Source: Chitinophagaceae bacterium
GTDB taxonomy: Bacteria > Bacteroidota > Bacteroidia > Chitinophagales > Chitinophagaceae
NCBI GenBank assembly: GCA_022843585.1
Contig: JALHNJ010000015.1
Span: forward strand, 1-64,000
Length of the DNA: 64,000 bases
Direction: 5' to 3'
Shown here: piece by piece, positions 1-64,000 of the stretch
Layout of the letters: every line of letters starts with the position of its first letter
Numbering within the stretch: position 1 is the stretch's first letter
Made by a program: the position numbers and the translations under genes
Notes under the pieces: generated by a model
Database searches by the model: none
The model's input: only the letters and a program-made list of their open reading frames with translations
Told to the model about the DNA's origin: nothing

Positions 1-3000
1 TAATATTCTGTCTTCGTTGGAGATCTGGTCTGCAGAGCGGATAAAAATTCCACCGAACTGATCCTTTACATCAATAACACTACCCGGCGAAACAATTCCC
101 TGTATCTCATTGTGTAATATCTGGCGATAGCCACCATGATCTTCGTTCCATATAACCAGGTCAACGAGTAATCCTTTTAACCTCCAGTAAGCATGGGCCT
201 GAACCAATTGTTTTACTAACTCTATATTAGCTGAATCTTCGATTTGTAATAACACAATAGGCAAGTCGCCTGAAATAGAATACCCCCACAAACCTGATTG
301 CCCCCGATGATTTTTAATAATAACGGAAGGATCTGTACGCAAAGCAGCATTGCTGAAAATAATGGAGCTGGCCAACCTTGAATACAACTGTGCATCCGAT
401 TCCACTGCATTGATCTGCCGTAGTATTACCTGGCTATGTGTCCAGGCTAATTCTAACACCCGGTTAATGAGATGCCTGTCCTGGTATTTTTCTATTAAAA
501 AATTACAGCTCTCTTTTGTGTCAGCAATTCCAAAGATCATATCAATCGTTGCCGACTCGTATGGCTCTAATACAATTTTATATTGAATAGAAACAATAGG
601 ATCCAATACAGAACCAATGCTGCCTGATAATGAAGACGCCTGGTTAATAGCATCCGGATTATGAATGTTATTTCCCCTTCCGATAAATATACCCCTATCT
701 GTTTCATACGACACATTTTTAATTTCTGCATCATGCACTTTCATCAGGTGAAACATCCACGGATTGTTTTCATTATCGGATCTGGCACGGCGGGTACAAA
801 TGATGGCATTTCGCTGCTCATTCAATTCTGTTTGTATAAAAAGATTACTGAAAGCCGGATGCACTTCATCCGATATCGGAACAGCCAGCACTACTTCTGC
901 ATAGCTGGTAACAACAATCGTTCTTTTTTTACGAGATCGATTGGTGATATGTACCCTTCGCAATTCTATATCATCTTCCGGTGATACTACAATTTCTGTA
1001 TGCGTTTCTAATAACAGATCCTTACGACGAAACTCTGCTCTTCCTTGTGAAAAAACGGCTTCATAATTATCTCCCTCTTTTAATGAAGGTTGAAAGGAAG
1101 CGGACCAGGATGCGTTATTTTCTATATCACGGATATAACAAAAGGTTCCCCAATTATCGCAGGTACTATCTTCCCTCCAACGGGTCAATGCAATATTTTT
1201 CCAACGGCTGTAACCACCTCCTGCATTTGTTACCATTACATGATAGCGGCCATTCGATAATAATTGTACTTCAGGAATAGCAGTGTGTGGTGTATCCAGT
1301 ACCCGCATATACCCACCACTGCTTGGTGCAATGCTGGTATCTGTTTCATGAACACGGGGCGAATAGAATGTGGTAACACGGGGTATTCTTTCCTGTAATA
1401 AAAGCAAAGCAGATTTAACACCTATATCAGCACTAAACCGCTGTTGCATAGGTTGCTGATTGAGTAAATAACTGATGGATAAAAAACTCATACCCTGGTG
1501 ATGGGCCATAAATGATTTTACTACAGCAAAACTTTGTTTGCGGGCCAGGCGGGAAGGGGTATAATCAATAGCTTCATAAAATCCGAACCGTCCCTCAAAG
1601 CCTTCGGCTTTTAATACTTTTAAATTATCTAATGCATCTTGCGGCGAAACCATCAATGCCATTACTGTTGAATAAGGTGATACAACAAGATCTTCCCCAA
1701 GGCCACGTTTAAAACCAAGACCAGGTACACCAAATGGATGATATTGATAATTAAGATGTGCATCTACCATATTGTACCCGGATTCTGAAATACCCCATGG
1801 CACACCTCTCTTTTTACCGTACTCCATCTGCCGCTGAATAACCGCTTTCGTTGTTTGATCCAGCAAAGTATTTTTATACCCTGGCATTACCAGTAGTGGC
1901 ATCAGGTATTCAAACATAGAACCACTCCACGAAAGCAGAATAGGAGTACTACCGATATTCGTTAATTGACGACCCAATGCAAACCAACTTTGCTGTGGCA
2001 ATTTTCCTTCGGAAATAGCGGAGAAAGTAGTGAGTCGTATTTCAGATGCCAGCAGATCATAAAAGCTGTTATCTCTTCTGTGTTCATCTGTGTTGTACCC
2101 GATAGTTAATAAATGTTGTGATTTATCATATAGAAATTCGAAATCCATATTGATAAGCTGAGTGCACTTTGCAGCCAATTGTTCGATGCTAAGGATGATT
2201 GCTTTTGCTTTACTTCCAGATTCTACTATTGCACTTCTGTAGCGGGAAATCCACTCATTCTCTTCAGTTGTATTATCATCAAAATAAAGTGCATTAATAT
2301 GAAATAATAATTGTTGTTCGATACCTGCTAACTCTTTGATAGTAGGTATGCCCGGCAGTACCGGTAAAATATTTTCGAATTTCGCAGGACAGTTTTTTAC
2401 AAATACCCAGGGAAGAAAAGTTTTTAAGTCTTTCCTGATATTTTTAATATGGGAAAATATTTTTTGTATCCACCATTCCGCTTCTTCTTCGGGATCTGTA
2501 TCTAACTTCGCCAGGGTTTTAGTAAGTGATTCTTCCAGGTTATCCAGTTTACTCTTTATTGCTGTGGGGTTATCAAAATCAATGTCATTTTCATCAAGCA
2601 TGGTATCCAGAATTTTTTTAATTCCCGGCGTATTTAGTATTTGGGCCAATATTCTTATTTCATCCACAAGACCATCTGCAATATTTTTTTGTACAATTTT
2701 GTCATTGGGTATTGCTATCAATCCCTGTTTCAATGTTATGAGGTGACCCATCAGGTTACCGCTATCTACAGTGGAAACATAACGTGGGCTTAGCGGCATC
2801 AGCGTTTGTGTATCATACCAATTATATAAATGCCCTCTATACTTTTCCATGCGCTGCATGGTGTTAATGGTATTGTCCGTTAATTCAATTGTTTCCCTGG
2901 CAGTGCTGTAGCCAAAATCATATGCGGTAAGATTGGCTAATAAAGAAAGGCCGATATTGGTAGGCGATGTACGGTGTGCTATTCTTTCTACCGGTTCTTC

Positions 3001-6000
3001 CTGGTAATTATCGGGTGGTAGCCAGTTATCACCACGACCTACATAGATTTCAAAAAATGACCATATTTTTCGGGCCAGCTTTCGGAGATAAATGGACTGT
3101 TCAAGAGATAGCTCTGCTTTCTTTTCGTTATGCGGTTTGCTTATATACCAGGCAATAAATGGAGCTGCAGCCCAGATCAATAAAAACGGTAACACTTTCG
3201 CTAGTGTTATGGGACCATAAAAAGTCAGCAAAATAAAAATAGCCATCGCAAAGAATGGCGAAAACCACATCACTTTATATGCACCGATAACAGATTTTTC
3301 ATCTGTATGGCGGTTACTGTAAGGGTTCCATTGCAATAAATTTTTTCGGGAAATATAAATACGCCATACTGTTCGAAGTATAGCTCCACTATTTACAAAC
3401 ATTTCGAAAGGAAGAAAAACAAAACCCACCAGTTGCTGAACAATATTATCCTTTAACGAACGACTGGTATAAATAAAATGTTGTACAAAAAGTTCATCCG
3501 CCGGTTTTTTTAAAAGTTCCCAAAAAAAACCTACAAAAACCGGTAGAAAAATAATTGTCAACACAGCAATCGTCCAGAAGAAAGGATTAGAAGAAACAAT
3601 CCAACCAAATAATAGCAGTAATAATAACGATACCGGAACAAGGCTTCGCCGCAGGTTATCAAATATTTTCCATTTAGATAAAGCAGAAAGCGGATTAAAC
3701 TGCAACTTATTATTATAGCCGGGGATAAACGGAAGTATCCATGTAGCAATTTGCCAATCGCCCCTTATCCAGCGATGGCGACGACGCATATCTGTAATGT
3801 AGGAGGACGGATATTCTTCATACAACTGCACATCGGTAATAAGACCTGCTCTTGCATAAGCCCCTTCCAGTAAATCATGGCTCAATATCCTGTTATCAGG
3901 AAACCTTTTCTTCAATACCTTTTCAAAACTATCAATAGCATAAATTCCTTTACCAATAAATGAACCTTCGGAAAATAAATCCTGGTACACATCCGAAGTT
4001 GCTCTTGTATACGGATCGGTTCCCGGATCATTTCCATGCATTCTTGAATAAATAGAACTTTCATCCATCGGCAAACTGTTAGAAACCCTTGGTTGCAGGA
4101 TCGAATATCCTTCCACCACTCTTTTTTTCCTTTCGGAATAGATTGGCTGGTTTAACGGATGAGCCATTGTTGCGGTCATCTTCCAGGCTACATCTCTTGG
4201 CAACTGTGTATCGGTGTCGAGAGTAATAATATATTTAACTGTGCTGTATATTTCCTTTTCACCCACAATCAATGAAAAGTTTTTATCACTGCCCCCCTTT
4301 ATTACTGCATTTAAATCGCCGAGTTTTCCCCGCTTACGTTCACAACCCATCCATACTTTATCACGGCTGTTCCATTTTCTTGGTCGGTGAAAAAGAAAGA
4401 AGGTATCATTAGCAGATCGTTCATACTTATTATTAAGCTTCTTGATTTTTTTTGCCGCATAGCGTAAAATTTCTTCATCCTCCGGTAGTTGTTCCTGCTG
4501 TGCATCTTTAAAATCTGTTAGTAATGCAAAAAGAAGATTAGCATCCCTATTCGCTAAAAAACGTATTTCAATTCCTTCTACTAAATTATTTACATCGGCT
4601 ATGCTACCGATAATTGTAGGCACTACCACCATGGTACGGTGTTCATCCGGAATGCCGGAAGAAAAATCCATTCTTGGTAATAAAACAGGCTTTGCTGTTA
4701 TAGTTATAATCCAATTGATAATGGATACGGCTACCATGCTTGTAGCAAGCAATGCAAGAACAGATAATATAACCAATTGCCAATTTCTTAATCCCTCAGT
4801 ATGTGCTTTACTTATTAGTGCCCAGCAAATAAGTATCGATAAAAAAAGTATCCCTCCTATATAGGTGTACAAGGGAATTATATTAACGAGTTTTTTATTT
4901 TTTTCTTTGAACGTAAGTTTAGCTCCCGACAATTTTTCAATTCTTTTTAATTCTTTTCCTTTCAGGTAATAGCCCACATGTGCAGCTCTTGTCAATCCAT
5001 TTTTCTCCAGATTTTCTTTAGTGCAATTCACTATCATTTCGCAGATCTGCTTCTCCGAGAACTCACTTTTCTTAGCCAGGTTTTCTACCACATGCCGGTA
5101 ACTGTCTCTTGTATCAAAATCCATCTTAGAATAGATACCGGCGGCATCCTGCGAAAGTGTTGCTTCCATGATACTTGTTGCTTCTACAAAATCCCGCCAA
5201 TCGGTAGTACTTAAGAAACGAAGACTGCTGATACTATTGCTAATGGAAACCTGGTCTGCCGCCTGCTTTTGATTTTCCTGCTGCACCAGTTCATTACTGC
5301 TTAAACCATTTTCTGATAAAGTTTGTTCCAGCCAGTTCATCGCTAATTGTAGTGAACTACCCTTTTCCTGTATTCTTCTGGTAAGTTCTGCAACAAATGA
5401 GCTTGCCATGGGTGGTTTTGCTCTCGCCATATCTGCTATCACCAATACTAAATTTTTGGGATCTTCTTCGGCTACTTTAATCATTTCATCTGCCCATGAT
5501 GTGGCCAGTGATTTATTGGTTATATCAATAGATATCTGGATAGAAAGCCGGCGAAGATTTTCCAATAAGGCCAATCGAAGCATAATGGGGATGGCCCATA
5601 GTTCACCCAGATGTAAAAAATTAATTTCCTGGTAAGCAGAAACAAAATTTTGTAGACTAAATAAACTCACATGGCCATCAGTATGGGAAATAATTTCCAC
5701 AGCTATGTCATATACACGGGGCAATCCCGCAGAGGCGCCTTTTGCTAATTGTGGTAACCCCCGGCTATATCCTTTAGGTAAATGCTTTTTTGCCGTATAG
5801 ATCTGTTCTTCAATCAGGTAAAAATTATCGAGCAACCATTCTCCAGCCGGTGTAATACGGCTTTCCTGTTTTACATTTTCGGTAAGAATAGAATGAACTT
5901 CAAGTAATATGGCCTCATTTTCTGCGAGGCGCTTTAATAACTGTTCAGAAGGCTCCTTACTGATAAGAATATGCCGGTTTGCAAGGGTTCTGGCATGCTG

Positions 6001-6171
6001 CTCTAATTGTTCTATGGTAAAAATTTCAGACCGTAGTGGCAGGCTTTCCTCCATGCTATTGCTGGTATCAATAAAAAAAGGTTCAATTACATTTTTTTTG
6101 AACTTTGTAATTGCTTCCGGAAGCCTTTCAAAGATATCTTTCCGCTGTTTTTTTCTTTGATCTGCCTTCAT
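1..6171 (-). CDS. ndvB: Cyclic beta-1,2-glucan synthase (GT84/GH94), C-terminus cut off by window edge
   Basis: This is a very large membrane enzyme that polymerises UDP-glucose into beta-1,2-glucan and cyclises it for export. The frame is open from the ATG at 6171 to the window edge (2057 codons, last residues EDRIL). NdvB/ChvB proteins are about 2800 residues, so roughly a quarter is missing. Visible parts in order: a soluble N-terminal helical region; two membrane segments at about 427-453 and 462-490; a glycosyltransferase domain with the DTDTQLPRD signature at about 650; a second membrane cluster at about 843-1007; a glycoamylase-like domain with GISESGYN and YHPFGVPGLGFKRG at about 1457-1490; then the GH94 beta-sandwich (SPRVHETDTS, about 1600) and the start of its catalytic barrel. 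It is transcribed alone, divergent from the crotonase gene. The family is best known from Rhizobiales. The actual glucan made here is inferred. Confidence 0.9.
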   Translation of the reverse strand, partial: MKADQRKKQRKDIFERLPEAITKFKKNVIEPFFIDTSNSMEESLPLRSEIFTIEQLEQHARTLANRHILISKEPSEQLLKRLAENEAILLEVHSILTENVKQESRITPAGEWLLDNFYLIEEQIYTAKKHLPKGYSRGLPQLAKGASAGLPRVYDIAVEIISHTDGHVSLFSLQNFVSAYQEINFLHLGELWAIPIMLRLALLENLRRLSIQISIDITNKSLATSWADEMIKVAEEDPKNLVLVIADMARAKPPMASSFVAELTRRIQEKGSSLQLAMNWLEQTLSENGLSSNELVQQENQKQAADQVSISNSISSLRFLSTTDWRDFVEATSIMEATLSQDAAGIYSKMDFDTRDSYRHVVENLAKKSEFSEKQICEMIVNCTKENLEKNGLTRAAHVGYYLKGKELKRIEKLSGAKLTFKEKNKKLVNIIPLYTYIGGILFLSILICWALISKAHTEGLRNWQLVILSVLALLATSMVAVSIINWIITITAKPVLLPRMDFSSGIPDEHRTMVVVPTIIGSIADVNNLVEGIEIRFLANRDANLLFALLTDFKDAQQEQLPEDEEILRYAAKKIKKLNNKYERSANDTFFLFHRPRKWNSRDKVWMGCERKRGKLGDLNAVIKGGSDKNFSLIVGEKEIYSTVKYIITLDTDTQLPRDVAWKMTATMAHPLNQPIYSERKKRVVEGYSILQPRVSNSLPMDESSIYSRMHGNDPGTDPYTRATSDVYQDLFSEGSFIGKGIYAIDSFEKVLKKRFPDNRILSHDLLEGAYARAGLITDVQLYEEYPSSYITDMRRRHRWIRGDWQIATWILPFIPGYNNKLQFNPLSALSKWKIFDNLRRSLVPVSLLLLLLFGWIVSSNPFFWTIAVLTIIFLPVFVGFFWELLKKPADELFVQHFIYTSRSLKDNIVQQLVGFVFLPFEMFVNSGAILRTVWRIYISRKNLLQWNPYSNRHTDEKSVIGAYKVMWFSPFFAMAIFILLTFYGPITLAKVLPFLLIWAAAPFIAWYISKPHNEKKAELSLEQSIYLRKLARKIWSFFEIYVGRGDNWLPPDNYQEEPVERIAHRTSPTNIGLSLLANLTAYDFGYSTARETIELTDNTINTMQRMEKYRGHLYNWYDTQTLMPLSPRYVSTVDSGNLMGHLITLKQGLIAIPNDKIVQKNIADGLVDEIRILAQILNTPGIKKILDTMLDENDIDFDNPTAIKSKLDNLEESLTKTLAKLDTDPEEEAEWWIQKIFSHIKNIRKDLKTFLPWVFVKNCPAKFENILPVLPGIPTIKELAGIEQQLLFHINALYFDDNTTEENEWISRYRSAIVESGSKAKAIILSIEQLAAKCTQLINMDFEFLYDKSQHLLTIGYNTDEHRRDNSFYDLLASEIRLTTFSAISEGKLPQQSWFALGRQLTNIGSTPILLSWSGSMFEYLMPLLVMPGYKNTLLDQTTKAVIQRQMEYGKKRGVPWGISESGYNMVDAHLNYQYHPFGVPGLGFKRGLGEDLVVSPYSTVMALMVSPQDALDNLKVLKAEGFEGRFGFYEAIDYTPSRLARKQSFAVVKSFMAHHQGMSFLSISYLLNQQPMQQRFSADIGVKSALLLLQERIPRVTTFYSPRVHETDTSIAPSSGGYMRVLDTPHTAIPEVQLLSNGRYHVMVTNAGGGYSRWKNIALTRWREDSTCDNWGTFCYIRDIENNASWSASFQPSLKEGDNYEAVFSQGRAEFRRKDLLLETHTEIVVSPEDDIELRRVHITNRSRKKRTIVVTSYAEVVLAVPISDEVHPAFSNLFIQTELNEQRNAIICTRRARSDNENNPWMFHLMKVHDAEIKNVSYETDRGIFIGRGNNIHNPDAINQASSLSGSIGSVLDPIVSIQYKIVLEPYESATIDMIFGIADTKESCNFLIEKYQDRHLINRVLELAWTHSQVILRQINAVESDAQLYSRLASSIIFSNAALRTDPSVIIKNHRGQSGLWGYSISGDLPIVLLQIEDSANIELVKQLVQAHAYWRLKGLLVDLVIWNEDHGGYRQILHNEIQGIVSPGSVIDVKDQFGGIFIRSADQISNEDRIL

Positions 6172-6294
6172 GAAATAGTTGCCTTTGGTTATAATTTCGG
6201 GATAGAAAATTTTGCTATTTATAGTGTGCCAATATCATGCCCTTATAAAGTGCTATTGATGAGCTTACGGGACTCTACTCATTGGTTTTATTCC

Positions 6295-6302
6295 TACTTT
6301 TG
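6295..6302 (+). promoter_or_regulatory. Candidate -7 box of the enoyl-CoA hydratase gene
   Basis: TACTTTTG matches the Bacteroidota -7 consensus TAnnTTTG and lies 15 bases before the chosen ATG. No convincing -33 TTTG is seen. The position argues against the alternative ATG at 6282, which would lie upstream of the promoter. Confidence 0.4.
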
Positions 6303-6317
6303 ACAAAATCATCTTAC

Positions 6318-7094
6318 ATGTTTCAAACACTGCTTACTACACTGGAAAATGGTATCTACACCATTACAATCAATCGTCCGGATAAACTCAATGCGTTAAA
6401 TAAAGATGTATTCACCGATTTGAAAACGGCATTAGATGAAATAGAAAGCAATGCTGAAATAAAATCGGTTATCATTACAGGCGCAGGACCAAAAGCATTT
6501 GTAGCCGGTGCAGATATATCAGAATTTGGCGGATTGAACAAAGCAGAGGCAATGCTATTAGCAAAAAGAGGACAGGATATTTTTGCCAGAATTGAAAATT
6601 CTGCGAAGCCAATCGTTGCAGCCGTCAATGGTTTTGCATTGGGTGGTGGTTGTGAATTAGCAATGAGTTGTCATTTTAGGGTGGCGGCTGAAAATGCAAA
6701 ATTTGGCCAACCAGAAGTTAATTTAGGATTGATTCCCGGCTATGGCGGCACACAACGATTAGTGCAATTGATCGGTAAAGGAAAAGCGATGGAATTATTG
6801 ATGAGTGCACATATGATAGATGCGAATGAAGCAAAACAACTTGGTTTGGTGAATTATGTAACCACCGCCGAAACATTATTGGAGCATACCAAAAAAATTC
6901 TTGAAATTATTAATTCTAAAGCACCGCTTGCAGTAGCAGGTTGTATAAAAGCTGCTAACGCCGTGTATGATGAAACTAAAGATGGCTATGCCTTAGAAAT
7001 TGAAGAATTTGGAAACGCTTTTGCTACAGAAGACATGAAAGAAGGAACGACTGCTTTTTTAGAAAAGAGAAAGGCAAATTTTAAGGGAAAGTAA
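6318..7094 (+). CDS. Enoyl-CoA hydratase (crotonase family)
   Basis: 258-residue short-chain enoyl-CoA hydratase, which adds water to 2-trans-enoyl-CoA in fatty-acid or amino-acid breakdown. The oxyanion-hole and catalytic segments are complete: AFVAGADISEF near residue 60, then AAVNGFALGGGCELAMSC and GQPEVNLGLIPGYGGTQRL, carrying the two glutamates expected of an active hydratase. The length equals the usual 255-260. An in-frame ATG 12 codons upstream would add MVLFLLLTKSSY, which is not family sequence, so the start at MFQTLL is preferred. It stands alone on the plus strand, with two bases separating its stop from the convergent GH88 gene. The exact substrate cannot be read from sequence. 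Confidence 0.9.
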   Translation: MFQTLLTTLENGIYTITINRPDKLNALNKDVFTDLKTALDEIESNAEIKSVIITGAGPKAFVAGADISEFGGLNKAEAMLLAKRGQDIFARIENSAKPIVAAVNGFALGGGCELAMSCHFRVAAENAKFGQPEVNLGLIPGYGGTQRLVQLIGKGKAMELLMSAHMIDANEAKQLGLVNYVTTAETLLEHTKKILEIINSKAPLAVAGCIKAANAVYDETKDGYALEIEEFGNAFATEDMKEGTTAFLEKRKANFKGK

Positions 7095-7096
7095 AA

Positions 7097-8314
7097 TTAG
7101 TTTTGTGCAGCCTGTAGATACCAATTCTTATACCGAATCAATGCTTCTAAAAAATAATAATCAGCGTAGGTAAGCGGCACATCCACTTCTGATTGATGCG
7201 GAACAGAACCTACACTATGTTTTAAAATAAATCCGCCGTTCTGTCCCGGCTTATTTCTGTATTTAGCGGTAGAAAGGCTTTTCAATATTTTCTTGGCAGT
7301 TTTTACATTCACTTCCTTTTCTTTTCCGTCCGTATATTGTCCCAGCTCCAATAAAGCTGAAGCAAGTATTGCTGCAGCAGAAACATCACGGTAGGTGTTG
7401 GGTATATCGGTTGAATTAAAATCCCAATACGGCACATTGTCTTTTGGAAGACTAGGATGATCTAATATAAAACCTGCAATGTTCTTTGCCTGTTGTAAAT
7501 AAGTAGGCTCCTTAGTAAAACGATACATAATTAAAAATCCATACAACCCCCATGATTGACCTCTTGACCAGACTGACTCATCTGAAAATCCCTGAGCAGT
7601 TTTTTTTGCAGCAACTTCTCCGGTCTCCAAATTAAAATCAACCACATGGTAAGAACTAAAATCTGGCCGATAATGATTTTTCAATGTGGTGTTTGCATGA
7701 TCTATCGCTATTACTTTATACTTGGGCTCCCGTTGCTGATCACTAGCCCAGCAAAGCAGTTCAAGATTCATCATATTATCTATAATAACCGGGCACTTAA
7801 ACTTTGCATTGGAATCCCAAGACTGTATTGCATTGATAGAAGGACGATATCTTTTGATCAATGTTTCAGCAGCAGTAAATGCAACTTCCTTATACGCTTT
7901 GTTGCCGGTAATACGATAGGCATTGCCAAAACTGCAATAGATCATAAATCCAAGATCATGATCTTTAGTGTGATACTTTTCTTTTTCTAAAATGCCCAAC
8001 CTTCTTTCTGCTTCTGCTTTTATGGCGGTGTCCTTTGTTTGTTCATAGATATACCATAAGGAGCCAGGAAAAAAACCACTTGTCCACCAACTGGTATTAC
8101 TGGTTACTAATTTCTTTTCTATGCCTATATAATTCCGTGGCATTACGTTGGACGGCGTATTTTTTCCCAATAACTTATATTGCTCTGCTGCCAATAGAAA
8201 ATTTTCTTCAATCAACTTCTCCATTTCTTTATCCTTCTTTTGCGCAAAATTTATTGTACTTACACAAACAAAAGTGAATAATAACGCCGCTTTTATAATT
8301 GTAATTGATCTCAT
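7097..8314 (-). CDS. Glycoside hydrolase family 88 (unsaturated glucuronyl hydrolase type), secreted
   Basis: 405 residues with a signal peptide (MRSITIIKAALLFTFVCVST, cleavage near NFAQ). GH88 enzymes remove 4,5-unsaturated uronic acids from oligosaccharides left by polysaccharide lyases, using a hydration mechanism. Two aspartates match the family pair: one in HDLGFMIYCSFG (about residue 120) and one in VIIDNMMNLELLCWA (about 178). The segment FSDESVWSRGQSWGLYGF is also typical. The ATG overlaps the stop of the upstream fucosidase by four bases (ATGA), so the two are probably translationally coupled and act on the same glycan. No SusC/SusD pair or lyase is nearby, so the substrate is unknown. 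It could alternatively be a GH105-like rhamnogalacturonyl hydrolase, but the GH88 motifs fit better. Confidence 0.85.
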   Translation of the reverse strand: MRSITIIKAALLFTFVCVSTINFAQKKDKEMEKLIEENFLLAAEQYKLLGKNTPSNVMPRNYIGIEKKLVTSNTSWWTSGFFPGSLWYIYEQTKDTAIKAEAERRLGILEKEKYHTKDHDLGFMIYCSFGNAYRITGNKAYKEVAFTAAETLIKRYRPSINAIQSWDSNAKFKCPVIIDNMMNLELLCWASDQQREPKYKVIAIDHANTTLKNHYRPDFSSYHVVDFNLETGEVAAKKTAQGFSDESVWSRGQSWGLYGFLIMYRFTKEPTYLQQAKNIAGFILDHPSLPKDNVPYWDFNSTDIPNTYRDVSAAAILASALLELGQYTDGKEKEVNVKTAKKILKSLSTAKYRNKPGQNGGFILKHSVGSVPHQSEVDVPLTYADYYFLEALIRYKNWYLQAAQN

Positions 8315-9729
8315 TTTTCTATAAGGCTTTCATTAATAAGGTATGCAGCTATCCCACTAATATTATCATGCCCCTCTGCATCTTCTAAATATACCCTAAA
8401 AGAAGTAATGCTGGTCGTTGGAAAAGTGAGGATTCGTTTTCTGCCTACGCTTCTGCCTTGTATTTCGCCAATTGCTTTTTCTCCGTTATATAACACCACA
8501 CTAAATCGCCGAACAGTTTGTCCAAGATGTATTGCCTCTCTTAATACAATGCAATTTACTTTTGAAGGTTGCTTCAACTTTACTACAAAGTTTTGCAGGT
8601 TAATTCCATACGAAGTTACTGTAGAATCAAAGCTGCGAATAACAAAAGGCTTTTGCGAAAAATCCCGTTGCGTAAACTCATAATAGGTTTCGGCCTGCTT
8701 TAATAAATTTTCGCCAAAGCTTTCCGTTCTTAGATTTTTAAATCCCACCAATGCTGCGGAATCTTTTTCATGAATAAGTCCCCTGCTATCGGGAGGCACA
8801 TTTAATAACAGATTAGCCCCTCTTCCAACAGATTTGAGGTACAGATCAAACAATTGCTTTGGAGTTTTTACTTTATCATTTTCAGTGCTGCGCCAAAACC
8901 AACCCGGCCTGATGCTTACATCACACTCTGCAGGTATCCACATACTACCATTGTAGTTTCCTCTTCCCAACGTATCTGTAGGCGGTGCACCCACTCCTCT
9001 TTTAAAACCAGCAGTGTCTAAAAAATTCCAGTTGGGTTCACTGGCGATTCCTTTTTCATTTCCCACCCATCTTATATCCGGACCAATATCACTAAAGATT
9101 ACTGTCTTAGGTGAAAACTGGCGAACGGTATTTTCATATCTTCTCCAATCATACACTTGTTTTTTCCCATTCAGACCTTCGCCATTTGCGCCATCCCACC
9201 ACAGTTCCCAAATGGGGCCATAGTTCTGAAAAATCTCTTTCATCATCCCCACAAATACATCGTTGTATTTTTCGGTACCGTAGTCCGGGTGATTTCTATC
9301 CCATGGAGAAATATAAACGCCAAACTTTAATCCAAATTCCCGGCAGGCTTGGGATAATTCTTTTAATACATCCCCTTGTCCATCTTTCCATTTACTTTCC
9401 CGCACTGTATGCTTTGAAAACTTACTGGGCCACAAACAAAATCCATCATGATGTTTGGCGGTAATTATAATTCCTTTTGCGCCCGATTCTTTTGCTACTC
9501 TTGCCCATTGCCTGCAATCTAAATTGGTAGGATTAAACATATCAGCAGGTTCTGTTCCTTCCCCCCATTCTTTTCCGCTAAATGTGTTGGGACCAAAATG
9601 CATGAAGAGATAATACTCTGTTTCATGCCAGGCTAATTGTTGTTTGGAAGGTAATGGGGCTGCCGTTTTTTGCTGGGCCACACTTGTTGATGCTATAAAA
9701 ACAAGCAGCTGTAAAAAAAAATATCTCAT
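8311..9729 (-). CDS. Alpha-L-fucosidase (GH29), secreted
   Basis: 472 residues counted from the ATG at 9729, which begins a clear signal peptide (MRYFFLQLLVFIASTSVAQQ). The frame continues 40 codons further upstream, but that stretch has no family sequence. GH29 enzymes release alpha-linked L-fucose with retention. The conserved block AKHHDGFCLWPS (about 90) and the WELWWDGANGEG block carrying the catalytic Asp nucleophile (about 180) are present. The length and the WWDGANG form suggest subfamily B, acting on alpha-1,3/1,4-fucosides. The C-terminal part looks like a beta-sandwich. It is the first gene of a two-gene unit with the GH88 hydrolase and overlaps its start codon. Confidence 0.9.
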   Translation of the reverse strand: MRYFFLQLLVFIASTSVAQQKTAAPLPSKQQLAWHETEYYLFMHFGPNTFSGKEWGEGTEPADMFNPTNLDCRQWARVAKESGAKGIIITAKHHDGFCLWPSKFSKHTVRESKWKDGQGDVLKELSQACREFGLKFGVYISPWDRNHPDYGTEKYNDVFVGMMKEIFQNYGPIWELWWDGANGEGLNGKKQVYDWRRYENTVRQFSPKTVIFSDIGPDIRWVGNEKGIASEPNWNFLDTAGFKRGVGAPPTDTLGRGNYNGSMWIPAECDVSIRPGWFWRSTENDKVKTPKQLFDLYLKSVGRGANLLLNVPPDSRGLIHEKDSAALVGFKNLRTESFGENLLKQAETYYEFTQRDFSQKPFVIRSFDSTVTSYGINLQNFVVKLKQPSKVNCIVLREAIHLGQTVRRFSVVLYNGEKAIGEIQGRSVGRKRILTFPTTSITSFRVYLEDAEGHDNISGIAAYLINESLIEK

Positions 9730-9909
9730 AGCTGAATTTAAGCGCTGTATAAAATACCCGAAATGGATTTTATAGGCTGATTTATGACGGTTGGTTTTGT
9801 TATTATTTGAGGAAAAAGAGGTTGAAAAAGTTGCATTTACCGGTAGCAATATAAGGCCGGAAAGTGAACTTTTAAAACAAAAATGGATTACCTGTTTGGC
9901 CGATTGGCC

Positions 9910-9917
9910 TACCTTTG
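9910..9917 (+). promoter_or_regulatory. Candidate -7 box of fumC
   Basis: TACCTTTG matches TAnnTTTG 62 bases before the fumC ATG. A TTTG at 9895-9898 is closer than the usual -33 spacing. The box is followed directly by the hairpin at 9918-9933. Confidence 0.45.
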
Positions 9918-9933
9918 CCCGGCCTTAGCCGGG
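9918..9933 (+). promoter_or_regulatory. Hairpin at the predicted 5' end of the fumC mRNA
   Basis: CCCGGC and GCCGGG form a perfect 6-bp stem with a CTTA loop directly after the -7 box, so it would sit at or within a few bases of the transcript start. The same box-CCCG-hairpin arrangement precedes lpxA. A 5'-terminal stem of this kind can stabilise mRNA; that role is inferred. Confidence 0.45.
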
Positions 9934-9978
9934 ACTACGGCAAGTAAGCAGTATCTATAAAATTTTAAGCATATATAT

Positions 9979-11379
9979 ATGGAATACAGGATAGAAAAAG
10001 ACACTATGGGAGAGGTAAAAGTGCCCGCCGATGCCTATTACGGAGCACAAACCCAGCGCAGCATCGACAATTTTAAAATTGCGCAGGACATTAATAAAAT
10101 GCCCAAAGAAATAATAAGTGCCTTTGCATATTTGAAAAAAGCGGCGGCTATTACTAACCAGGAAGCTGGTGTGTTAGCTAAAAACAAATCGGTTTTAATC
10201 GGAAAAGTATGTGATGAAATTTTGAAAGGAAAACTGGATGATTATTTTCCATTAGTAGTTTGGCAAACTGGTAGCGGCACACAAAGCAACATGAATGTAA
10301 ACGAAGTAGTGGCTTATCGTGGACATGTACTAAAAGGTGGCAAACTTACTGACAAAGAAAAATTCCTGCATCCCAATGATGATGTAAATAAATCACAATC
10401 ATCGAACGATACGTTTCCAACGGCCATGCATATTGCAGCTTATAAAATATTAGTAGAAACGACATTACCCGGTATTAAAAAACTAAGAGATACGCTGGCT
10501 AAGAAAAGCAAGCAATACATGAAAGTGGTAAAGATCGGCCGTACGCATTTTATGGATGCCACCCCTTTAACGGTAGGGCAAGAGTTCAGCGGCTATGTAT
10601 CCCAATTAGATCATGGAATGAAAGCCATTAAGAATACACTGGCACATTTAAGTGAATTGGCTCTTGGTGGAACTGCTGTTGGAACAGGTATTAATACTCC
10701 CCCCAATTATGCAAAGAATGTTGCAAAGCATATTGCTGCATTAACCGGGTTGCCATTTGTTACTGCCGAGAATAAGTTTGAAGCATTAGCTGCACATGAT
10801 GCAATAGTTGAAGCACACGGAGCATTAAAAACAGTAGCCGTTAGCTTAATGAAAATCGCCAACGATATTCGTATGCTTTCATCCGGACCAAGAAGCGGTA
10901 TTGGTGAAATTTTTATTCCGGATAATGAACCCGGTTCGTCTATTATGCCAGGTAAAGTAAATCCAACACAATGTGAAGCACTAACCATGATCGCTGCACA
11001 GGTAATGGGTAATGACGTTGCCATAAGCGTTGGAGGCAGTATGGGTCATTTTGAATTAAATGTTTTTAAACCGGTAATGATCTATAATTTTCTCCATAGT
11101 GCAAGATTGATTGGTGATGGTTGCGTTTCTTTTAATGATAAATGTGCAGCAGGATTAGCGCCTATTGAAGCGAATATTAAAAAACATGTAGATAATAGCC
11201 TGATGCTGGTAACATCCTTAAATACAAAGATTGGTTATTATAAGGCAGCAGAGATTGCACAAAAAGCACATAAGGAAGGCTCTACCTTAAAAGAAATGGC
11301 GGTGAAATTGGGCTATGTAACTCCCGCAGAGTTTGACGAGTGGGTAAAACCAGGTGATATGGTAGGCAAGCTGAACTAA
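9979..11379 (+). CDS. fumC: Fumarate hydratase, class II
   Basis: 466 residues, the usual length of the oxygen-stable, iron-free homotetrameric fumarase that interconverts fumarate and malate in the citric-acid cycle. The N-terminus [28 protein letters not shown], the [13 protein letters not shown] block (about 97), [12 protein letters not shown] (about 195) and the superfamily signature [15 protein letters not shown] (about 318) are intact. Aspartase and argininosuccinate lyase share the last signature, but the N-terminal block is that of FumC. It is monocistronic: its own -7 box upstream and a strong terminator directly downstream. Confidence 0.95.
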
Positions 11380-11399
11380 AATTTTATAGTAAAAGCACC

Positions 11400-11442
11400 A
11401 ATAAAAAGAGAGAAAAACTACGGTTTCTTCTCTCTTTTTATT
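11400..11442 (+). terminator. Terminator after fumC
   Basis: Arms AATAAAAAGAGAGAA and TTCTCTCTTTTTATT pair over 15 bp around a 13-base loop, 20 bases after the fumC stop. A-rich left and T-rich right flanks let it work on both strands. Confidence 0.8.
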
Positions 11443-11528
11443 GCTAAATAGTTGCAAATGCTGGTAACACTGCACTACCTTAACATACTAACAATCCAAC
11501 CCCATTTTAAAACTAAAACAACCACCCC

Positions 11529-11735
11529 ATGAAAAGTAATGCACAACCATTTTACTTTTCCCCGTATGTGGCAAAGGGACCAAATCAGGAACCTGCTGCC
11601 AAAACATCACATCAATCTCCTTATTTACGAGCTGTGCTAAATGGCAAAACAAGGGTTGCAGACAATGCCAGAGCTTCGCTGATGGCGGACTCTAGTATGA
11701 CAGCAGCCTTACGTTACATTGCCCACACCCGTTAA
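11529..11735 (+). CDS. Small hypothetical protein, 68 aa
   Basis: An open frame with ATG start and TAA stop, preceded by an A/C-rich stretch. The product (MKSNAQPFYFSPYVAKG... ending ALRYIAHTR) is basic and soluble, with no signal peptide, membrane segment or known motif. It is the only plausible gene in the roughly 510 bases between fumC and lspA. Its stop codon lies in the left arm of a large imperfect inverted repeat. I do not recognise the family; it may be a genuine short gene or a chance frame. Confidence 0.4.
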   Translation: MKSNAQPFYFSPYVAKGPNQEPAAKTSHQSPYLRAVLNGKTRVADNARASLMADSSMTAALRYIAHTR

Positions 11736-11803
11736 TATCAACGTAGTATAGTTTTAGTCCAGACAAAAAAAGTTGGTCTAACTATGAACTCACATTGATA
11801 TAA
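11732..11803. repeat. Imperfect 72-bp inverted repeat downstream of the small ORF
   Basis: The left arm (TTAATATCAACGTAG, then ATAGTTTTAGTCCA) pairs with the right arm (TGGTCTAACTAT, then TTGATATAA) with a few mismatches around an A7 loop. The structure starts at the stop codon of the 68-aa frame and has no T-run after it, so it is not a standard terminator. It could be a structured RNA or a relic of a small mobile palindrome. Confidence 0.5.
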
Positions 11804-11854
11804 AAAAGAGATGGTGATGATTAAATGATTGCAAACAAAGCCTATAACTTAAAG

Positions 11855-11879
11855 CAAAACCCCCGAATCGGGGGTTTTG
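11855..11879 (-). terminator. Terminator after lspA
   Basis: CAAAACCCCC and GGGGGTTTTG form a 10-bp stem around GAATC, 11 bases after the lspA stop on the minus strand, followed by CTTTAAG. Confidence 0.8.
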
Positions 11880-11890
11880 AATTTTATACT

Positions 11891-12601
11891 TTAAAGCACC
11901 TGCATTTTGTCGCTTACATCAGTAGTTGTTTCTACGGTTGAATGTTTTTCTTCGGGGGTTTGCTTTTTAAAAAACCTTTTTTGAAACAACAGTAATGTAA
12001 TAACGCCTGTTGAGATAGACATATCTGCAATATTAAAAATGGCACTAAAAAACTCAAATTCTTCCCCACCTACCCATGGAAACCAGGAAGGGAAATTTCC
12101 TTTGAACATGGGGAAATAAAGCATATCTACTACACTACCATGTAAAAAAGAAGAATAACCGCTGGCTGAAAATTCTGCAATACCTGAATAAGAAATATAA
12201 TCGTTGATAGCCGGGTCATACCGAAGACCTTTGTCGAAGATCATTCCATAAAACATGCTATCAATTAAATTGCCTAATGCTCCGGCATAAATTAGTGCCG
12301 CACAAATGATAAAGCCTTTGCTATATTTTTGTTTGACAATTTTTCCGAGATACCATGTTCCAAAAATAACAGCTGCCAGGCGAAATAAGGTTAGTATCAT
12401 CTTACCTGTTTCATTACCAAATTTCCAACCCCATGCCATGCCGGGGTTTTCAATAAAATGCAGCCGGAACCAATCCATACCGCCAACCCGTAATACTTCT
12501 CCGGTAGGATGGGATGTCTTGATCCAGATCTTCAATACCTGGTCTACAATAATTATAGCGGCGATTATAAATGCAACATGCCGTATTTTGATTGACTTCA
12601 T
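11891..12601 (-). CDS. lspA: Lipoprotein signal peptidase II
   Basis: 236-residue inner-membrane aspartyl protease that cleaves signal peptides of diacylglyceryl-modified prolipoproteins. Start at MKSIKIRHVAF (ATG at 12601); an upstream TTG would lie inside the promoter. Four hydrophobic segments are visible. Conserved blocks: RLHFIENPGMAWG (about 50), GALGNLIDSMFYG (about 110) and FNIADMSISTG (about 195), the last with the catalytic aspartate. The insert between the last two blocks makes it longer than the roughly 165 residues of E. coli LspA and is usual in Bacteroidota. It has its own candidate promoter, although it follows murF-alr on the same strand. Several lipoproteins in this window are likely substrates. 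Confidence 0.93.
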   Translation of the reverse strand: MKSIKIRHVAFIIAAIIIVDQVLKIWIKTSHPTGEVLRVGGMDWFRLHFIENPGMAWGWKFGNETGKMILTLFRLAAVIFGTWYLGKIVKQKYSKGFIICAALIYAGALGNLIDSMFYGMIFDKGLRYDPAINDYISYSGIAEFSASGYSSFLHGSVVDMLYFPMFKGNFPSWFPWVGGEEFEFFSAIFNIADMSISTGVITLLLFQKRFFKKQTPEEKHSTVETTTDVSDKMQVL

Positions 12602-12610
12602 AATAAGGGG

Positions 12611-12618
12611 CAAATATA
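12611..12618 (-). promoter_or_regulatory. Candidate -7 box of lspA
   Basis: Reads TATATTTG on the minus strand (TAnnTTTG), ending 9 bases before the ATG, so the mRNA would have a very short or no leader. A heptad repeat array occupies the region immediately upstream, where a -33 element would lie. Confidence 0.5.
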
Positions 12619-12620
12619 CA

Positions 12621-12657
12621 GAGAAGCTACGAGCTGTTAGCTATGAGCTACGAGCTT
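12621..12657. repeat. Heptad-phased repeat array, AGCT core, upstream of lspA
   Basis: AGCT occurs at 12625, 12632, 12639, 12646 and 12653, exactly every 7 bases, with variable three-base spacers (ACG, GTT, ATG, ACG). It sits between the lspA -7 box and the end of murF-alr. The same core is found in the array at 19205-19274. Confidence 0.75.
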
Positions 12658-12722
12658 GTGTCCTATTGTAAAAATTTAACTGCTGATTAAGTTTATTTAC
12701 AAATTCAGGCAGAAAGCGATCA

Positions 12723-15200
12723 TTATTCTTCAAAATAAACCCGTTTTACTCGTTGGGAAATACCAGTCATAATCTCATAAGGAATTGTTGATGCCCATTC
12801 TGCGATTTGTTGTACCGATATTTCATTTCCGAAAACAACTACCTCATCAGCTTCCTGCACTCCAGTAATATCCGTCACATCAATCATTATCATATCCATA
12901 CAAACAGTTCCAATAACTGGTGCCAATTTTCCTTTGACCAAAATTTTGCCTACACCATTTCCTAATCTTCTGGGATAGCCATCTGCATAACCGATCCGAA
13001 TAGTAGCAATTACAGAATCTCTACTTACTACTCCTTTTCTGTTATAACTAACCGAGTCGCCTGTCTTCAGATACTTTAATTGTGCTACAGTTGATTTAAG
13101 TGTAGCAACTGTTTGCAAATCTAATTTACCGGTAGCTGCGCTATCCACACCATACAATCCAATTCCTATTCTCACCATGTCCATTTGCAAATGCGGATGA
13201 CGAATAGCTGCTGCGGAATTAGCAATATGTTTTAAGAAGCTATATCCCAATCTTTCTTGTAATTGATTAGCTGCCTGTTGAAACTTTATTGCTTGCTCTT
13301 CAGTAAAAGCATCTTGTCCCTTTTCTTCGCCACCGGCCAAATGAGAAAAACAGCTTTGTATGTTAAAAGATGTAGTGGCCTTCAATTCAGTAGCAAGTTG
13401 CTCTATATCGCTTACGGAAAAACCGAGCCGGTTCATTCCTGTTTCTATTTCTATATGTACAGGATATTGTTGTAATGCCTGCGCTTTTAAGAACAAATCA
13501 AAAGCATGCAGCAATTGAAATGAATAAATTTCCGGCTCCAAATTATGCTCAACAATTGCTTCAAAGGCATTTTCTTCAGGGTTCATCACCATTATGGGAA
13601 GTGTGATACCGGCTTTTCGTAGCTCCACTCCTTCATCTGCATATGCCACACCCAAATAATCTACTTTCTGAAATTGCAAAACTCCTGCTATTTCTGCACC
13701 GCCGCTTCCATAGGCAAATGCTTTTACCATGGCCATTACCTTGGTAGCTGGTTGCAATATTTTTTGGTACTGCTTCAGGTTATGGGTCAGAGCATTCAAA
13801 TTAATTTCAAGAATGGTTTGATGTGCTTTTTGTTCCAGCAGCGGAACAATTTTTTCAAACTCAAAAATCCGGGCACCTTTTACCAGGATTGTTTCTTCTT
13901 TAAATTTTGAGAACCGATAATGCTGTAAAAATGATTCTGTACTGTTGAAATATTCCTGTGTAAGGGATGAACTTCCAAAAGCTATGGGCAGCAATGTTGA
14001 AATTCGTTCTCCTATTCCAATAACATGGTTAACGGAATGATTTTGCAATACATCAGCGATTTCTTCGTAGAGATCTTCGTCCTCCAGGCCGCTATGTAAA
14101 AAATCAGAAAGAATCACTGTTTTCTTTGTTCCGGCACTTTGATTAACAAGAAAGTTCAAGGCAATGTTCAATGAACTTAAATCGGCACTATAACTGTCAT
14201 TAATGATCGAGCAGTTATTAATTCCTTTCTTTAATTCAAGCCGCATGTTTACCGCATGCAGCTTTTCCATCCGATTTTCAATTATATCTGTTGAAACCCC
14301 AAGTTGTAACATTACTGCTGCACAGGTTATGGCGTTTTCAACTGAAGCATCATCTGTAAATGGAATTGCAACTTTTACAGTATTACTTTCAAAATCAATT
14401 TCAATGGTGGTTTGACCAGCTTCTTTGTCAATTGCTTTTACAACAAAATCGTTTTGGTCTCCAAATCCCCAGGTTTTCAGCTTGATCGCATCACCCAGCA
14501 TTTCTACAATGTCTTTTCTCCCTTCAAAATCAGCTTCTCTTCCAATAATTACTTCGCTATTCTTAAATAAAACCAGCTTCTCCCTAAACTTATGTTCTTC
14601 ATCATTAAATCCATCATTATGTGCCTCGCCAATATTTGTTAGTACTCCAATGGTTGGTTTGATGATTCTTTCTAACCGGATCATTTCACCCTGTTCAGAA
14701 ATACCAGCTTCAAAAATGGCTAATGTATGTTGTTCATTCATCTGCCATACACTTAGTGGCACACCTATTTGAGAGTTATAACTTTTAGGACTTCGTACGA
14801 TATTGAAATTTTCTTGCAAAAGTTGATAGAGCCATTCTTTTACCACTGTTTTTCCATTGCTACCAGAAATACCAATTACAGGGACTTTGAATTGTTGGCG
14901 ATGAAAAGCGGATATTTGCTGTAAAGCAACTAATGTATTATCAACCCAAAGAAAATTTGCTTCCGGATATAATGAAGCACTTATTAATTCACTCACTACA
15001 AAGTTTCTAACTCCTTTTTTATATAACTCAGGAATAAACTGGTGACCATCTCTTCGCTGGCTTTTAATAGCAAAGAACAAAGAGGTTGAGGGAGCATAAA
15101 CTTTTCGGCTGTCGAGTAAAAGATGTTCAAGTGTTACATCGCTTACAATTGTACTTTCAGCATCGATAATACGAGCAATATGACTGATTGAATAACTCAA
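12723..15200 (-). CDS. murF-alr: Bifunctional UDP-MurNAc-tripeptide:D-Ala-D-Ala ligase / alanine racemase
   Basis: 825-residue fusion of two consecutive steps in peptidoglycan precursor supply. Residues about 1-450 are MurF: P-loop GISGSNGKTVVKE at 110-122, SYNSQIGVPLSVW and EAGISEQGEM. Residues about 455-825 are the PLP-dependent alanine racemase: the lysine in MAMVKAFAYGSG (about 492), the base tyrosine in SYNRKGVVSRD (about 720) and GTVCMDMIMIDV. The fusion is common in Bacteroidota, so this is not an assembly artefact. The only usable start is TTG at 15200: an in-frame TAA lies two codons upstream and no ATG occurs for about 150 codons. It follows terC by 12 bases, so the weak start may rely on coupling. 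Confidence 0.93.
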   Translation of the reverse strand: MSYSISHIARIIDAESTIVSDVTLEHLLLDSRKVYAPSTSLFFAIKSQRRDGHQFIPELYKKGVRNFVVSELISASLYPEANFLWVDNTLVALQQISAFHRQQFKVPVIGISGSNGKTVVKEWLYQLLQENFNIVRSPKSYNSQIGVPLSVWQMNEQHTLAIFEAGISEQGEMIRLERIIKPTIGVLTNIGEAHNDGFNDEEHKFREKLVLFKNSEVIIGREADFEGRKDIVEMLGDAIKLKTWGFGDQNDFVVKAIDKEAGQTTIEIDFESNTVKVAIPFTDDASVENAITCAAVMLQLGVSTDIIENRMEKLHAVNMRLELKKGINNCSIINDSYSADLSSLNIALNFLVNQSAGTKKTVILSDFLHSGLEDEDLYEEIADVLQNHSVNHVIGIGERISTLLPIAFGSSSLTQEYFNSTESFLQHYRFSKFKEETILVKGARIFEFEKIVPLLEQKAHQTILEINLNALTHNLKQYQKILQPATKVMAMVKAFAYGSGGAEIAGVLQFQKVDYLGVAYADEGVELRKAGITLPIMVMNPEENAFEAIVEHNLEPEIYSFQLLHAFDLFLKAQALQQYPVHIEIETGMNRLGFSVSDIEQLATELKATTSFNIQSCFSHLAGGEEKGQDAFTEEQAIKFQQAANQLQERLGYSFLKHIANSAAAIRHPHLQMDMVRIGIGLYGVDSAATGKLDLQTVATLKSTVAQLKYLKTGDSVSYNRKGVVSRDSVIATIRIGYADGYPRRLGNGVGKILVKGKLAPVIGTVCMDMIMIDVTDITGVQEADEVVVFGNEISVQQIAEWASTIPYEIMTGISQRVKRVYFEE

Positions 15201-15212
15201 ATTTTAAAAAAA

Positions 15213-16178
15213 TTATTGGCTATCATCTGTAATATCTTCTGGTTCGCCTTTCTTCTGCATGAAAATGGAGTAAAATATTGAACCGGAGATACAAACCAGT
15301 ATTACTCCCAATGAAATAGCAACCTGTATTTGCTTATCAAGCACCTGGTTAATCCATTTTTCACAAAGCATTTTTATACCAATAAATACCAGTACTATCG
15401 CAATACCCTGTTGCAGGTAATCAAACTTGCTAACTGCGCCACGCAAAAGGAAGAATAATGAACGCAGGCCTAAAACAGCAAAAATATTAGATGTGTAGAT
15501 AACCAATTTATCTCTTGAAATACCCATTACTGCCGGAATTGAATCCAAAGCAAATACCAGGTCAATTGCTGCTAACATAATTACCACTACAAACAAACTG
15601 GTATAGAATTTTTTACCATCAATAACTACAGAATATTTACCATCCCCATCATGTGGAACTAGTGGCAAAATTCTTTTCATCCATTTATAGATCTTACTTT
15701 CTTCCGGCTTAAATTCTTCATCATCACTTGCCGTAAACATTTTATAACCTGTATAAACCAAGAAGACCCCGAATACATATAATATCCAATGGAACTTTTC
15801 TACTAATGCTACTCCCACTGTGATGAAAATAATTCTGAAAATAATGGCCATTAAAATTCCAGCCAGTAATACCCTTCCATAATTTTTCTCTTTTACAGAG
15901 AAGGCAGAAAAAATAAGTATAAAAACGAAGATATTGTCAATGCTCAGACTCCACTCCATCAGGTAGGCACTCAGGTATTCCAGCGCAAGACCCTGCCCTT
16001 TTTCTACCCACATAAAAACAAAAAAGGCCAGTGCCAGCCCAACCCAGAAAAATGTTTGATATAGTGCCTGGCGGATCGTTACTTTTTGCCCTTTTTTGCT
16101 GAGTAACCCAAGGTCAAATATTAAAGCCACCACTAGCACAATTCCAAAAACGAGATACGTAACTTGATCGGTTGTCAT
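15213..16178 (-). CDS. TerC/Alx-family integral membrane protein
   Basis: 321 residues with about nine hydrophobic segments. The TerC family signature AYLMEWSLSIDNIFVF is near residue 80, and a second acidic membrane motif (AAIDLVFALDSIPAV) near 208. Characterised members export manganese or act in tellurite and pH responses; here the substrate is inferred. The length matches Alx-type members. It is the first gene after the gldF-gldG pair and has its own -7 box. murF-alr follows 12 bases downstream, so the two are probably co-transcribed. Confidence 0.85.
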   Translation of the reverse strand: MTTDQVTYLVFGIVLVVALIFDLGLLSKKGQKVTIRQALYQTFFWVGLALAFFVFMWVEKGQGLALEYLSAYLMEWSLSIDNIFVFILIFSAFSVKEKNYGRVLLAGILMAIIFRIIFITVGVALVEKFHWILYVFGVFLVYTGYKMFTASDDEEFKPEESKIYKWMKRILPLVPHDGDGKYSVVIDGKKFYTSLFVVVIMLAAIDLVFALDSIPAVMGISRDKLVIYTSNIFAVLGLRSLFFLLRGAVSKFDYLQQGIAIVLVFIGIKMLCEKWINQVLDKQIQVAISLGVILVCISGSIFYSIFMQKKGEPEDITDDSQ

Positions 16179-16200
16179 CGGGAGTATTTAAATAAGAATG

Positions 16201-16231
16201 CAAAGATAAAGAGGAAGGCACAAGGCGCAAG
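16201..16231 (-). promoter_or_regulatory. Candidate terC promoter (TATCTTTG, with CTTG 19 bases upstream)
   Basis: On the minus strand TATCTTTG (16208-16201) matches the -7 consensus 22 bases before the ATG. CTTG at 16231-16228, spaced 19 bases, fits a -33 element and belongs to the AAGG heptad array, so the repeat may supply part of the promoter. Confidence 0.5.
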
Positions 16232-16240
16232 GGTCAAAGG
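16215..16240. repeat. Heptad-phased repeat array, AAGG core, upstream of terC
   Basis: AAGG occurs at 16215, 16222 and 16229 (period 7) and again at 16237 after one extra base. Units AAGGCAC, AAGGCGC, AAGGGTC, AAAGGTT. It fills the gap between the gldG stop and the terC -7 box. Confidence 0.65.
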
Positions 16241-17953
16241 TTATGCCGCATATTTTCTTTTTCTCACCTGCTGATAAATCCAGCCAGCAAGCAATACCAG
16301 TAAAATTGGTAAAGCGATATTCATGAACTGCCAGGTGCTTTTTTGTGCTTTTACTTTTTGTGAGTCCAATAAACGGAGAACGATGTCTTTACTCCTGGTT
16401 TCATTGATACCCGGCTTGTTTACCAGGTATTCAATACAGTTTTGCAGAAAATCTTTGTTGGCAAACTGGTATTCATATTGAGAGCCCATCGTATAAAAAT
16501 TAGTACCCATTGGTAATGGGCCTTCTTTGGGCGACACTTCGTTCAATAATATATCTCCATCACCCACTACTATCATCTTACCGGGTTCCTTACTCATTTC
16601 CATAAAAGGTGCGCCATAACCTGATAGGCTATCTAGCTGAGACTTGGAAATCTTGTTTCTGAATAAAGAAGTGAATTTTCCCTCCAGTAACATCGCAACG
16701 GGTATATTACTTTTGGTGAACTTAGCATCCTGCGGAGCATTTTTATTTTCATTCAGGCTTATCAATGCAGGGGTACTGATTATTCTTGAATTAGGAGAGG
16801 AAGACAATAAAACTGTTTTAGTAATACCGGGTGTTGCGATAGTATCGATTGAATTGACAAATCTTCCTTTTACTAATCCCATATTCTTAGTAACCGGGTT
16901 ATTATTAGAAGTGCCAAACAATGGGTAATAATTCCATTTCAAAAATTCAAACTGCGGATTTTCCTGCGTGCCACCAACTGCAAATGGCATATAATCACAA
17001 TCCAGGCTCATTACTAAATCCGGATTGATTCGAACGCCATACCTAAAAAGTTGATCGGTGAGATTAAGATCTCTATCGAAAGCAATTGTTTCTGTTGTAT
17101 AACGAAGGCTATCTTGTTCTGCTATCAGGTTATCAATAAACCACAACACTTTTCCTCCCCGCATTATGTATTGATCAATTTTCAGTTTTTGATCTTCTGT
17201 AAATTGTATCGTCGGTTTTACAATCAATAATACATCTGCTTCACCGGGAATCTGGTTTGTTGAAATATCAACCGGCCCAAACCTATAGTCTTGCGTTAAT
17301 GTTTGCTCAATGTCATATGCTTTAAGATCAGTAGGCTGTCCATTACCCATTGCATAAACTATCCCTGGAGCTTTTGCTTCCATCATTTTATCCAGCGTTT
17401 TTACAAACTGGTATTCCATCAATGCCTCAGCGCTGTTTATCTCATCTTGCGAAATGGCACCACTGGCTCTGGGATAAAGACTCACCAATGATTGCTTGCC
17501 TTTATACCGCATCAATGCCACAGGAAAAATAATATTACTGCTCTCACCTTCTTCTTTCTGAACGGTAAGATTGATTGGTATAGCACCTAATCCTACTAAT
17601 GAATCGCCATAAGTTTTTCGGCTATCCGGCATTTCCTCCTGCGGAGAAATAAAGCGATAATGAATTTTTGAACTATTCCGATCTTTCAATAATCCTAAAA
17701 ACTCTTCTGTACTATTGGCTAATTTTTTAAAGCCGGCCGGAAAATCTCCTTTCAAAAAAACATCTATCTGTACTTCTCCATCCAATTTTTTTAATAAATC
17801 CTTTGAGGCTTTCGTAAGCGTATATCTTTTTTCTTTGGTGAGATCGAACCGGGCATGAAAAGAAGAGGCCAGGTAATTAACCGCCAGCAAAATTACCAGC
17901 AGTATTACCCACCAGAATTTTGAAGCAACTATTTTATTTACCAGGTTACCCAT
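16241..17953 (-). CDS. gldG: Gliding motility ABC transporter auxiliary protein GldG
   Basis: 570 residues. GldG works with the membrane protein GldF and the ATPase GldA in gliding Bacteroidota. One N-terminal membrane segment (WWVILLVILLAVNYLA, about 14-29) is followed by LTKEKRYTLTKASKDLLKKL, typical of the family, a long extracytoplasmic region (ABC-type uncharacterised transport domain), and a C-terminal membrane helix (IALPILLVLLAGWIYQQV) with basic residues after it. Its ATG comes one base after the gldF stop, so the two are co-translated. gldA is not in the window. Strains vary in whether GldAFG is needed for gliding, so presence does not prove motility. Confidence 0.9.
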   Translation of the reverse strand: MGNLVNKIVASKFWWVILLVILLAVNYLASSFHARFDLTKEKRYTLTKASKDLLKKLDGEVQIDVFLKGDFPAGFKKLANSTEEFLGLLKDRNSSKIHYRFISPQEEMPDSRKTYGDSLVGLGAIPINLTVQKEEGESSNIIFPVALMRYKGKQSLVSLYPRASGAISQDEINSAEALMEYQFVKTLDKMMEAKAPGIVYAMGNGQPTDLKAYDIEQTLTQDYRFGPVDISTNQIPGEADVLLIVKPTIQFTEDQKLKIDQYIMRGGKVLWFIDNLIAEQDSLRYTTETIAFDRDLNLTDQLFRYGVRINPDLVMSLDCDYMPFAVGGTQENPQFEFLKWNYYPLFGTSNNNPVTKNMGLVKGRFVNSIDTIATPGITKTVLLSSSPNSRIISTPALISLNENKNAPQDAKFTKSNIPVAMLLEGKFTSLFRNKISKSQLDSLSGYGAPFMEMSKEPGKMIVVGDGDILLNEVSPKEGPLPMGTNFYTMGSQYEYQFANKDFLQNCIEYLVNKPGINETRSKDIVLRLLDSQKVKAQKSTWQFMNIALPILLVLLAGWIYQQVRKRKYAA

Positions 17954-17954
17954 A

Positions 17955-18674
17955 CTATCTTTTTAATAAGTTTCGGCTGGTGATAGCTAAAAATAGAAAT
18001 ATCACCGAGAGAAAATAAACAACATCTCTTGTATCGATCAATCCCCGGCTGATGCTGCGATAATGAAAATCAATACCAATCATTTCTACATAGTAATCGG
18101 CAGCATTCGCCAATGCCGGCAAGCGACTAATGGCACTAAATCCATAATAGATCAATGCACAACCAATGAGACTGACTATAAAAGCAACTACTGCATTATT
18201 GGTAAAACTGCTGCTGCAAATACTGATAGCCGTAAACACTGCCGCCAAAAAGAAAAGGCCAATATATGAACCAACAGTAGCTCCCATATCAAGTCCTTCA
18301 TTGGAAGAAAGACGTTGAATAGAAACGATATAAATTATAGTTGGAAGCAATGCGATCAGCACTACTAATAGACTGCCAAAGTATTTGCCAACAATTATTT
18401 GCCAGTGGCTAAGCGGACGGGTTTGTAATATTTCGTAGGTGCCGGTTTTAAATTCTTCGGCAAAACTGCGCATGGTAATAGCAGGTATCAACAGCAACAA
18501 TATCCAGGGAGCTAATTGAAAGAAACGATCTAAGGTGGCATAGCCAAAATCAAAGATGTTTTCATCAAAAACAAAAAGTACTAAGCCATTTACCAATAAA
18601 AAAACGGTAATGGCAATATAGCCGGTAAGGCTGCTAAAAAATTGACGAAGTTCTTTTTTACAAACGGACCACAT
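17955..18674 (-). CDS. gldF: Gliding motility ABC transporter permease GldF
   Basis: 239-residue inner-membrane permease of the ABC-2 type with six hydrophobic segments. MWSVCKKELRQFFSSLTGYIAI at the N-terminus and MRSFAEEFKTGTYEILQTRPLSHWQIIVGKY are typical of GldF. The ATG at 18674 is chosen; a TTG 14 codons upstream would lie within the AAGG repeat array and add unrelated residues. It pairs with gldG directly downstream (one-base gap). Upstream is the AAGG heptad array and then the terminator of the isc cluster, so it likely starts its own transcript. Confidence 0.9.
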   Translation of the reverse strand: MWSVCKKELRQFFSSLTGYIAITVFLLVNGLVLFVFDENIFDFGYATLDRFFQLAPWILLLLIPAITMRSFAEEFKTGTYEILQTRPLSHWQIIVGKYFGSLLVVLIALLPTIIYIVSIQRLSSNEGLDMGATVGSYIGLFFLAAVFTAISICSSSFTNNAVVAFIVSLIGCALIYYGFSAISRLPALANAADYYVEMIGIDFHYRSISRGLIDTRDVVYFLSVIFLFLAITSRNLLKR

Positions 18675-18700
18675 AGAAGTGCTGCAAAATAAGTAATAAA

Positions 18701-18728
18701 AAGGTACAAGGCACAAGGTTCAAGGACC
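18701..18728. repeat. Heptad-phased repeat array, AAGG core, upstream of gldF
   Basis: AAGG occurs at 18701, 18708, 18715 and 18722, exactly every 7 bases (AAGGTAC, AAGGCAC, AAGGTTC, AAGGACC). A near-consensus -7 sequence (TTATTTTG on the minus strand, 18691-18684) lies 10 bases downstream in the direction of gldF, like the terC layout. Confidence 0.75.
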
Positions 18729-18785
18729 AACTCTTGCTGTTTGAAGTAACATTTCAATTTTTAAGAGCTTGGGTACCTATACAAA

Positions 18786-18808
18786 TAAAAAATCCCCAAT
18801 TACGGGGA
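18786..18808 (-). terminator. Terminator after iscA
   Basis: Read on the minus strand, TCCCC and GGGGA form a short GC stem around GTAATT, followed by TTTTTTATTTG. It lies about 30 bases after the iscA-like stop and closes the isc transcript. Confidence 0.75.
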
Positions 18809-18838
18809 CTCAATATTTCATTTCGGGATTTAATCTAT

Positions 18839-19192
18839 TTAAACAGCGAAACTTTCGCCACAGCCACAGGTTCTGCTGGCGTTGGGATTACTAAAGTAAA
18901 AACCTTTACCATTTAACCCATCTGAAAAATCCAGTGTGGTGTTTACCAGGTACAAAAAGCTTTTTAAATCAGTTACCACTTTTACACCATTGTCTTCAAA
19001 TGACTGGTCCATTGGTTTTTGCTCATTATCAAAATCCAATTTATAACTAAGGCCCGAACAACCCCCTCCTACAACACTCACCCGCAGGAAATAAGAAGGG
19101 TCGTCTGCCACGCCAGCATCTGCCAATAGCTGAGCTACTTTGGCTTTGGCCTTATCGCTTACATATATTGCGTTATCTAATGCTACACTCAT
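18839..19192 (-). CDS. iscA: A-type iron-sulfur carrier (IscA/HesB family)
   Basis: 117 residues. A-type carriers receive Fe-S clusters from the scaffold and pass them to target proteins. The three conserved cysteines are present, one in VGGGCSGLSY and two in the C-terminal RTCGCGESF. The protein is last in an iscS-iscU-iscA order and followed by a terminator. Whether it is functionally IscA, SufA or ErpA cannot be told from sequence; the iscA symbol follows context. A heptad inverted-repeat element separates it from iscU. Confidence 0.9.
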   Translation of the reverse strand: MSVALDNAIYVSDKAKAKVAQLLADAGVADDPSYFLRVSVVGGGCSGLSYKLDFDNEQKPMDQSFEDNGVKVVTDLKSFLYLVNTTLDFSDGLNGKGFYFSNPNASRTCGCGESFAV

Positions 19193-19204
19193 ACTTCTGA
19201 CTTT

Positions 19205-19274
19205 GAGTTATGAGCTTCGAGCCTCGAGCCGAAACAGTCAAACCAAAGTCTCGCAGCTCATAGCTATCAGCTCA
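19205..19274. repeat. Heptad-phased inverted-repeat element between iscU and iscA
   Basis: The left arm has GAG at 19205, 19212, 19219 and 19226; the right arm has CTC (once CTA) at 19250, 19257, 19264 and 19271. Both step exactly 7 bases. Arms are complementary (TTGAGTTATGAGCTTCGAG against CTCGCAGCTCATAGC and TCAGCTCAAGG), with about 20 bases of loop, so the transcript can fold into a long hairpin. Confidence 0.75.
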
Positions 19275-19282
19275 AGGCTTTC

Positions 19283-19702
19283 TTAATGAATTACGCTTTC
19301 TTCAAACTTCAATGTTTCCAAGCCATTTTTCTGGCGGTAATCATTGATTGCTGCTTTAATAGCATCTTCTGCTAATACCGAACAGTGAATTTTTACCGGC
19401 GGAAGATTTAATTCTTCTACGATAGCCATATTATCAATGGTTACTGCCTCATCAACAGATTTGCCTTTCAGCCATTCTGTAGCTAATGAAGAAGAAGCAA
19501 TAGCAGAGCCACATCCAAATGTTTTGAATTTAGCATCTTTAATAATGCCCGTAGCTTCATCTACTTCAATTTGCAGGCGCATTACGTCGCCGCACTCTGG
19601 TGCACCAACAAGGCCCGTTCCTACATTTGTTTTGCTTTTATCCAGTGTTCCCACATTTTTAGGGTTCTGGTAATGGTCTATTAATTTATCGCTGTATGAC
19701 AT
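19283..19702 (-). CDS. iscU: Iron-sulfur cluster assembly scaffold IscU
   Basis: 139 residues. IscU holds the nascent [2Fe-2S]/[4Fe-4S] cluster built with sulfur from IscS. The three ligand cysteines (APECGDV, TFGCGSA, IHCSVLAED), the aspartate after the first cysteine and the LPPVK chaperone-recognition motif are all present. It is preceded by iscS and followed by the iscA-like gene, each separated by a heptad repeat element. hscA/hscB and fdx are not adjacent, although the LPPVK motif implies an HscA-type partner elsewhere. Confidence 0.95.
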   Translation of the reverse strand: MSYSDKLIDHYQNPKNVGTLDKSKTNVGTGLVGAPECGDVMRLQIEVDEATGIIKDAKFKTFGCGSAIASSSLATEWLKGKSVDEAVTIDNMAIVEELNLPPVKIHCSVLAEDAIKAAINDYRQKNGLETLKFEESVIH

Positions 19703-19708
19703 TTTCTA

Positions 19709-19781
19709 AAGTTTTAAGTTTTAAGTAATAGGTAATAAGTTTTCGTCGCAAGCAATGCTTACAACTTATAACTTACCACTT
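19709..19781. repeat. Heptad-phased inverted-repeat element between iscS and iscU
   Basis: Left arm: AAGT (once AGGT) at 19709, 19716, 19723, 19730 and 19737. Right arm: ACTT (once GCTT) at 19757, 19764, 19771 and 19778. All steps are exactly 7 bases. The two arms face each other around TTCGTCGCAAGCAA and lie directly upstream of the iscU start. Confidence 0.8.
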
Positions 19782-20998
19782 TAATGATGTGCCCATTCAA
19801 TCGTATTCAAATCAATTCCTTCTTTATACATTTCCCAGAGCGGACTCATTTCTCTTAATTTATTTACGGTGTTTGTTACTTGCTCAACTGTATAATCGAT
19901 TTGCTCTTCGGTTGTAAAACGTCCTAGTCCAAAACGAAGCGAACTATGTGCCAGATCATCACCCAGGCCTAATGCTTTTAAAACATAAGATGGTTCTAAT
20001 GATGCAGAGGTACAAGCAGAGCCTGATGAAACGGCAATGTTTTTATTGAATCCCATCATCAACCCTTCTCCTTCCACATATTTGAAAGAAATGTTTGTTA
20101 CATGAGGTAATTTATGATTGATATCTCCATTCAAATAAGACTCTTCTACTTTCAATAATTCTGTTTGCAATTTATCTCTCAGCTTACTGATCCTTGCTGT
20201 TTCTTCTTCCATTTCATTCAGGCAAATTTCACAGGCTTTACCGAATCCAACAATGCCGGGTACATTTAATGTGCCGCTTCTCATTCCTCTTTCATGTCCG
20301 CCGCCATCTATTTGTGCTGTTACTTTTACCCTTGGATTTTTACGGCGTACATATAAAGCACCCACACCTTTTGGTCCATACATTTTATGTGCGGTAAAAG
20401 CCATCAGGTCTATGCCATCTTTATTTACATCCACTGGTATTTTACCAACTGCCTGTACCGCATCACTAAAAACAAGTACCCCATGCTTTTTGGCAATGGC
20501 ACTTATTTCTTTCATCGGCATTATAGTACCAATTTCATTATTGGCATACATGATAGCAATAAGTATAGTTGTTGGTTTGATGGCAGCTTCCAGTTCAGCC
20601 AAATCAATCAATCCATTATCTTTTACTTTCAGGTAGGTTACTTCGCCACCTTCTTTTTCGATATGCTTACAAGTATCTAACACTGCTTTATGTTCAATGT
20701 TGCAGGTGATGATGTGATTTCCTTTGCTGGCATACATTTCATAAACACCTTTTATTGCCAAATTATCACCTTCTGTAGCACCCGAAGTGAAAATGATTTC
20801 TTTTGGATCAGCGCCGATTAATTTTGCAACTTGCTCTCTTGCATAATCTACCGCCTCTTCAGCCTGCCAACCAAATTGGTGATTACGGCTGGCCGCATTA
20901 CCAAAGGAATTGGTGAAATAAGGTATCATTGCATCCACTACTCTTGGGTCGCAAGGCGTAGTAGCATTATGGTCTAAATAAATCGGGAAATTCAACAT
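19781..20998 (-). CDS. iscS: Cysteine desulfurase IscS
   Basis: 405-residue PLP enzyme that takes sulfur from cysteine for Fe-S clusters and tRNA thiolation. The N-terminus [15 protein letters not shown], the PLP lysine in [16 protein letters not shown] (about 200) and the mobile-loop cysteine in [17 protein letters not shown] (about 327) identify it as the group I (IscS/NifS) type. ATG at 20998 is preferred over a TTG 12 codons upstream that would overlap the promoter. First gene of iscS-iscU-iscA; no iscR precedes it. Confidence 0.95.
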
Positions 20999-21031
20999 AA
21001 TCTTGTAATTATTCGTTTTTGTTTCTAATAG

Positions 21032-21039
21032 CAAATTTA
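21032..21039 (-). promoter_or_regulatory. Candidate -7 box of the isc cluster
   Basis: TAAATTTG on the minus strand matches TAnnTTTG 33 bases before the iscS ATG. No clear -33 element is visible. Confidence 0.4.
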
Positions 21040-21128
21040 ACCCAAAAGGTTCTAAGTGAAAGGGGTAATTTCGGGCTATTGGCCGAATTTACCGATTTCG
21101 CAAAGGCCTTTAATTCAAACAATTCTAT

Positions 21129-21530
21129 ATGCAAAAAGTTGAGCATATTGGTATAGCAGTTAAAGACCTTACAAACTCAATACCGTTGTTCGAAAAGCTG
21201 TTGAACAGCACTTGTTACAAGACCGAATCAGTTGAAAGCGAGCAGGTAAGTACAGCTTTTTTTAGATCTGGCAGCACTAAAATTGAACTATTGGAAAGTA
21301 CTGACCCGGATGGTGTAATTGCTAAATTCGTAAACAAGAAAGGCGAAGGTATTCACCATATTGCTTTTGAAGTGGACGATATTGAACAAGAAATGGAGAG
21401 GCTCCGGAATGAAGGGTTTGTTTTGCTAAACGAAACACCCAAGCCCGGAGCCGACAATAAATTGGTTTGCTTTCTTCACCCCAAAACTACCAATGGAGTA
21501 CTGATAGAGTTATGTATGGAAAGAAAATAG
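21129..21530 (+). CDS. mce: Methylmalonyl-CoA epimerase
   Basis: 133 residues, a single-domain VOC (glyoxalase) fold that interconverts (2R)- and (2S)-methylmalonyl-CoA between propionyl-CoA carboxylase and methylmalonyl-CoA mutase. The family pattern is clear: MQKVEHIGIAVKDL with the first metal histidine, IELLESTDPD, GEGIHHIAFEVDDI, and the final glutamate in NGVLIELCM. The mutase is not in the window. It is divergent from iscS and converges on a lipoprotein gene with 7 bases between stops. Confidence 0.92.
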   Translation: MQKVEHIGIAVKDLTNSIPLFEKLLNSTCYKTESVESEQVSTAFFRSGSTKIELLESTDPDGVIAKFVNKKGEGIHHIAFEVDDIEQEMERLRNEGFVLLNETPKPGADNKLVCFLHPKTTNGVLIELCMERK

Positions 21531-21537
21531 CTTACTA

Positions 21538-22086
21538 CTATTCATCGTTCATTTTATCAATCTTCTTTTGTATTTCATTTTCCTCCAATCGCATCTTATG
21601 CTTGCTGGCAAAATCCCGTTGTGCACCCTGGAAAACTTTATCTAATTCCCCCTCTTCCTTACTTAGATTTTCTACAATACGGTTCATTTCTGCTACGCCT
21701 TCTTCCGTCTGATCACCCCCTTCTTTCCTAATCTCGATTAGCTTTTTATAATCATCGCTAAATACCCGTTTGTAAAAAGTAAAAGCTTTAATGGCGGCCA
21801 CTTTTAGAGAAGAATCTCCTTTATAAGCAGGCATTCCCTTTATCTCATTAATCAATACAGTAGTTTGCTTCTCATATACAGTAAGCAAACTGTCTGCCTT
21901 TTCAAGGTCAGTTTGTGCCACTTTACTAAACTCTAGTATCTTGCTTATAAGCGATGTCTGGCGGGTTACAATATAGTCGTTATACTCAGCAGGGTTTTTA
22001 TATACTACGCCATTTTCTCCTTTTACAGAATCTTTACAAGCTATAAAAGTGGTGATTGCGATGAATAGTACAATGAATTTTTTCAT
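21538..22086 (-). CDS. Predicted lipoprotein of unknown function
   Basis: 182 residues with a lipoprotein signal (MKKFIVLFIAITTFIACKDS, lipobox Cys 17). The mature part is helical and charged, with likely coiled-coil stretches (EKADSLLTVYEKQTTVLINE and EEGELDKVFQGAQRDFASKHK). I do not recognise the family. It follows rnc on the same strand by 43 bases. Confidence 0.75.
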   Translation of the reverse strand: MKKFIVLFIAITTFIACKDSVKGENGVVYKNPAEYNDYIVTRQTSLISKILEFSKVAQTDLEKADSLLTVYEKQTTVLINEIKGMPAYKGDSSLKVAAIKAFTFYKRVFSDDYKKLIEIRKEGGDQTEEGVAEMNRIVENLSKEEGELDKVFQGAQRDFASKHKMRLEENEIQKKIDKMNDE

Positions 22087-22129
22087 GTTGGTTGGTTTAT
22101 GGTTTGTGTAAGTAAAATTGCTGTTGGAA

Positions 22130-22864
22130 CTATTCTTCTACTATTGAATCTGCATTTACAATTCCCAATTTATCTACGGCCACCTGCGCTGCTATCTGCG
22201 ATGCATCTTTTTTATTAAAGGCTTTGCCTTCGGCAATATTTCTGCCATCAACTACTGCCGCTACGGTAAATAGACGTCTGCCATTTTCTAATTTTTCATT
22301 TAGCGTTTCAAACTCCAGCACTTTACCGTTCTTATTCGCCCAGCCGTATAGTTTATTTTTATGATTGATCTCCAGATTCTCCAAGTCATCCATAAACATG
22401 TGTGGTAGAATAATACACTCCAATACCCATTTGCTTGCTTTTTTATAGCCATGATCGAGATAGATAGCACCCACCAATGCTTCTAATGTATTACCAAAAA
22501 TCTGGCTCACTTTTAAAGAGCCATCCATTTTATTGTAAAGGGTAATTTTTTTTAATCCCATCCGTACTGCAATCTCATTTAATTGCTGGCGATTGACCAT
22601 CTTACTGCGCATTTCAGTAAGAAACCCCTCTTCTTTATATGGATACCGTTTAAAAAGGTAGTCAGCAATCAATGCACTGAGTACAGCATCACCCAGGTAT
22701 TCCAATCTTTCATTATTCTCGTCAGCACCTTCCCGGACTGAACGGTGGGTGAGTGCTGTTTTATATAAAGAAACATTCTTCGGTTTAAAACCGAGAATAT
22801 TCTTCAATTCTTTTTTGAAAGATGAGCCAGAAATTTTGCCAGAAAAAAAACTAAAAAAATCCAC
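22130..22864 (-). CDS. rnc: Ribonuclease III
   Basis: 244 residues. It cleaves double-stranded RNA in rRNA and mRNA processing. The catalytic signature ERLEYLGDAVLSALIADYLF holds E55 and D59; NTLEALVGAIYLDHGY supplies the second acidic pair. A C-terminal double-stranded RNA-binding domain begins near residue 170. The start is GTG (MDFFSFFSGK), since no ATG occurs before the catalytic region. It follows acpP and fabF, the usual neighbourhood of rnc in Bacteroidota. Confidence 0.95.
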   Translation of the reverse strand: MDFFSFFSGKISGSSFKKELKNILGFKPKNVSLYKTALTHRSVREGADENNERLEYLGDAVLSALIADYLFKRYPYKEEGFLTEMRSKMVNRQQLNEIAVRMGLKKITLYNKMDGSLKVSQIFGNTLEALVGAIYLDHGYKKASKWVLECIILPHMFMDDLENLEINHKNKLYGWANKNGKVLEFETLNEKLENGRRLFTVAAVVDGRNIAEGKAFNKKDASQIAAQVAVDKLGIVNADSIVEE

Positions 22865-22985
22865 GGTGGTAAGCTACGAAAAAAAGAGTTTAATTGATAA
22901 ACAGCCCCCGCAATAAATATTCACGTTGCTACTTTAAACATTTACTTAATTAAAGTTATTACAAACAGCAGCCCGGTGATATGAG

Positions 22986-24236
22986 TTATTGATACTTTTT
23001 TACAATTACACAGGCATTATGTCCGCCAAAGCCAAAAGTGTTGCTGAGCGCAGCTCTGATAGGCCGCTCCTGTGCTTTGTTAAACGTAAAATTTAGTTTT
23101 GGATCGAGTTCGGGATCGTCGGTAAAATGATTAATTGTGGGAGGTGCAATATCATGCATCAATGCTTTAATACTTGCAATAGCTTCTATTACACCGGCGG
23201 CACCCAGGCAATGACCTGTCATTGATTTAGTGGCACTGATATTTAATTTGTAAGCATGTTCTCCAAATACTTTGGTAATGGCTTTTACTTCAGCACCATC
23301 TCCTATTGGAGTGGAGGTACCGTGGGTATTTATATAATCAATTTCATCAGGTTTCATTCCTGCATCTTCCAATGCCACCAGCATTACATTGGTAGCACCT
23401 AATCCTTCGGGATGCGGCGCTGTAATATGATACGCATCGGCGGTGGCACCTGCACCTGCTATTTCGCAATAAATTTTGGCCCCTCTTGCTTTTGCATGTT
23501 CTAATTCCTCCAATACTAATATTCCAGCAGCTTCACCCATCACAAAACCATCTCTGTCTTTATCATAAGGGCGGCTGGCTGTTTTCGGGTCATCATTTCT
23601 CTCACTCATTGCTTTCATGGCATTGAAACCACCCACACCAGCTTCGCTGATCACCGCTTCGCTACCTCCTGTCAAGATAATATCTGATTTACCCAAACGG
23701 ATAAGGTTAAACGCATCCATTATTGCATTGGTGCTGCTTGCACAGGCACTTACTACTGCAAAATTTGGACCCCGCAGATTATGCCGCATACTAATTTGCC
23801 CGGCAGCTATATCTAATATCATTTTAGGAATAAAGAAGGGATTGAAACGTGGGGTTCCATCACCTCTTGCAAAATCAGTAACCTCATGCTGAAATGTTAT
23901 CAACCCACCGATACCACTCGCAAACACAACTCCAACTCTATCAGGATTAATATTCTCTTTGGTAAGTCCAGCATCCGTCATAGCCTGGTCGCTTACAACC
24001 AATGCTAATTGAGTAAACCGATCAATCTTCCGGGCTTCTTTTCTATCAAGGAAGTCTGTGGGTTCAAACCCCTTTATCTCGCAAGCAAATTTGGTACGAA
24101 ATTTTGAGGCATCGAAAAGTGTAATCATATCGGCACCAGACACCCCATTAATCAGTCCATTCCAATAATCCTGAACATTATTGCCTAATGGTGTAAGGGC
24201 ACCCATACCTGTAACAACAACCCGTTTTAGTTCCAT
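22986..24236 (-). CDS. fabF: 3-oxoacyl-[acyl-carrier-protein] synthase II
   Basis: 416 residues. KAS II condenses malonyl-ACP with acyl-ACP during fatty-acid elongation. The nucleophile cysteine lies in VVSACASSTNAIMDAF (about 164); the two histidines lie in NTHGTSTPIGD and SATKSMTGHCLGAAG; GFGGHNACVIV closes the protein. The N-terminus RVVVTGMGALTPLGN is typical. It lies between acpP and rnc. A terminator separates it from acpP, so acpP is probably made in excess of fabF. Confidence 0.96.
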   Translation of the reverse strand: MELKRVVVTGMGALTPLGNNVQDYWNGLINGVSGADMITLFDASKFRTKFACEIKGFEPTDFLDRKEARKIDRFTQLALVVSDQAMTDAGLTKENINPDRVGVVFASGIGGLITFQHEVTDFARGDGTPRFNPFFIPKMILDIAAGQISMRHNLRGPNFAVVSACASSTNAIMDAFNLIRLGKSDIILTGGSEAVISEAGVGGFNAMKAMSERNDDPKTASRPYDKDRDGFVMGEAAGILVLEELEHAKARGAKIYCEIAGAGATADAYHITAPHPEGLGATNVMLVALEDAGMKPDEIDYINTHGTSTPIGDGAEVKAITKVFGEHAYKLNISATKSMTGHCLGAAGVIEAIASIKALMHDIAPPTINHFTDDPELDPKLNFTFNKAQERPIRAALSNTFGFGGHNACVIVKKYQ

Positions 24237-24282
24237 AAACGTAAAATAAATCAGTTAAGCTAAGATACAACTACACTAATGT

Positions 24283-24327
24283 AAAAAAGAAAAACCGCCT
24301 TCAGTGCCATAACAGCCGGAAGGCGGT
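24283..24327 (-). terminator. Terminator/attenuator between acpP and fabF
   Basis: On the minus strand ACCGCCTTC and GAAGGCGGT form a 9-bp stem, followed by TTTTCTTTTTTAC. It lies 44 bases after the acpP stop and before fabF, so it likely gives a short abundant acpP mRNA with partial read-through. Confidence 0.8.
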
Positions 24328-24370
24328 GTAATTTATTTTCCCACCTCATGCGGGATATGCATTCCAACTA

Positions 24371-24607
24371 TTACTTGGCATGCTCTTCCAGGTAAGTAAC
24401 AGCCTGACCAACCGTAGTGATGGTTTCAGCTTGCTCATCCGGAATAGAGATGTTGAATTCTTTTTCAAATTCCATGATCAGTTCTACCGTATCTAATGAA
24501 TCGGCGCCCAGGTCGTTGGTGAAAGAAGCTTCGTTAGTTACTTCTGCTTCGTCAACACCCAGTTTGTCAACGATGATCTTTTTAACTCTTGATGCAATGT
24601 CTGACAT
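24371..24607 (-). CDS. acpP: Acyl carrier protein
   Basis: 78-residue acidic four-helix carrier of fatty-acid intermediates. The phosphopantetheine serine is S37 in [16 protein letters not shown]. Length and sequence ([20 protein letters not shown]) are standard. It is first in the acpP-fabF-rnc series and has both a good promoter and its own terminator, as expected for one of the most abundant proteins. Confidence 0.97.
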
Positions 24608-24633
24608 GTTCTTAAAGTTTTGTTTGTTGGGTG

Positions 24634-24661
24634 CAAAAATATACTTTTTGAACTAATCAAA
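24634..24661 (-). promoter_or_regulatory. acpP promoter (TTTG, 16 bases, TATTTTTG)
   Basis: On the minus strand TTTG at 24661-24658 and TATTTTTG at 24641-24634 match the Bacteroidota -33 and -7 elements with a 16-base spacer, 27 bases upstream of the ATG. This is the best two-part promoter seen in the window. Confidence 0.6.
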
Positions 24662-24821
24662 GCAAGAAACACATTTTTTTCCGGTTTTGGGTCAAACAAC
24701 TGAAAACTAAGCAATAGCATCAAAATATGCAGTTGTAAGACATTTAAATTAGGTGAATGAACCGTTGGCAGTGTTGCAAGTTCTTTGTAATTTGAATTTC
24801 TCTGGAATTAATTACTTAGTT

Positions 24822-25250
24822 ATGGCTTTGAAAATTATTGATCATGGCAGTCCCGAATACCGGCAGATGGTGAAGCTGCGGGACGATATGCTGCGCAAAC
24901 CGCTTGGGCTTGGCTTTGATGAAAAAGAACTGGAGGGTGAAAAGGACAATATGCTTATTGCTGCCTTTGAAGACGAAGATATTTTAGGCTGTTGTATGCT
25001 GGTGGAAGAAAATCCCACGACAGTCAGGCTGCGGCAAATGGCTGTATTAAATAACCTGCAAGGAAAAGGAATTGGCAGAGCATTGATGAATTTTGCAGAA
25101 TCAATAGCACGGGACAGGGGCTACAAAAACCTGAGTATGCATGCCCGTAAGAATGCCATTGGCTTTTATGAAAAACTAGGCTATAAAATAAAAGGTGATG
25201 AATTTACGGAAGTAACAATTCCGCATTATGTAATGGAGAAAAATTTGTGA
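24822..25250 (+). CDS. GNAT-family N-acetyltransferase
   Basis: 142 residues. The acetyl-CoA-binding motif A is complete (VRLRQMAVLNNLQGKGIGRALMNFAE), followed by AIGFYEKLGYKIKGDEF of motif B. Substrate unknown; resembles the ElaA/YjcF-like small acetyltransferases. An upstream in-frame ATG at 24753 would add 23 residues without family sequence and cover a possible -7 region (TGTAATTTG), so the start at MALKIIDHG is chosen. Monocistronic, divergent from acpP. Confidence 0.8.
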   Translation: MALKIIDHGSPEYRQMVKLRDDMLRKPLGLGFDEKELEGEKDNMLIAAFEDEDILGCCMLVEENPTTVRLRQMAVLNNLQGKGIGRALMNFAESIARDRGYKNLSMHARKNAIGFYEKLGYKIKGDEFTEVTIPHYVMEKNL

Positions 25251-25287
25251 GAAGCCTCCCCAAACACTTCTCCGCAGGAGGGACTTC
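25251..25287. repeat. GC-rich interspersed palindrome after the acetyltransferase gene
   Basis: GAAGCCTCC pairs with GGAGGGACTTC, with an internal TCTCCGCAGGAG hairpin. It begins just after the TGA. Composition and layout (CTCC/GGAG arms within AAG...CTT ends) resemble the palindrome embedded in ileS at 33180-33222. It may also act as the terminator of this gene. Confidence 0.5.
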
Positions 25288-25343
25288 AAATCTGTAAAGA
25301 AATATTTTCGCTTATTAATCTGAAAGGTTATCGGAACAATAAC

Positions 25344-25823
25344 TCACCCTTTCTTTACTTTCGATTTTATTAGCTTCCTCAATTCAAATACTTCGTCTGA
25401 ATCTTTACAGCCGCTTTTTGGCACCAGGAAAAAAGATCGGCTGTCGAAATACAAATGAAAAAAATGAGGACTCTCCAGGTAATTTTTTAATGCGGTCCAT
25501 TGCCAGTTTTTTGAACCTTTCTCATGCCCAAGGGTAAATCCTTCTTCAGTAAAATTCATATTGAATTCATGCTTAAATGTAACTGCCCGGCGATATACTG
25601 CGACGGGAAGAAAAAACCAAAAACTGGCCATCAGCACTATCCATAAAAGCGATCCAACTAGAAATGGCATTGGACCAATTATACCCGTCATATATAAAAT
25701 GATAGAGCCGATAGCAAATACATTCACTGTAATAAGCATAATTTTTATTTCCAGCTTGCTTATAAAATGATAACGCAATGCCTGGATCACCTGTCCTTTT
25801 TCATAACTAAAATAAATCGTCAT
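25344..25823 (-). CDS. YcxB-like membrane protein
   Basis: 159 residues from the ATG at 25823. Two adjacent membrane helices (MLITVNVFAIGSIILYMTGII and MPFLVGSLLWIVLMASFWFFLP) are followed by a soluble domain with EGFTLGHEKGSKNWQWTALKNYLESPHFFHLYF and DSRSFFLVPKSG, the arrangement of YcxB-like C-terminal domains (a PH-like fold). Function unknown. It follows the 25853-26491 lipoprotein gene by 29 bases on the same strand. Confidence 0.65.
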   Translation of the reverse strand: MTIYFSYEKGQVIQALRYHFISKLEIKIMLITVNVFAIGSIILYMTGIIGPMPFLVGSLLWIVLMASFWFFLPVAVYRRAVTFKHEFNMNFTEEGFTLGHEKGSKNWQWTALKNYLESPHFFHLYFDSRSFFLVPKSGCKDSDEVFELRKLIKSKVKKG

Positions 25824-25852
25824 ACTCAATCCATTACTTGTGCTAAAACTAA

Positions 25853-26491
25853 TTAATAAACGTTACCGATGCGGGCAATCGTCCATTTGCCAGCTTCTCT
25901 TTTCATACCGAACTTAATGATGGACTCTTCTATTTTTTTTCCATTCTCATCTCGCCATCTCATTACATCTACGATTGCATCATCACCGCTTACCGAGGTT
26001 TTCCAATTATGAGAATTATTCATTTCATCAACAAGGTATTTAGGTTCTTCCTGGCTATTGGTGTACCAGTCGTAATCAAACCCGTAAGGTATTTCTCCCT
26101 CGGTATCTTTCTTAAATTCAAGATCACATTCTTCAAAGAATTTTTTTTGCGCCGCTATAAATGTATTGCCTAATTGAGGAACAGATTCTTTAATAAAGTT
26201 TTGATATTTCTCTACTGCCTTCCAATCTATTTGATAAGGAGGCATGTCTGCCTTTTTAAGGCCTTTATATAGTCCCGTTGTTGGAAATTTTTCCCAGTTC
26301 ACTAAATACCAGTCATAAAATTCAGTAATTGTTTTTCTTATTGCTGTTGAATCTGCTTGCGGGCTAACAATTTCAATGGTTGCTGTTGCTGTTTCGTCAG
26401 CAGAAGTAGTTTCCTCTGAGTTTTTATTTTTTTCATTGTTACAACCTGAAAAAAAAATAATACTCGATAAAAAAGCAATTAAAATTTTCAT
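25853..26491 (-). CDS. Predicted lipoprotein, DUF3828-like
   Basis: 212 residues with lipoprotein signal (MKILIAFLSSIIFFSGCNNE, Cys 17), then a Ser/Thr/Glu-rich linker. The mature domain has AIRKTITEFYDWYLVNWEKF and a C-terminal VDVMRWRDENGKKIEESIIKFGM...WTIARIGNVY, which resembles the DUF3828 pattern. The family assignment is from memory and tentative. It lies downstream of the PhoD-like gene (22-base gap), probably in the same transcript. Confidence 0.6.
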   Translation of the reverse strand: MKILIAFLSSIIFFSGCNNEKNKNSEETTSADETATATIEIVSPQADSTAIRKTITEFYDWYLVNWEKFPTTGLYKGLKKADMPPYQIDWKAVEKYQNFIKESVPQLGNTFIAAQKKFFEECDLEFKKDTEGEIPYGFDYDWYTNSQEEPKYLVDEMNNSHNWKTSVSGDDAIVDVMRWRDENGKKIEESIIKFGMKREAGKWTIARIGNVY

Positions 26492-26513
26492 AATGGTTCT
26501 TTTTATGATGGAA

Positions 26514-27863
26514 TTATTTTGAATCCGATGTTTTCAAGTCATTTTCCGAGATACTCCACTCATCCAGTTTTTCACCTTTAGTGCCCAAATATTCTACAGT
26601 CATTTTTCGTTCGCCCCTTTTACCTGTAAAAGAAATCTTTCCATAATTCCGTTTTTGATCCAGTGCTAAAACCCTGTACGGATTATTTTTTTCGGCATCA
26701 CCAAAAATATGTGTTCCGGATGTAAGTGGCGATACTGTAATATCGTACAACGGGTAAATTCCGGGTCTTTCAACTTTTATTATTTCGCTATGATGCCGGT
26801 CGCCGGTAAGAAATACAACACCATTTATATTGTACTCTTTTAAAAAATTCATCAGGTCGTCATACTCTGCCGGAAAATCCCACCATTTATCAAAAGGAGA
26901 AACAGGGTTTAATACCTGGCTGCCAACTGCAATTATTTTAAATGTAGCTGAACTATACAACAACGAATTTTTTAGCCATTCCATTTGTTGTTTGCCCAAC
27001 ATTCTTTTCTCTGGGTTTGGCTTGCCATCAATTGAATCTTTTGTTTCATCTGCACTGCGCCACCACCTGTTGTCTGTAATAAAAATATCGGCATCGCCCC
27101 AGGTGGTCATGGTGTAAATGCCTTGCCCGTTTTGGCCGGAAGATGGATTACAGAAATACTTATTGAAAACGTTCCGGCTGGTTTCTTTTAAAATGTAATT
27201 ACCACCAATATCATTGGGGCCGTAATCATGATCATCCCAGGTAGCAAAATGGGGCATCGCTTTTAGAAAGTTTTGTAATCCAGGTGTGGCTCTGTCATGA
27301 CTGGCCCTGTACCACAAACCCCACTCACTGTAATAATCTACGTCTCTTGTGTACCAGGCATCGCCTAACCATAACATAAAGTCTGATTTTTCTTTGGCCA
27401 TGCTTTCAAAAATAGAAGAGTCTTTTCCATAAGGTGTTCCGGGACGATCAAAAACAGGTTCATTAAAATAAGAACAGGAGCCGGTTAAAAAACTAAAATC
27501 AGGAACAGGCTTTCTCCATTGCCACAGGTCTTTGGTGGTAAACTCGCCAGTTTTTGTAGTAGGCTTTCCATTAACCCATATTTTGTATTGATAAGTGGTA
27601 TTAAAGTGCAATCCGCCAACCGTAAAATAAATAGGGTTGAAATCATTTCCCAATTCTCCTTTATAGTTAATAGTCTTACTTATTTTAGGTTCGCCTTTTT
27701 TATTGTATTGTAATGAAACTGTTTTCACTTCCGGAGAAACCTCAACCCAAACTTTTGCATCCCGCAATTCTACAGGGCCAAGCATGGGTCCGGAGATGAC
27801 ACGGGGCTGTGCCCATATATATATTGAATAGCACAAAAAAATCGCAGTAAGAAAATATTTCAT
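26514..27863 (-). CDS. PhoD-like alkaline phosphatase/phosphodiesterase, secreted
   Basis: 449 residues with a signal peptide (MKYFLTAIFLCYSIYIWAQP). A fibronectin-like N-terminal domain (about 20-115) precedes a metallophosphoesterase domain with FLTGSCSYFN, MLWLGDAWYTRDVDYY, HFATWDDHDYGPNDIGG and FLTGDRHHSEI, the metal ligands of the PhoD family. Members hydrolyse phosphodiesters such as teichoic acid or phospholipid head groups; the substrate here is unknown. A TTACTTTG sequence 20 bases upstream is close to a -7 box. Confidence 0.85.
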   Translation of the reverse strand: MKYFLTAIFLCYSIYIWAQPRVISGPMLGPVELRDAKVWVEVSPEVKTVSLQYNKKGEPKISKTINYKGELGNDFNPIYFTVGGLHFNTTYQYKIWVNGKPTTKTGEFTTKDLWQWRKPVPDFSFLTGSCSYFNEPVFDRPGTPYGKDSSIFESMAKEKSDFMLWLGDAWYTRDVDYYSEWGLWYRASHDRATPGLQNFLKAMPHFATWDDHDYGPNDIGGNYILKETSRNVFNKYFCNPSSGQNGQGIYTMTTWGDADIFITDNRWWRSADETKDSIDGKPNPEKRMLGKQQMEWLKNSLLYSSATFKIIAVGSQVLNPVSPFDKWWDFPAEYDDLMNFLKEYNINGVVFLTGDRHHSEIIKVERPGIYPLYDITVSPLTSGTHIFGDAEKNNPYRVLALDQKRNYGKISFTGKRGERKMTVEYLGTKGEKLDEWSISENDLKTSDSK

Positions 27864-27913
27864 ACATCCATTTTATATGAACACAAAGTAAGTCAGAAAA
27901 AAAGACGTAAAAG

Positions 27914-27946
27914 AAAAGCCGTCTCGTTTAAAACGAGACGGCTTTT
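27914..27946 (-). terminator. Terminator after the collagen-like gene
   Basis: AAAAGCCGTCTCGTTT and its exact complement form a 16-bp stem with a single central base, 20 bases after the stop. A and T flanks allow either direction. Confidence 0.85.
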
Positions 27947-27965
27947 AAAATTTACAAGAAAATTT

Positions 27966-28685
27966 TTATTGTGCAATTTTCAATAAAGAGCAAATCTGTG
28001 CATAAGACATAGCTTTTAGTTGGCTTTCGCTGTAAAGCTGGCCATTAATCTCTGCTACCTTTTCATTATTACCACGACCACCAGCTACGCCCCCCGGAAT
28101 AATTACATATCTTAATTCGCCACCTCCGTTTAATCCTACGCTAGTAGAAGCACCGTTGAGTGCTGCTCTGAAATAAATAATTTTTCCTACAGCTCCCCAT
28201 TGTCCAATTATTGCCGGTGCAGTGGCTGCGCCGCTATAATATGTATATGGTAAAGACACAACACCTGCAGTTGAGCCACCAACTCTCCAATAAGAGATTA
28301 TTACGCCTTGATCTAGAATTGCTTGTGTAACACCCGGTGCAGGTCTAATCCAACGACGAATTGTGCCTGGGTAATCAGGATGGGTTGTATCGGCTGCAGG
28401 AATTGCAGCTTCTAAAGCAGTAATTGTTGTCCAAGTAGAATAAATAACGTTCGCTGTTCCAGTAGGACCTTGAGGACCAGTTGCTCCAGCAGGACCTTGT
28501 GGGCCAGTTGCTCCTGCAGGGCCACTAGGGCCAGTAGCACCGGTTGCACCCGTTGCACCATTTACACCAGCAGGACCTTGTGCACCATTTGCACCAGCAG
28601 GGCCTTCAGGACCTTCTTTTGTACAACTAACGGCTAAAAATGTAATCGCTAAAGCTAAAATTGAGAGTAGATTGAACTTTCTCAT
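27966..28685 (-). CDS. Collagen-like repeat lipoprotein
   Basis: 239 residues. A lipoprotein signal ([21 protein letters not shown], Cys 21) is followed directly by 18 Gly-X-Y triplets (residues about 25-78: [16 protein letters not shown] onward), then a globular domain of about 160 residues ([12 protein letters not shown]..., [18 protein letters not shown]...). Bacterial Gly-X-Y tracts form triple helices, so a trimeric surface stalk anchored to the outer membrane is likely. The globular head is not recognised. It is a single gene with its own terminator, divergent from an outer-membrane barrel gene. Confidence 0.88.
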
Positions 28686-28837
28686 AAAGTTTGATTTGGC
28701 TGTTTAATTAGTTTCGGTTTTAAAAGTAAAGGGATTTTTCCGCTTCACCAAGAGATTTTAAAGGTAAAGGGAAAAACTTAAATACGGGTTGTTTTTTAGC
28801 TAAAAAAAACCGCCATAAAAGGATTTAAACGAACGCC

Positions 28838-28845
28838 TATATTTG
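28838..28845 (+). promoter_or_regulatory. Candidate -7 box of the outer-membrane barrel gene
   Basis: TATATTTG matches TAnnTTTG and ends 19 bases before the ATG at 28865. No clear -33 element. Confidence 0.45.
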
Positions 28846-28864
28846 TTGAAAACAAGCCCATATT

Positions 28865-29620
28865 ATGCGACATAAAATTTACTATTTAACACTTTTTAGT
28901 TTACTCATCAGCGGAACCATAAAAGCACAGTTTTCAAAGGGAGACCGTATGGTCGGAGCCTCTGTTGCCAGTTTTCTTTTTAACTCCGGAACTGCAGATA
29001 TTACAGTGGCACAGATTGGAAGTAACAGCTCTAAAGTCACCAACCACAACTTTGCTTTTACACCTTCTTTAGGTTGGTTCATTTCTGAAAATACAGTCGT
29101 TGGTTTTGTATTGAATATTAATCCATCGGGCCAAAAAACAACTTATGAGCAAAATGGCCCTACGTACCAATCGGATCAATCTAATAGTTTTAATATTGGA
29201 GGTGGCGGTTTTGCCAGAAGTTATTTTAGCAAAACAGGTTCTTTTCTGCCATTTGGACAAGCAACAGTTAATGCCGGTGCCAGCAACCTGAATACAGAAG
29301 GCTTTTTTTACTATACTGGCGGCGTTCCATATTACAAGGATACTTATACGGGAAAATCAACCGGTGGTTTTTTCTTTAATGGAACACTAGCTGCCGGCCT
29401 AACTAAAATGATGGGTGAAAATGCTGGTCTTGATATTTTTCTTGGCTACACCTATTCCAGCAGCAAAAACACTTTTAAAAGGACAAAGTTGTTTTATGAT
29501 ACAAATACAGCATCTACTCCTATAGAAACAAGAGAAAACGAAACCACCACTAAGTTTGCCAACCACGGCTTTCAATTGGGTATTGGGTTCCAGGTTTTTT
29601 TATTGCGCAATAAAAAATAA
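28865..29620 (+). CDS. Outer-membrane beta-barrel protein
   Basis: 251 residues with a signal peptide (MRHKIYYLTLFSLLISGTIKAQ). The mature protein shows alternating hydrophobic strands with Gly/Asn turns (LGWFISENTVVGFVLNINPSG, FARSYFSKTGSFLPFGQATVNAG, LDIFLGYTYSSSKNTF) and ends in an aromatic strand, GFQLGIGFQVFLLRNKK. This matches small OmpA/PorT-like barrels of Bacteroidota. Function unknown. Confidence 0.8.
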   Translation: MRHKIYYLTLFSLLISGTIKAQFSKGDRMVGASVASFLFNSGTADITVAQIGSNSSKVTNHNFAFTPSLGWFISENTVVGFVLNINPSGQKTTYEQNGPTYQSDQSNSFNIGGGGFARSYFSKTGSFLPFGQATVNAGASNLNTEGFFYYTGGVPYYKDTYTGKSTGGFFFNGTLAAGLTKMMGENAGLDIFLGYTYSSSKNTFKRTKLFYDTNTASTPIETRENETTTKFANHGFQLGIGFQVFLLRNKK

Positions 29621-29637
29621 AAAAATTTTAGGCCATA

Positions 29638-29674
29638 AAAAGAAAGCCCCGTTCAGTGAACGGGGCTTTCTTTT
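29638..29674. terminator. Bidirectional terminator between the barrel gene and the DksA-like gene
   Basis: AAAAGAAAGCCCCGTTC and GAACGGGGCTTTCTTTT form a 17-bp stem with a three-base loop between two convergent stops. Confidence 0.88.
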
Positions 29675-29688
29675 ATAAAAAAGTTGAA

Positions 29689-30528
29689 TTATTTGTTCAT
29701 CATTTGCTTTGCTTCAATGCTTAACGTAGCATGTGGCACTGCTCTTAATCTTGCTTTATCAATCAACTTACCGGTAACACGACAGATGCCATAGGTTTTA
29801 TTTTCGATACGCATCATCGCTTTTTCCAGGTGATCGATGAAAGTGATCTGGCGGCTGGCCATTTGGCTCAACTGCTCTCTTTCCATACTTACACTTCCAT
29901 CTTCCATGGTCATGTAGCGACCTTCATCCATATCTCCACCTTCTTCTTTGCGGGTAATTAAACCTTGTAAATAGTTCAGTTCCTTTTTGGCAGCATCCAA
30001 TTTTTTCTGAATGATTTCTTTGAATTCATTCAAGTCATTATCAGAATAACGCATTGTAGGACCAGTTGACTCGTAAGCCTGCTTATCTAATACAGACTTG
30101 GTGAATTCTGGTTCATATTTTACGGAACTCTTCACAGTAGTTTTCGGTATCACCAACTTCGTTGGCTTAGGGGGTTCTTTTTTTATCACAGGTTGTACTT
30201 TAGGTTTTATTGACACCAATGATTTGGGGTCAACTTGTCCGGGTTTTTTTGGAGCAACAGGAGCTGGTGCCGGCGCAGGTTTAGCTGCAGGAGGCTCCGG
30301 TTTTGCTGGTGCTTTAGCTACAGGTTTAGGTGCGGGTTTTGCAGCTGCTTTTGGAGCAGGCTTCTTTGCTACTGGTTTTGCAACCGGTTTAGCAGCGGGT
30401 TTTTTAGGAGCCGCCTTTTTAGGTACACTTTTTTTCACAGTTTTCTTTACCGCTGGTTTTTTTGAAGCGGCCTTTTTGGGGGCGGGTTTGGCAGCCTTTT
30501 TAGGAGCCTGTTTTTTCTTACTTGCCAT
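29689..30528 (-). CDS. DksA/TraR-family protein with long basic Lys-Ala-Pro tail
   Basis: 279 residues. Residues 1-105 are a Lys/Ala/Pro low-complexity tail resembling histone H1; residues about 165-279 are a DksA/TraR domain: coiled coil (NDLNEFKEIIQKKLDAAKKELNYLQGLI), then IENKTYGICRVTGKLIDKARL and RAVPHATLSIEAK. DksA proteins bind the RNA polymerase secondary channel. Of the four zinc cysteines only the first (about 254) remains, so it cannot bind zinc in the usual way; this degenerate form is common in Bacteroidota. It starts 3 bases after the ileS stop and is probably co-transcribed. The tail may bind nucleic acid (inferred). Confidence 0.85.
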   Translation of the reverse strand: MASKKKQAPKKAAKPAPKKAASKKPAVKKTVKKSVPKKAAPKKPAAKPVAKPVAKKPAPKAAAKPAPKPVAKAPAKPEPPAAKPAPAPAPVAPKKPGQVDPKSLVSIKPKVQPVIKKEPPKPTKLVIPKTTVKSSVKYEPEFTKSVLDKQAYESTGPTMRYSDNDLNEFKEIIQKKLDAAKKELNYLQGLITRKEEGGDMDEGRYMTMEDGSVSMEREQLSQMASRQITFIDHLEKAMMRIENKTYGICRVTGKLIDKARLRAVPHATLSIEAKQMMNK

Positions 30529-30531
30529 GAT

Positions 30532-33500
30532 TTACCCTTTTTTTGAAACAATCACATTTAATAGAACATCGTTTATGTCAATCTCAGTGCCATTCTCTAG
30601 TCCTGAGCTGAATTCTAATGTATCTGCCAGAATTTCGGCGCAAATATAGGCTTTAAACTGAGCCAGCGAATCTTTTAATCCGTTGGTTACTGACACCTTT
30701 ACCTCTATCCTGTCTGTCAGTTCAAAACCATTGTCCTTGCGGATCTTCTGGATGCGGTTCACAAACTCCCTTGCATTTCCTTCAGCTTCCAGTTCTGGAG
30801 TAACGGTTACATCTAATGCCACTGTTAAGCTGCCCTTATTCGCTACCGTCCAGCCCGGAATATCCTCACTGCTGATGTCCACATCGGTAATCTGTAATAT
30901 TACAGGTTCGCCATCAACTGGCAAATTATATTGACCTTCTTTTTCCAACAAAGCAATGTCCTCTTGTGTGAATTGTGCCAAAGCTGTTGATACAGCTTTC
31001 ATCTTTGCGCCCAATTTTTTGCCTAAGGCAACAAAGTTTGGTTTGATCTTTTTGCTGATAAAAGTATTATCAGGATTCAAATACTTTATCTCCTTAATAT
31101 TCACTTCCGCCTTTATCAGATCTTCCACTTTCTGTATCTGTTCTTTCATTGAAGCACTTAACACCGGTATCAATACTTTTTGCAAAGGCTGACGAACTTT
31201 TATATTCACTTTCTTGCGAAGTGATAATATTAATGAAGAAGCATCCTGCGCCAATTGCATTCTTTCTTCCAATGATTCATCAATCACCGCTTCGTTATCT
31301 ACCGGGTAATCTGCATGGTGAACTGATTCAACATTGAATCTTCCTGTTACTTCATTCAGGTTTTGAAAAACTGTATCACTAAAGAATGGAGATATTGGTG
31401 CAATTAATCTTGTGATGGTTTCTAAACATTCATACAATGTTTGATAAGCACAGATCTTATCCTGCTCGTACTCCCCTTTCCAGAACCTTCTTCTGCATAA
31501 GCGAACATACCAGTTGCTCAAATGCTCATCTACAAAATCTTCTATTACACGACCAGCTTGTGTGGGTTCAAAATCATCCATGTACGCATTGGCTTTCTTC
31601 ACTACGGTATTAAGCGAGGAAAGAATCCAGCGGTCAATCTCCGGACGTTCTGCTAACGGAATGTAAGCTTCTTTAAAAGCAAATCCATCCACATTAGAAT
31701 ACAATGCGAAGAATTGATAGGTATTATATAAGGTGCCAAAGAATTTACGTTGTACTTCTTTGATGCCATCAAGATCGAATTTCATATTGTCCCAGGGCGA
31801 TGCGTTGGTAACGAGATACCATCTTGTAGCATCGGCACCAAAGGTTTCAATTGTTTTGAAAGGGTCTACCACATTGCCCAAACGCTTACTCATTTTGTTG
31901 CCGTTCTTATCCAGCACCAACCCGTTTGATACACAGGTCTTGTACGCCACACTATCAAACAACATTACCGCTAGTGCATGTAATGTATAGAACCAGCCTC
32001 TTGTCTGGTCAACACCTTCAGCTATATAATCAGCCGGGAAACTTTTTTCAAATGTTTCTTTATTCTCAAAAGGGAAATGCCATTGGGCATAAGGCATGGC
32101 GCCGGAGTCAAACCAAACATCGATCAAATCAGGAACCCTGGTCATTGGTTTGCCTGACTTGCTAACTAAGATAATGTCATCTACATAAGGTTTATGCAGA
32201 TCAAGAATTCCTTCGTGTAAATAATGTTTGTTTACATCACCACCCAATACTTCATTGGCTTTGCGGATACCGGCATTCAATTCTTCAATTGAACCGATAC
32301 AAACTTCTTCATCACCTTCTTCTGTTCTCCAGATTGGTAATGGTGTGCCCCAGAATCTTGAACGGCTTAAATTCCAATCGACCACATTCTCCAACCAATT
32401 GCCAAAGCGGCCTTCACCAGTTGATTTGGGTTTCCAGTTAATGGTTTTATTCAATTCCACCATTCTTTCTTTAACAGCCGTGGTTTTTATAAACCAGGCA
32501 TCTAAAGGATAATAAAGAATAGGCTTATCTGTTCTCCAGCAATGCGGATAGTTGTGTTCGTATTTTTCTACTTTAAATGCCCTGTTCTCTTTTTTTAGTT
32601 TTACGCTGATGTCAACGTTTACGTCCACATAGTTCGGATCGTCTTTATAATTTTTTACAAAGCGATTGCTGAACTCACCCAGGCCATCTACAAATTTCCC
32701 TTCCCTATCAACCATAGTTAAGATGCCGATGTTGTATTTCTTTCCAACTTTATAGTCATCTGCGCCAAATGCAGGTGCGGTATGAACTATACCGGTACCA
32801 TCTTCGGTCGTGACGAAACTATCTACCATTACAACGAATGGTTTTGCACCTGGAGTTATTTCTTGAATTGCTTTTAAAGAATTTGCTTCATAAGAAAGTA
32901 GTTGTTCGTATTCGCAACCTTCGATGTCTTTTCCTTTGAACTCAGTAATTATTTTATACGGAATATTCTTGCCATCATTTTTATATTCCGCAAAATCTGC
33001 ATTCTCATTTTCTGCTTTGAAATATTTACCGAGCAATGCTTTTGCAAGAATGATATTTGCTTCGTTGTGCAAATAAGGGTTAACCGTTTTTACTAAAACA
33101 TAATCAATGTTTGCTCCAACAGTCAAACCAAGATTAGAGGGCAAAGTCCATGGAGTAGTCGTCCAAGCCATGAAGAAGACCTCACCCCGACCCTCTCCTT
33201 GAGGAGAGGGAGAATTGTCAGGCTCCGTGAATAAGAATTCGCTTTTTTCATTGCGGATTGCTTTAAACATTGCTACTGCAGATGTATCCTTCACATCTTT
33301 ATACGTTCCCGGCTGGTTCAATTCATGCGAACTCAAACCTGTACCTGCTGCCGGTGAATAAGGTTGGATGCTTACACTTTCATACAGCAATCCTTTTTTA
33401 TACAACTCACTCAGAATCCACCAGAGTGTTTCTATATATTCATTCTTGAAAGTTATGTAGGGATCATTCAGGTCAACCCAATAACCCATTTTGCGGGTAA

Positions 33501-33906
33501 TATCATCCCACTTGTCTTTATATCTTAATACCGCTTCCCGGCATTTTGCATTGTACTCTTCAACCGATATTTTTTTACCAATATCTTCTTTGGTGATACC
33601 TAATTCTTTTTCAACTCCCAATTCAATTGGCAAACCATGTGTATCCCAGCCGCCTTTTCTTTTTACCTGGTAACCTTTCATGGTTTTGTAGCGGCATACC
33701 AGATCCTTCAAGGTTCTTGAAATAACATGGTGGATGCCGGGCATACCGTTGGCACTGGGCGGGCCTTCATAAAACACAAAAGGAGTAGCCCCTTCCCGAA
33801 GGGAAACACTCTTCTCAAATGCCTGTTTTTCAGTCCATTTAGCAAGTATTTCTGCCTCGAAAGCTGGTAAGTTTAAGCCTGAAAATTCTTTGTATTTAGC
33901 ACTCAT
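30532..33906 (-). CDS. ileS: Isoleucyl-tRNA synthetase
   Basis: 1124 residues, class I, of the longer eukaryote-like type usual in Bacteroidota. The HIGH-type signature is ANGMPGIHHVISRTLKD (about 53-69) and the KMSKS signature NGNKMSKRLGNVVDP (about 670). The editing-domain approach AWTTTPWTLPSN is at about 246. Just before it (about 228-243) the residues NSPSPQGEGRGEV are encoded by a GC-rich palindrome (see the repeat at 33180-33222) and look like an in-frame insertion. ATG at MSAKYKEFSG. The DksA-like gene follows within 3 bases. Confidence 0.96.
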   Translation of the reverse strand: MSAKYKEFSGLNLPAFEAEILAKWTEKQAFEKSVSLREGATPFVFYEGPPSANGMPGIHHVISRTLKDLVCRYKTMKGYQVKRKGGWDTHGLPIELGVEKELGITKEDIGKKISVEEYNAKCREAVLRYKDKWDDITRKMGYWVDLNDPYITFKNEYIETLWWILSELYKKGLLYESVSIQPYSPAAGTGLSSHELNQPGTYKDVKDTSAVAMFKAIRNEKSEFLFTEPDNSPSPQGEGRGEVFFMAWTTTPWTLPSNLGLTVGANIDYVLVKTVNPYLHNEANIILAKALLGKYFKAENENADFAEYKNDGKNIPYKIITEFKGKDIEGCEYEQLLSYEANSLKAIQEITPGAKPFVVMVDSFVTTEDGTGIVHTAPAFGADDYKVGKKYNIGILTMVDREGKFVDGLGEFSNRFVKNYKDDPNYVDVNVDISVKLKKENRAFKVEKYEHNYPHCWRTDKPILYYPLDAWFIKTTAVKERMVELNKTINWKPKSTGEGRFGNWLENVVDWNLSRSRFWGTPLPIWRTEEGDEEVCIGSIEELNAGIRKANEVLGGDVNKHYLHEGILDLHKPYVDDIILVSKSGKPMTRVPDLIDVWFDSGAMPYAQWHFPFENKETFEKSFPADYIAEGVDQTRGWFYTLHALAVMLFDSVAYKTCVSNGLVLDKNGNKMSKRLGNVVDPFKTIETFGADATRWYLVTNASPWDNMKFDLDGIKEVQRKFFGTLYNTYQFFALYSNVDGFAFKEAYIPLAERPEIDRWILSSLNTVVKKANAYMDDFEPTQAGRVIEDFVDEHLSNWYVRLCRRRFWKGEYEQDKICAYQTLYECLETITRLIAPISPFFSDTVFQNLNEVTGRFNVESVHHADYPVDNEAVIDESLEERMQLAQDASSLILSLRKKVNIKVRQPLQKVLIPVLSASMKEQIQKVEDLIKAEVNIKEIKYLNPDNTFISKKIKPNFVALGKKLGAKMKAVSTALAQFTQEDIALLEKEGQYNLPVDGEPVILQITDVDISSEDIPGWTVANKGSLTVALDVTVTPELEAEGNAREFVNRIQKIRKDNGFELTDRIEVKVSVTNGLKDSLAQFKAYICAEILADTLEFSSGLENGTEIDINDVLLNVIVSKKG
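33180..33222. repeat. Palindromic repeat inserted in the ileS coding sequence
   Basis: CCCTCTCC and GGAGAGGG (33191-33198 and 33203-33210) form an 8-bp stem with a TTGA loop, flanked by CTCACCCCGA and AGAATTGTC. In ileS it encodes NSPSPQGEGRGEV, a composition unlike the synthetase around it. It resembles the dispersed GC-rich palindromes of many Bacteroidota genomes. Confidence 0.6.
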
Positions 33907-33954
33907 AGCCGTTCTAAAATGGTGGCGAAGTTACGGAAATAAAAGCCCGGACGG

Positions 33955-34040
33955 AAAGACTAAAAGACAGAAAGTCCGAAAGACCTTTTCCTTAGGAAAA
34001 TAATCTTTCGGACTCCCGTTATACCGTGTTTTCGGACTAT
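33955..34040. repeat. Octad-phased repeat array with nested hairpin upstream of ileS
   Basis: AAAG occurs at 33955, 33963, 33971 and 33979 (period 8). The opposite arm has TTTCGGACT at 34006 and 34030, 24 bases (three units) apart. AGTCCGAAAGA pairs perfectly with TCTTTCGGACT, and the loop contains a second stem, TTTTCC-TTA-GGAAAA. It fills the gap between the DUF6607 stop and the ileS start and may terminate the former. Confidence 0.7.
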
Positions 34041-34976
34041 TTATTGCGCAGCTACTGCTTTTTCATCAGAGCCAATAAACCTTGCTATTTCTGCTGTAAT
34101 CTTTCCATCAATTTCTGCATCAGTTATTTTTTTATCAGCATATTCTTTTGCCTGGCTGATCAAATATTCATGCAACAGTTTGCCATCAATCTTATTTTTT
34201 AAGGAGATGCTGTTGTGGGTATTGATATAATCGGCCCAAATTTTTCGAACCTTTCCCCAATATGTGGAGTTCTTTTCCCAATAATCTTTAGCAACAGCAC
34301 ATTCTTTGTCATCAATTCTTTTATACGTATTGTAGCCTTTTTCTTCTACCAGCAATTTATCTGTTCCATTTGCCCGGATAATTTTTTGATTATCCTGCTC
34401 ATGCAGGTAACCACTGTCGGTGATGTTCATGCGATTGGTTCTTTTCAAAATATTATAATCGCTGCGAACAGAATATTCTCTTCTTGGCAACGGTGCATCC
34501 GTTGTATTTTGCCAAACTATTTTTCCATCTAAGTTTACAAATTGACTGAAGCCCTGGTAACGGGGTTCATCAGCTACCTCCCAAACGGTTTGTGTCCATT
34601 TTCCTTTTACATTTTCTGCGGGTACGGTTTCTTTTACCCAGGTTCTATCGCCCTTATATTTCCAGATGATGGGATTTTCATAGGTCCACTCTTCTCTCCA
34701 GTGTTTTACTATAACCGTTGGAGATACAATTAGCAAGTGTTGAATCACAATTTTTTTATCTGTTATTTCAATCGGTAATGCCAACTCAGCTGTACCGCCA
34801 ATTTCTTCTCTGTCGTGAAATTTATAATCAGGGTCTGGAGCAAATGTTTCTGCATATTTAAAAGCCACTTCAAAACAGCCACAGAGTTTATCTACTATTT
34901 TTTTTCCATCCTGTTGAGCATTTAATCCTGTTGCCAAAATCGTCAAAGCCACTAAGCCTGTTATTCTTCTTATCAT
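34041..34976 (-). CDS. DUF6607 family secreted protein, heme-uptake locus
   Basis: 311 residues with a signal peptide (MIRRITGLVALTILATGLNAQ). The mature protein begins KKIVDKLCGCFEVAFKYAETFAPD, the pattern I associate with DUF6607, a family often found beside HmuY and a TonB receptor. It is rich in aromatic and charged residues (REEWTYENPIIWKYKGDRTW). It is third in the order receptor, HmuY, DUF6607, with a terminator and regulatory-looking repeats before it. Role in heme handling is inferred from context. Confidence 0.7.
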   Translation of the reverse strand: MIRRITGLVALTILATGLNAQQDGKKIVDKLCGCFEVAFKYAETFAPDPDYKFHDREEIGGTAELALPIEITDKKIVIQHLLIVSPTVIVKHWREEWTYENPIIWKYKGDRTWVKETVPAENVKGKWTQTVWEVADEPRYQGFSQFVNLDGKIVWQNTTDAPLPRREYSVRSDYNILKRTNRMNITDSGYLHEQDNQKIIRANGTDKLLVEEKGYNTYKRIDDKECAVAKDYWEKNSTYWGKVRKIWADYINTHNSISLKNKIDGKLLHEYLISQAKEYADKKITDAEIDGKITAEIARFIGSDEKAVAAQ

Positions 34977-35007
34977 CGTTTAATATTTATTGCAAAGGAA
35001 CGATGAT
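34972..35007 (-). promoter_or_regulatory. Hairpin enclosing the DUF6607 start codon
   Basis: ATCATCGTT (34972-34980) and AACGATGAT (34999-35007) pair perfectly over 9 bp around an 18-base loop. On the mRNA the second arm contains the ATG, so folding would hide the start codon. Could be a translational switch; no ligand is known. Confidence 0.45.
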
Positions 35008-35019
35008 GACATTAGTATG

Positions 35020-35047
35020 ACTTACGGAATCAGAAAAGTAGTTTACG
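35020..35047. promoter_or_regulatory. Direct repeat ACTTACG / GTTTACG, 21 bp apart
   Basis: TTACG occurs at 35022 and 35043, two helical turns apart, between the hmuY-like terminator and the DUF6607 gene. Direct repeats with this spacing are typical of LytTR-type regulators. A further GACTTACGC copy is at 38802-38810, between the receptor and the DUF4920 gene. Function inferred. Confidence 0.35.
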
Positions 35048-35056
35048 CAAAACGAA

Positions 35057-35087
35057 AAAAGGCCAACCTCTAACAGGCAGGCCTTTT
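35057..35087 (-). terminator. Terminator after the HmuY-like gene
   Basis: AAAAGGCC and GGCCTTTT form the stem, followed on the minus strand by TTTTTTCG. It lies 18 bases after the stop and separates this gene from the DUF6607 gene. Confidence 0.75.
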
Positions 35088-35104
35088 GAAATCTTCGGCA
35101 CATA

Positions 35105-36502
35105 TTATCCTTTTTTCACTAATACTGTTTGGTAGGCGGGGTAGCCTCGTTCGCCACCTTGAGATAATCCGGTGAATTTAAGTTTGTAATAATTATTATC
35201 ACCATCCTTTACAATGTAGTAGCGGTCAGTTTTTGCTGCTGCCGCAGGGAAAGTGGCTCTCCAATCAGCACCAATTTTAATTTGAGAAGTTGAGAAAGTT
35301 TGTGCAGCAATATCACTTTCAGCAAAAGCATCAAATGTTTTAGTTGCAACAAGTACAGTAGCTACTTCTACATTCCTGTTTTGAATAATAATATCCTGGT
35401 ACAGGAATGGAGCTTCGGCTGCACCTGTACCGAATGTATTGGTGAAATAGGTCCAGGCAATATCCCATTTCTTTTTCTGTGGCTCTACACTTACAGCTCC
35501 GTTTTCAAAAGAAATATATTTAAAGAAATAAGAATCATCTTTTGCAATATCAATGCTTGAAAAAGTAGTAGCTGAAATATCAGCATGCTGCAATGTATAA
35601 CCACCACCTGCATTTCTTATAATGCGAACTTTCTTCCAACCTCTTGCTGGCGCAGGAGAACCAACACCTACACCACGGTTAATGATATAAACTTTATTAT
35701 CAGTAGCTGCTGCAGCAATTGGAGCAATAGCTATTCTTGTTAAATCGCCGGTTGGATAATCGATATACGGCAATGTAGCCGGGTTTACGCCAAAGCTGCC
35801 TATGGTCATCTCATTTCCAAAACCTATAGTATCTGCAGCTGTTACTGTGTTTAAATCATTCTTCGCAATTTGTTTCGCCATCATTGCTGTTGATGAATTT
35901 AAAATAACCCGAAAATCAGTTGCATCAGTATAGAAGCCCAAATCCCAGTTGGTACGTAATACAGGAGTTTGACGATTAGCACTCAAATCAACAAACACTT
36001 TATTTGGATAAGTAACGCCGCCGCCGTTTAATGTAAGCGAAGCAGTAGTAGCAACCAATTCAGCAAAATCTAACGACAAACGTTTCTGAGCGCCGATAAA
36101 TACAGGAGTGCCAGAGCTATAAATATCAAATAATAATTTTTCATCTCCATCGAATAATGCACCGGGTAGCTTTGTAAGTGTAAAACTAGCTTCATTATTT
36201 CCAGAAGGAACTATGAGTTCAATTTTACCTGCTGTTGCCGCTGGCGATGTAACGAAATCAGTACCATATATAGCACCTTGTTCTGTTAGGTTAATTGTAA
36301 CCGGAATATCTCTGTCCGTACCCCGCACTAATTTTACTTTGATAGTTATGTTTGATTCTGCTGCAGTAATTCCTTGAGCAGAAGCTTCAAAATTTACTAA
36401 GTTATCTGCTAATTCAGCCGCATCTCTTTTTCTGCATCCTGTTATAAGTATTACAGCTATAAGTAGTGCTGTTATTGATTTTATCGTATTCATCTTATTC
36501 AT
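35105..36502 (-). CDS. HmuY-like heme-binding lipoprotein with N-terminal Calx-beta-like domain
   Basis: 465 residues from ATG 36502 (36493 is also possible). Lipoprotein signal (TIKSITALLIAVILITGC, Cys 23). Residues about 30-160 resemble a Calx-beta domain (VNFEASAQG...ITAAESNITIKVKLVRG, YGTDFVTSPAA, FDGDEKLLFDIY). The rest resembles HmuY: NKVFVDLSANRQTPVLRTNWDLGFYTD at about 175, then a beta-rich domain ending GGERGYPAYQTVLVKKG. HmuY proteins take heme at the cell surface and hand it to the receptor. The gene starts 22 bases after the receptor stop, so both are co-transcribed. Heme ligands cannot be assigned by eye. Confidence 0.8.
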   Translation of the reverse strand: MNKMNTIKSITALLIAVILITGCRKRDAAELADNLVNFEASAQGITAAESNITIKVKLVRGTDRDIPVTINLTEQGAIYGTDFVTSPAATAGKIELIVPSGNNEASFTLTKLPGALFDGDEKLLFDIYSSGTPVFIGAQKRLSLDFAELVATTASLTLNGGGVTYPNKVFVDLSANRQTPVLRTNWDLGFYTDATDFRVILNSSTAMMAKQIAKNDLNTVTAADTIGFGNEMTIGSFGVNPATLPYIDYPTGDLTRIAIAPIAAAATDNKVYIINRGVGVGSPAPARGWKKVRIIRNAGGGYTLQHADISATTFSSIDIAKDDSYFFKYISFENGAVSVEPQKKKWDIAWTYFTNTFGTGAAEAPFLYQDIIIQNRNVEVATVLVATKTFDAFAESDIAAQTFSTSQIKIGADWRATFPAAAAKTDRYYIVKDGDNNYYKLKFTGLSQGGERGYPAYQTVLVKKG

Positions 36503-36524
36503 TTCAGTTAGATTTATATTGATT

Positions 36525-38591
36525 TTATTTTTTATCCCAGTTGAAAACAAGTCCAGTAAAGAAGGAACGGCCATTGGCAATATTTCTAATACCATCTCCA
36601 CTTCCATGTGTACCGCCATCTGCATAATTGCTACCAATCCTGCCTACATCAAACAGGTTTCTGATACCTGCATTTAATGAGAAGTATTTGAACAGTTTTT
36701 TATTTAGTGTGAAATCAGCCATGTGATAACCCTCCTGCTCTGTTAGTACTACATCCTGTGTCCCTGTCTTTATTGCATAGAAAGGTTTTTTACCGGTGAA
36801 TTTGTAAAACAGGTTAGCATCCAAACCAATCTTTGAAAACTTGTACCCAATTGTTGAGTTCACTTCTGCTGACCATTGCAGTTGCGGTAGCTCTTCATCA
36901 GCTTCTGAATAAGCGTTATAGAAACCAGTGTAGCCTGCACCCAACGAAATATTCCATTGCTTGTGTTTGATATTTGTTGCCAGCGTAGCTCCTGCTGTTC
37001 GGCTGTTCGAAACATTCATCAACCTGGCAGTATCTGAAGCCGCACTAAAAGCATAGTCAATCAGGTTTTTTACATTATTATAAAAGCCGCCCAAAGTGGT
37101 CGAGTAAACCAGTTCGTTTTTATTTGCTTTTTTCCAGGTTAACGAGCCGTTGAAACTATGAGATGTTTCTGCTTTTAAATCTGGGTTACCAACGATCTGG
37201 TGATTGGCATCAAAGAAATTGAAATATAATTCTCTTAATGATGGGGAACGAAATCCTCTTGCATACGATAAACGCAAATCAAGATTGTTAGCTAATACAA
37301 ATTTTGTGTTGATAGAAGGGATTACAGGTGGTGCATCATATACTGAGTTTCTGATAACCCTGATTCCCGGACGGATGCTCACTTTGGAGGATGGTGTAAT
37401 TTCTGATGTAAGAAAAAATGCATAATCATTTACTTCATTATTGCCTTCTTTCAAACGTTGACCTTCGCCGCTTTCTAAATTAATATCAACACCTGGCTGA
37501 AAAGAAATTAGTGAAGACAATTTATAATAAACGGTACCCCGAAAATTTAATCCTTTTATTTTATCAAGACTTTGCTCTTTGGGAGCAGCGATAGTTACTT
37601 GCTTTGTACGCTGACTTACGTTGGTTGAATATACCTGCCTGCTATAATCAGTATAAGAAGCTTGTCCCTGAAATGATAAGTCATTATTGAAAACATACGA
37701 GCCTTGCAATTGCTGCATTACTCTGCGGCTAAGATATTCCTGGTCGAATGCCAACTTATCTCCAGCCTCCGGATAGTCGATTAAAAAATTGCCCGGGTTG
37801 TAAAGAACTTCATCCAATCCATCAAAACGATAACGAAGATTCAGTTTGCCTTTTGTATATCCAACAAATCCATTGGCCAATAATTGGTCTTTATTATGCC
37901 ATACTAATTCTCTTTCAACCGCTGTGTCCTTCCAGCCACCAAAATAGTTATGGCCAAAGCCGCCACCCAGTTCCCAGTTTTTATGTCTCCATGTAAGCCC
38001 GAGATATTGATTATGGATACCTGCTGACAGGTTATTTGCACCCGGTTTCAGGCTATACTCTTTACCAATTGTTTCTTCATGTACTCTTGCTGTAACAGAA
38101 AATTTTGTGGCACCCCCTTTTTTAGTAATGATGTTTATTACACCTGCTAAAGCATCAGCACCGTACACAACAGACATGGGACCTTCTACAATTTCTATTC
38201 GTTCAATAGAGTTAATATCAACCTGGTTAATATTTATTTCGTTGGTCGCTCCCTGTCTTCCTACCATTGGCACACCATCTAATAAAATTTTTACGTTTTG
38301 TCCGGGTAATCCCATCATCGTAATACCAGAGCCACCAGTAGCAAGGTCCTGGTCGAACCGAATATTCAATTCGTTGTTCAATACGTCCTGCAGTTTTGCA
38401 GCCCCTTGTTGTTGAATTCTTTCTTTGGAAATAGTGCGAACCTGGTAAACAGAATTTTTTACTGATTGTGGTTTGTATTGACCAGTAATTACTACTCCTT
38501 CTAAATCTTTTGCTTTTGTAGTGTCTTCTTGTGCTGAAATTGTTCCTGCTATTAATAATAAAGCAAGAGCAATGCTGTATTTTTTTCTCAT
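36525..38591 (-). CDS. TonB-dependent receptor, HmuR-like (heme uptake)
   Basis: 688 residues. Signal peptide (MRKKYSIALALLLIAGTISAQ), then the TonB box/plug (LEGVVITGQYKPQSVKNSVYQV, KLQDVLNNELNIRFDQDLATG, IERIEIVEGPMSVVYGADALAGVINIIT) and a barrel containing YARGFRSPSLRELYFNFFDANHQIVGNPDLKAE. The FRSPSLRELY...NPDLKAE segment resembles the FRAP/NPDL region of heme receptors, with a histidine (DANHQ) beside it. There is no N-terminal carboxypeptidase-like domain, unlike SusC. Followed by the HmuY-like lipoprotein. Upstream is a 300-bp region with dyads that probably carries its promoter and operator. Confidence 0.88.
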   Translation of the reverse strand: MRKKYSIALALLLIAGTISAQEDTTKAKDLEGVVITGQYKPQSVKNSVYQVRTISKERIQQQGAAKLQDVLNNELNIRFDQDLATGGSGITMMGLPGQNVKILLDGVPMVGRQGATNEININQVDINSIERIEIVEGPMSVVYGADALAGVINIITKKGGATKFSVTARVHEETIGKEYSLKPGANNLSAGIHNQYLGLTWRHKNWELGGGFGHNYFGGWKDTAVERELVWHNKDQLLANGFVGYTKGKLNLRYRFDGLDEVLYNPGNFLIDYPEAGDKLAFDQEYLSRRVMQQLQGSYVFNNDLSFQGQASYTDYSRQVYSTNVSQRTKQVTIAAPKEQSLDKIKGLNFRGTVYYKLSSLISFQPGVDINLESGEGQRLKEGNNEVNDYAFFLTSEITPSSKVSIRPGIRVIRNSVYDAPPVIPSINTKFVLANNLDLRLSYARGFRSPSLRELYFNFFDANHQIVGNPDLKAETSHSFNGSLTWKKANKNELVYSTTLGGFYNNVKNLIDYAFSAASDTARLMNVSNSRTAGATLATNIKHKQWNISLGAGYTGFYNAYSEADEELPQLQWSAEVNSTIGYKFSKIGLDANLFYKFTGKKPFYAIKTGTQDVVLTEQEGYHMADFTLNKKLFKYFSLNAGIRNLFDVGRIGSNYADGGTHGSGDGIRNIANGRSFFTGLVFNWDKK

Positions 38592-38646
38592 AATTATTTG
38601 CTTGCGGATGCAAAAGTGATTAACTGCAGATTAAGTTTTATCATAC

Positions 38647-38729
38647 TTATGTCAGGAGTCTTGATTTTAAATTTGTTTTACAAACAAATGACGCTACCAG
38701 GTAACAAATCATTTTTCCTACTGACATAA
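38647..38729. promoter_or_regulatory. Nested inverted repeats upstream of the HmuR-like receptor
   Basis: Outer arms TTATGTCAG (38647-38655) and CTGACATAA (38721-38729) are perfect 9-bp complements; inside lies a 19-bp dyad, ATTTGTTT-TAC-AAACAAAT (38671-38689). They lie 56-138 bases upstream of the receptor ATG. An operator for an iron or heme regulator is the likely reading; no regulator gene is adjacent. The remainder of 38592-38890 shows only single TTACG and terminator elements. Confidence 0.5.
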
Positions 38730-38844
38730 ATCATGTTGATTTAAAAAAGTTTTGCAAATGTGGTCTGCCAGAGAGAATATGCAATGCTGTATTGGGAAAA
38801 AGACTTACGCAAAAAGGAAACTGACTTTATAATGACAATAAAAA

Positions 38845-38870
38845 AAGGCTGCTCTTTTCAGAACAGCCTT
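38845..38870 (-). terminator. Terminator after the DUF4920 gene
   Basis: AAGGCTG and CAGCCTT with a TC/GA extension around TTTTCA, followed on the minus strand by TTTTTATTG. It lies 20 bases after the stop. Confidence 0.78.
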
Positions 38871-38890
38871 CATTTATAAGGAAGCTTTTA

Positions 38891-39367
38891 TTATTCTACA
38901 ATTACAATACCTTTTGCCTCTACTCTTACCTCTTTCTTGGGTTCAGTAATTTTAGCGATCTCTTCTTTTGATTTTTTTGCATCTTCTGCATAGTGCTTTA
39001 ATTCAGCCACAGAAGTTGTTTTCATTTTCATTTCGCCGTCAATCACAACTGTTTTGCCAATTGCTGCTACTGGTAAAAAGAAACCATAATCTTTCATTTT
39101 CACCATAGCTGTTTCTCCATTCGCTAATTCAAGCTTTAACCAGCAGCCTTTTTTAGGGCATACATCCGTTATTTTAGCTTTGATTTTACCGTCCACTTTA
39201 TCATTCCCCTCACTCAATTTTGCAACAGCATCATTGATTGCAACTGCGCCTTCTGTTGAAACTTTTTCACCATACCAATCACCGGGTTTTGCATCGCCAG
39301 CCGGAGGTTGTGCATATGCTACCACTCCAAAAGCGGCAACTACTAATGTCAGCAATAATTTTTTCAT
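38891..39367 (-). CDS. DUF4920 domain secreted protein
   Basis: 158 residues with a signal peptide (MKKLLLTLVVAAFGVVAYAQ). The domain is recognised by WYGEKVSTEGAVAINDAVAKL and KIKAKITDVCPKKGCWLKLELANG with its CxxxxC pair, then VKMKDYGFFLPVAAIGKTVVIDGEM. The OB-like domain and the conserved cysteines suggest a periplasmic metal or redox role, but function is unknown. It has its own -7 box and terminator and lies downstream of a di-heme peroxidase gene. Confidence 0.78.
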   Translation of the reverse strand: MKKLLLTLVVAAFGVVAYAQPPAGDAKPGDWYGEKVSTEGAVAINDAVAKLSEGNDKVDGKIKAKITDVCPKKGCWLKLELANGETAMVKMKDYGFFLPVAAIGKTVVIDGEMKMKTTSVAELKHYAEDAKKSKEEIAKITEPKKEVRVEAKGIVIVE

Positions 39368-39402
39368 GTTTATGTTTTTTCTGATTTTAAAAGTTTGGAC
39401 AG

Positions 39403-39410
39403 CAAAGATA
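39403..39410 (-). promoter_or_regulatory. Candidate -7 box of the DUF4920 gene
   Basis: TATCTTTG on the minus strand matches TAnnTTTG, 35 bases before the ATG and just after the peroxidase stop. The -33 element is not clear. Confidence 0.45.
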
Positions 39411-39432
39411 GCTTTTAGTCGGAAATAGTTGC

Positions 39433-40476
39433 CTAATCAGGGATAACAGGTTTAATAAAAGGTTCTGCCGGCGAGGAAATGGCCCTTAGAAACGCAATCA
39501 ATCCTTCTATTTCCTTAGAGCTAAAGGGTTTTAATAGCGGACTGCCTGGCGGGCCTTTCCTATACAACTCCATTATTGTAAGCATATCACTAATACTTCC
39601 ATCATGCATCCAAGGACCTGTATACATTACATCTCTCAGGGATGGGGTTTTAAATTTTTGTCTGTCTTCTTCTTTATGAGTTGTGTTATAAAGACCATTA
39701 TCTACAGGCCCGAAACTCAAATTAGTTCTATGAAACAAGTTGTCGGTAAACATTGATCCATTGTGGCAATTCATACAACCCGTCTTTGTGCGAAAAGCAT
39801 GCAGCCCCTTAAGTTCCTGCTCTGTTAAAGCATTTTTGTTTCCTTCTAAAAATTGATCAAACCGGCTCTTACTGCTTATAATAGTTTTTTCAAATGTTGC
39901 AATCGCCTCGGCCATTTTATCCGGATTTATTTCATCACTATCAAAGGCTTTTTTGAAAAGTTCTTTGTAGCCGTTTATTCGCCGAAGCTTTCGCATTACA
40001 TCCGGCATGTCACTATGCATTTCAGAGGAACTGTTGATAGGGGCAAATGCCTGGTCTTGCAAACTGCTTGAGCGGCCATCCCAAAAAAGTCTTTTATAAA
40101 ACCAGCTGTTTTGAATGGTTGGAGAATTTCTTTTGTTAATGGCGCCTTCATGACCCAATGATTTTTCTATTCCATCTGTCCAGTTAAGTTCTGGTTTATG
40201 ACAAGTTGCACAACTGATTTTTTCAGAGCCGCTCAATCTTGTATCAAAAAATAATGCTTTGCCGAGCTCCACTACATTTTTTACAGAATCATTTTGTAAA
40301 TCAACCGGACTTGCAGGAAGAACGGCTAATTCTGTCCATTGCACTCCTGCATCAACAAGAGGTTTGGGCCATTCTGAGGAAGGACGGGAATAAATATCCC
40401 GAAGACTTTCTTTAGAAAAAGAAATACAAACAGTAACGACTGCTGCCAATAATATAATAACAAACCATTTTCTCAT
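39433..40476 (-). CDS. Di-heme cytochrome c peroxidase (MauG/CcpA family)
   Basis: 347 residues with an N-terminal export signal (MRKWFVIILLAAVVTVCISF). Two c-type heme sites: CATCH (89-93) and CMNCH (about 233). PSLRDVMYTGPWMHDGSISDMLTIMELY near the C-terminus, with a distal-type histidine/methionine segment, is typical. Family members reduce hydrogen peroxide in the periplasm or oxidise protein side chains. It is preceded by SET and nitroreductase genes on the same strand with short gaps, suggesting one transcript. Confidence 0.88.
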   Translation of the reverse strand: MRKWFVIILLAAVVTVCISFSKESLRDIYSRPSSEWPKPLVDAGVQWTELAVLPASPVDLQNDSVKNVVELGKALFFDTRLSGSEKISCATCHKPELNWTDGIEKSLGHEGAINKRNSPTIQNSWFYKRLFWDGRSSSLQDQAFAPINSSSEMHSDMPDVMRKLRRINGYKELFKKAFDSDEINPDKMAEAIATFEKTIISSKSRFDQFLEGNKNALTEQELKGLHAFRTKTGCMNCHNGSMFTDNLFHRTNLSFGPVDNGLYNTTHKEEDRQKFKTPSLRDVMYTGPWMHDGSISDMLTIMELYRKGPPGSPLLKPFSSKEIEGLIAFLRAISSPAEPFIKPVIPD

Positions 40477-40501
40477 TACTGATTAATCAGAAAGTAAATC
40501 G

Positions 40502-40933
40502 TTAAATAAAACCTCTACAGTTTTTTGCACCGCAACGACAAGGTAATTTTCCATCATGATGTGTTTCACCATAATCACAACTCAACTCCTGCCCTTTCTT
40601 GATATTCTTCAATGCATAAAATTCTACTCTATTCTTCATCACCCGTAAGTAAGTGTTAGGACCGCAAGAATGATTGATAAAACGCATATCATTGGAATTG
40701 GCCGATGCGTTCAATGCAAGATCATCATCCAGTTCAACCAGATTAATAACTTTCAAATTATTTATCAATCGCATTGCCTCTTTCATGGTTATGATAACGC
40801 CGCCAAGGTCGCCGATCTTTTTCCGGGCAGGGATACGCTGCAAGGCATAAGCACCCATACCTGCAATTTTACTCTTGGCCACTTTTACCGGGTAATGAAT
40901 TTTATATTCCGGAGTGATGATTTGTTTGGGCAT
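40502..40933 (-). CDS. SET-domain protein (putative lysine methyltransferase)
   Basis: 143 residues, essentially a bare SET domain. Seen: SKIAGMGAYALQRIPARKKIGD (GxG motif), RFINHSCGPNT at 84-94 (SAM binding), ELSCDYGE at 116-123 (catalytic tyrosine) and a post-SET-like cysteine cluster CRCGAKNCRG at 132-141. With Cys 90 these cysteines could hold a zinc as in eukaryotic enzymes. It has no signal peptide, so a cytoplasmic protein substrate is expected, identity unknown. It sits between nitroreductase (3-base gap) and peroxidase genes. Confidence 0.82.
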   Translation of the reverse strand: MPKQIITPEYKIHYPVKVAKSKIAGMGAYALQRIPARKKIGDLGGVIITMKEAMRLINNLKVINLVELDDDLALNASANSNDMRFINHSCGPNTYLRVMKNRVEFYALKNIKKGQELSCDYGETHHDGKLPCRCGAKNCRGFI

Positions 40934-40936
40934 TGT

Positions 40937-41518
40937 TTATTCGTTTATCCAGGTTGTTTTTTCTTCAATAGGTTTTCTTGTAGCACCGGTAGATGAAATG
41001 GCAATATGGCCGATGTAAAAAAAGCCAAGCAATTTATCTTCTTCGTCTAATCCAAAAAACTCTTTTGCTTGTTCTTTATACGTAACGCCACCAGTTGTCC
41101 AGTAACCACCTAATCCATACGCCGTAACAGAAAGATATAAATTTTGCACTGCACAAGACACGGCTGCTACATCTTCTATCTCCGGAATATTTTTACTATT
41201 GGTTCTCTTCATACCAATTGCAATAATATGAGAAGCTTTGAGTGGATTTTGCTGCAGTTTGCTGTAAGTTATTTCTTTGAAATTTTCGCCGGCTAATTCT
41301 TTATACAATTCGCTTTGAAAAGTAGCCAGCTTTTTCAACCCTTCGCCGCTAAAAACGGTGAAATGCCAAGGCTCTTGTTTTCCATGATTAGGTGCCCAAC
41401 TGGCATTGATCAATATTTCTTTTATGATCTCATCATCTACTTTTTTTCCAGCCTCTAATTGATCGGGAAAAGTGGAACGACGGCTGCGGACTAAATCATT
41501 AAACAAATCAGGATTCAT
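40937..41518 (-). CDS. Nitroreductase family FMN enzyme
   Basis: 193 residues. MNPDLFNDLVRSRRSTFPDQLEAGKKV, ASWAPNHGKQEPWHFTVF and the AVQNLYLSVTAYGLGGYWTTGG block are typical of the small NfsB/YdjA-like nitroreductases, FMN-dependent dimers that use NAD(P)H. The C-terminus (EEDKLLGFFYIGH) is complete. The physiological substrate is not known. First gene of a putative nitroreductase-SET-peroxidase transcript. Confidence 0.88.
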   Translation of the reverse strand: MNPDLFNDLVRSRRSTFPDQLEAGKKVDDEIIKEILINASWAPNHGKQEPWHFTVFSGEGLKKLATFQSELYKELAGENFKEITYSKLQQNPLKASHIIAIGMKRTNSKNIPEIEDVAAVSCAVQNLYLSVTAYGLGGYWTTGGVTYKEQAKEFFGLDEEDKLLGFFYIGHIAISSTGATRKPIEEKTTWINE

Positions 41519-41532
41519 AGTTGTTATTTAAG

Positions 41533-41540
41533 CAAAAATA
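41533..41540 (-). promoter_or_regulatory. Candidate -7 box of the nitroreductase gene
   Basis: TATTTTTG on the minus strand matches TAnnTTTG, 14 bases before the ATG. No -33 element seen. Confidence 0.4.
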
Positions 41541-41599
41541 AAGGTCGTTGTCTAATTGAAGGCCGCTTATTTATTTTAACTTACATAAAATTTATTACT

Positions 41600-42109
41600 A
41601 TGGTATCGAAACCAATACAAGAAGCCCTGAACAAACAAGTACAAATGGAAGCTGAATCATCTCAAGCTTACCTGGCAATGGCGTCCTGGGCAGAAATACA
41701 ACCGGGTTTAGAAGGTGTTTCCAATTTCTTCTATCAGCAATCTGATGAGGAAAGAGTGCATATGCTAAAACTACTTCGCTTTATTAATGAAAGAGGCGGA
41801 TTTGCAGTAGTGCCGGAACTGCCACAGCCAACATTAACCTTTACGTCACTTAAAAAATTATTTGAAGAGTTTTTGAAACATGAATTGAAAGTTAGTGACA
41901 GCATTAATGACCTTGTTCATCTTTCGCTTACAGAAAAAGATTATGCTACACATAATTTTCTACAGTGGTATGTAAACGAACAGATAGAAGAAGAACGTAG
42001 TGCCCGTACACTAAATGATAAACTGGAAATGATTGGTGATGATAAAAGCGGATTGTATCTTTTTGACAGAGATATTATGAACTTCAGAGGAGCTGGAGGA
42101 AAGAAATAG
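41600..42109 (+). CDS. ftnA: Non-heme ferritin
   Basis: 169 residues, iron-storage protein of the 24-mer ferritin family. Ferroxidase ligands are visible in NKQVQMEAESSQAYLAMASW (E17), SDEERVHMLKLLRF (E51 and H54) and the later helix EKDYATHNFLQWYVNEQIEEE. The C-terminus FDRDIMNFRGAGGKK is typical of Bacteroidota ferritins. Single gene. Its TAG stop overlaps the first unit of a heptad inverted-repeat element. Confidence 0.93.
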   Translation: MVSKPIQEALNKQVQMEAESSQAYLAMASWAEIQPGLEGVSNFFYQQSDEERVHMLKLLRFINERGGFAVVPELPQPTLTFTSLKKLFEEFLKHELKVSDSINDLVHLSLTEKDYATHNFLQWYVNEQIEEERSARTLNDKLEMIGDDKSGLYLFDRDIMNFRGAGGKK

Positions 42110-42206
42110 TCAGGAGTCTTTAGTCGGGAGTCAGAGACTTTTAGAATAATCGATCTTTTATAATTCTGACTACCGACTAAGGACTAAAGACTCATGATTA
42201 AAGACT
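42108..42206. repeat. Heptad-phased inverted-repeat element between ftnA and a TonB receptor
   Basis: Left arm: AGTC at 42108, 42115, 42122 and 42129. Right arm: GACT (once GATT) at 42168, 42175, 42182, 42189, 42196 and 42203. Every step is 7 bases. Facing arms (AGTCTTTAGTCGGGAGTCAGA against TCTGACTACCGACTAAGGAC) can form a hairpin between two convergent genes. The right arm runs into the last codons of the receptor gene. Confidence 0.82.
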
Positions 42207-44366
42207 CAACTTCAATCCTCCATTTATCACAAAACCATCCAGCGGCGCATAGATATCTTTAAACACAGGATTATTAATAGACCCTGTATAAATACTACCG
42301 TACCTTGTTTGTCTTGCATCTAAGAAATTTTCAAAGTTGATGTACACAGAAAATTTCTCCCAGAGTTTTTCTACCATAAAGCCTGTTATCCAATAAGGTT
42401 TCCCTGTTGTTCCATCACTCAGCTTTTGTTTGCTGAAATAGTAACCTTCTAACCCTACTTTCCATTTTTCATGCACTTCATACATTAATACAGAATTGAT
42501 ACGATGCTTTGGTGTTAGAAAACTTTCTGTCTTTGTATTTCCTTCATGCAATTCAGCCTGTGTTAATGTGTACCCAAGAAACAATTTGAAATCACTGTAC
42601 CCGATTTTCATATTTGTTTCCATGCCACGACTATCAATATGTCCGGCAACTGTATTAAAGCGATAATTACCAGCATCAGGTTGTAAAAGCAACGGATCGT
42701 TTATTCTCGTATAAAAGAAAAGATGATTGACACTGAAACTCACATCGCCATCTGCAAATTTCGTTTTGTAATTAATATCTGCATTTACTCCGTAGCTACG
42801 TTCCAGTTTATTTACATTATCATCAACGGGCAACACATTTCTGTACTGCAATCTTTCACTCTCTTCTGTAAAAATGGTTGGTGTTTTATATCCTAACCCA
42901 CCGCCTATTCTTGAAGAAAGCTTTGGAGTGAATTTGAACAACGCTGACAACCTTGGTAAGAAAGCGAATCCATAATCTTTCACATAATCACCTCTGACTC
43001 CTGTTTCCAAATGAAACTTCTCGTTTACCTTCAATGTATTCTGCACAAATGTTCCAACAGTTAGTTGCTGATAGTTTCTTAAAGGTGTAACGGTGAACCT
43101 TGTTTCTGTAAAATCATCCGTCAACAAATTCAAGCCTGTTATCCATTCTGATTTATCACCATGACTTGCATAGGTAAATTCCGTAAACGTACCGTTTTGA
43201 GTGCCTGCAAAATCATAACCTGGCGAAGCAATTCCTCTTTTAAAATGGTTGAAACTGTTTTTAAAAGTAATGTGACTGCATTTTCCAAAATGATGCTCAA
43301 TGCTGAACTGTGTACTATAACGGTCTGTATTATTTACTTCATAGAAACCCGCCGGGTTATTCCCTTTTATAAACTGCATATCACCACCTGTTCTTTTTTC
43401 TGTGGTAATGTTTGCTCCAATTGTCATTGTTGTTTTTGGAGTGAAATAAACAAACAGTTTGGGGTTTACTGTATAGCGTTCAAATTTTGGAATTGCGGAT
43501 AAACCAATATCGGCAGGGTCATATGCTTTATTGCTATTGCGAGATGCAAAAACCGTTAAGCCTGCTTTGCCAAACTTCTTTCCATAAAAGCCGCTGGTAT
43601 TTAATCCACCAGCACCAGTAACATCAAAATGAAATTTTAATTCTTGTTCTTCTTTTGGAGTTTTAGAAATCAAATTCACTAAACCTGCAATAGCACCACC
43701 ACCGTATAAAGTAGAAGCGGAACCTTTGATCACTTCAAACTGTTTTAAATCTAATGGGGGCGTTTGCAACAATCCTAATCCACTACTAAAACCTGCATAC
43801 AATGGAAACCCATCTTTTAAAATTTGTGTGTATCGTCCATCTAATCCCTGAATGCGAATAGAAGCATTGGCAGAAGTAGCAGAAGTTTGTTGTGTTTGTA
43901 TGCCGGTGCTTTCTGTTAATACCATTCTTATATCACCGGGCTTCATATTGGCTTTTTCATCTAATTCTTCCCCGGCGATGAACTCAACTCTTGTTGGTAT
44001 ATCTTGAATGGTTCTTGAACTCCTGGTTGATTGAATGACAACTTCTTCTTCCTCTTCATGCTCTTCTTCCTCTAAAAAAATATCTATCGCATCTGCAGTT
44101 GGTAAAGGGAAAGTAAATTCCTTTTCTGTTTCCGGTCTGCCTACATAAGTAATTTTCACTTTATGCGTACCGGATGGAATATTATAAAAAACTACAGTTC
44201 CGGTACTGTCAGCAATAGCGGCTTTGTTGAGCCCAGGAAATGTAACCGTAGCACCTGACAATTTCTCTTTATGATGAGCACATTTTATCACAGCTTTAAA
44301 ACTGTTTTGTGCAAATGAAGTTGCGGCACAGCATAATGCCACAATAACTAAACCTATTTTGTTCAT
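42198..44366 (-). CDS. TonB-dependent receptor with carboxypeptidase-like N-terminal domain (metal-type)
   Basis: 722 residues. Signal peptide (MNKIGLVIVALCCAATSFAQ), a carboxypeptidase-regulatory-like domain (about 25-98), a very acidic linker (LEEEEHEEEEEVVIQ), plug (IQDIPTRVEFIAGEELDEKANM, RIQGLDGRYTQILKDGFPLY, KGSASTLYGGGAIAGLVNLIS) and barrel ending GLKLSL. It is followed upstream in transcription order by a Cys-rich small protein and an AraC regulator, so the three may form one uptake module. The acidic/His linker and these neighbours point to a metal or metallophore rather than a carbohydrate (inference). Confidence 0.87.
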   Translation of the reverse strand: MNKIGLVIVALCCAATSFAQNSFKAVIKCAHHKEKLSGATVTFPGLNKAAIADSTGTVVFYNIPSGTHKVKITYVGRPETEKEFTFPLPTADAIDIFLEEEEHEEEEEVVIQSTRSSRTIQDIPTRVEFIAGEELDEKANMKPGDIRMVLTESTGIQTQQTSATSANASIRIQGLDGRYTQILKDGFPLYAGFSSGLGLLQTPPLDLKQFEVIKGSASTLYGGGAIAGLVNLISKTPKEEQELKFHFDVTGAGGLNTSGFYGKKFGKAGLTVFASRNSNKAYDPADIGLSAIPKFERYTVNPKLFVYFTPKTTMTIGANITTEKRTGGDMQFIKGNNPAGFYEVNNTDRYSTQFSIEHHFGKCSHITFKNSFNHFKRGIASPGYDFAGTQNGTFTEFTYASHGDKSEWITGLNLLTDDFTETRFTVTPLRNYQQLTVGTFVQNTLKVNEKFHLETGVRGDYVKDYGFAFLPRLSALFKFTPKLSSRIGGGLGYKTPTIFTEESERLQYRNVLPVDDNVNKLERSYGVNADINYKTKFADGDVSFSVNHLFFYTRINDPLLLQPDAGNYRFNTVAGHIDSRGMETNMKIGYSDFKLFLGYTLTQAELHEGNTKTESFLTPKHRINSVLMYEVHEKWKVGLEGYYFSKQKLSDGTTGKPYWITGFMVEKLWEKFSVYINFENFLDARQTRYGSIYTGSINNPVFKDIYAPLDGFVINGGLKLSL

Positions 44367-44423
44367 TGTTTAATCGATTAATGTTCGTGAAAAAATAACC
44401 CCGCATAAGGCGGAGTGAAAACA

Positions 44424-44729
44424 TTAACCAAGTTTGGGAGGCTGCCAGAAATCGTAATGAACATCTGGAACAAAAGGATGATTGAACTCCGTGTAAGATT
44501 TTGGTGTTAATAAAGGAGTTAATGTAAAAGATGCAATGATTGTATTATCAGTAGCAGTGGCACAACCTTCACAACTAAAGAAAGGCGAACAGCTACCACA
44601 ATCTTCATCACCATTTTCATGACTGGCGGTTTGTTCTGTTTTATCATCCGGGCAATCGTCGAACGTACAGCAAGGGATTGCTGACAAGAGGATGAGGTAA
44701 AAGGCAAGTATGTAGCCTGCTAATTTCAT
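44424..44729 (-). CDS. Cys-rich small membrane-anchored protein (DUF6660-like)
   Basis: 101 residues from ATG 44729. One N-terminal hydrophobic segment (YILAFYLILLSAIP) is followed by seven cysteines at 20, 21, 26, 44, 47, 53 and 56 among acidic residues and a histidine (CCTFDDCPDD, GDEDCGSC, SCEGC), then a C-terminal tail ending DFWQPPKLG. The pattern resembles DUF6660 (recalled, not checked). Paired CxxC-type motifs suggest metal binding outside the inner membrane. It lies between the receptor and AraC genes on the same strand. Confidence 0.68.
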   Translation of the reverse strand: MKLAGYILAFYLILLSAIPCCTFDDCPDDKTEQTASHENGDEDCGSCSPFFSCEGCATATDNTIIASFTLTPLLTPKSYTEFNHPFVPDVHYDFWQPPKLG

Positions 44730-44783
44730 TGAAGGCAAAAGTACTCTTCAATGATTGATTTTTATAATGAATGCAGGAATTTA

Positions 44784-45725
44784 TTATCGCAACAATAGTT
44801 CACAAGGCTTCAACCCAGTGTGTTTTTTAAAGGCAGTAGAGAAATGCGAAATGGATGAATAGCCTAGCAACATAGAAACTTCGGTTACGCTTAATCCTTT
44901 TTCATACAAAAGGTATTTAGCATGTTCCATGCGTTGACTTTGGTAGAAATCGAAAACCGTAGTTCCGAATAATTCTTTGAACCCTTTTTTCAGGTAACAT
45001 TCGTTGATGGCAACTTTGCGACTGAGCTCTTTAATAGTAATTGGTTCGCCAATATGCTGAATAAGGATTTCTCTTGCTTTGATGATCTTGTCTCTATCTG
45101 CTTCGTTGGCAAGAAACTTACAGTTGATTACATCAATTTGTTTTTCACCGATCATACAGTCAAGGCTGTAGAGCAACAACATTTGCGTTTGCGCATTGAT
45201 GTAAATATTTTCTAAGCTATCGCTGTAAGTATGATTCAATACTCCTTCTAACACCATTCTTGTTTTACCACAAAGAGGTAAAATTTTGGTGAAGGAAGAA
45301 GCATGGCTAAAGCTCATGATATCATCTGTCAACACTGCATTACCTTTTCTTGGTTTTACGAACTGACTAAGATGCGTTGGGGAGAATTTGAAACTAACTA
45401 CATCCACACTGTCCACTCTTTCCATACAGCTTTTGGAGGCGCTGAACTGGCACATATCACATTCCGTATTTTTTTTACGGCAGTATACATTTCCGCTAAC
45501 GCAAAAACGTAGTTCTAGGTAATTTTCCTTTGGGGATTTTTTTTCGTAGTGATACACCATCATGCCCGTATCCTCAATAGTCCATTGCGGGTTGCGGCTG
45601 TACCGGTTAATAGTATATTGTACTGAACCGGGTATCTGCTGTTCTCTTTCCTGCAGCAATACCATTTGGTCCTGCATCAGGTTTTGTTTGTAAGCCAACG
45701 CCAATATATCCGGTGGATTATGCAT
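44784..45725 (-). CDS. AraC-family transcriptional regulator with Cys cluster in sensor domain
   Basis: 313 residues from ATG 45725. The C-terminal 100 residues are a complete AraC/XylS DNA-binding domain (ITIKELSRKVAINECYLKKGFKELFG and LSVTEVSMLLGYSSISHFSTAFKKHTGLKP). The N-terminal sensor region has C75, C82, C89, C92 and C100 (GNVYCRKKNTECDMCQF, KSCMERV). A C-x6-C-x2-C-x7-C spacing could bind a metal or Fe-S cluster. Overall layout recalls PchR-type activators of siderophore receptors. It probably controls the receptor and Cys-rich genes downstream. Divergent from lpxA. Confidence 0.85.
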   Translation of the reverse strand: MHNPPDILALAYKQNLMQDQMVLLQEREQQIPGSVQYTINRYSRNPQWTIEDTGMMVYHYEKKSPKENYLELRFCVSGNVYCRKKNTECDMCQFSASKSCMERVDSVDVVSFKFSPTHLSQFVKPRKGNAVLTDDIMSFSHASSFTKILPLCGKTRMVLEGVLNHTYSDSLENIYINAQTQMLLLYSLDCMIGEKQIDVINCKFLANEADRDKIIKAREILIQHIGEPITIKELSRKVAINECYLKKGFKELFGTTVFDFYQSQRMEHAKYLLYEKGLSVTEVSMLLGYSSISHFSTAFKKHTGLKPCELLLR

Positions 45726-45847
45726 AGTCAGTTGCAAATCTACGATTTCTCCTGTAATTTCAATGTCGCAACGTTGAACGAATATGTATTACCGCTGATT
45801 TTTAACAATATATGGCGAAAAAAACTTCTGTTTTTGACCGTAACAGC

Positions 45848-45855
45848 TAACTTTG
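45848..45855 (+). promoter_or_regulatory. Candidate -7 box of lpxA
   Basis: TAACTTTG matches TAnnTTTG 38 bases before the lpxA ATG, followed by CCCG and a hairpin as at fumC. Confidence 0.5.
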
Positions 45856-45860
45856 CCCGT

Positions 45861-45878
45861 CCCGGTTATTTAACCGGG
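45861..45878 (+). promoter_or_regulatory. Hairpin at the predicted 5' end of the lpxA mRNA
   Basis: CCCGGTTA and TAACCGGG form a perfect 8-bp stem with a TT loop, followed by a short T-run. Position directly after the -7 box places it at the start of the transcript. It resembles a terminator, but no gene ends here. Confidence 0.5.
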
Positions 45879-45892
45879 GTTTTTAATTATCT

Positions 45893-46699
45893 ATGATTCA
45901 CCCTCACACATATATCCATCCTAACGCCAGGCTTGCCACTAATGTTAAGATCGACCCTTTTACCGTCATCCACCAGGATGTGGAAATTGGCGATGGAACC
46001 TGGATCGGTTCTAATGTAACCATTATGGAAGGAGCAAGAATCGGTAAGAACTGCCGCATTTTTCCGGGTGCTGTTATTGCTGCCGTGCCGCAGGATCTAA
46101 AATTCCAGGGCGAATATTCCAATGTATATATAGGAGATGGTACAACGATTCGTGAATTTGTAACGGTAAATCGTGGTACTAAAGACAGGGATAAGACGGT
46201 GATTGGTAAGAACTGTCTCATCATGGCTTATTGCCATTTTGCTCATGATTGTTTAGTAGGTGACAATTGTATCATGAGCAACAATACACAAGTGGCGGGA
46301 CATGTTACCATTGGCGATTGGGCTATTATTGGTGGTATGTGTGCGGTGCACCAGTTTGTAAAGATCGGGCAACATTCTTTTATCAGCGGGGGTTCACTGG
46401 TTGGTAAAGATGTACCACCTTATATTAAAGCAGGTCGTACACCACTTTCTTATGCCGGTGTAAATTCAATCGGATTAAAACGCAGAGGCTTTAGTATTGA
46501 ACGCATCAATCATATTCTCGACATCTACAGGGTGTTGTATAATAAAGGGATGAACACCAGCCAGGCAGTAGAATACATTGAAGAAGAAATGCCCGCTACC
46601 GACGAACGGGATGAAATTGTAACTTTTATCCGCGAAAGCGGAAGAGGGATCATCAAACGCTTCACTAAAGGCAGCAACGATGACGATCTACCTATCTGA
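45893..46699 (+). CDS. lpxA: UDP-N-acetylglucosamine O-acyltransferase
   Basis: 268 residues. LpxA makes the first committed step of lipid A synthesis, attaching a 3-hydroxyacyl chain from ACP to UDP-GlcNAc. The left-handed beta-helix hexapeptide repeats run from residue 1 to about 190; the catalytic histidine is H118 in AYCHFAHDCLVGDNC. The C-terminal helical domain begins at GVNSIGLKRRGFS. The last 20 bases overlap the next ABC ATPase gene, so the two are translationally linked. In other Bacteroidota lpxA follows lpxC/fabZ, which are not seen here. Confidence 0.95.
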   Translation: MIHPHTYIHPNARLATNVKIDPFTVIHQDVEIGDGTWIGSNVTIMEGARIGKNCRIFPGAVIAAVPQDLKFQGEYSNVYIGDGTTIREFVTVNRGTKDRDKTVIGKNCLIMAYCHFAHDCLVGDNCIMSNNTQVAGHVTIGDWAIIGGMCAVHQFVKIGQHSFISGGSLVGKDVPPYIKAGRTPLSYAGVNSIGLKRRGFSIERINHILDIYRVLYNKGMNTSQAVEYIEEEMPATDERDEIVTFIRESGRGIIKRFTKGSNDDDLPI

Positions 46700-47339
46700 T
46701 GCCGGCAAACGATTTAACCGTGACTGGATCTTCCGTCATTTTACTTACACATTTGAAGCAGGTCAATCTTATGCTATAACCGGATCGAATGGATCGGGGA
46801 AGAGTACGTTGTTGCAGAGTTTGAGCGGCGGAATGATGCTGAGTGCAGGAAGGATCGAATACAAGGGGACCTATGACCGATGGCAGGGAGATTCTTCAAA
46901 TGTAAAGTCGGGCAACGGGCAACTGACAGCAGACAACATTTATACTCAAGTATCAATATGTGCGCCTTATTTAGAAGTGGTTGAGGAAATGACGCTGAGA
47001 GAATTTTTGGATTTTCATCATGGCTTCAAACCATTTCTTGCTTCAATTACTACAGATACAATTATTGCTGCACTTGGTTTGGAAAAAGCAGAGAATAAAC
47101 AAATCCGTTATTATTCTTCCGGCATGAAGCAACGGGTAAAACTGGCTCAGTGCATTTTCTCGGATACTGCTATTGTACTATTGGATGAACCTTGCACTAA
47201 TCTTGATGCGGATGGAATCGCATTGTATCATCGGCTTATTGCTGAATACTGCAAAGACCGCTTGGTTGTGGTGAGTAGCAATGATGAGGTGGAGTATTCT
47301 TATTGTAAAAAAAAGATTGATATTATTGACTACAAATAG
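46680..47339 (+). CDS. ABC transporter ATP-binding protein
   Basis: 219 residues. Walker A GSNGSGKSTLLQSLSG (about 36), signature YSSGMKQRVKLAQ (about 145), Walker B AIVLLDEPCTNLD. The stretch WQGDSSNVKSGNGQLTADN (about 67-85) is longer than expected before YTQVSICAPYLEVVEEMTLREFL and is encoded partly by a 7-nt repeat, so it may be an insertion. No permease gene is adjacent, so the partner is unknown. It overlaps lpxA by 20 bases. Confidence 0.88.
   Translation: MTIYLSDAGKRFNRDWIFRHFTYTFEAGQSYAITGSNGSGKSTLLQSLSGGMMLSAGRIEYKGTYDRWQGDSSNVKSGNGQLTADNIYTQVSICAPYLEVVEEMTLREFLDFHHGFKPFLASITTDTIIAALGLEKAENKQIRYYSSGMKQRVKLAQCIFSDTAIVLLDEPCTNLDADGIALYHRLIAEYCKDRLVVVSSNDEVEYSYCKKKIDIIDYK
46910..46937. 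repeat. Heptad-phased repeat inside the ABC ATPase gene
   Basis: Four 7-base units: GGGCAAC, GGGCAAC, TGACAGC, AGACAAC. The period is the same as in the intergenic arrays. It encodes part of a Ser/Gly/Asn-rich segment between the Walker A region and the Q-loop. Confidence 0.55.
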
Positions 47340-47345
47340 TTAGCC

Positions 47346-48263
47346 TTGGTAAAAAGTAAATATAGCATCTATACTTATGCGGGTATTTTTCTGGGAATCG
47401 CTACTATCATTCTTTTAATAATTTTTTCAACTACAATTGATCCTTGGGAAAACGCCAAAAAAGTACCGATTCCCCAATCCGTAGGTGTACTTATTTGTAT
47501 TCTTTTGATTTTATATATGCTTTATCGAGTCTTTAAGACATCGCCACAATTGGAAATCTCACAAAATAAATTAAGGATTCATGGTTTACTACATAAAGAA
47601 AAGGAAATTTCCGGCAACGATATTTCAGAAATCGATTTATTTTCAATCGGCATGTATAATGGATCTGCTACCATTGTTACAAAAATTCAACTTTTAACAG
47701 GAAAAAAAATCCAATTGGCTGCACCTAATTATAAGAATATGCCAGAGCTTAAAATAGCGTTTGCAGAATATTTTTTTGAGAAAATAAAGAACCCAAATAT
47801 ATTACCAAAAAAATCTTTTGAAAATTCTGAGATTGAATTTGAGTACATAAAAATTTCTGGCAATCCATATACAAGTATCAATGGTATTTTAATTTTCGGA
47901 TTTGCTATATTTATTATAGTCACAAGTATAACATCAAAAAAAGAATTTGAACCTGCACATTTATTTTTAATTCTTCCAATTGCTTCCTTATTCTTTGTGT
48001 TATCTTATCAACTTCATTATTTTATCTTTTCAGGAAAGGACCTATTAGTCAGGAACCATTTCCTTCCATGGCTAAATAAGCAATATGTTATTTCAGATGT
48101 TCTCGTTTTTAATTCTGAACAGGCAAATAAAACTTCTCGTTCATTGAGAATCACAACAAAAGATTATAAATCAAGAAACTACCCTGCAGGTAGCCTGAGA
48201 GATAAACATTGGGACATTTTAAAGGAAAAAATAAAGGAATCTGGTATTCCTTTCATAGAATAA
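47346..48263 (+). CDS. Hypothetical membrane protein
   Basis: 305 residues. TTG is the only reasonable start (6 bases after the ABC ATPase stop; no ATG for 57 codons). Two N-terminal helices (YAGIFLGIATIILLIIFSTTI, SVGVLICILLILYMLYRVF), a soluble part resembling a small PH-like domain (LEISQNKLRIHGLLHKEKEI...), two more helices (INGILIFGFAIFIIVTSI, LFLILPIASLFFVLSYQLHYFIF) and a second similar soluble part. More AT-rich than its neighbours. Function not recognised. Confidence 0.65.
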   Translation: MVKSKYSIYTYAGIFLGIATIILLIIFSTTIDPWENAKKVPIPQSVGVLICILLILYMLYRVFKTSPQLEISQNKLRIHGLLHKEKEISGNDISEIDLFSIGMYNGSATIVTKIQLLTGKKIQLAAPNYKNMPELKIAFAEYFFEKIKNPNILPKKSFENSEIEFEYIKISGNPYTSINGILIFGFAIFIIVTSITSKKEFEPAHLFLILPIASLFFVLSYQLHYFIFSGKDLLVRNHFLPWLNKQYVISDVLVFNSEQANKTSRSLRITTKDYKSRNYPAGSLRDKHWDILKEKIKESGIPFIE

Positions 48264-48267
48264 TAAC

Positions 48268-49482
48268 CTACCGCTGGCTCGCAATCAACAAGTTCAAATC
48301 AGTATACTTCAAATCGAATCGCTGGCTTAAATAAAAATTTGTAAGAGCCCCTTTAAATAAATAGATGCCACTCCGCAAATGTATCTGGTGCCAGAGCAGG
48401 TTTTCAAATCCGCCTTCTTCACCAGCTTCTAGCAATAAGGGCATCAACACATTGCTGATAGCTTGCGAGGCTGTTCGGGAAAAACCAGAAGGGATATTAG
48501 GAACGCAATAATGTATCACCCCGTACTTCATAAAAATGGGATGCTCATGCGAGGTAATCTCAGAAGTTTCAAAACAACCACCCCTATCAATGCTAACATC
48601 TATCACCACAGAACCGGGTCGCATATTACTTACCATTTCTTCCGTTACTACCATGGGTGTTCGGCCAGTTTCAGAACCTAATGCACCTACAGCCACTTCA
48701 CAAGTTTTTAATTGCTTGGCCAGCAAACGGGGTTCTATTACCGAAGTCCACATTCTTTGCCCCACATTGGTTTGCAATCTTTTCAGGCGATACACACTAT
48801 TGTCGAACACTTTTACCGAAGCACCCAATGCTAAAGCTGCTCTTGCAGCATACTCTCCCACTATACCGGCACCGATAATAATAACTTTCGTAGGAGCAAT
48901 GCCCGATATACCTCCCAACAATACTCCTTTTCCATGATTAGCAGAGCCAAGATATTGCGCTGCTATTAACATCACTGCACTTCCAGCAATCTCACTCATG
49001 CTGCGAACAATTGGATAGCTATCACTATCATCTTTTAAATTCTCAAAAGAAATAGCTGTGATTCTTTTCTCCATCATTTTCTCCAATATTTCCGCCTTCA
49101 TTACTGAAAGATGAATAGGAGAAATTATTATTTGATTTAATTGAAGTAAGGATAAATCTTCTTCAATTATTGGTGCACTTTTAACCAACAAGGGAGCTTT
49201 AAAAACAGTTTCCCGATCGTATACGATCTTTGCGCCTGCTTCGCTGTAATCCTTATCCCGGTAGTGAGAAGCTTCACCGGCATTGTGTTCAATCATAACC
49301 TGGTGACCATTGCTTATCAATACACTCACCGCATCCGGTGTTAATGCAATACGGTTTTCCTGGAAAGCAATTTCTTTGGGAATGCCGATCATCATGCCCT
49401 CGGCCTTTGGCTTTATATCAAGCGTCTCTTCTAAAGTTTCGTAGCTGAATGAAGTAGATATTTTAGGCTTTTGCTGGCTCAT
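48268..49482 (-). CDS. ald: Alanine dehydrogenase
   Basis: 404 residues of the AlaDH/PNT family: reversible NAD-dependent deamination of L-alanine to pyruvate. IGIPKEIAFQENRIALTPDAV at about 32, the nucleotide-binding VIIIGAGIVGEYAARAALALGASVKVFD near 200, and PNIPSGFSRTASQAISNVL near 330 are present. An extra N-terminal segment of about 30 residues is usual in Bacteroidota. A transhydrogenase alpha subunit is less likely because no beta subunit follows. tsaE lies upstream on the same strand (68-base gap). Confidence 0.87.
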   Translation of the reverse strand: MSQQKPKISTSFSYETLEETLDIKPKAEGMMIGIPKEIAFQENRIALTPDAVSVLISNGHQVMIEHNAGEASHYRDKDYSEAGAKIVYDRETVFKAPLLVKSAPIIEEDLSLLQLNQIIISPIHLSVMKAEILEKMMEKRITAISFENLKDDSDSYPIVRSMSEIAGSAVMLIAAQYLGSANHGKGVLLGGISGIAPTKVIIIGAGIVGEYAARAALALGASVKVFDNSVYRLKRLQTNVGQRMWTSVIEPRLLAKQLKTCEVAVGALGSETGRTPMVVTEEMVSNMRPGSVVIDVSIDRGGCFETSEITSHEHPIFMKYGVIHYCVPNIPSGFSRTASQAISNVLMPLLLEAGEEGGFENLLWHQIHLRSGIYLFKGALTNFYLSQRFDLKYTDLNLLIASQR

Positions 49483-49550
49483 TTGAAATTTTTGGGTTTT
49501 CAGTTACGAGTTGCTTAAAAATTAAACCCTCATCGCTGTTTCAAATGTAC

Positions 49551-49976
49551 TTAATTATCAGCGATTTTTAGTCGCCTTGTGGTGCTGTTAATCAACTCTA
49601 TGTACACATGTAACGCATCCTCCGGAAAAATACCCTGTGCCTTTTCCGGCCATTCTACCAAACAAATATGTCCGCTGAATAAGGCATCTTCCACCCCAGC
49701 CCGTAAGGCTTCTTCTTCATCCTTTACCCGGTAGAGATCCATGTGAAAAAGAGCTCTCTTCGTTCCTTCACAATCATAGACATATTCATTAATAATAGAA
49801 AAGGTGGGACTGCCCACCACATCCTTCACCCCTTTTGCATCGCAAAGTGCATGAATAAAAGTGGTTTTGCCTGCTCCCATTTGCCCATGAAAAGCAAATA
49901 CCTTTTTTTCTCCGGCTGCTTTCCAGAACTGATTTGCAAGCTCGTTTATATTATCAAGGGAAAAAGTCCATTCCAT
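49551..49976 (-). CDS. tsaE: tRNA threonylcarbamoyladenosine biosynthesis ATPase TsaE
   Basis: 141 residues. TsaE drives the TsaB/TsaD complex that makes t6A37 in ANN-decoding tRNAs. The P-loop HGQMGAGKTTFIHALCDAKG (about 28-47), VGSPTFSIINEYVYD and LFHMDLYRVKDEEEALRAG are family signatures. The C-terminal LVEWPEKAQGIFPEDALHVYI is complete. Divergent from copA; likely co-transcribed with ald. Confidence 0.93.
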   Translation of the reverse strand: MEWTFSLDNINELANQFWKAAGEKKVFAFHGQMGAGKTTFIHALCDAKGVKDVVGSPTFSIINEYVYDCEGTKRALFHMDLYRVKDEEEALRAGVEDALFSGHICLVEWPEKAQGIFPEDALHVYIELINSTTRRLKIADN

Positions 49977-50091
49977 AGCGCAAATTTAAGGCAAAGAATG
50001 GGTGTCACGGCTTTGAACCGTGTCGTCCGCTCTTTGCAACTATGTTGTTATAGTATTTCGGTATTCGAAAAGTTAGACTTATTAGTTTGGG

Positions 50092-50099
50092 TAAATTTG
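50092..50099 (+). promoter_or_regulatory. Candidate -7 box of copA (leaderless start)
   Basis: TAAATTTG matches TAnnTTTG and ends four bases before the ATG, so transcription should begin at or next to the start codon. A small dyad, TTTCG-GTATT-CGAAA (50056-50070), lies upstream. Confidence 0.45.
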
Positions 50100-50103
50100 T
50101 ACA

Positions 50104-52236
50104 ATGGAAAAAGTACAATGGAAGGTAGAGGGAATGGATTGTACCACCTGTGCACTCAACATTCATAAATACCTGGAAAAACAGGGTATGAAGAATGTAA
50201 AAGTAAATTTTGCAACAGGCGATGTGATTTTTGATGCTGAAGCAACATTTCCCGAAGAAAAAATAAATAAAGGCATTACTGATCTTGGTTATAAAGTAGT
50301 AGATGACCACGGTCATTCGCATGGACATAGTCATAATGAAAAGAGTTCTATTAAATTTCTTTCCACTCACCTCCAACGTTTTTGGTTTTGTCTTCCCTTT
50401 ACAGCTATCCTAATGCTTCATATGATTCCGGGTTTGCACATTCATTGGCTGATGAATCATTGGGTGCAACTGGCATTAACAATTCCTGTGTACATAGTGG
50501 GTATGAGTGTCTTTGGTAAGAGTGCCTGGAAGAGTATCCGGAACAGAATGCCTAATATGAATGTGCTGATTGCATTGGGTGCTACAGCTGCATTTATTTA
50601 TAGTTTGTATGGCAGCTTATCCGGCCAGCCGGCTCAGTATATGTTTTATGAAACGGCTGCTACCATTATCACATTAGTTTTCTTGGGTAATTATCTGGAA
50701 GATGCTTCCATTGCTTCTACGCAACTGGAACTAAACAAACTGGCCAAGTCGCAAAAGGTAATGGCCAATATGATTGCTTTTGATGATGAGCATAAAGAAC
50801 AAATTTTTCCGGTAGAGAATACAGCTTTACGAGTTGGCGATCTGATCTTAATAAAAAGCGGAGAACAAGTTCCGATCGATTGTAAAATTTTATGGGGAGA
50901 TGTGCAGGTAAATGAAGCGATCGTAACCGGCGAAAGTGCACCGGTACATAAAATTGCAAAAGACAAATTGATTGGTGGTAGTTTGATCAGCGATGGAACA
51001 GTAAAAGCTCAAGTAACTGCTGTTGGCAACGACACTGTTTTATCCGGCATTTTAAACTTAGTAAAGCAAGCCCAGGGAGAAAAACCACCTGTTCAGCAAT
51101 TAGCTGATAAGATCAGTGCCGTTTTTATTCCGATTGTGTTAGGTATTGCGGGCCTTACATTAATCATCAGTTGGATAGTACTAAAAGATTTTACTCCTGC
51201 ACTTATGCGCAGTATTGCTGTATTAGTAATTGCCTGCCCCTGTGCCATGGGATTAGCTACACCGGCTGCCATTGCAGTTGGACTCGGCCGTGCTGCCAAA
51301 ACAGGAATTTTATTCCGTAATGCTACCAGTCTAGAATCATTTAAAGACATCAAACAAGTGGTGTTTGATAAAACAGGAACATTGACGACAGGGAAGTTTA
51401 TTGTTTCGGGTTTTGAGTTTATGGTTGACGAAGAAACTGAATTTAAAAAGATCGTTTACAGTCTTGAAAAATACTCCAATCACCCCATTGCAAAAGCAAT
51501 AACCAACGAATGGAAAGCGAAAGATGAAATTCGCTGGAAGAAAATTGAAGAAATTAAAGGTTTGGGAATGCAGGCGGAAGATATCGAAGGCAACCAGTTT
51601 ACTGCTGGTTCATATAAAGCAGTAGAAGGATTAACAAAAGATGACACTCATAATATTTATATGATTCGGAATGGAGCTTTGTTGGGATGGATAGATGTAA
51701 AAGATGAAATAAGGCCTGAAGCAAAAGATGTAATCACTTACCTGCATAGCAAAAACATAGAAACTATTTTACTAAGTGGCGACCGCTTAGCCAAATGCCA
51801 GCAGTTAGCCGCACAACTTGGCATTGATACAGTATTTGCAGAACAAACACCGGAACAAAAGCTGGCGAAAATTGATGAATTGAATTCTAAAGTCCCCACT
51901 GCAATGGTTGGAGATGGTATTAATGATGCACCTGCATTAGCAAAAGCAACAATCGGCATTTCTATGAATGATGCTTCGCAAATTGCCATGCAGAGTGCAC
52001 AGGTTGTATTAATGAATCATGGATTAAAGAATTTGCCTACTGCATTGGGATTGGGCAAGCATACATACCTCACTATCAAACAAAATTTATTCTGGGCATT
52101 TGCATACAATATCGTTGCTATTCCTGTAGCAGCTTTCGGTTTTCTTACTCCAACTTTTGGTGCCTTAGTAATGGGATTAAGTGACGTGGTTCTAGCTATT
52201 AATTCTGGTCGCCTCTTCGTAAAGAAAGTGGTGTAA
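50104..52236 (+). CDS. copA: Copper-type P1B ATPase
   Basis: 710 residues. An N-terminal metal-binding domain with C13 and C16 (GMDCTTCALNI), a His-rich stretch (HGHSHGHSHNEK, about 69-80), then a P1B ATPase core: CPC in VIACPCAMGLATPAA (about 378), DKTGT (about 422), the HP motif YSNHPIAKAI (about 460) and GDGINDAPAL (about 603). Membrane-helix signatures AYNIVAIPVAA and MGLSDVVLAINSGRL fit Cu(I) exporters, although the usual MxxSS is MxxSD here, so another soft metal is possible. recQ follows by 15 bases. A chaperone CopZ or CueR is not seen. Confidence 0.88.
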   Translation: MEKVQWKVEGMDCTTCALNIHKYLEKQGMKNVKVNFATGDVIFDAEATFPEEKINKGITDLGYKVVDDHGHSHGHSHNEKSSIKFLSTHLQRFWFCLPFTAILMLHMIPGLHIHWLMNHWVQLALTIPVYIVGMSVFGKSAWKSIRNRMPNMNVLIALGATAAFIYSLYGSLSGQPAQYMFYETAATIITLVFLGNYLEDASIASTQLELNKLAKSQKVMANMIAFDDEHKEQIFPVENTALRVGDLILIKSGEQVPIDCKILWGDVQVNEAIVTGESAPVHKIAKDKLIGGSLISDGTVKAQVTAVGNDTVLSGILNLVKQAQGEKPPVQQLADKISAVFIPIVLGIAGLTLIISWIVLKDFTPALMRSIAVLVIACPCAMGLATPAAIAVGLGRAAKTGILFRNATSLESFKDIKQVVFDKTGTLTTGKFIVSGFEFMVDEETEFKKIVYSLEKYSNHPIAKAITNEWKAKDEIRWKKIEEIKGLGMQAEDIEGNQFTAGSYKAVEGLTKDDTHNIYMIRNGALLGWIDVKDEIRPEAKDVITYLHSKNIETILLSGDRLAKCQQLAAQLGIDTVFAEQTPEQKLAKIDELNSKVPTAMVGDGINDAPALAKATIGISMNDASQIAMQSAQVVLMNHGLKNLPTALGLGKHTYLTIKQNLFWAFAYNIVAIPVAAFGFLTPTFGALVMGLSDVVLAINSGRLFVKKVV

Positions 52237-52251
52237 ATTCACACTTATACG

Positions 52252-54159
52252 ATGCAGGATTTAAAGGCAATACTAAAACAATATTGGGGCTATAATGCAT
52301 TTCGTCCACTACAGGAAGAGGTGATTACTGCTGTGCTTAATGGAAAAGATACACTTGCACTAATGCCAACAGGTGGTGGCAAATCATTATGCTATCAGGT
52401 GCCGGCAATGGCAAAAGATGGAATGTGTTTGGTGATCTCCCCGCTGATCGCATTAATGAAGGATCAGGTGGAAAGTTTGCGAAGAAAAAACATTACAGCA
52501 CTTTCTATTTTTTCTGGCATGAGCCGCAAAGAAGTTATCAATACATTTAAAGTAGCAACAGAAAGTAATTGTAAATTTTTATATGTTTCTCCGGAACGAT
52601 TAGAAACAAGCTTATTCAAAGAATATTTACCGGGACTTGATATTACGTTGATTGCAGTAGATGAGGCACATTGTATTTCGCAATGGGGTTATGATTTTCG
52701 TCCACCGTATTTGCGGATTGCAAAATTGAGAGAAGAACTTCCGAACGTACCAATACTTGCTTTAACTGCATCTGCTACAACTGCCGTTCAAAAAGATATT
52801 TGTCAAAATCTTGAGTTCGACAACCCGGAAATATTTCGTCAATCATTTGAAAGACCTAATCTTTCTTACAGCAGTTTTAAAGTTGATTCCAAGATCAATA
52901 AGGTCATAGAAATTATTAAAAAAGTTCCCGGATCTTCCATTGTGTATTGCAAAAGCAGAAAGAGAACAAAAGACTTAAGCGATTTACTTCGACTGCAAAA
53001 TATTTCTGCTGACTTTTATCATGCCGGATTGGTACAGGAAGAACGAAGTAAAAAACAAGAAGACTGGATCAATAATAAAACAAGAGTGATCGTTTGTACC
53101 AATGCATTTGGAATGGGTATTGACAAACCAGATGTAAGAACAGTAGTGCATGCGGATGTTCCGGATTGTTTAGAGAACTATTACCAGGAAGCTGGCCGTG
53201 CCGGAAGAGATGGCAAAACTTCTTATGCTGTTTTATTGTATGATGAAAAAGATTTGCGGGAATTGGATGAAATGGCATCGCTGCGTTTTCCTTCTTTAGA
53301 AGATATTCGAAATGTTTATCAGTCCGTTGCCAATTATCTTCAGCTACCAATCGGAACTGCTGGTGAAGGACAGTATTATGATTTCGACATTACTGATTTT
53401 CTGAAAAAATTCAACTTAACCAGTCATACTGCTTTGTATTCTTTGAAAGCGTTGGAGCAAGAAAGCTGGCTTGCATTAAACGAACATGTTTTTCTCCCTT
53501 CTTTTATAATGTTTACCAGTAATAGGGAACGGTTGAGCTTAATAGAAAAAGAACAGCCGCAACAAGATCTATTGATAAAAACATTGCTCCGCTCCTATGG
53601 AGGAATTTTTGATCAACCATCTTCAATTTCAGAAAAAATGATAGCGGGGCTAATAAAAAAGGATAGTGAAGAAATAAAACAGCAGTTGTTGCAATTGCAT
53701 CATGCTGGTGTAATTGAATATCAGCCACAAAAAGATAAGCCACAGCTAACGTTACTTCGCAACCGGATGAAGGCTGAAGAAATTACGATTGACATGGTGG
53801 CCTATAACAAGAGAAAGGCACAGTTTCAGGATCGCATGAAACAGATGAGCAACTATGTAAAGGAAGTAGGAGAATGCCGGAGCCGCATCATTGGTACTTA
53901 TTTTGGCGATAATAAAATCCAAACCTGTGGCATTTGCGATAACTGCTTAAAACAAAAAGCCACTGCACTTACTAAAGAAGAATTTGAAACGTTGCATCAT
54001 CGTATTCTAAACATGATAAAATACGAATCGCTGCATACAAAAGACCTGCTTCAAAAACTAAATGGTATTAAAAAAGAAAAGGCCTGGAAGGTGATTGAAT
54101 TCCTCCAGGCAGAAAATAAAATTGAAATGGACACAGGTGGATGGGTGAGGTTAAAATAA
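52252..54159 (+). CDS. recQ: ATP-dependent DNA helicase RecQ
   Basis: 635 residues. 3'-5' helicase of recombination and replication repair. Motif I TGGGKSLCYQVPA (about 41), DEAH-box VDEAHCISQWGYDFRP (about 143), motif VI YYQEAGRAGRDG, and a zinc-binding RQC region with cysteines in GECRSRIIGTYFG and QTCGICDNCLKQ (about 541-565). The C-terminus is a short winged helix (LHTKDLLQKLNGIKKEKAW...); the HRDC domain of E. coli RecQ is absent. Starts 15 bases after copA, probably by read-through. Confidence 0.93.
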   Translation: MQDLKAILKQYWGYNAFRPLQEEVITAVLNGKDTLALMPTGGGKSLCYQVPAMAKDGMCLVISPLIALMKDQVESLRRKNITALSIFSGMSRKEVINTFKVATESNCKFLYVSPERLETSLFKEYLPGLDITLIAVDEAHCISQWGYDFRPPYLRIAKLREELPNVPILALTASATTAVQKDICQNLEFDNPEIFRQSFERPNLSYSSFKVDSKINKVIEIIKKVPGSSIVYCKSRKRTKDLSDLLRLQNISADFYHAGLVQEERSKKQEDWINNKTRVIVCTNAFGMGIDKPDVRTVVHADVPDCLENYYQEAGRAGRDGKTSYAVLLYDEKDLRELDEMASLRFPSLEDIRNVYQSVANYLQLPIGTAGEGQYYDFDITDFLKKFNLTSHTALYSLKALEQESWLALNEHVFLPSFIMFTSNRERLSLIEKEQPQQDLLIKTLLRSYGGIFDQPSSISEKMIAGLIKKDSEEIKQQLLQLHHAGVIEYQPQKDKPQLTLLRNRMKAEEITIDMVAYNKRKAQFQDRMKQMSNYVKEVGECRSRIIGTYFGDNKIQTCGICDNCLKQKATALTKEEFETLHHRILNMIKYESLHTKDLLQKLNGIKKEKAWKVIEFLQAENKIEMDTGGWVRLK

Positions 54160-54175
54160 TAACAACTCTTTGTCC

Positions 54176-54777
54176 TCACTTTACTTTTTTGTGGCCAAAA
54201 AGAGATGCTTTCTTAAAATAATAATTTGCCCAGCGGTTTGATTGCCTTACTCCATCTCCTTCTTTATAACAAAGACCTAAATTATATAAAGCTTTAGGGT
54301 CGTTTTTTGATGCAGCTTTTCTATACCAATAAACTGCCTTAAAAAAATCTTTTTTACTCCTTGCCCATAAACATAACAATAGCCTAAATCCCTCTGTGCC
54401 TCTGTATCACCTTGCCGTGCTGCCAATTTGTACCAATGGACAGCTTTTTTAAAATTTTGTTTTACCAGTTCACCATTTTTATAGAAAAATCCAATATTAT
54501 ACTGCGCTTCCATTTTTCCATTTGAGGCTGCTTTTAAATACCAATTAAAAGCCTCCAAGACATTTTTCTTTACTCCGAATCCATTGTCGTAACAAGTTCC
54601 GATATAAAACTGTGCTCTTAAATGTCCTTTGTTTGCAGCTTCAAACCACAATAAAAAAATATTTTTCCAGGGTATTTTTCTTTTTTCCTTTTTAAATGCT
54701 AGCTCATAGCCAAGTAGAAATTGTCTATTTAATTCAACTTTACTTTTGGCATTTCCCTTTTTTATCTTGTTAGCCAT
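54176..54777 (-). pseudogene. Sel1-repeat protein split by a frameshift at A-AAA-AAG (possible programmed -1 frameshift)
   Basis: The first frame runs from ATG 54777 and encodes Sel1-like TPR repeats (AANKGHLRAQFYIGTCYDNGFGVKKNVLEAF, AASNGKMEAQYNIGFFYKNGELVKQNF, AARQGDTEAQRDLGYCYVYGQGVKK), then leaves repeat sequence (IFLRQFIGIEK...) and stops at 54277. The -1 frame continues the repeat exactly (DFFKAVYWYRKAASKNDPKALYNLGLCYKEGDGVRQ, ASLFGHKKVK) to 54176. The switch lies at A AAA AAG (54355-54349), a classical -1 slippery heptamer in the correct phase. Joined product about 200 aa. It may be a true pseudogene, a sequencing error in an A6 run, or regulated frameshifting. It follows the HerA-like gene by 11 bases; no signal peptide. 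Confidence 0.75.
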
Positions 54778-54788
54778 TATTTAATAGC

Positions 54789-56321
54789 TTAAAATAAACT
54801 TTTCCTACTCCTACTTCTTCCACCCAACCCCAGCACTCCCAATAATGTTCTCACAATAGTATTACCGGCAGTTCTTGTCATACTTTTTACTGTGGGGTCA
54901 TCAAAAATACTTTTCTCTTTTTTTGCAGGCTTTGCCTTTACTTTTTCTTCGGGTTCCCGTTTAGCAGCATCTTCCAGTTTTTCAGTCAATATTTCATATG
55001 CACTTTTGCTATCAATCACTTCATTGTACTTAGCAGCTATTTTTGATTTCGCTACTAGGCTATCAATCTCCGCATCCGTCAATATATCCATACGGCTTTG
55101 CGGCGGACGGATCATACAATGTGCTAACGGAGTAGGAATTCCTTTTTCATTTAATATTGTTACTAATGCTTCACCCGTTCCAAGTTGGGTGATCAGGTCT
55201 TCTGTTTTATAAAAGTTGGTTTCGGGATAATTCTCCGATGTTTGTTTAATCACTTTTCTATCAGCAGCAGTGAATGCCCGTAATGCATGTTGTATTTTCA
55301 ATCCTAATTGCGCCAACACAGAGGCAGGAACATCCATCGGATTTTGTGTGCAGAAATAAATACCAATTCCCTTGGAACGGATAAGTTTAATAATAGTTTC
55401 TATTTGTTGCAGCAATGCATCATTTGCTTCCTGGAAAATTAAATGGGCTTCATCGATGAACATTACCAGCTTTGGCTTGTCCATATCTCCTTCTTCAGGA
55501 CAAGAAGCATATAATTCCGCCAATAATTGCAACATGAAAGTGGAAAATAATTTTGGTCTGTCCTGCAGATCAGTCACCCGTACAATAGAGATCATTCCTT
55601 TTCCATCTTCATTGATCCGCATCAGATCATCCACTTCAAAACTTTTCTCCCCAAAGAAAACATCTGCACCTTGTTGTTGCAGTTCAATGACTTTCCTAAG
55701 TATCGTCCCTGTGGAGGTAGTTGAAATCTTTCCATAGGTTTTTTCCAGGTCTGCTTTTCCTCCATCACTTACGAACTGTAATACTTTAATAAAATCTTTC
55801 AAATCCAGAAGGGGCAGCTTGCTATCATCGCAATACTTAAATATCATGGCTACAAATCCGCCCTGTGTATCATTTAATCCCAAAATTTTCGATAACAACA
55901 CCGGGCCAAACTCACTCACTGTTGCTCTCAATCTTGCACCTTTTTGGTTACTGAGTGTTAGCAAGTCAGTTGGGTATGCGGTGGGCTTGAATTCGATATT
56001 CAATTTTTGGCAACGTTCAGTTATCTTATCATTTACTGTACCTGCTGCCGCAATACCACTTAAGTCGCCTTTTATATCCATCATCAACACCGGGATGCTC
56101 GCATCACTTAACCCTTCCGCCAACACTTGTAATGTTTTTGTTTTTCCTGTACCCGTTGCCCCGGCAATTAAACCATGCCGGTTTAAGGTTTTAAATGGCA
56201 CTACTACATCTGCGCCTGCCACTACATTACCATCTAACATCGCACAACCAAGCATGAAGAATTCTCCTTTGAAAGTGTAACCGGTTTTAATTGCTTCGAG
56301 AAATTTTGCACTATCTGCCAT
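54789..56321 (-). CDS. HerA-like ATPase (DUF853 family)
   Basis: 510 residues. A FtsK/HerA-type motor ATPase: Walker A GATGTGKTKTLQVLAEG (about 45), MMDIKGDLSGIAAAG, Walker B KLVMFIDEAHLIFQEAND (about 290) and SKGIGIYFCTQNPMDVPASVLAQLGLKIQHALR. Ends in a Lys/Glu-rich tail and SRSRKSLF. E. coli YjgR belongs here; function unknown, possibly DNA translocation or repair. No NurA nuclease is adjacent. The Sel1 gene follows closely. Confidence 0.88.
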   Translation of the reverse strand: MADSAKFLEAIKTGYTFKGEFFMLGCAMLDGNVVAGADVVVPFKTLNRHGLIAGATGTGKTKTLQVLAEGLSDASIPVLMMDIKGDLSGIAAAGTVNDKITERCQKLNIEFKPTAYPTDLLTLSNQKGARLRATVSEFGPVLLSKILGLNDTQGGFVAMIFKYCDDSKLPLLDLKDFIKVLQFVSDGGKADLEKTYGKISTTSTGTILRKVIELQQQGADVFFGEKSFEVDDLMRINEDGKGMISIVRVTDLQDRPKLFSTFMLQLLAELYASCPEEGDMDKPKLVMFIDEAHLIFQEANDALLQQIETIIKLIRSKGIGIYFCTQNPMDVPASVLAQLGLKIQHALRAFTAADRKVIKQTSENYPETNFYKTEDLITQLGTGEALVTILNEKGIPTPLAHCMIRPPQSRMDILTDAEIDSLVAKSKIAAKYNEVIDSKSAYEILTEKLEDAAKREPEEKVKAKPAKKEKSIFDDPTVKSMTRTAGNTIVRTLLGVLGLGGRSRSRKSLF

Positions 56322-56568
56322 TGTGAAACTATTTTGGTTGAAAGTTAAATGAAAAGTTTTAGTTGTTTATAGTTCTTAGCCTTCAAATCAATATCATCAC
56401 AGATAAAATATCCTGGTTTCCGGGTGCATGGCACAGTTTTTTATATATAAGCGATAGTAGAGAGCAAAACGGCTGAAACAGAAGGGATTTAACAAAATAT
56501 TCGTCCCATATTCTTTAACCCCCGAAATGCTTTAACTTTATTTGTCACCAATATAAAATCACCAGATT

Positions 56569-57267
56569 ATGGATACTAAGAAACCTAAAATTTTGTTGTG
56601 CGAAGATGACCCGAACCTTGGAAGTGTATTGAAGAATTATCTTGAATTAAATGACTACGATGTAACGCTGGAAAGAGATGGCCGCCTTGGCCTGGCTGCT
56701 TTTCAACGGGAAAAATTTGACCTCTGTTTGCTGGATGTAATGATGCCCAATATGGACGGATTTACTTTGGCAGAAGAAATAAGAGATATCGACCCGGATG
56801 TTCCCTTGTTCTTTTTAAGTGCTAAAACCATGAAAGAAGATGTAATACAAGGTTACAAACTTGGGGCAGATGATTATATCACCAAGCCTTTTGACAGCGA
56901 AGTGCTGTTATTGAAAATAAAAGCCATTCTAAAAAGAAATGAAGAACAGAACAGAGAAAGCGAGAATAAAGAGTTTGACCTATCTACCTATCATTTCAAC
57001 CCCAAATTACGGCAATTGATACATGGTGGTATTACACAAACATTATCACCCAAAGAAAATGAATTGTTGAAAATGCTTGCCGAGCATTTAAATGATCTGT
57101 TGCCGAGAGAAGCGGCATTAAAGAAAATTTGGGGCAGCGATACTTATTTTAATGGCCGCAGTATGGATGTGTATATTGCCAAGTTGCGCAAATACTTAAA
57201 AGATGATGAGAAGATCGAAATTGTAAATATTCATGGAAATGGATTCAGGTTGGTAGTACAGCCTTAA
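56569..57267 (+). CDS. OmpR/PhoB-family response regulator
   Basis: 232 residues. Receiver domain with acidic pocket CEDD (about 11-14), phosphoacceptor in LCLLDVMMPNMDGF (about 54), the switch residues FLSAK and lysine in DDYITKPFD; then a winged-helix trans_reg_C domain (TLSPKENELLKMLAEHLND, SMDVYIAKLRKYLKDDEKIEIVNIHGNGFRL). Resembles RprY of Bacteroides. No histidine kinase is adjacent in the window. About 250 bases lie upstream without a gene; no certain promoter there. A terminator follows. Confidence 0.92.
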   Translation: MDTKKPKILLCEDDPNLGSVLKNYLELNDYDVTLERDGRLGLAAFQREKFDLCLLDVMMPNMDGFTLAEEIRDIDPDVPLFFLSAKTMKEDVIQGYKLGADDYITKPFDSEVLLLKIKAILKRNEEQNRESENKEFDLSTYHFNPKLRQLIHGGITQTLSPKENELLKMLAEHLNDLLPREAALKKIWGSDTYFNGRSMDVYIAKLRKYLKDDEKIEIVNIHGNGFRLVVQP

Positions 57268-57297
57268 GTATAGATTAGCTGATTTTAAAATACGCAG

Positions 57298-57328
57298 ATG
57301 GATGCTCTTAATCGGGCATCCATTTTTT
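57298..57328 (+). terminator. Terminator after the response regulator gene
   Basis: ATGGATGC and GCATCCAT pair around TCTTAATCGG and are followed by a T6 run. Confidence 0.82.
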
Positions 57329-58355
57329 ATGAAAATAATGTACCTGTTCCACCCGGCCTGTTTCTTCCTAAATGACTATAAGCTTTCTCTGTTGCTTCTC
57401 TTCCCCTGGCAGTTCGCTGTAAAAACCCTTCTTGTATCAGGAAGGGTTCATACACTTCTTCCAGTGTTCCTGATTCTTCACCCACTGCTGTTGCAATAGT
57501 GGTAATACCTACCGGACCTCCTTTAAATTTATCGATGATGGTTGAGAGAATACGATTGTCCATATCATCAAGACCATGTTCATCTACATTTAATGCTTTT
57601 AAAGCATGCTGCGTGATTCCGAAATCAATTTGTCCATCGTTTAACACCTGTGCAAAATCTCTTACTCTTCTCAATAATCCATTGGCAATTCTTGGTGTGC
57701 CTCTGCTTCGACGACCAATTTCTTCTACAGCTTCGTTCGAAATCTGTGTTCCTAATATTCCCGCAGAGCGATGAATGATCTTATTTAAGATAGCTGATGT
57801 ATAATATTCTAATCTTGACTTGATGGCGAATCTTGATAATAATGGCGCAGTTAGTAATCCACTTCTTGTAGTAGCACCAATCAAAGTAAAAGGATTCAAA
57901 TTGATTTGAATGCTTCTTGCATTGGGGCCGCTGTCAATCATAATATCTATGCGATAATCTTCCATGGCAGCATATAAATACTCCTCCACAACTGTACTTA
58001 AGCGATGAATCTCATCTATAAATAAAACATCGTTGGGTTCGAGGCTTGTAAGCAAGCCAGCCAAATCACCTGGCTTTTCTATTACAGGGCCAGAAGTTTC
58101 TTTAATATTTACACCCAGTTCATTCGCAACAATTCTTGATAAAGTGGTTTTGCCCAAACCAGGCGGGCCATGAAATAATACATGGTCTAATGCTTCTCCC
58201 CGAATTTTTGCGGCTTTAATAAAAATGCGGAGATTCTCAATAATCTGATCCTGCCCGGAGAAATCTGCAATAGCTGCTGGTCGGATAGTGTTTTCAAAAA
58301 CAGCATCCACCGTTCCCATATTTTCTTTATCACTGTTCAGATTCGGATTTGCCAT
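57327..58355 (-). CDS. ruvB: Holliday junction branch-migration ATPase RuvB
   Basis: 342 residues. RuvB motor of the RuvABC resolvasome. [23 protein letters not shown], Walker [22 protein letters not shown], Walker [12 protein letters not shown], sensor [17 protein letters not shown] and the C-terminal winged helix ([28 protein letters not shown]) are all typical. ruvA and ruvC are not adjacent. Its 3' end abuts the response-regulator terminator. Confidence 0.96.
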
Positions 58356-58398
58356 GCTGTAAATTTAATCATACACAACCGTTCTCCCGGTCAATTAG

Positions 58399-59106
58399 CT
58401 ATAAGAATTTATTCAATTGTAAAATTATATCAGGGTCAGGGCTATTAGCAAGCCACCTTTCTTGCTCAGAAAATTTACAAACTCCCGGATAATCTCCTTT
58501 CCACTCTCCTATATCAAGTATAATTTGAAAATGAAGATGTGGCGGCCAGCTTCCATTTTCGGCAGGAATTCCAAATTCGGCAAACAAATCTCCTTTTTCA
58601 ATCCGGTTACCTTCCTCCATGTTTTTTATAGAGTTTAGACTTAGATGCCCGTACAATGTATAAAAGCTAATTGCATCTACTGTATGAGTAAGAATAATTG
58701 TTGCACCGTAATCACCAAATTGGTTATTAAAAGCAAAACTGTGTACAATTCCATCCAATGGTGCCATCACAGCTGTATTCGGCTTTCCCCAAATATCTGT
58801 ACCAAGATGTAAACGTCGTGGCTCTTCACCTGGTTCGGTTGCATCAAACACTTTACTGATTCTATAAACAGTTCTGTGTTCCGCATATCCACCTATGCCA
58901 TACCGGGCATTTGCATTATTTAGTTGTTGATTGATGTAGGCGGTAAATTTTGGAGTATCGCTTAATTCCGTTTCACTTAGTTCTCTATTTTCTTCTGTAA
59001 AATCTAGCTGAAACAATCTGTCCTTGGCCGGGTCAAAGTGAACAACAGGATGAAAAAGATGCTGACTTGCAGTAGTTATTTCATTGAAAAGAGTAAGTGA
59101 TTTCAT
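58399..59106 (-). CDS. M23-family (LytM-like) metallopeptidase
   Basis: 235 residues. The M23 zinc site is visible: HLGTDIWGKPNTAVMAPLDGIVHSF (H and D ligands, about 99-103) and the later PPHLHFQIILD. M23 enzymes cut peptidoglycan cross-bridges. No signal peptide is evident, and the N-terminal part (DPAKDRLFQLDFTEENREL) is unusual, so it may act in the cytoplasm or be exported otherwise. Its FTEENREL segment recalls phosphotransferase-associated cytosolic M23 proteins of this phylum. 43 bases upstream of ruvB on the same strand. Confidence 0.8.
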   Translation of the reverse strand: MKSLTLFNEITTASQHLFHPVVHFDPAKDRLFQLDFTEENRELSETELSDTPKFTAYINQQLNNANARYGIGGYAEHRTVYRISKVFDATEPGEEPRRLHLGTDIWGKPNTAVMAPLDGIVHSFAFNNQFGDYGATIILTHTVDAISFYTLYGHLSLNSIKNMEEGNRIEKGDLFAEFGIPAENGSWPPHLHFQIILDIGEWKGDYPGVCKFSEQERWLANSPDPDIILQLNKFL

Positions 59107-59143
59107 ACAACAATAAAGTTACTGTCAAAATGAAGAATTAAAA

Positions 59144-59169
59144 AAGGCATCCCGGTTTCGGGATGCCTT
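59144..59169 (-). terminator. Terminator after the T9SS cargo gene
   Basis: AAGGCATCCCG and CGGGATGCCTT form an 11-bp stem with a GTTT loop, followed on the minus strand by TTTTTAATTC, 25 bases after the stop. Confidence 0.87.
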
Positions 59170-59194
59170 ATATTATTTGATAATTAATACTCTC

Positions 59195-62100
59195 TTACTG
59201 TCTTCCGATAACAACTGTGAAGGTTTTCTCAGAAGTTCTTGCACCGCCATCATAGAAGAATTTAACCATATACGGTCCTGAAGGCAGTTTAGAAAGATCA
59301 ATTGGTATTACTTGCCCGTATACAAGATTGGTAAATGACTGTCTATGCACCAATTGACCTGCTGATGAATACACTTGCATACCAAGGAATCCATATAATG
59401 TACTATTGATTCTAATATTGAATCTTCCATCATTTGGGTTTGGATACAGTATAACAGCATTATCTCTTAATAAATTGATTCTGCCACAAGCCTGGGCATC
59501 TACCACTCTTGCAGTAATTGTTGTTGTTGATACACAACCAGCACCATTTGTATAAGTATAGGTAAGTGTATATGTACCCGCTGCTGTAGCAGATGGTACG
59601 AAGTTAGATCCGGAAACACCAATACCACTCCATGTGCCGCCCACGGGTGAACCCACTAAAGCAATCGGACCATCACTTAAACATATAGTTGCTGGCAATT
59701 GGGTAGCAGTTACTGGTGTAAATGCAGGAACTGTCAACGTTGCACTATTGCTGGTAGTAGATTGTCCGCAACTATTCGTAACAATTACACGATAAAGATT
59801 ACCACTCATTGCAACAGTTACAGCCGGAATTGTAAATGAAGCTGTATAAGAACCCCCTGTAGTCAGGTTAGTCCATGTACTTCCTCCATTGGTACTTACC
59901 TGCCATTGGTAAATTGTTGGCGTAGGTGTACCAGTTGCTGCCACCGTAAAGGTTGTTGGCAATCCTTCACAAACAGTTCTGTTGGTTGGTTGAGTAGAAA
60001 TGGTTGGTGCCGCCCCTATTACTAACACAGCATTAGCGGATGTTGCAGCAGGCGTACAAGTACCGCTTACAACAACGCTATATGAGCCTGCATCAGCAGC
60101 AACAACTCCAATTAATGTAACACTATTTGTTGTAGCACCAGAAACCAAACTTCCTGAAGCCTGAACACCGTTAACAAGGTTTACACCATTCTTACGCCAT
60201 TGGTATGTAAGACCAGTTCCTGTTGCCGCAACGGAGTACACAACATTAAATCCAGGACATATTGTTTGTGTAGCCGGAGCTGGTTGAGTTGTGATAGCAG
60301 GCAATGCATTTGTTGTAACATTTACCGTAGCAGAACCTGTACAACCTAATCTGGTTGCAGTTGCTGTATAGCTTGTAACCGTAGCAGTAGTAGTTGCCGT
60401 TGGTTTTACATATACAGGCAAAATAGTCGGCGTTCCTGCTACATATGGTGTAGTAGCAGCAGGGTTTGTAAATATTGTTCCGGCACCGCCTGCACCTGCT
60501 GTCCAGGTTACTGGAACAGGAATATTAAATGTAATGCTCCAACTTGTAATTGAACCACCGTCAAGATTAAACTGATCATTTACAAATAATTTCCAGGCAC
60601 CATTATAATCAGAAGTTGAACCAAGACTGGCAAGTGTTGGATTTACCTGGTTAACTGATCCAGGGCCCGGGGCAGGGAAATTATCCGGACCTGCTGTATT
60701 AGTTGGCCTGTGTGTACCAGCCACCAGTGGTGAAGGCGCAATAGCAGCAGCAGCATCGTCAAACGTAAGATCGATATTACTTATATCTGTTCCGCCCCCT
60801 CTGTCTGAAAGTAAAATAACATTTCCACCAGTTGGTGATTGAAGTAAAATATCCAAATCACTTGGGAAAGTATGGGAAACACCGTTAAGTGTTACAGACT
60901 TGATAGTAACTCCTGTTGTTGGCAATCCTGTTACTACTAAAGTAGAGGGATAAGGATTTGCCGGGCCGGAGGTTGTTCCAATTGTAACTGTACCTCCCCC
61001 CGTTACTGATTGTGGTAACGCAGGTGCCACTGTAGCAGTTAACTGCTGAATATCTCCATTGCAAATAACGGGTGCCACTGGTGCAATTGTAACTACAGGT
61101 GTTGGATTAACAGTAACACTAAGATTAGTTACCGCAGAACATCCTGCACCGTCGGTAGAAGTTAATACATAAGTATGAACACCTGCCGGTATAGCTGTAA
61201 CAGAAAAGTTACCTGTTGCATTGTTAGGTCCTGTTGGAGCATTTTGTACAATAGTACCTGGCCCTGTCAGTGTATGTGTGTAAAGATTAGTTTTGAAAAT
61301 AGCCCAGTCCACTAACGTACCAAGATCGCCTGCTCCGTTGTCAGAAACTGTTAATGTCCAGTTACCAGCAATGCAAGGGAAAGTAAGACCAGCCCAGTTA
61401 TGAGCAAATCCAGGATTGCTTGCATCAGAAGGTTGGTATGTTCCGGCTGGTATAAATCCTGCTGCAACACTTGCTTCAGGAATTATTGTGGCACCAGCGA
61501 TATCAAAAATGTATGCTGCCGGTGGTGGTGTGGCTGCATTACTGGTACCTAAATTATCGGTATTACCTGTAGCTCCTGCCGGAACACCCGGTCTGTCAAA
61601 TACAATAGTAGTACCGCATGGCCCTGTTAATGTTATTCTTAAGTCCCCCACTAATGAATGCCGCATATTTAACCGCAATTTCAAATCTGATGCAGCAGTT
61701 ATAGAAGACGGCACATTTAATACAGTGCTAACTCCAGCTGGGCTGTTATCAGGTATTGCCAGATTAATTGTACCTGATTGTGCAAGAATAAGATTGCCGC
61801 CTGAAGATGTGCCGCCTGCAGTTCCAGTAATAGTAGTTGCGCCAGGCGAACACATTGAATTATTTGGTGTAGCAGTAGCAGTTATGTGAGTAGTTTGATT
61901 AATGGTTAAAACTGCTGCGCTGCTGGTAGCGTTGCCACAAGGATTTGTAACAACAACACGATACTGACGGCCGCTCAATGCAATGCCTACGCCAGATATC
62001 GTTAATGTTTGTGATGTTGCACCTGAGTAAACGCCACCGTTAGAAATATTTGCAAACGTACCAGCAATATTTTCCTGCCATTGATAAGTTGGTGCAGAAC

Positions 62101-63376
62101 CACTGGTTGCAACTGTAAAGCTTGCGTTTGAACCAGCACATGTATATACATTAACAGGATTGCTGGTAATAGTTGGCGGGGTACAAGCCCCACAACTGGA
62201 ACCCGTAATAGAAATATCGTCTATGCGGGCACCAGTGCCAGCTACACTTGTATCAGTGGCACGTCGCCATCTTAATACGATACTTTGCCCATTAGCAGAA
62301 GCAGGTAAATTAACAGTAGTTATAATAAACCCACCAGAATTACCTGTCCATGCCTGACGACCTGCAATAGGGCTTCCAAAATTCACACTGATTGTTCCGT
62401 TATATCCACCTGTAACAAAAGATCCACCGGCTGTGAGAATGTCTGCAAATGGGCCACCACCAATTGAAATCTCCAGCACCATTCCATCAAATATGTTTTC
62501 TAAATTGAAGTTGTTTCTAAAAGTAAGTTGTGCGGCTGCAGAAACAATTGCAATTGAATTGGAATGTAAAAACTCATCCGAAACAGAACCCGGGTCATTA
62601 GTAAATGCTGAATTAGGTGCACTGTTTGATGCTGCGTTATTTGTAACCCATGCGGTTGAAGCAACATTAACTACGTTTGGTATAGCCACCCATCCTGCAG
62701 GCAATGCAGGAGCAACTACTCCATCAAAATTTTCTGCGCAAGGAATTGAAGCAGATGAGCAACCTGAAATGGTAATATTATCAATAAACACACCTGTTCC
62801 GGCCACACTAGAGTCAGTACCCCTCCGAAATCTCAGAACAACTGATTGTCCATTTGCTGCAGCGGGTAGATTAACAGTAGTAGTAATAAAACCACCTGAG
62901 TTGCCTGTCCATGCTTGACGACCTGCAATAGGGCTTCCAAAATTCACACTGATTGTTCCATTATATCCACCTGTAACAAAAGATCCACCGGCTGTGAGAA
63001 TGTCTGCAAATGGGCCGCCACCAATTGAAATCTCCAACACCATTCCATCAAATGTATTTTCAAGATTGAAATTATTCCTGAAAGTTAATTGTGCTGCTGC
63101 TGAAGTAATCAAAAAAGTTTCGGAATTCAGCCACTCGTCTGATACACAGTTTGGATCTGATACAAATGCAGAATTAGGTGCATTATCAGATGTAGTATTT
63201 ACAGTTACCCATGGATTTGAGTTAACACAATCAATGTTTGTAACTGCAGTCCACCCACTTGGTAAGGCAGGTGCTACAACAGCATCAAAATTCTGAGCAC
63301 ATTGGGCAGACGATTGGTTAGTAGCAGAAAAAACAATAGCCAACGCCGTAAGAAAAGAGAAGTATATCTTTCTCAT
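59195..63376 (-). CDS. Large secreted multidomain protein with T9SS type A sorting domain
   Basis: 1393 residues from ATG 63376. Signal peptide (MRKIYFSFLTALAIVFSATN). Domains: two near-identical 187-residue modules (about 25-212 and 213-398; NFDAVVAPALPSGWTAV, FDGMVLEISIGGGPFADILTAGG); an Ig-like domain (about 399-495); a proprotein-convertase P-like domain (about 520-700, LRITLTGPCGTTIVFDRPG); a second P-like domain (about 785-960); Ig-like domains (about 1030-1215); and a C-terminal sorting domain (ILYPNPNDGRFNIRIN...GPYMVKFFYDGG). No protease domain is seen although P domains usually follow subtilases. Probably a surface adhesin or scaffold exported by the type IX system; binding partner unknown. 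Confidence 0.88.
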   Translation of the reverse strand: MRKIYFSFLTALAIVFSATNQSSAQCAQNFDAVVAPALPSGWTAVTNIDCVNSNPWVTVNTTSDNAPNSAFVSDPNCVSDEWLNSETFLITSAAAQLTFRNNFNLENTFDGMVLEISIGGGPFADILTAGGSFVTGGYNGTISVNFGSPIAGRQAWTGNSGGFITTTVNLPAAANGQSVVLRFRRGTDSSVAGTGVFIDNITISGCSSASIPCAENFDGVVAPALPAGWVAIPNVVNVASTAWVTNNAASNSAPNSAFTNDPGSVSDEFLHSNSIAIVSAAAQLTFRNNFNLENIFDGMVLEISIGGGPFADILTAGGSFVTGGYNGTISVNFGSPIAGRQAWTGNSGGFIITTVNLPASANGQSIVLRWRRATDTSVAGTGARIDDISITGSSCGACTPPTITSNPVNVYTCAGSNASFTVATSGSAPTYQWQENIAGTFANISNGGVYSGATSQTLTISGVGIALSGRQYRVVVTNPCGNATSSAAVLTINQTTHITATATPNNSMCSPGATTITGTAGGTSSGGNLILAQSGTINLAIPDNSPAGVSTVLNVPSSITAASDLKLRLNMRHSLVGDLRITLTGPCGTTIVFDRPGVPAGATGNTDNLGTSNAATPPPAAYIFDIAGATIIPEASVAAGFIPAGTYQPSDASNPGFAHNWAGLTFPCIAGNWTLTVSDNGAGDLGTLVDWAIFKTNLYTHTLTGPGTIVQNAPTGPNNATGNFSVTAIPAGVHTYVLTSTDGAGCSAVTNLSVTVNPTPVVTIAPVAPVICNGDIQQLTATVAPALPQSVTGGGTVTIGTTSGPANPYPSTLVVTGLPTTGVTIKSVTLNGVSHTFPSDLDILLQSPTGGNVILLSDRGGGTDISNIDLTFDDAAAAIAPSPLVAGTHRPTNTAGPDNFPAPGPGSVNQVNPTLASLGSTSDYNGAWKLFVNDQFNLDGGSITSWSITFNIPVPVTWTAGAGGAGTIFTNPAATTPYVAGTPTILPVYVKPTATTTATVTSYTATATRLGCTGSATVNVTTNALPAITTQPAPATQTICPGFNVVYSVAATGTGLTYQWRKNGVNLVNGVQASGSLVSGATTNSVTLIGVVAADAGSYSVVVSGTCTPAATSANAVLVIGAAPTISTQPTNRTVCEGLPTTFTVAATGTPTPTIYQWQVSTNGGSTWTNLTTGGSYTASFTIPAVTVAMSGNLYRVIVTNSCGQSTTSNSATLTVPAFTPVTATQLPATICLSDGPIALVGSPVGGTWSGIGVSGSNFVPSATAAGTYTLTYTYTNGAGCVSTTTITARVVDAQACGRINLLRDNAVILYPNPNDGRFNIRINSTLYGFLGMQVYSSAGQLVHRQSFTNLVYGQVIPIDLSKLPSGPYMVKFFYDGGARTSEKTFTVVIGRQ
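62200..63055. repeat. Tandem duplication of a 561-bp module in the T9SS cargo gene
   Basis: Copy 1 (about 62200-62494) and copy 2 (about 62761-63055) are offset by 561 bases, exactly 187 codons. In the roughly 115 bases from 62370 and 62931 only about three differences are seen, much closer than the flanking parts of each module. Confidence 0.75.
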
Positions 63377-63521
63377 AAGCAAAGTTTAGTTAGTTGAAAT
63401 TTTGGTTGACCTGCAGGCAGGTTTTAGGCATGAAAGTTAGGATTTTTTTTCAGGCGGCCAATTTTTAAGCAGAAAATAATCAGGTTCTTTAAGCGTTAGT
63501 ATAGCAAATCTCTCAATCGGT

Positions 63522-64000
63522 ATGAAAAGATCCGCCTCCCTTTTTATTTTGCTGCTTATCGCCGCTTCATTTTCTACCTATGGGCAGATGATTACCGGCA
63601 CCTGGAAAGGAAAAATTAACCGGCAAAAAGTTGAAGTGAAGATTATCCAAAATGGAGACAGTCTTACCGGAACATCGTACTACTACGAGTCTGCTAATAA
63701 TTACCGGCGTTATAGCATTAAGGGTTATTTTGATCAACAAACCAATAGTGCGGTTTGGTGGGATGACCAATTATTGGAGGAAAAGTCAGGTCGTTTTAGC
63801 ATATCAACTCCTGGCAAAGTACCTATGCTTTCCAGAGCCGATTTTAATTGTCCCGGTGATGGTAAAATGATGCTGGATGGTAAAGCCGGAAAAAAAGACG
63901 TTGACGTAAATATTACAGGGGAAGTTGATCTTGATAAAACACCCAATTCAGTATTTGAAGATGAGTGGGATTTTGTTATTGATAACTATACCAGCGGCAC
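63522..64000 (+). CDS. Secreted protein of unknown function, C-terminus cut off by window edge
   Basis: The first 159 codons of a gene open to the window end. Signal peptide (MKRSASLFILLLIAASFSTYGQ). The mature part starts MITGTWKGKINRQKVEVKIIQNGDSLTGTSYYYES, then IKGYFDQQTNSAVWWDDQLLEE and a Gly/Asp-rich stretch, which looks like a beta-sandwich or lipocalin-like fold. Function not recognised. Divergent from the T9SS cargo gene. Confidence 0.7.
   Translation, partial: MKRSASLFILLLIAASFSTYGQMITGTWKGKINRQKVEVKIIQNGDSLTGTSYYYESANNYRRYSIKGYFDQQTNSAVWWDDQLLEEKSGRFSISTPGKVPMLSRADFNCPGDGKMMLDGKAGKKDVDVNITGEVDLDKTPNSVFEDEWDFVIDNYTSG

Follow-up and report, generated by a model that had tools for sequence, protein, structure and literature searches.

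Degenerate seven-base tandem repeats between genes of a Chitinophagaceae genome and its relatives

The 64,000-nt stretch of Chitinophagaceae DNA analyzed here (the window) carries short tandem arrays at seven loci between genes, six with a period of 7 bases and one with a period of 8, all given without strand. At 12625..12656, flanked by what we take to be lsp-like and murF/alr-like genes, an AGCT-NNN array reads AGCTACG AGCTGTT AGCTATG AGCTACG AGCT (period 7, P < 0.001), and AAGG-NNN arrays of period 7 lie at 16215..16240 (P 0.034 over any period, 0.002 for period 7 alone) and, with the same core, at 18688..18730 (P 0.003). In the iscU-iscA gap, GAGC/AGCT heptads form a left arm at 19204..19230 (period 7, P 0.004), faced by a right arm at 19247..19272 (...AGCTCATAGCTATCAGCT); in the iscS-iscU gap, an AAGT heptad array at 19709..19740 (period 7, P < 0.001) makes up one arm and CTTACAA CTTATAA CTTACCA CTT at 19758..19781 the arm facing it. 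The period-8 array, of GAAAGACT/GAAAGTCC type and with a facing arm, spans 33950..34014 (best period 8 over 33950–33985, P 0.002), and similar sequences were found elsewhere in the same genome. Finally, between a convergent gene pair, AGTC heptads (AGTCAGGAGTCTTTAGTCGGGAGTC) form a left arm at 42108..42135, which begins within the left gene's stop codon, and GACT heptads form the facing arm at 42165..42209 (best period 7 over 42168–42197, P 0.001). Each gap was compared with 1000 first-order shuffles of itself, taking the best of periods 5–12, and all seven loci exceeded their shuffles, the 16.2 kb locus being the weakest; the strict short-period register first described by a reading of the sequence only, at six loci and with period 8 at 33.96 kb, is therefore upheld.

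That reading had also pointed to facing inverted arms at four loci, which a comparison with 100 shuffles confirms, one of the four being the period-8 locus. The arms are above chance at 19206–19224/19247–19265 and 42115–42135/42165–42185 (both P < 0.01), at 19709–19725/19758–19774 (P 0.01), and at 33973–33990/33996–34014 in the period-8 locus (P 0.03), while in the same test those at 12.6, 16.2, and 18.7 kb were not (P 0.57, 0.60, and 0.76). In the window's own genome, strong inverted repeats are hardly more frequent in period-7 gaps (4/25) than in non-periodic gaps (62/667), so the link between arms and heptads comes mainly from the relatives. These two counts, and the counts below on stem mismatches, arm composition, hairpin placement, and gene orientation, refer to gaps of 40–300 bp.

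The sequence-only reading had proposed a comparison of intergenic DNA with shuffles over a range of lags, and had named the period as a conserved property; the outcome of the comparison bears out the latter. Among 885 gaps of the genome (N-free gaps in about 1.6 Mb out of 4.49 Mb, the window being part of the sample), period 7 was observed in 27 at a score of at least 13, with 3.2 expected, and in 18 at a score of at least 15, with 1.0 expected. Period 8 was observed in 6 (1.8 expected), and the other periods from 4 to 13 are close to chance: 2, 0, 1, and 2 for periods 4, 5, 6, and 9 (3.5, 1.0, 2.0, and 1.5 expected) and 0, 2, 0, and 0 for periods 10, 11, 12, and 13 (1.5, 0.8, 1.2, and 0.0 expected). 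The arrays share with the broad kind of intergenic heptamer repeat both an above-chance 7-nt tandem unit between genes and the preference for 7 over other unit lengths. In 804 gaps from 80 related contigs a period-7 excess was found too, with weaker peaks at 8 and 9, the remaining lags up to 13 being near the null; here, too, gaps with N were excluded. Other lag counts on the relatives included stretches of N, about three for G112 and one for L067, and are too high by roughly that number at each lag. Genes were called by a home-made codon score and not by a standard gene-finding program, the control from E. coli comprised 50 kb only, and the 20-genome sample was non-random, three stretches (L239, L242, and L248) having been set on known AGCT sites and four contigs being shorter than asked (2–8 kb).

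Orthologous gaps of at least 40 bp were periodic at P ≤ 0.02 in 43 of 139 cases, four of them the window's own, in a set made up of gene pairs that were located in full, point the same way, do not overlap, and lie at most 400 bp apart, gaps with GldF not being included. The best period was 7 in 25 of the 43, 8 in 14, 9 in two, and 6 and 11 in one each. The words differ between species, and in related species the iscS-iscU gap has other periods, other cores, or nothing.

The cores had been said to differ from locus to locus. This does not hold: AGCT is common to the 12.6 and 19.2 kb loci, GAGC being the same word one base earlier, AAGG is common to the 16.2 and 18.7 kb loci, and AGCT and AGTC recur genome-wide and across genera, so we reject the idea of one core per locus. 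The genome has 18 pattern matches to AGCT heptads in 12 arrays and 59 to AGTC heptads (matches are overlapping three-unit windows and therefore exceed the number of arrays), with none for either control, and the two are found in 79 and 90, respectively, of 195 family genomes; the read-backwards control of this search is itself a heptad word in G117 (TCGA) and G112 (CTGA). Array pairs sharing consensus words number 27 in the genome, against 14–22 for letter-shuffled words, and 439 against 88–107 in G112. Between genomes the sharing is modest (293 pairs at 6/7 or more, against 216–246 when shuffled). Pure local slippage does not predict such sharing between loci. Common descent of the arrays, which the sequence-only reading had excluded, applies to part of them, at least in G112, where an AAAGCCT array is carried inside a dispersed element. 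Single arrays even drift through several cores along one run.

Three further ideas about the words were set aside. Palindromic letters (AGCT, ACGT, and TCGA) as the basis of the cores are not clearly borne out, the self-complementarity of 168 consensus heptads reaching z 1.9 overall and 0.5 both in the genome and in G112 relative to letter-shuffled words. A spacer order common to loci, as proof of copying, is weak over ten uncorrected tests (P 0.064 for AGTC and 1.0 for AGCT in the genome, 0.014 for AGCT in G112, 0.05 for AGCT in G117, and 0.37–1.0 in the other six). Arrays serving as stop codons in all frames, 7 not being a multiple of 3, were rejected by eye, since GAGTTCG, AAGGCAC, and TACGTTG are stop-free on either strand.

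How the arrays change can be followed best in the relative G112, where, of 23 copies with two identical exact anchors, 22 span 35, 42, or 49 bases and the remaining one spans 41, in a search open to all lengths between 22 and 52. Treated as independent, the copies would give P 5e-18; they share ancestry, however, and perhaps no more than two or three length changes lie behind them. Whole-unit change was seen in this relative and not in the window's own genome, for which the search of relatives yielded no close strain. Of the 7-base copying mechanism suggested earlier, it is unit-wise copying that gains support, from the period-7 excess and the whole-unit lengths in 22/23 copies. Unit identity in G112 falls from 5.44/7 for neighbors to 3.67 at distance 7, with the reservation that the lag-7 search is itself biased toward similar neighboring units. 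A simulation of duplication and uniform mutation matches the column variance in G112 (0.029 vs 0.0297), that of the window's genome being slightly above its simulation (0.036 vs 0.033), and fully conserved columns exceed the simulation at similar divergence in both (4.13 vs 3.48 in G112; 3.88 vs 3.09 in the window's genome). A strict constraint on core and spacer was considered and rejected: permutation z values of 22.2 (G112) and 7.0 (window's genome) are mostly reproduced by the same simulation.

The sequence-only reading knew of no described system of this form, but the literature contains both intergenic heptamer repeats and a slippage proposal (PMC4692102, PMC4679880). Heptanucleotides are described as the commonest category of long simple sequence repeats in most genomes, and slippage of a polymerase in contact with 7 nt has been put forward as their origin (Mrazek et al. 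2007, via PMC4679880 and PMC4692102). As summarized there, such repeats are one word in a longer-than-chance series, whereas the present units are degenerate, many arrays have only four or five copies, and they often occur as facing arms; we do not class them with that type because adjacent units share only about 5.4/7 bases. Closer in kind are the Xanthomonas GGGAATC/GGGANTN and Nostoc GGGGA(C/T)T heptamers, described as largely intergenic, of few units, perfect or heterogeneous with some positions conserved, sometimes inverted, and differing in length and sequence when the gap between a given pair of genes is compared across related species (Rehm et al. 2015, PMC4692102). The present arrays are likewise intergenic, heterogeneous, sometimes inverted, and variable between related species; that study, however, deals with a single G-rich family of G-quadruplex type in each organism, while here one genome has several families, and from one species to another even the word is exchanged. 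The TAACTGA repeats of Beggiatoaceae, cyanobacteria, and five Bacteroidetes, two of which have other heptamers in the same gaps, are also seven-base intergenic direct repeats, many near start codons (MacGregor 2015, PMC4679880), but they are reported as one exact heptamer, and inverted sets are nearly absent (the main genome has 169 direct sets against one indirect). The palindromes of REP/RAYT systems are described as intergenic, present in many copies, and 20–40 bp long with a GTAG or CGTC tag at one end (PMC3733652).

Selection on RNA hairpins, with the arms folding in mRNA between co-directional genes and the heptads merely as building material, would give the arms putative roles in bringing the stop near the next start or in protecting or attenuating the transcript. 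Consistent with this, periodic hairpins take up nearly the full gap, with median distances of 4 nt from the preceding stop and 11.5 nt to the start that follows (17 and 44 nt for non-periodic hairpins); among 48 co-directional periodic hairpins, 40 have a G-rich 5′ arm (40:8), against 37 G-rich, 38 C-rich, and seven equal among 82 non-periodic ones (intermediate-score gaps dropped, as in the mismatch and placement counts); and RNA folding z is below −2 in 19/43 periodic orthologous gaps (iscS-iscU 13/24, iscU-iscA 5/11, murF-lsp 1/6, and gldG-terC 0/2). Yet the preference for G-U pairs in the transcript that a functional RNA hairpin would be expected to show is absent from the 48 co-directional stems, whose mismatches are G.T in 42 cases and A.C in 43; these being equal, selection on a transcript hairpin leaves no sign, and the mismatches lend no support to the RNA contact that had been suggested. 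Moreover, half of the window's six period-7 loci are without an above-chance facing arm, the iscS-iscU gap of relatives L121 and L047 is 27–35 bp and hairpin-free, and the G-poor right arm may just reflect the lower frequency of G than of C upstream of starts (0.136 vs 0.179). On balance, we consider selected RNA hairpins unlikely. Rather improbable, too, is that the arrays are read by a putative protein or RNA in a 7-nt register, its co-evolution producing genome-specific cores: recurrence of AGTC and AGCT over the genome and genera and the surplus of fully conserved columns would fit, but one genome has several unrelated cores, single array runs drift through several cores, and species differ from one another in core or period at a given gap.

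Mobile palindromes of REP type, moved by a Y1 (RAYT) transposase, would likewise be intergenic, palindromic, and dispersed in families, and PF01797 (Y1_Tnp/RAYT) is matched in 143/195 family genomes. The window's own genome (G000), however, has no PF01797 match at E ≤ 0.001 despite its AGTC and AGCT matches, and REPs are not known to be built of tandem heptad arms; for this genome the idea is largely refuted, barring an unrecognized transposase, and overall barely tenable. Loss of the hairpin nuclease SbcCD, allowing palindromic arrays to persist, is very improbable in our view. SbcD exceeds the cut-off in only 26/195 family genomes (94 have matches at E ≤ 0.001), the own match is weak (20.7 bits, cut-off 77.65), and AGCT or AGTC heptads occur in 8/26 genomes with SbcD against 115/169 without (Fisher P 0.0004). 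The association is not significant at 10 or more matches (4/26 vs 48/169, P 0.23) nor when the comparison is made inside the 12 mixed genera (6 to 4, two ties), and may therefore be an effect of shared ancestry; armless arrays would not be SbcCD targets. We also strongly doubt a dedicated machinery of 7-nt register, a putative template-copying enzyme or word-selecting binder that would write or maintain the arrays, with a small genome-specific vocabulary of cores recurring across Bacteroidota genera and with facing arms placed to fill gaps between co-directional genes.

Rather than a new system in its own right, the arrays seem to be a by-product of DNA copying that is widespread and changes fast: probably they are slippage-grown, mostly neutral, degenerate intergenic heptanucleotide repeats, spread through Bacteroidota. 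Each would start when a few bases, most often 7 but in some cases 8 or 9, are duplicated in tandem by chance; 7 may be the length held by the polymerase, as has been suggested in print. The array would then gain or lose whole units by slippage in DNA synthesis, or less probably by unequal recombination, the units diverging by point mutation. Inverted arms may come from fold-back of the nascent strand, or from a template switch, inside the same gap. Some arrays would be carried to other loci within dispersed elements or by short exchange, and a handful of favored cores per genome would follow from this spread. Slippage alone does not account for the shared cores, the G-rich 5′ arms, the gap-filling hairpins, or the facing arms. 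If this explanation is correct, a fast, sequence-blind mutational rhythm of 7 bases runs through the intergenic DNA of much of the phylum, the prevalence of heptamers among long bacterial repeats, a puzzle of long standing, becomes testable in cultivable Bacteroidota, and hairpins and motif arrays between Bacteroidota genes need not be regulatory. Richer genomes carry dozens to hundreds of arrays. These may be replaced quickly and persist where harm is small, that is, in co-directional or convergent gene gaps and less often in divergent ones, and divergent gaps are indeed under-represented (6/87 vs 288/1253).

The window, contig C15 of a genome 4.49 Mb long, has seven intergenic loci named by the sequence-only reading, and each of them holds a short-period array that exceeds shuffles: period 7 at six of them, and period 8 at one (33.95 kb). 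Facing arms, that is, inverted copies of an array, beat shuffles at 19.2, 19.7, 34.0, and 42.1 kb, and none rise above shuffles at 12.6, 16.2, and 18.7 kb. The same reading had assigned one core, the constant part of the unit, to each locus, which was not borne out: the cores group into families spanning loci, with AGCT at 12.6 and 19.2 kb, AAGG at 16.2 and 18.7 kb, AAGT at 19.7 kb in the iscS-iscU gap, and AGTC at 42.1 kb (all period 7), and a GAAAGACT-like family at 33.95 kb (period 8). The stretch from 12.6 to 19.8 kb holds five array-bearing gaps in 7.2 kb, compared with 36 gaps scoring at least 11 across the 1.6 Mb sample of the genome.

Testing intergenic lags against shuffled controls, as had been proposed from the sequence, gave an excess of period 7 in the genome's own sample (885 gene-called gaps, 126.6 kb; best-segment score of at least 13), with 27 gaps against 3.2 expected. 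Period 8 followed with 6 against 1.8, the multiples were also raised (lag 14, 11 against 1.5; lag 16, 5 against 1.0), and periods 4–6 and 9–13 were near null (0–2 against 0–3.5). Among 804 gaps of 80 orthologous contigs from relatives, period 7 was found in 40 against 3.0, period 8 in 20 against 3.2, and period 9 in 10 against 3.5, the remaining lags within 4–13 being near null. In a small control, 50 kb of E. coli K-12, zero period-7 segments reached a score of 11. Across the phylum, 20 stretches from 20 genomes, coding sequence included and three of them sited on known AGCT positions, gave 19 period-7 segments scoring at least 13 and 1–8 for every other period in the range 5–13.

The cores form a shared vocabulary, counted as exact three-unit heptads (7-base units) on both strands, with overlapping windows scored separately and the word read backwards as control. 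The own genome has 18 AGCT matches in 12 arrays and 59 AGTC matches, both with zero in the control. AGCT heptads occur in 79 and AGTC heptads in 90 of 195 family genomes, and AGCT heptads in 40 of 148 genomes of the phylum sample; G112, another genome of the family, has 779 AGCT matches. The control is non-empty in places (TCGA, 176 matches in the family genome G117; CTGA, 577 in G112) because both words are themselves heptad families there. Different loci of G112 share consensus words in 439 pairs at 6/7 or better, against 88–107 when letter-shuffled; such sharing is slight in the own genome (27 pairs against 14–22). Alignment traces related arms across the latter, for example the period-8 family of 33.9 kb, and 22 bases of the 42.1 kb arm recur exactly at another locus.

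The closest IscS relatives mostly belong to Chitinophagaceae and other Bacteroidota. The operon iscS-iscU-iscA and the genes that follow it are syntenic in many relatives, so that orthologous gaps can be compared, albeit between species that are not close (iscU-iscA DNA is 70–84% identical within the genus). Among 233 such gaps, 139 reach 40 bp or more; periodicity at P ≤ 0.02 is present in 43 of them (four belong to the window), where chance would give about 3. The best period is 7 in 25, 8 in 14, 9 in two, 6 in one, and 11 in one. Where the window has AAGT heptads in the iscS-iscU gap, contig L046 has an 8-base AAGTTGAT type, L048 a 9-base GTTGATTAA type, L054, L068, and L071 octads of AATTAGC type, and Hymenobacter (L119) heptads of GAGTTAT type; in L047 and L121 the gap is only 27–35 bp and lacks repeats. 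The recurring feature is the length scale. Inverted pairs of AACGTTTAAACGTT-type heptads stand at several sites of the 21 kb contig L048 (3551-6200), and the arms of one pair are roughly 70 bp long.

In G112, an AAAGCCT array lies within a dispersed, apparently non-coding element of about 300 bp (C1:97441-97750 and many other sites, loci L225-L232 and L253-L275), in which conserved stretches link short runs of heptads (AAAGCCT, then TTCACCA/TTGACCA); a 2 kb query containing the array hits 138 places in G112. Between two fixed anchors, and with a permitted length of 22 to 52 bases, the array spans 42 (9), 49 (8), 35 (5), or 41 (1) bases in 23 copies, whole-unit differences in 22 of the 23, at median flank identities of 89% on the left (the exact anchor counted in) and 68% on the more variable right. 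Units are therefore gained or lost whole, although shared ancestry among the copies may mean few separate events. Within the arrays of G112, unit similarity falls with distance (5.44, 5.14, 4.86, and 4.28 of 7 at distances 1–4). A simple duplication-and-mutation simulation matches the column variance in G112, undershoots the number of invariant columns, and does not quite match the variance in the own genome.

On balance, the heptads probably arose by slippage, which would lengthen 7-base repeats, and by mutation, which would then blur the units, with local fold-back or template switching giving the facing arms. Inverted repeats scoring at least 14 occur in 14 of 36 period-7 gaps of relatives against 1.7 in shuffles, and in 17 of 20 period-8/9 gaps against 0.3; the own genome has them in 4 of 25 and 2 of 6, against 0 in both. 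Non-periodic gaps likewise exceed shuffles (own, 62 of 667 against 6.3; relatives, 53 of 586 against 10.7), so the heptads' extra contribution is small in the own genome. Less likely rival readings are RNA hairpins, recognition arrays, REP/RAYT elements, and persistence through loss of SbcCD. Periodic hairpins occupy nearly the whole gap, and divergent gaps are scarcer among those with arrays (6 of 87 against 288 of 1253); stem mismatches in 48 co-directional periodic hairpins are 42 G.T and 43 A.C, showing no preference for the transcribed strand. Of these 48, 40 have a G-rich 5′ arm. This polarity is strand-symmetric by construction, and 12 hairpins in convergent or divergent gaps split 5:5, the other 2 being equal, so the bias could stem from a G-poor requirement upstream of starts, where base content is G 0.136 and C 0.179.

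SbcD supplies the nuclease of a hairpin-cutting complex. Just 26 of the 195 family genomes have an SbcD match over the family cut-off; the own genome, with a weak match, is among the other 169. Heptads are commoner in those 169 (115, against 8 of the 26), but contrasts inside mixed genera split 6 to 4, and the SbcCD association is therefore not relied on. As for the unit of 7, Mrazek et al. 2007 reportedly suggested that it is the span of DNA which the polymerase holds (according to PMC4679880 and PMC4692102). Heptamer repeats are already described from Xanthomonas and Nostoc (PMC4692102), from Beggiatoaceae and five Bacteroidetes (PMC4679880), and from Calothrix; for the multi-core, degenerate, facing-arm form across Bacteroidota, we found no description in open-licence PMC papers, a weak absence.

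Other repeats are present as well. Dispersed intergenic sequences of the own genome, GTTGCGTCGCACTCTTGTACGTTC... and its likely reverse (60–94 bp alignments, 77–83% identity; not heptad-like), probably form one family, with copies at C1:465767-465961, C1:203723-203788, C1:687194-687268, C1:145431-145492, C2:347283-347530, C2:308182-308241, C4:110727-110819, and L162:3796-3881; a 16-base piece has zero copies in the window. Strong 9-base periodicity marks window positions 28518-28616 and L045:3203, L047:3044, and L048:4775, in the three relatives as repeated GGT-CCT type codons some kb before iscS, which we take to be collagen-like.
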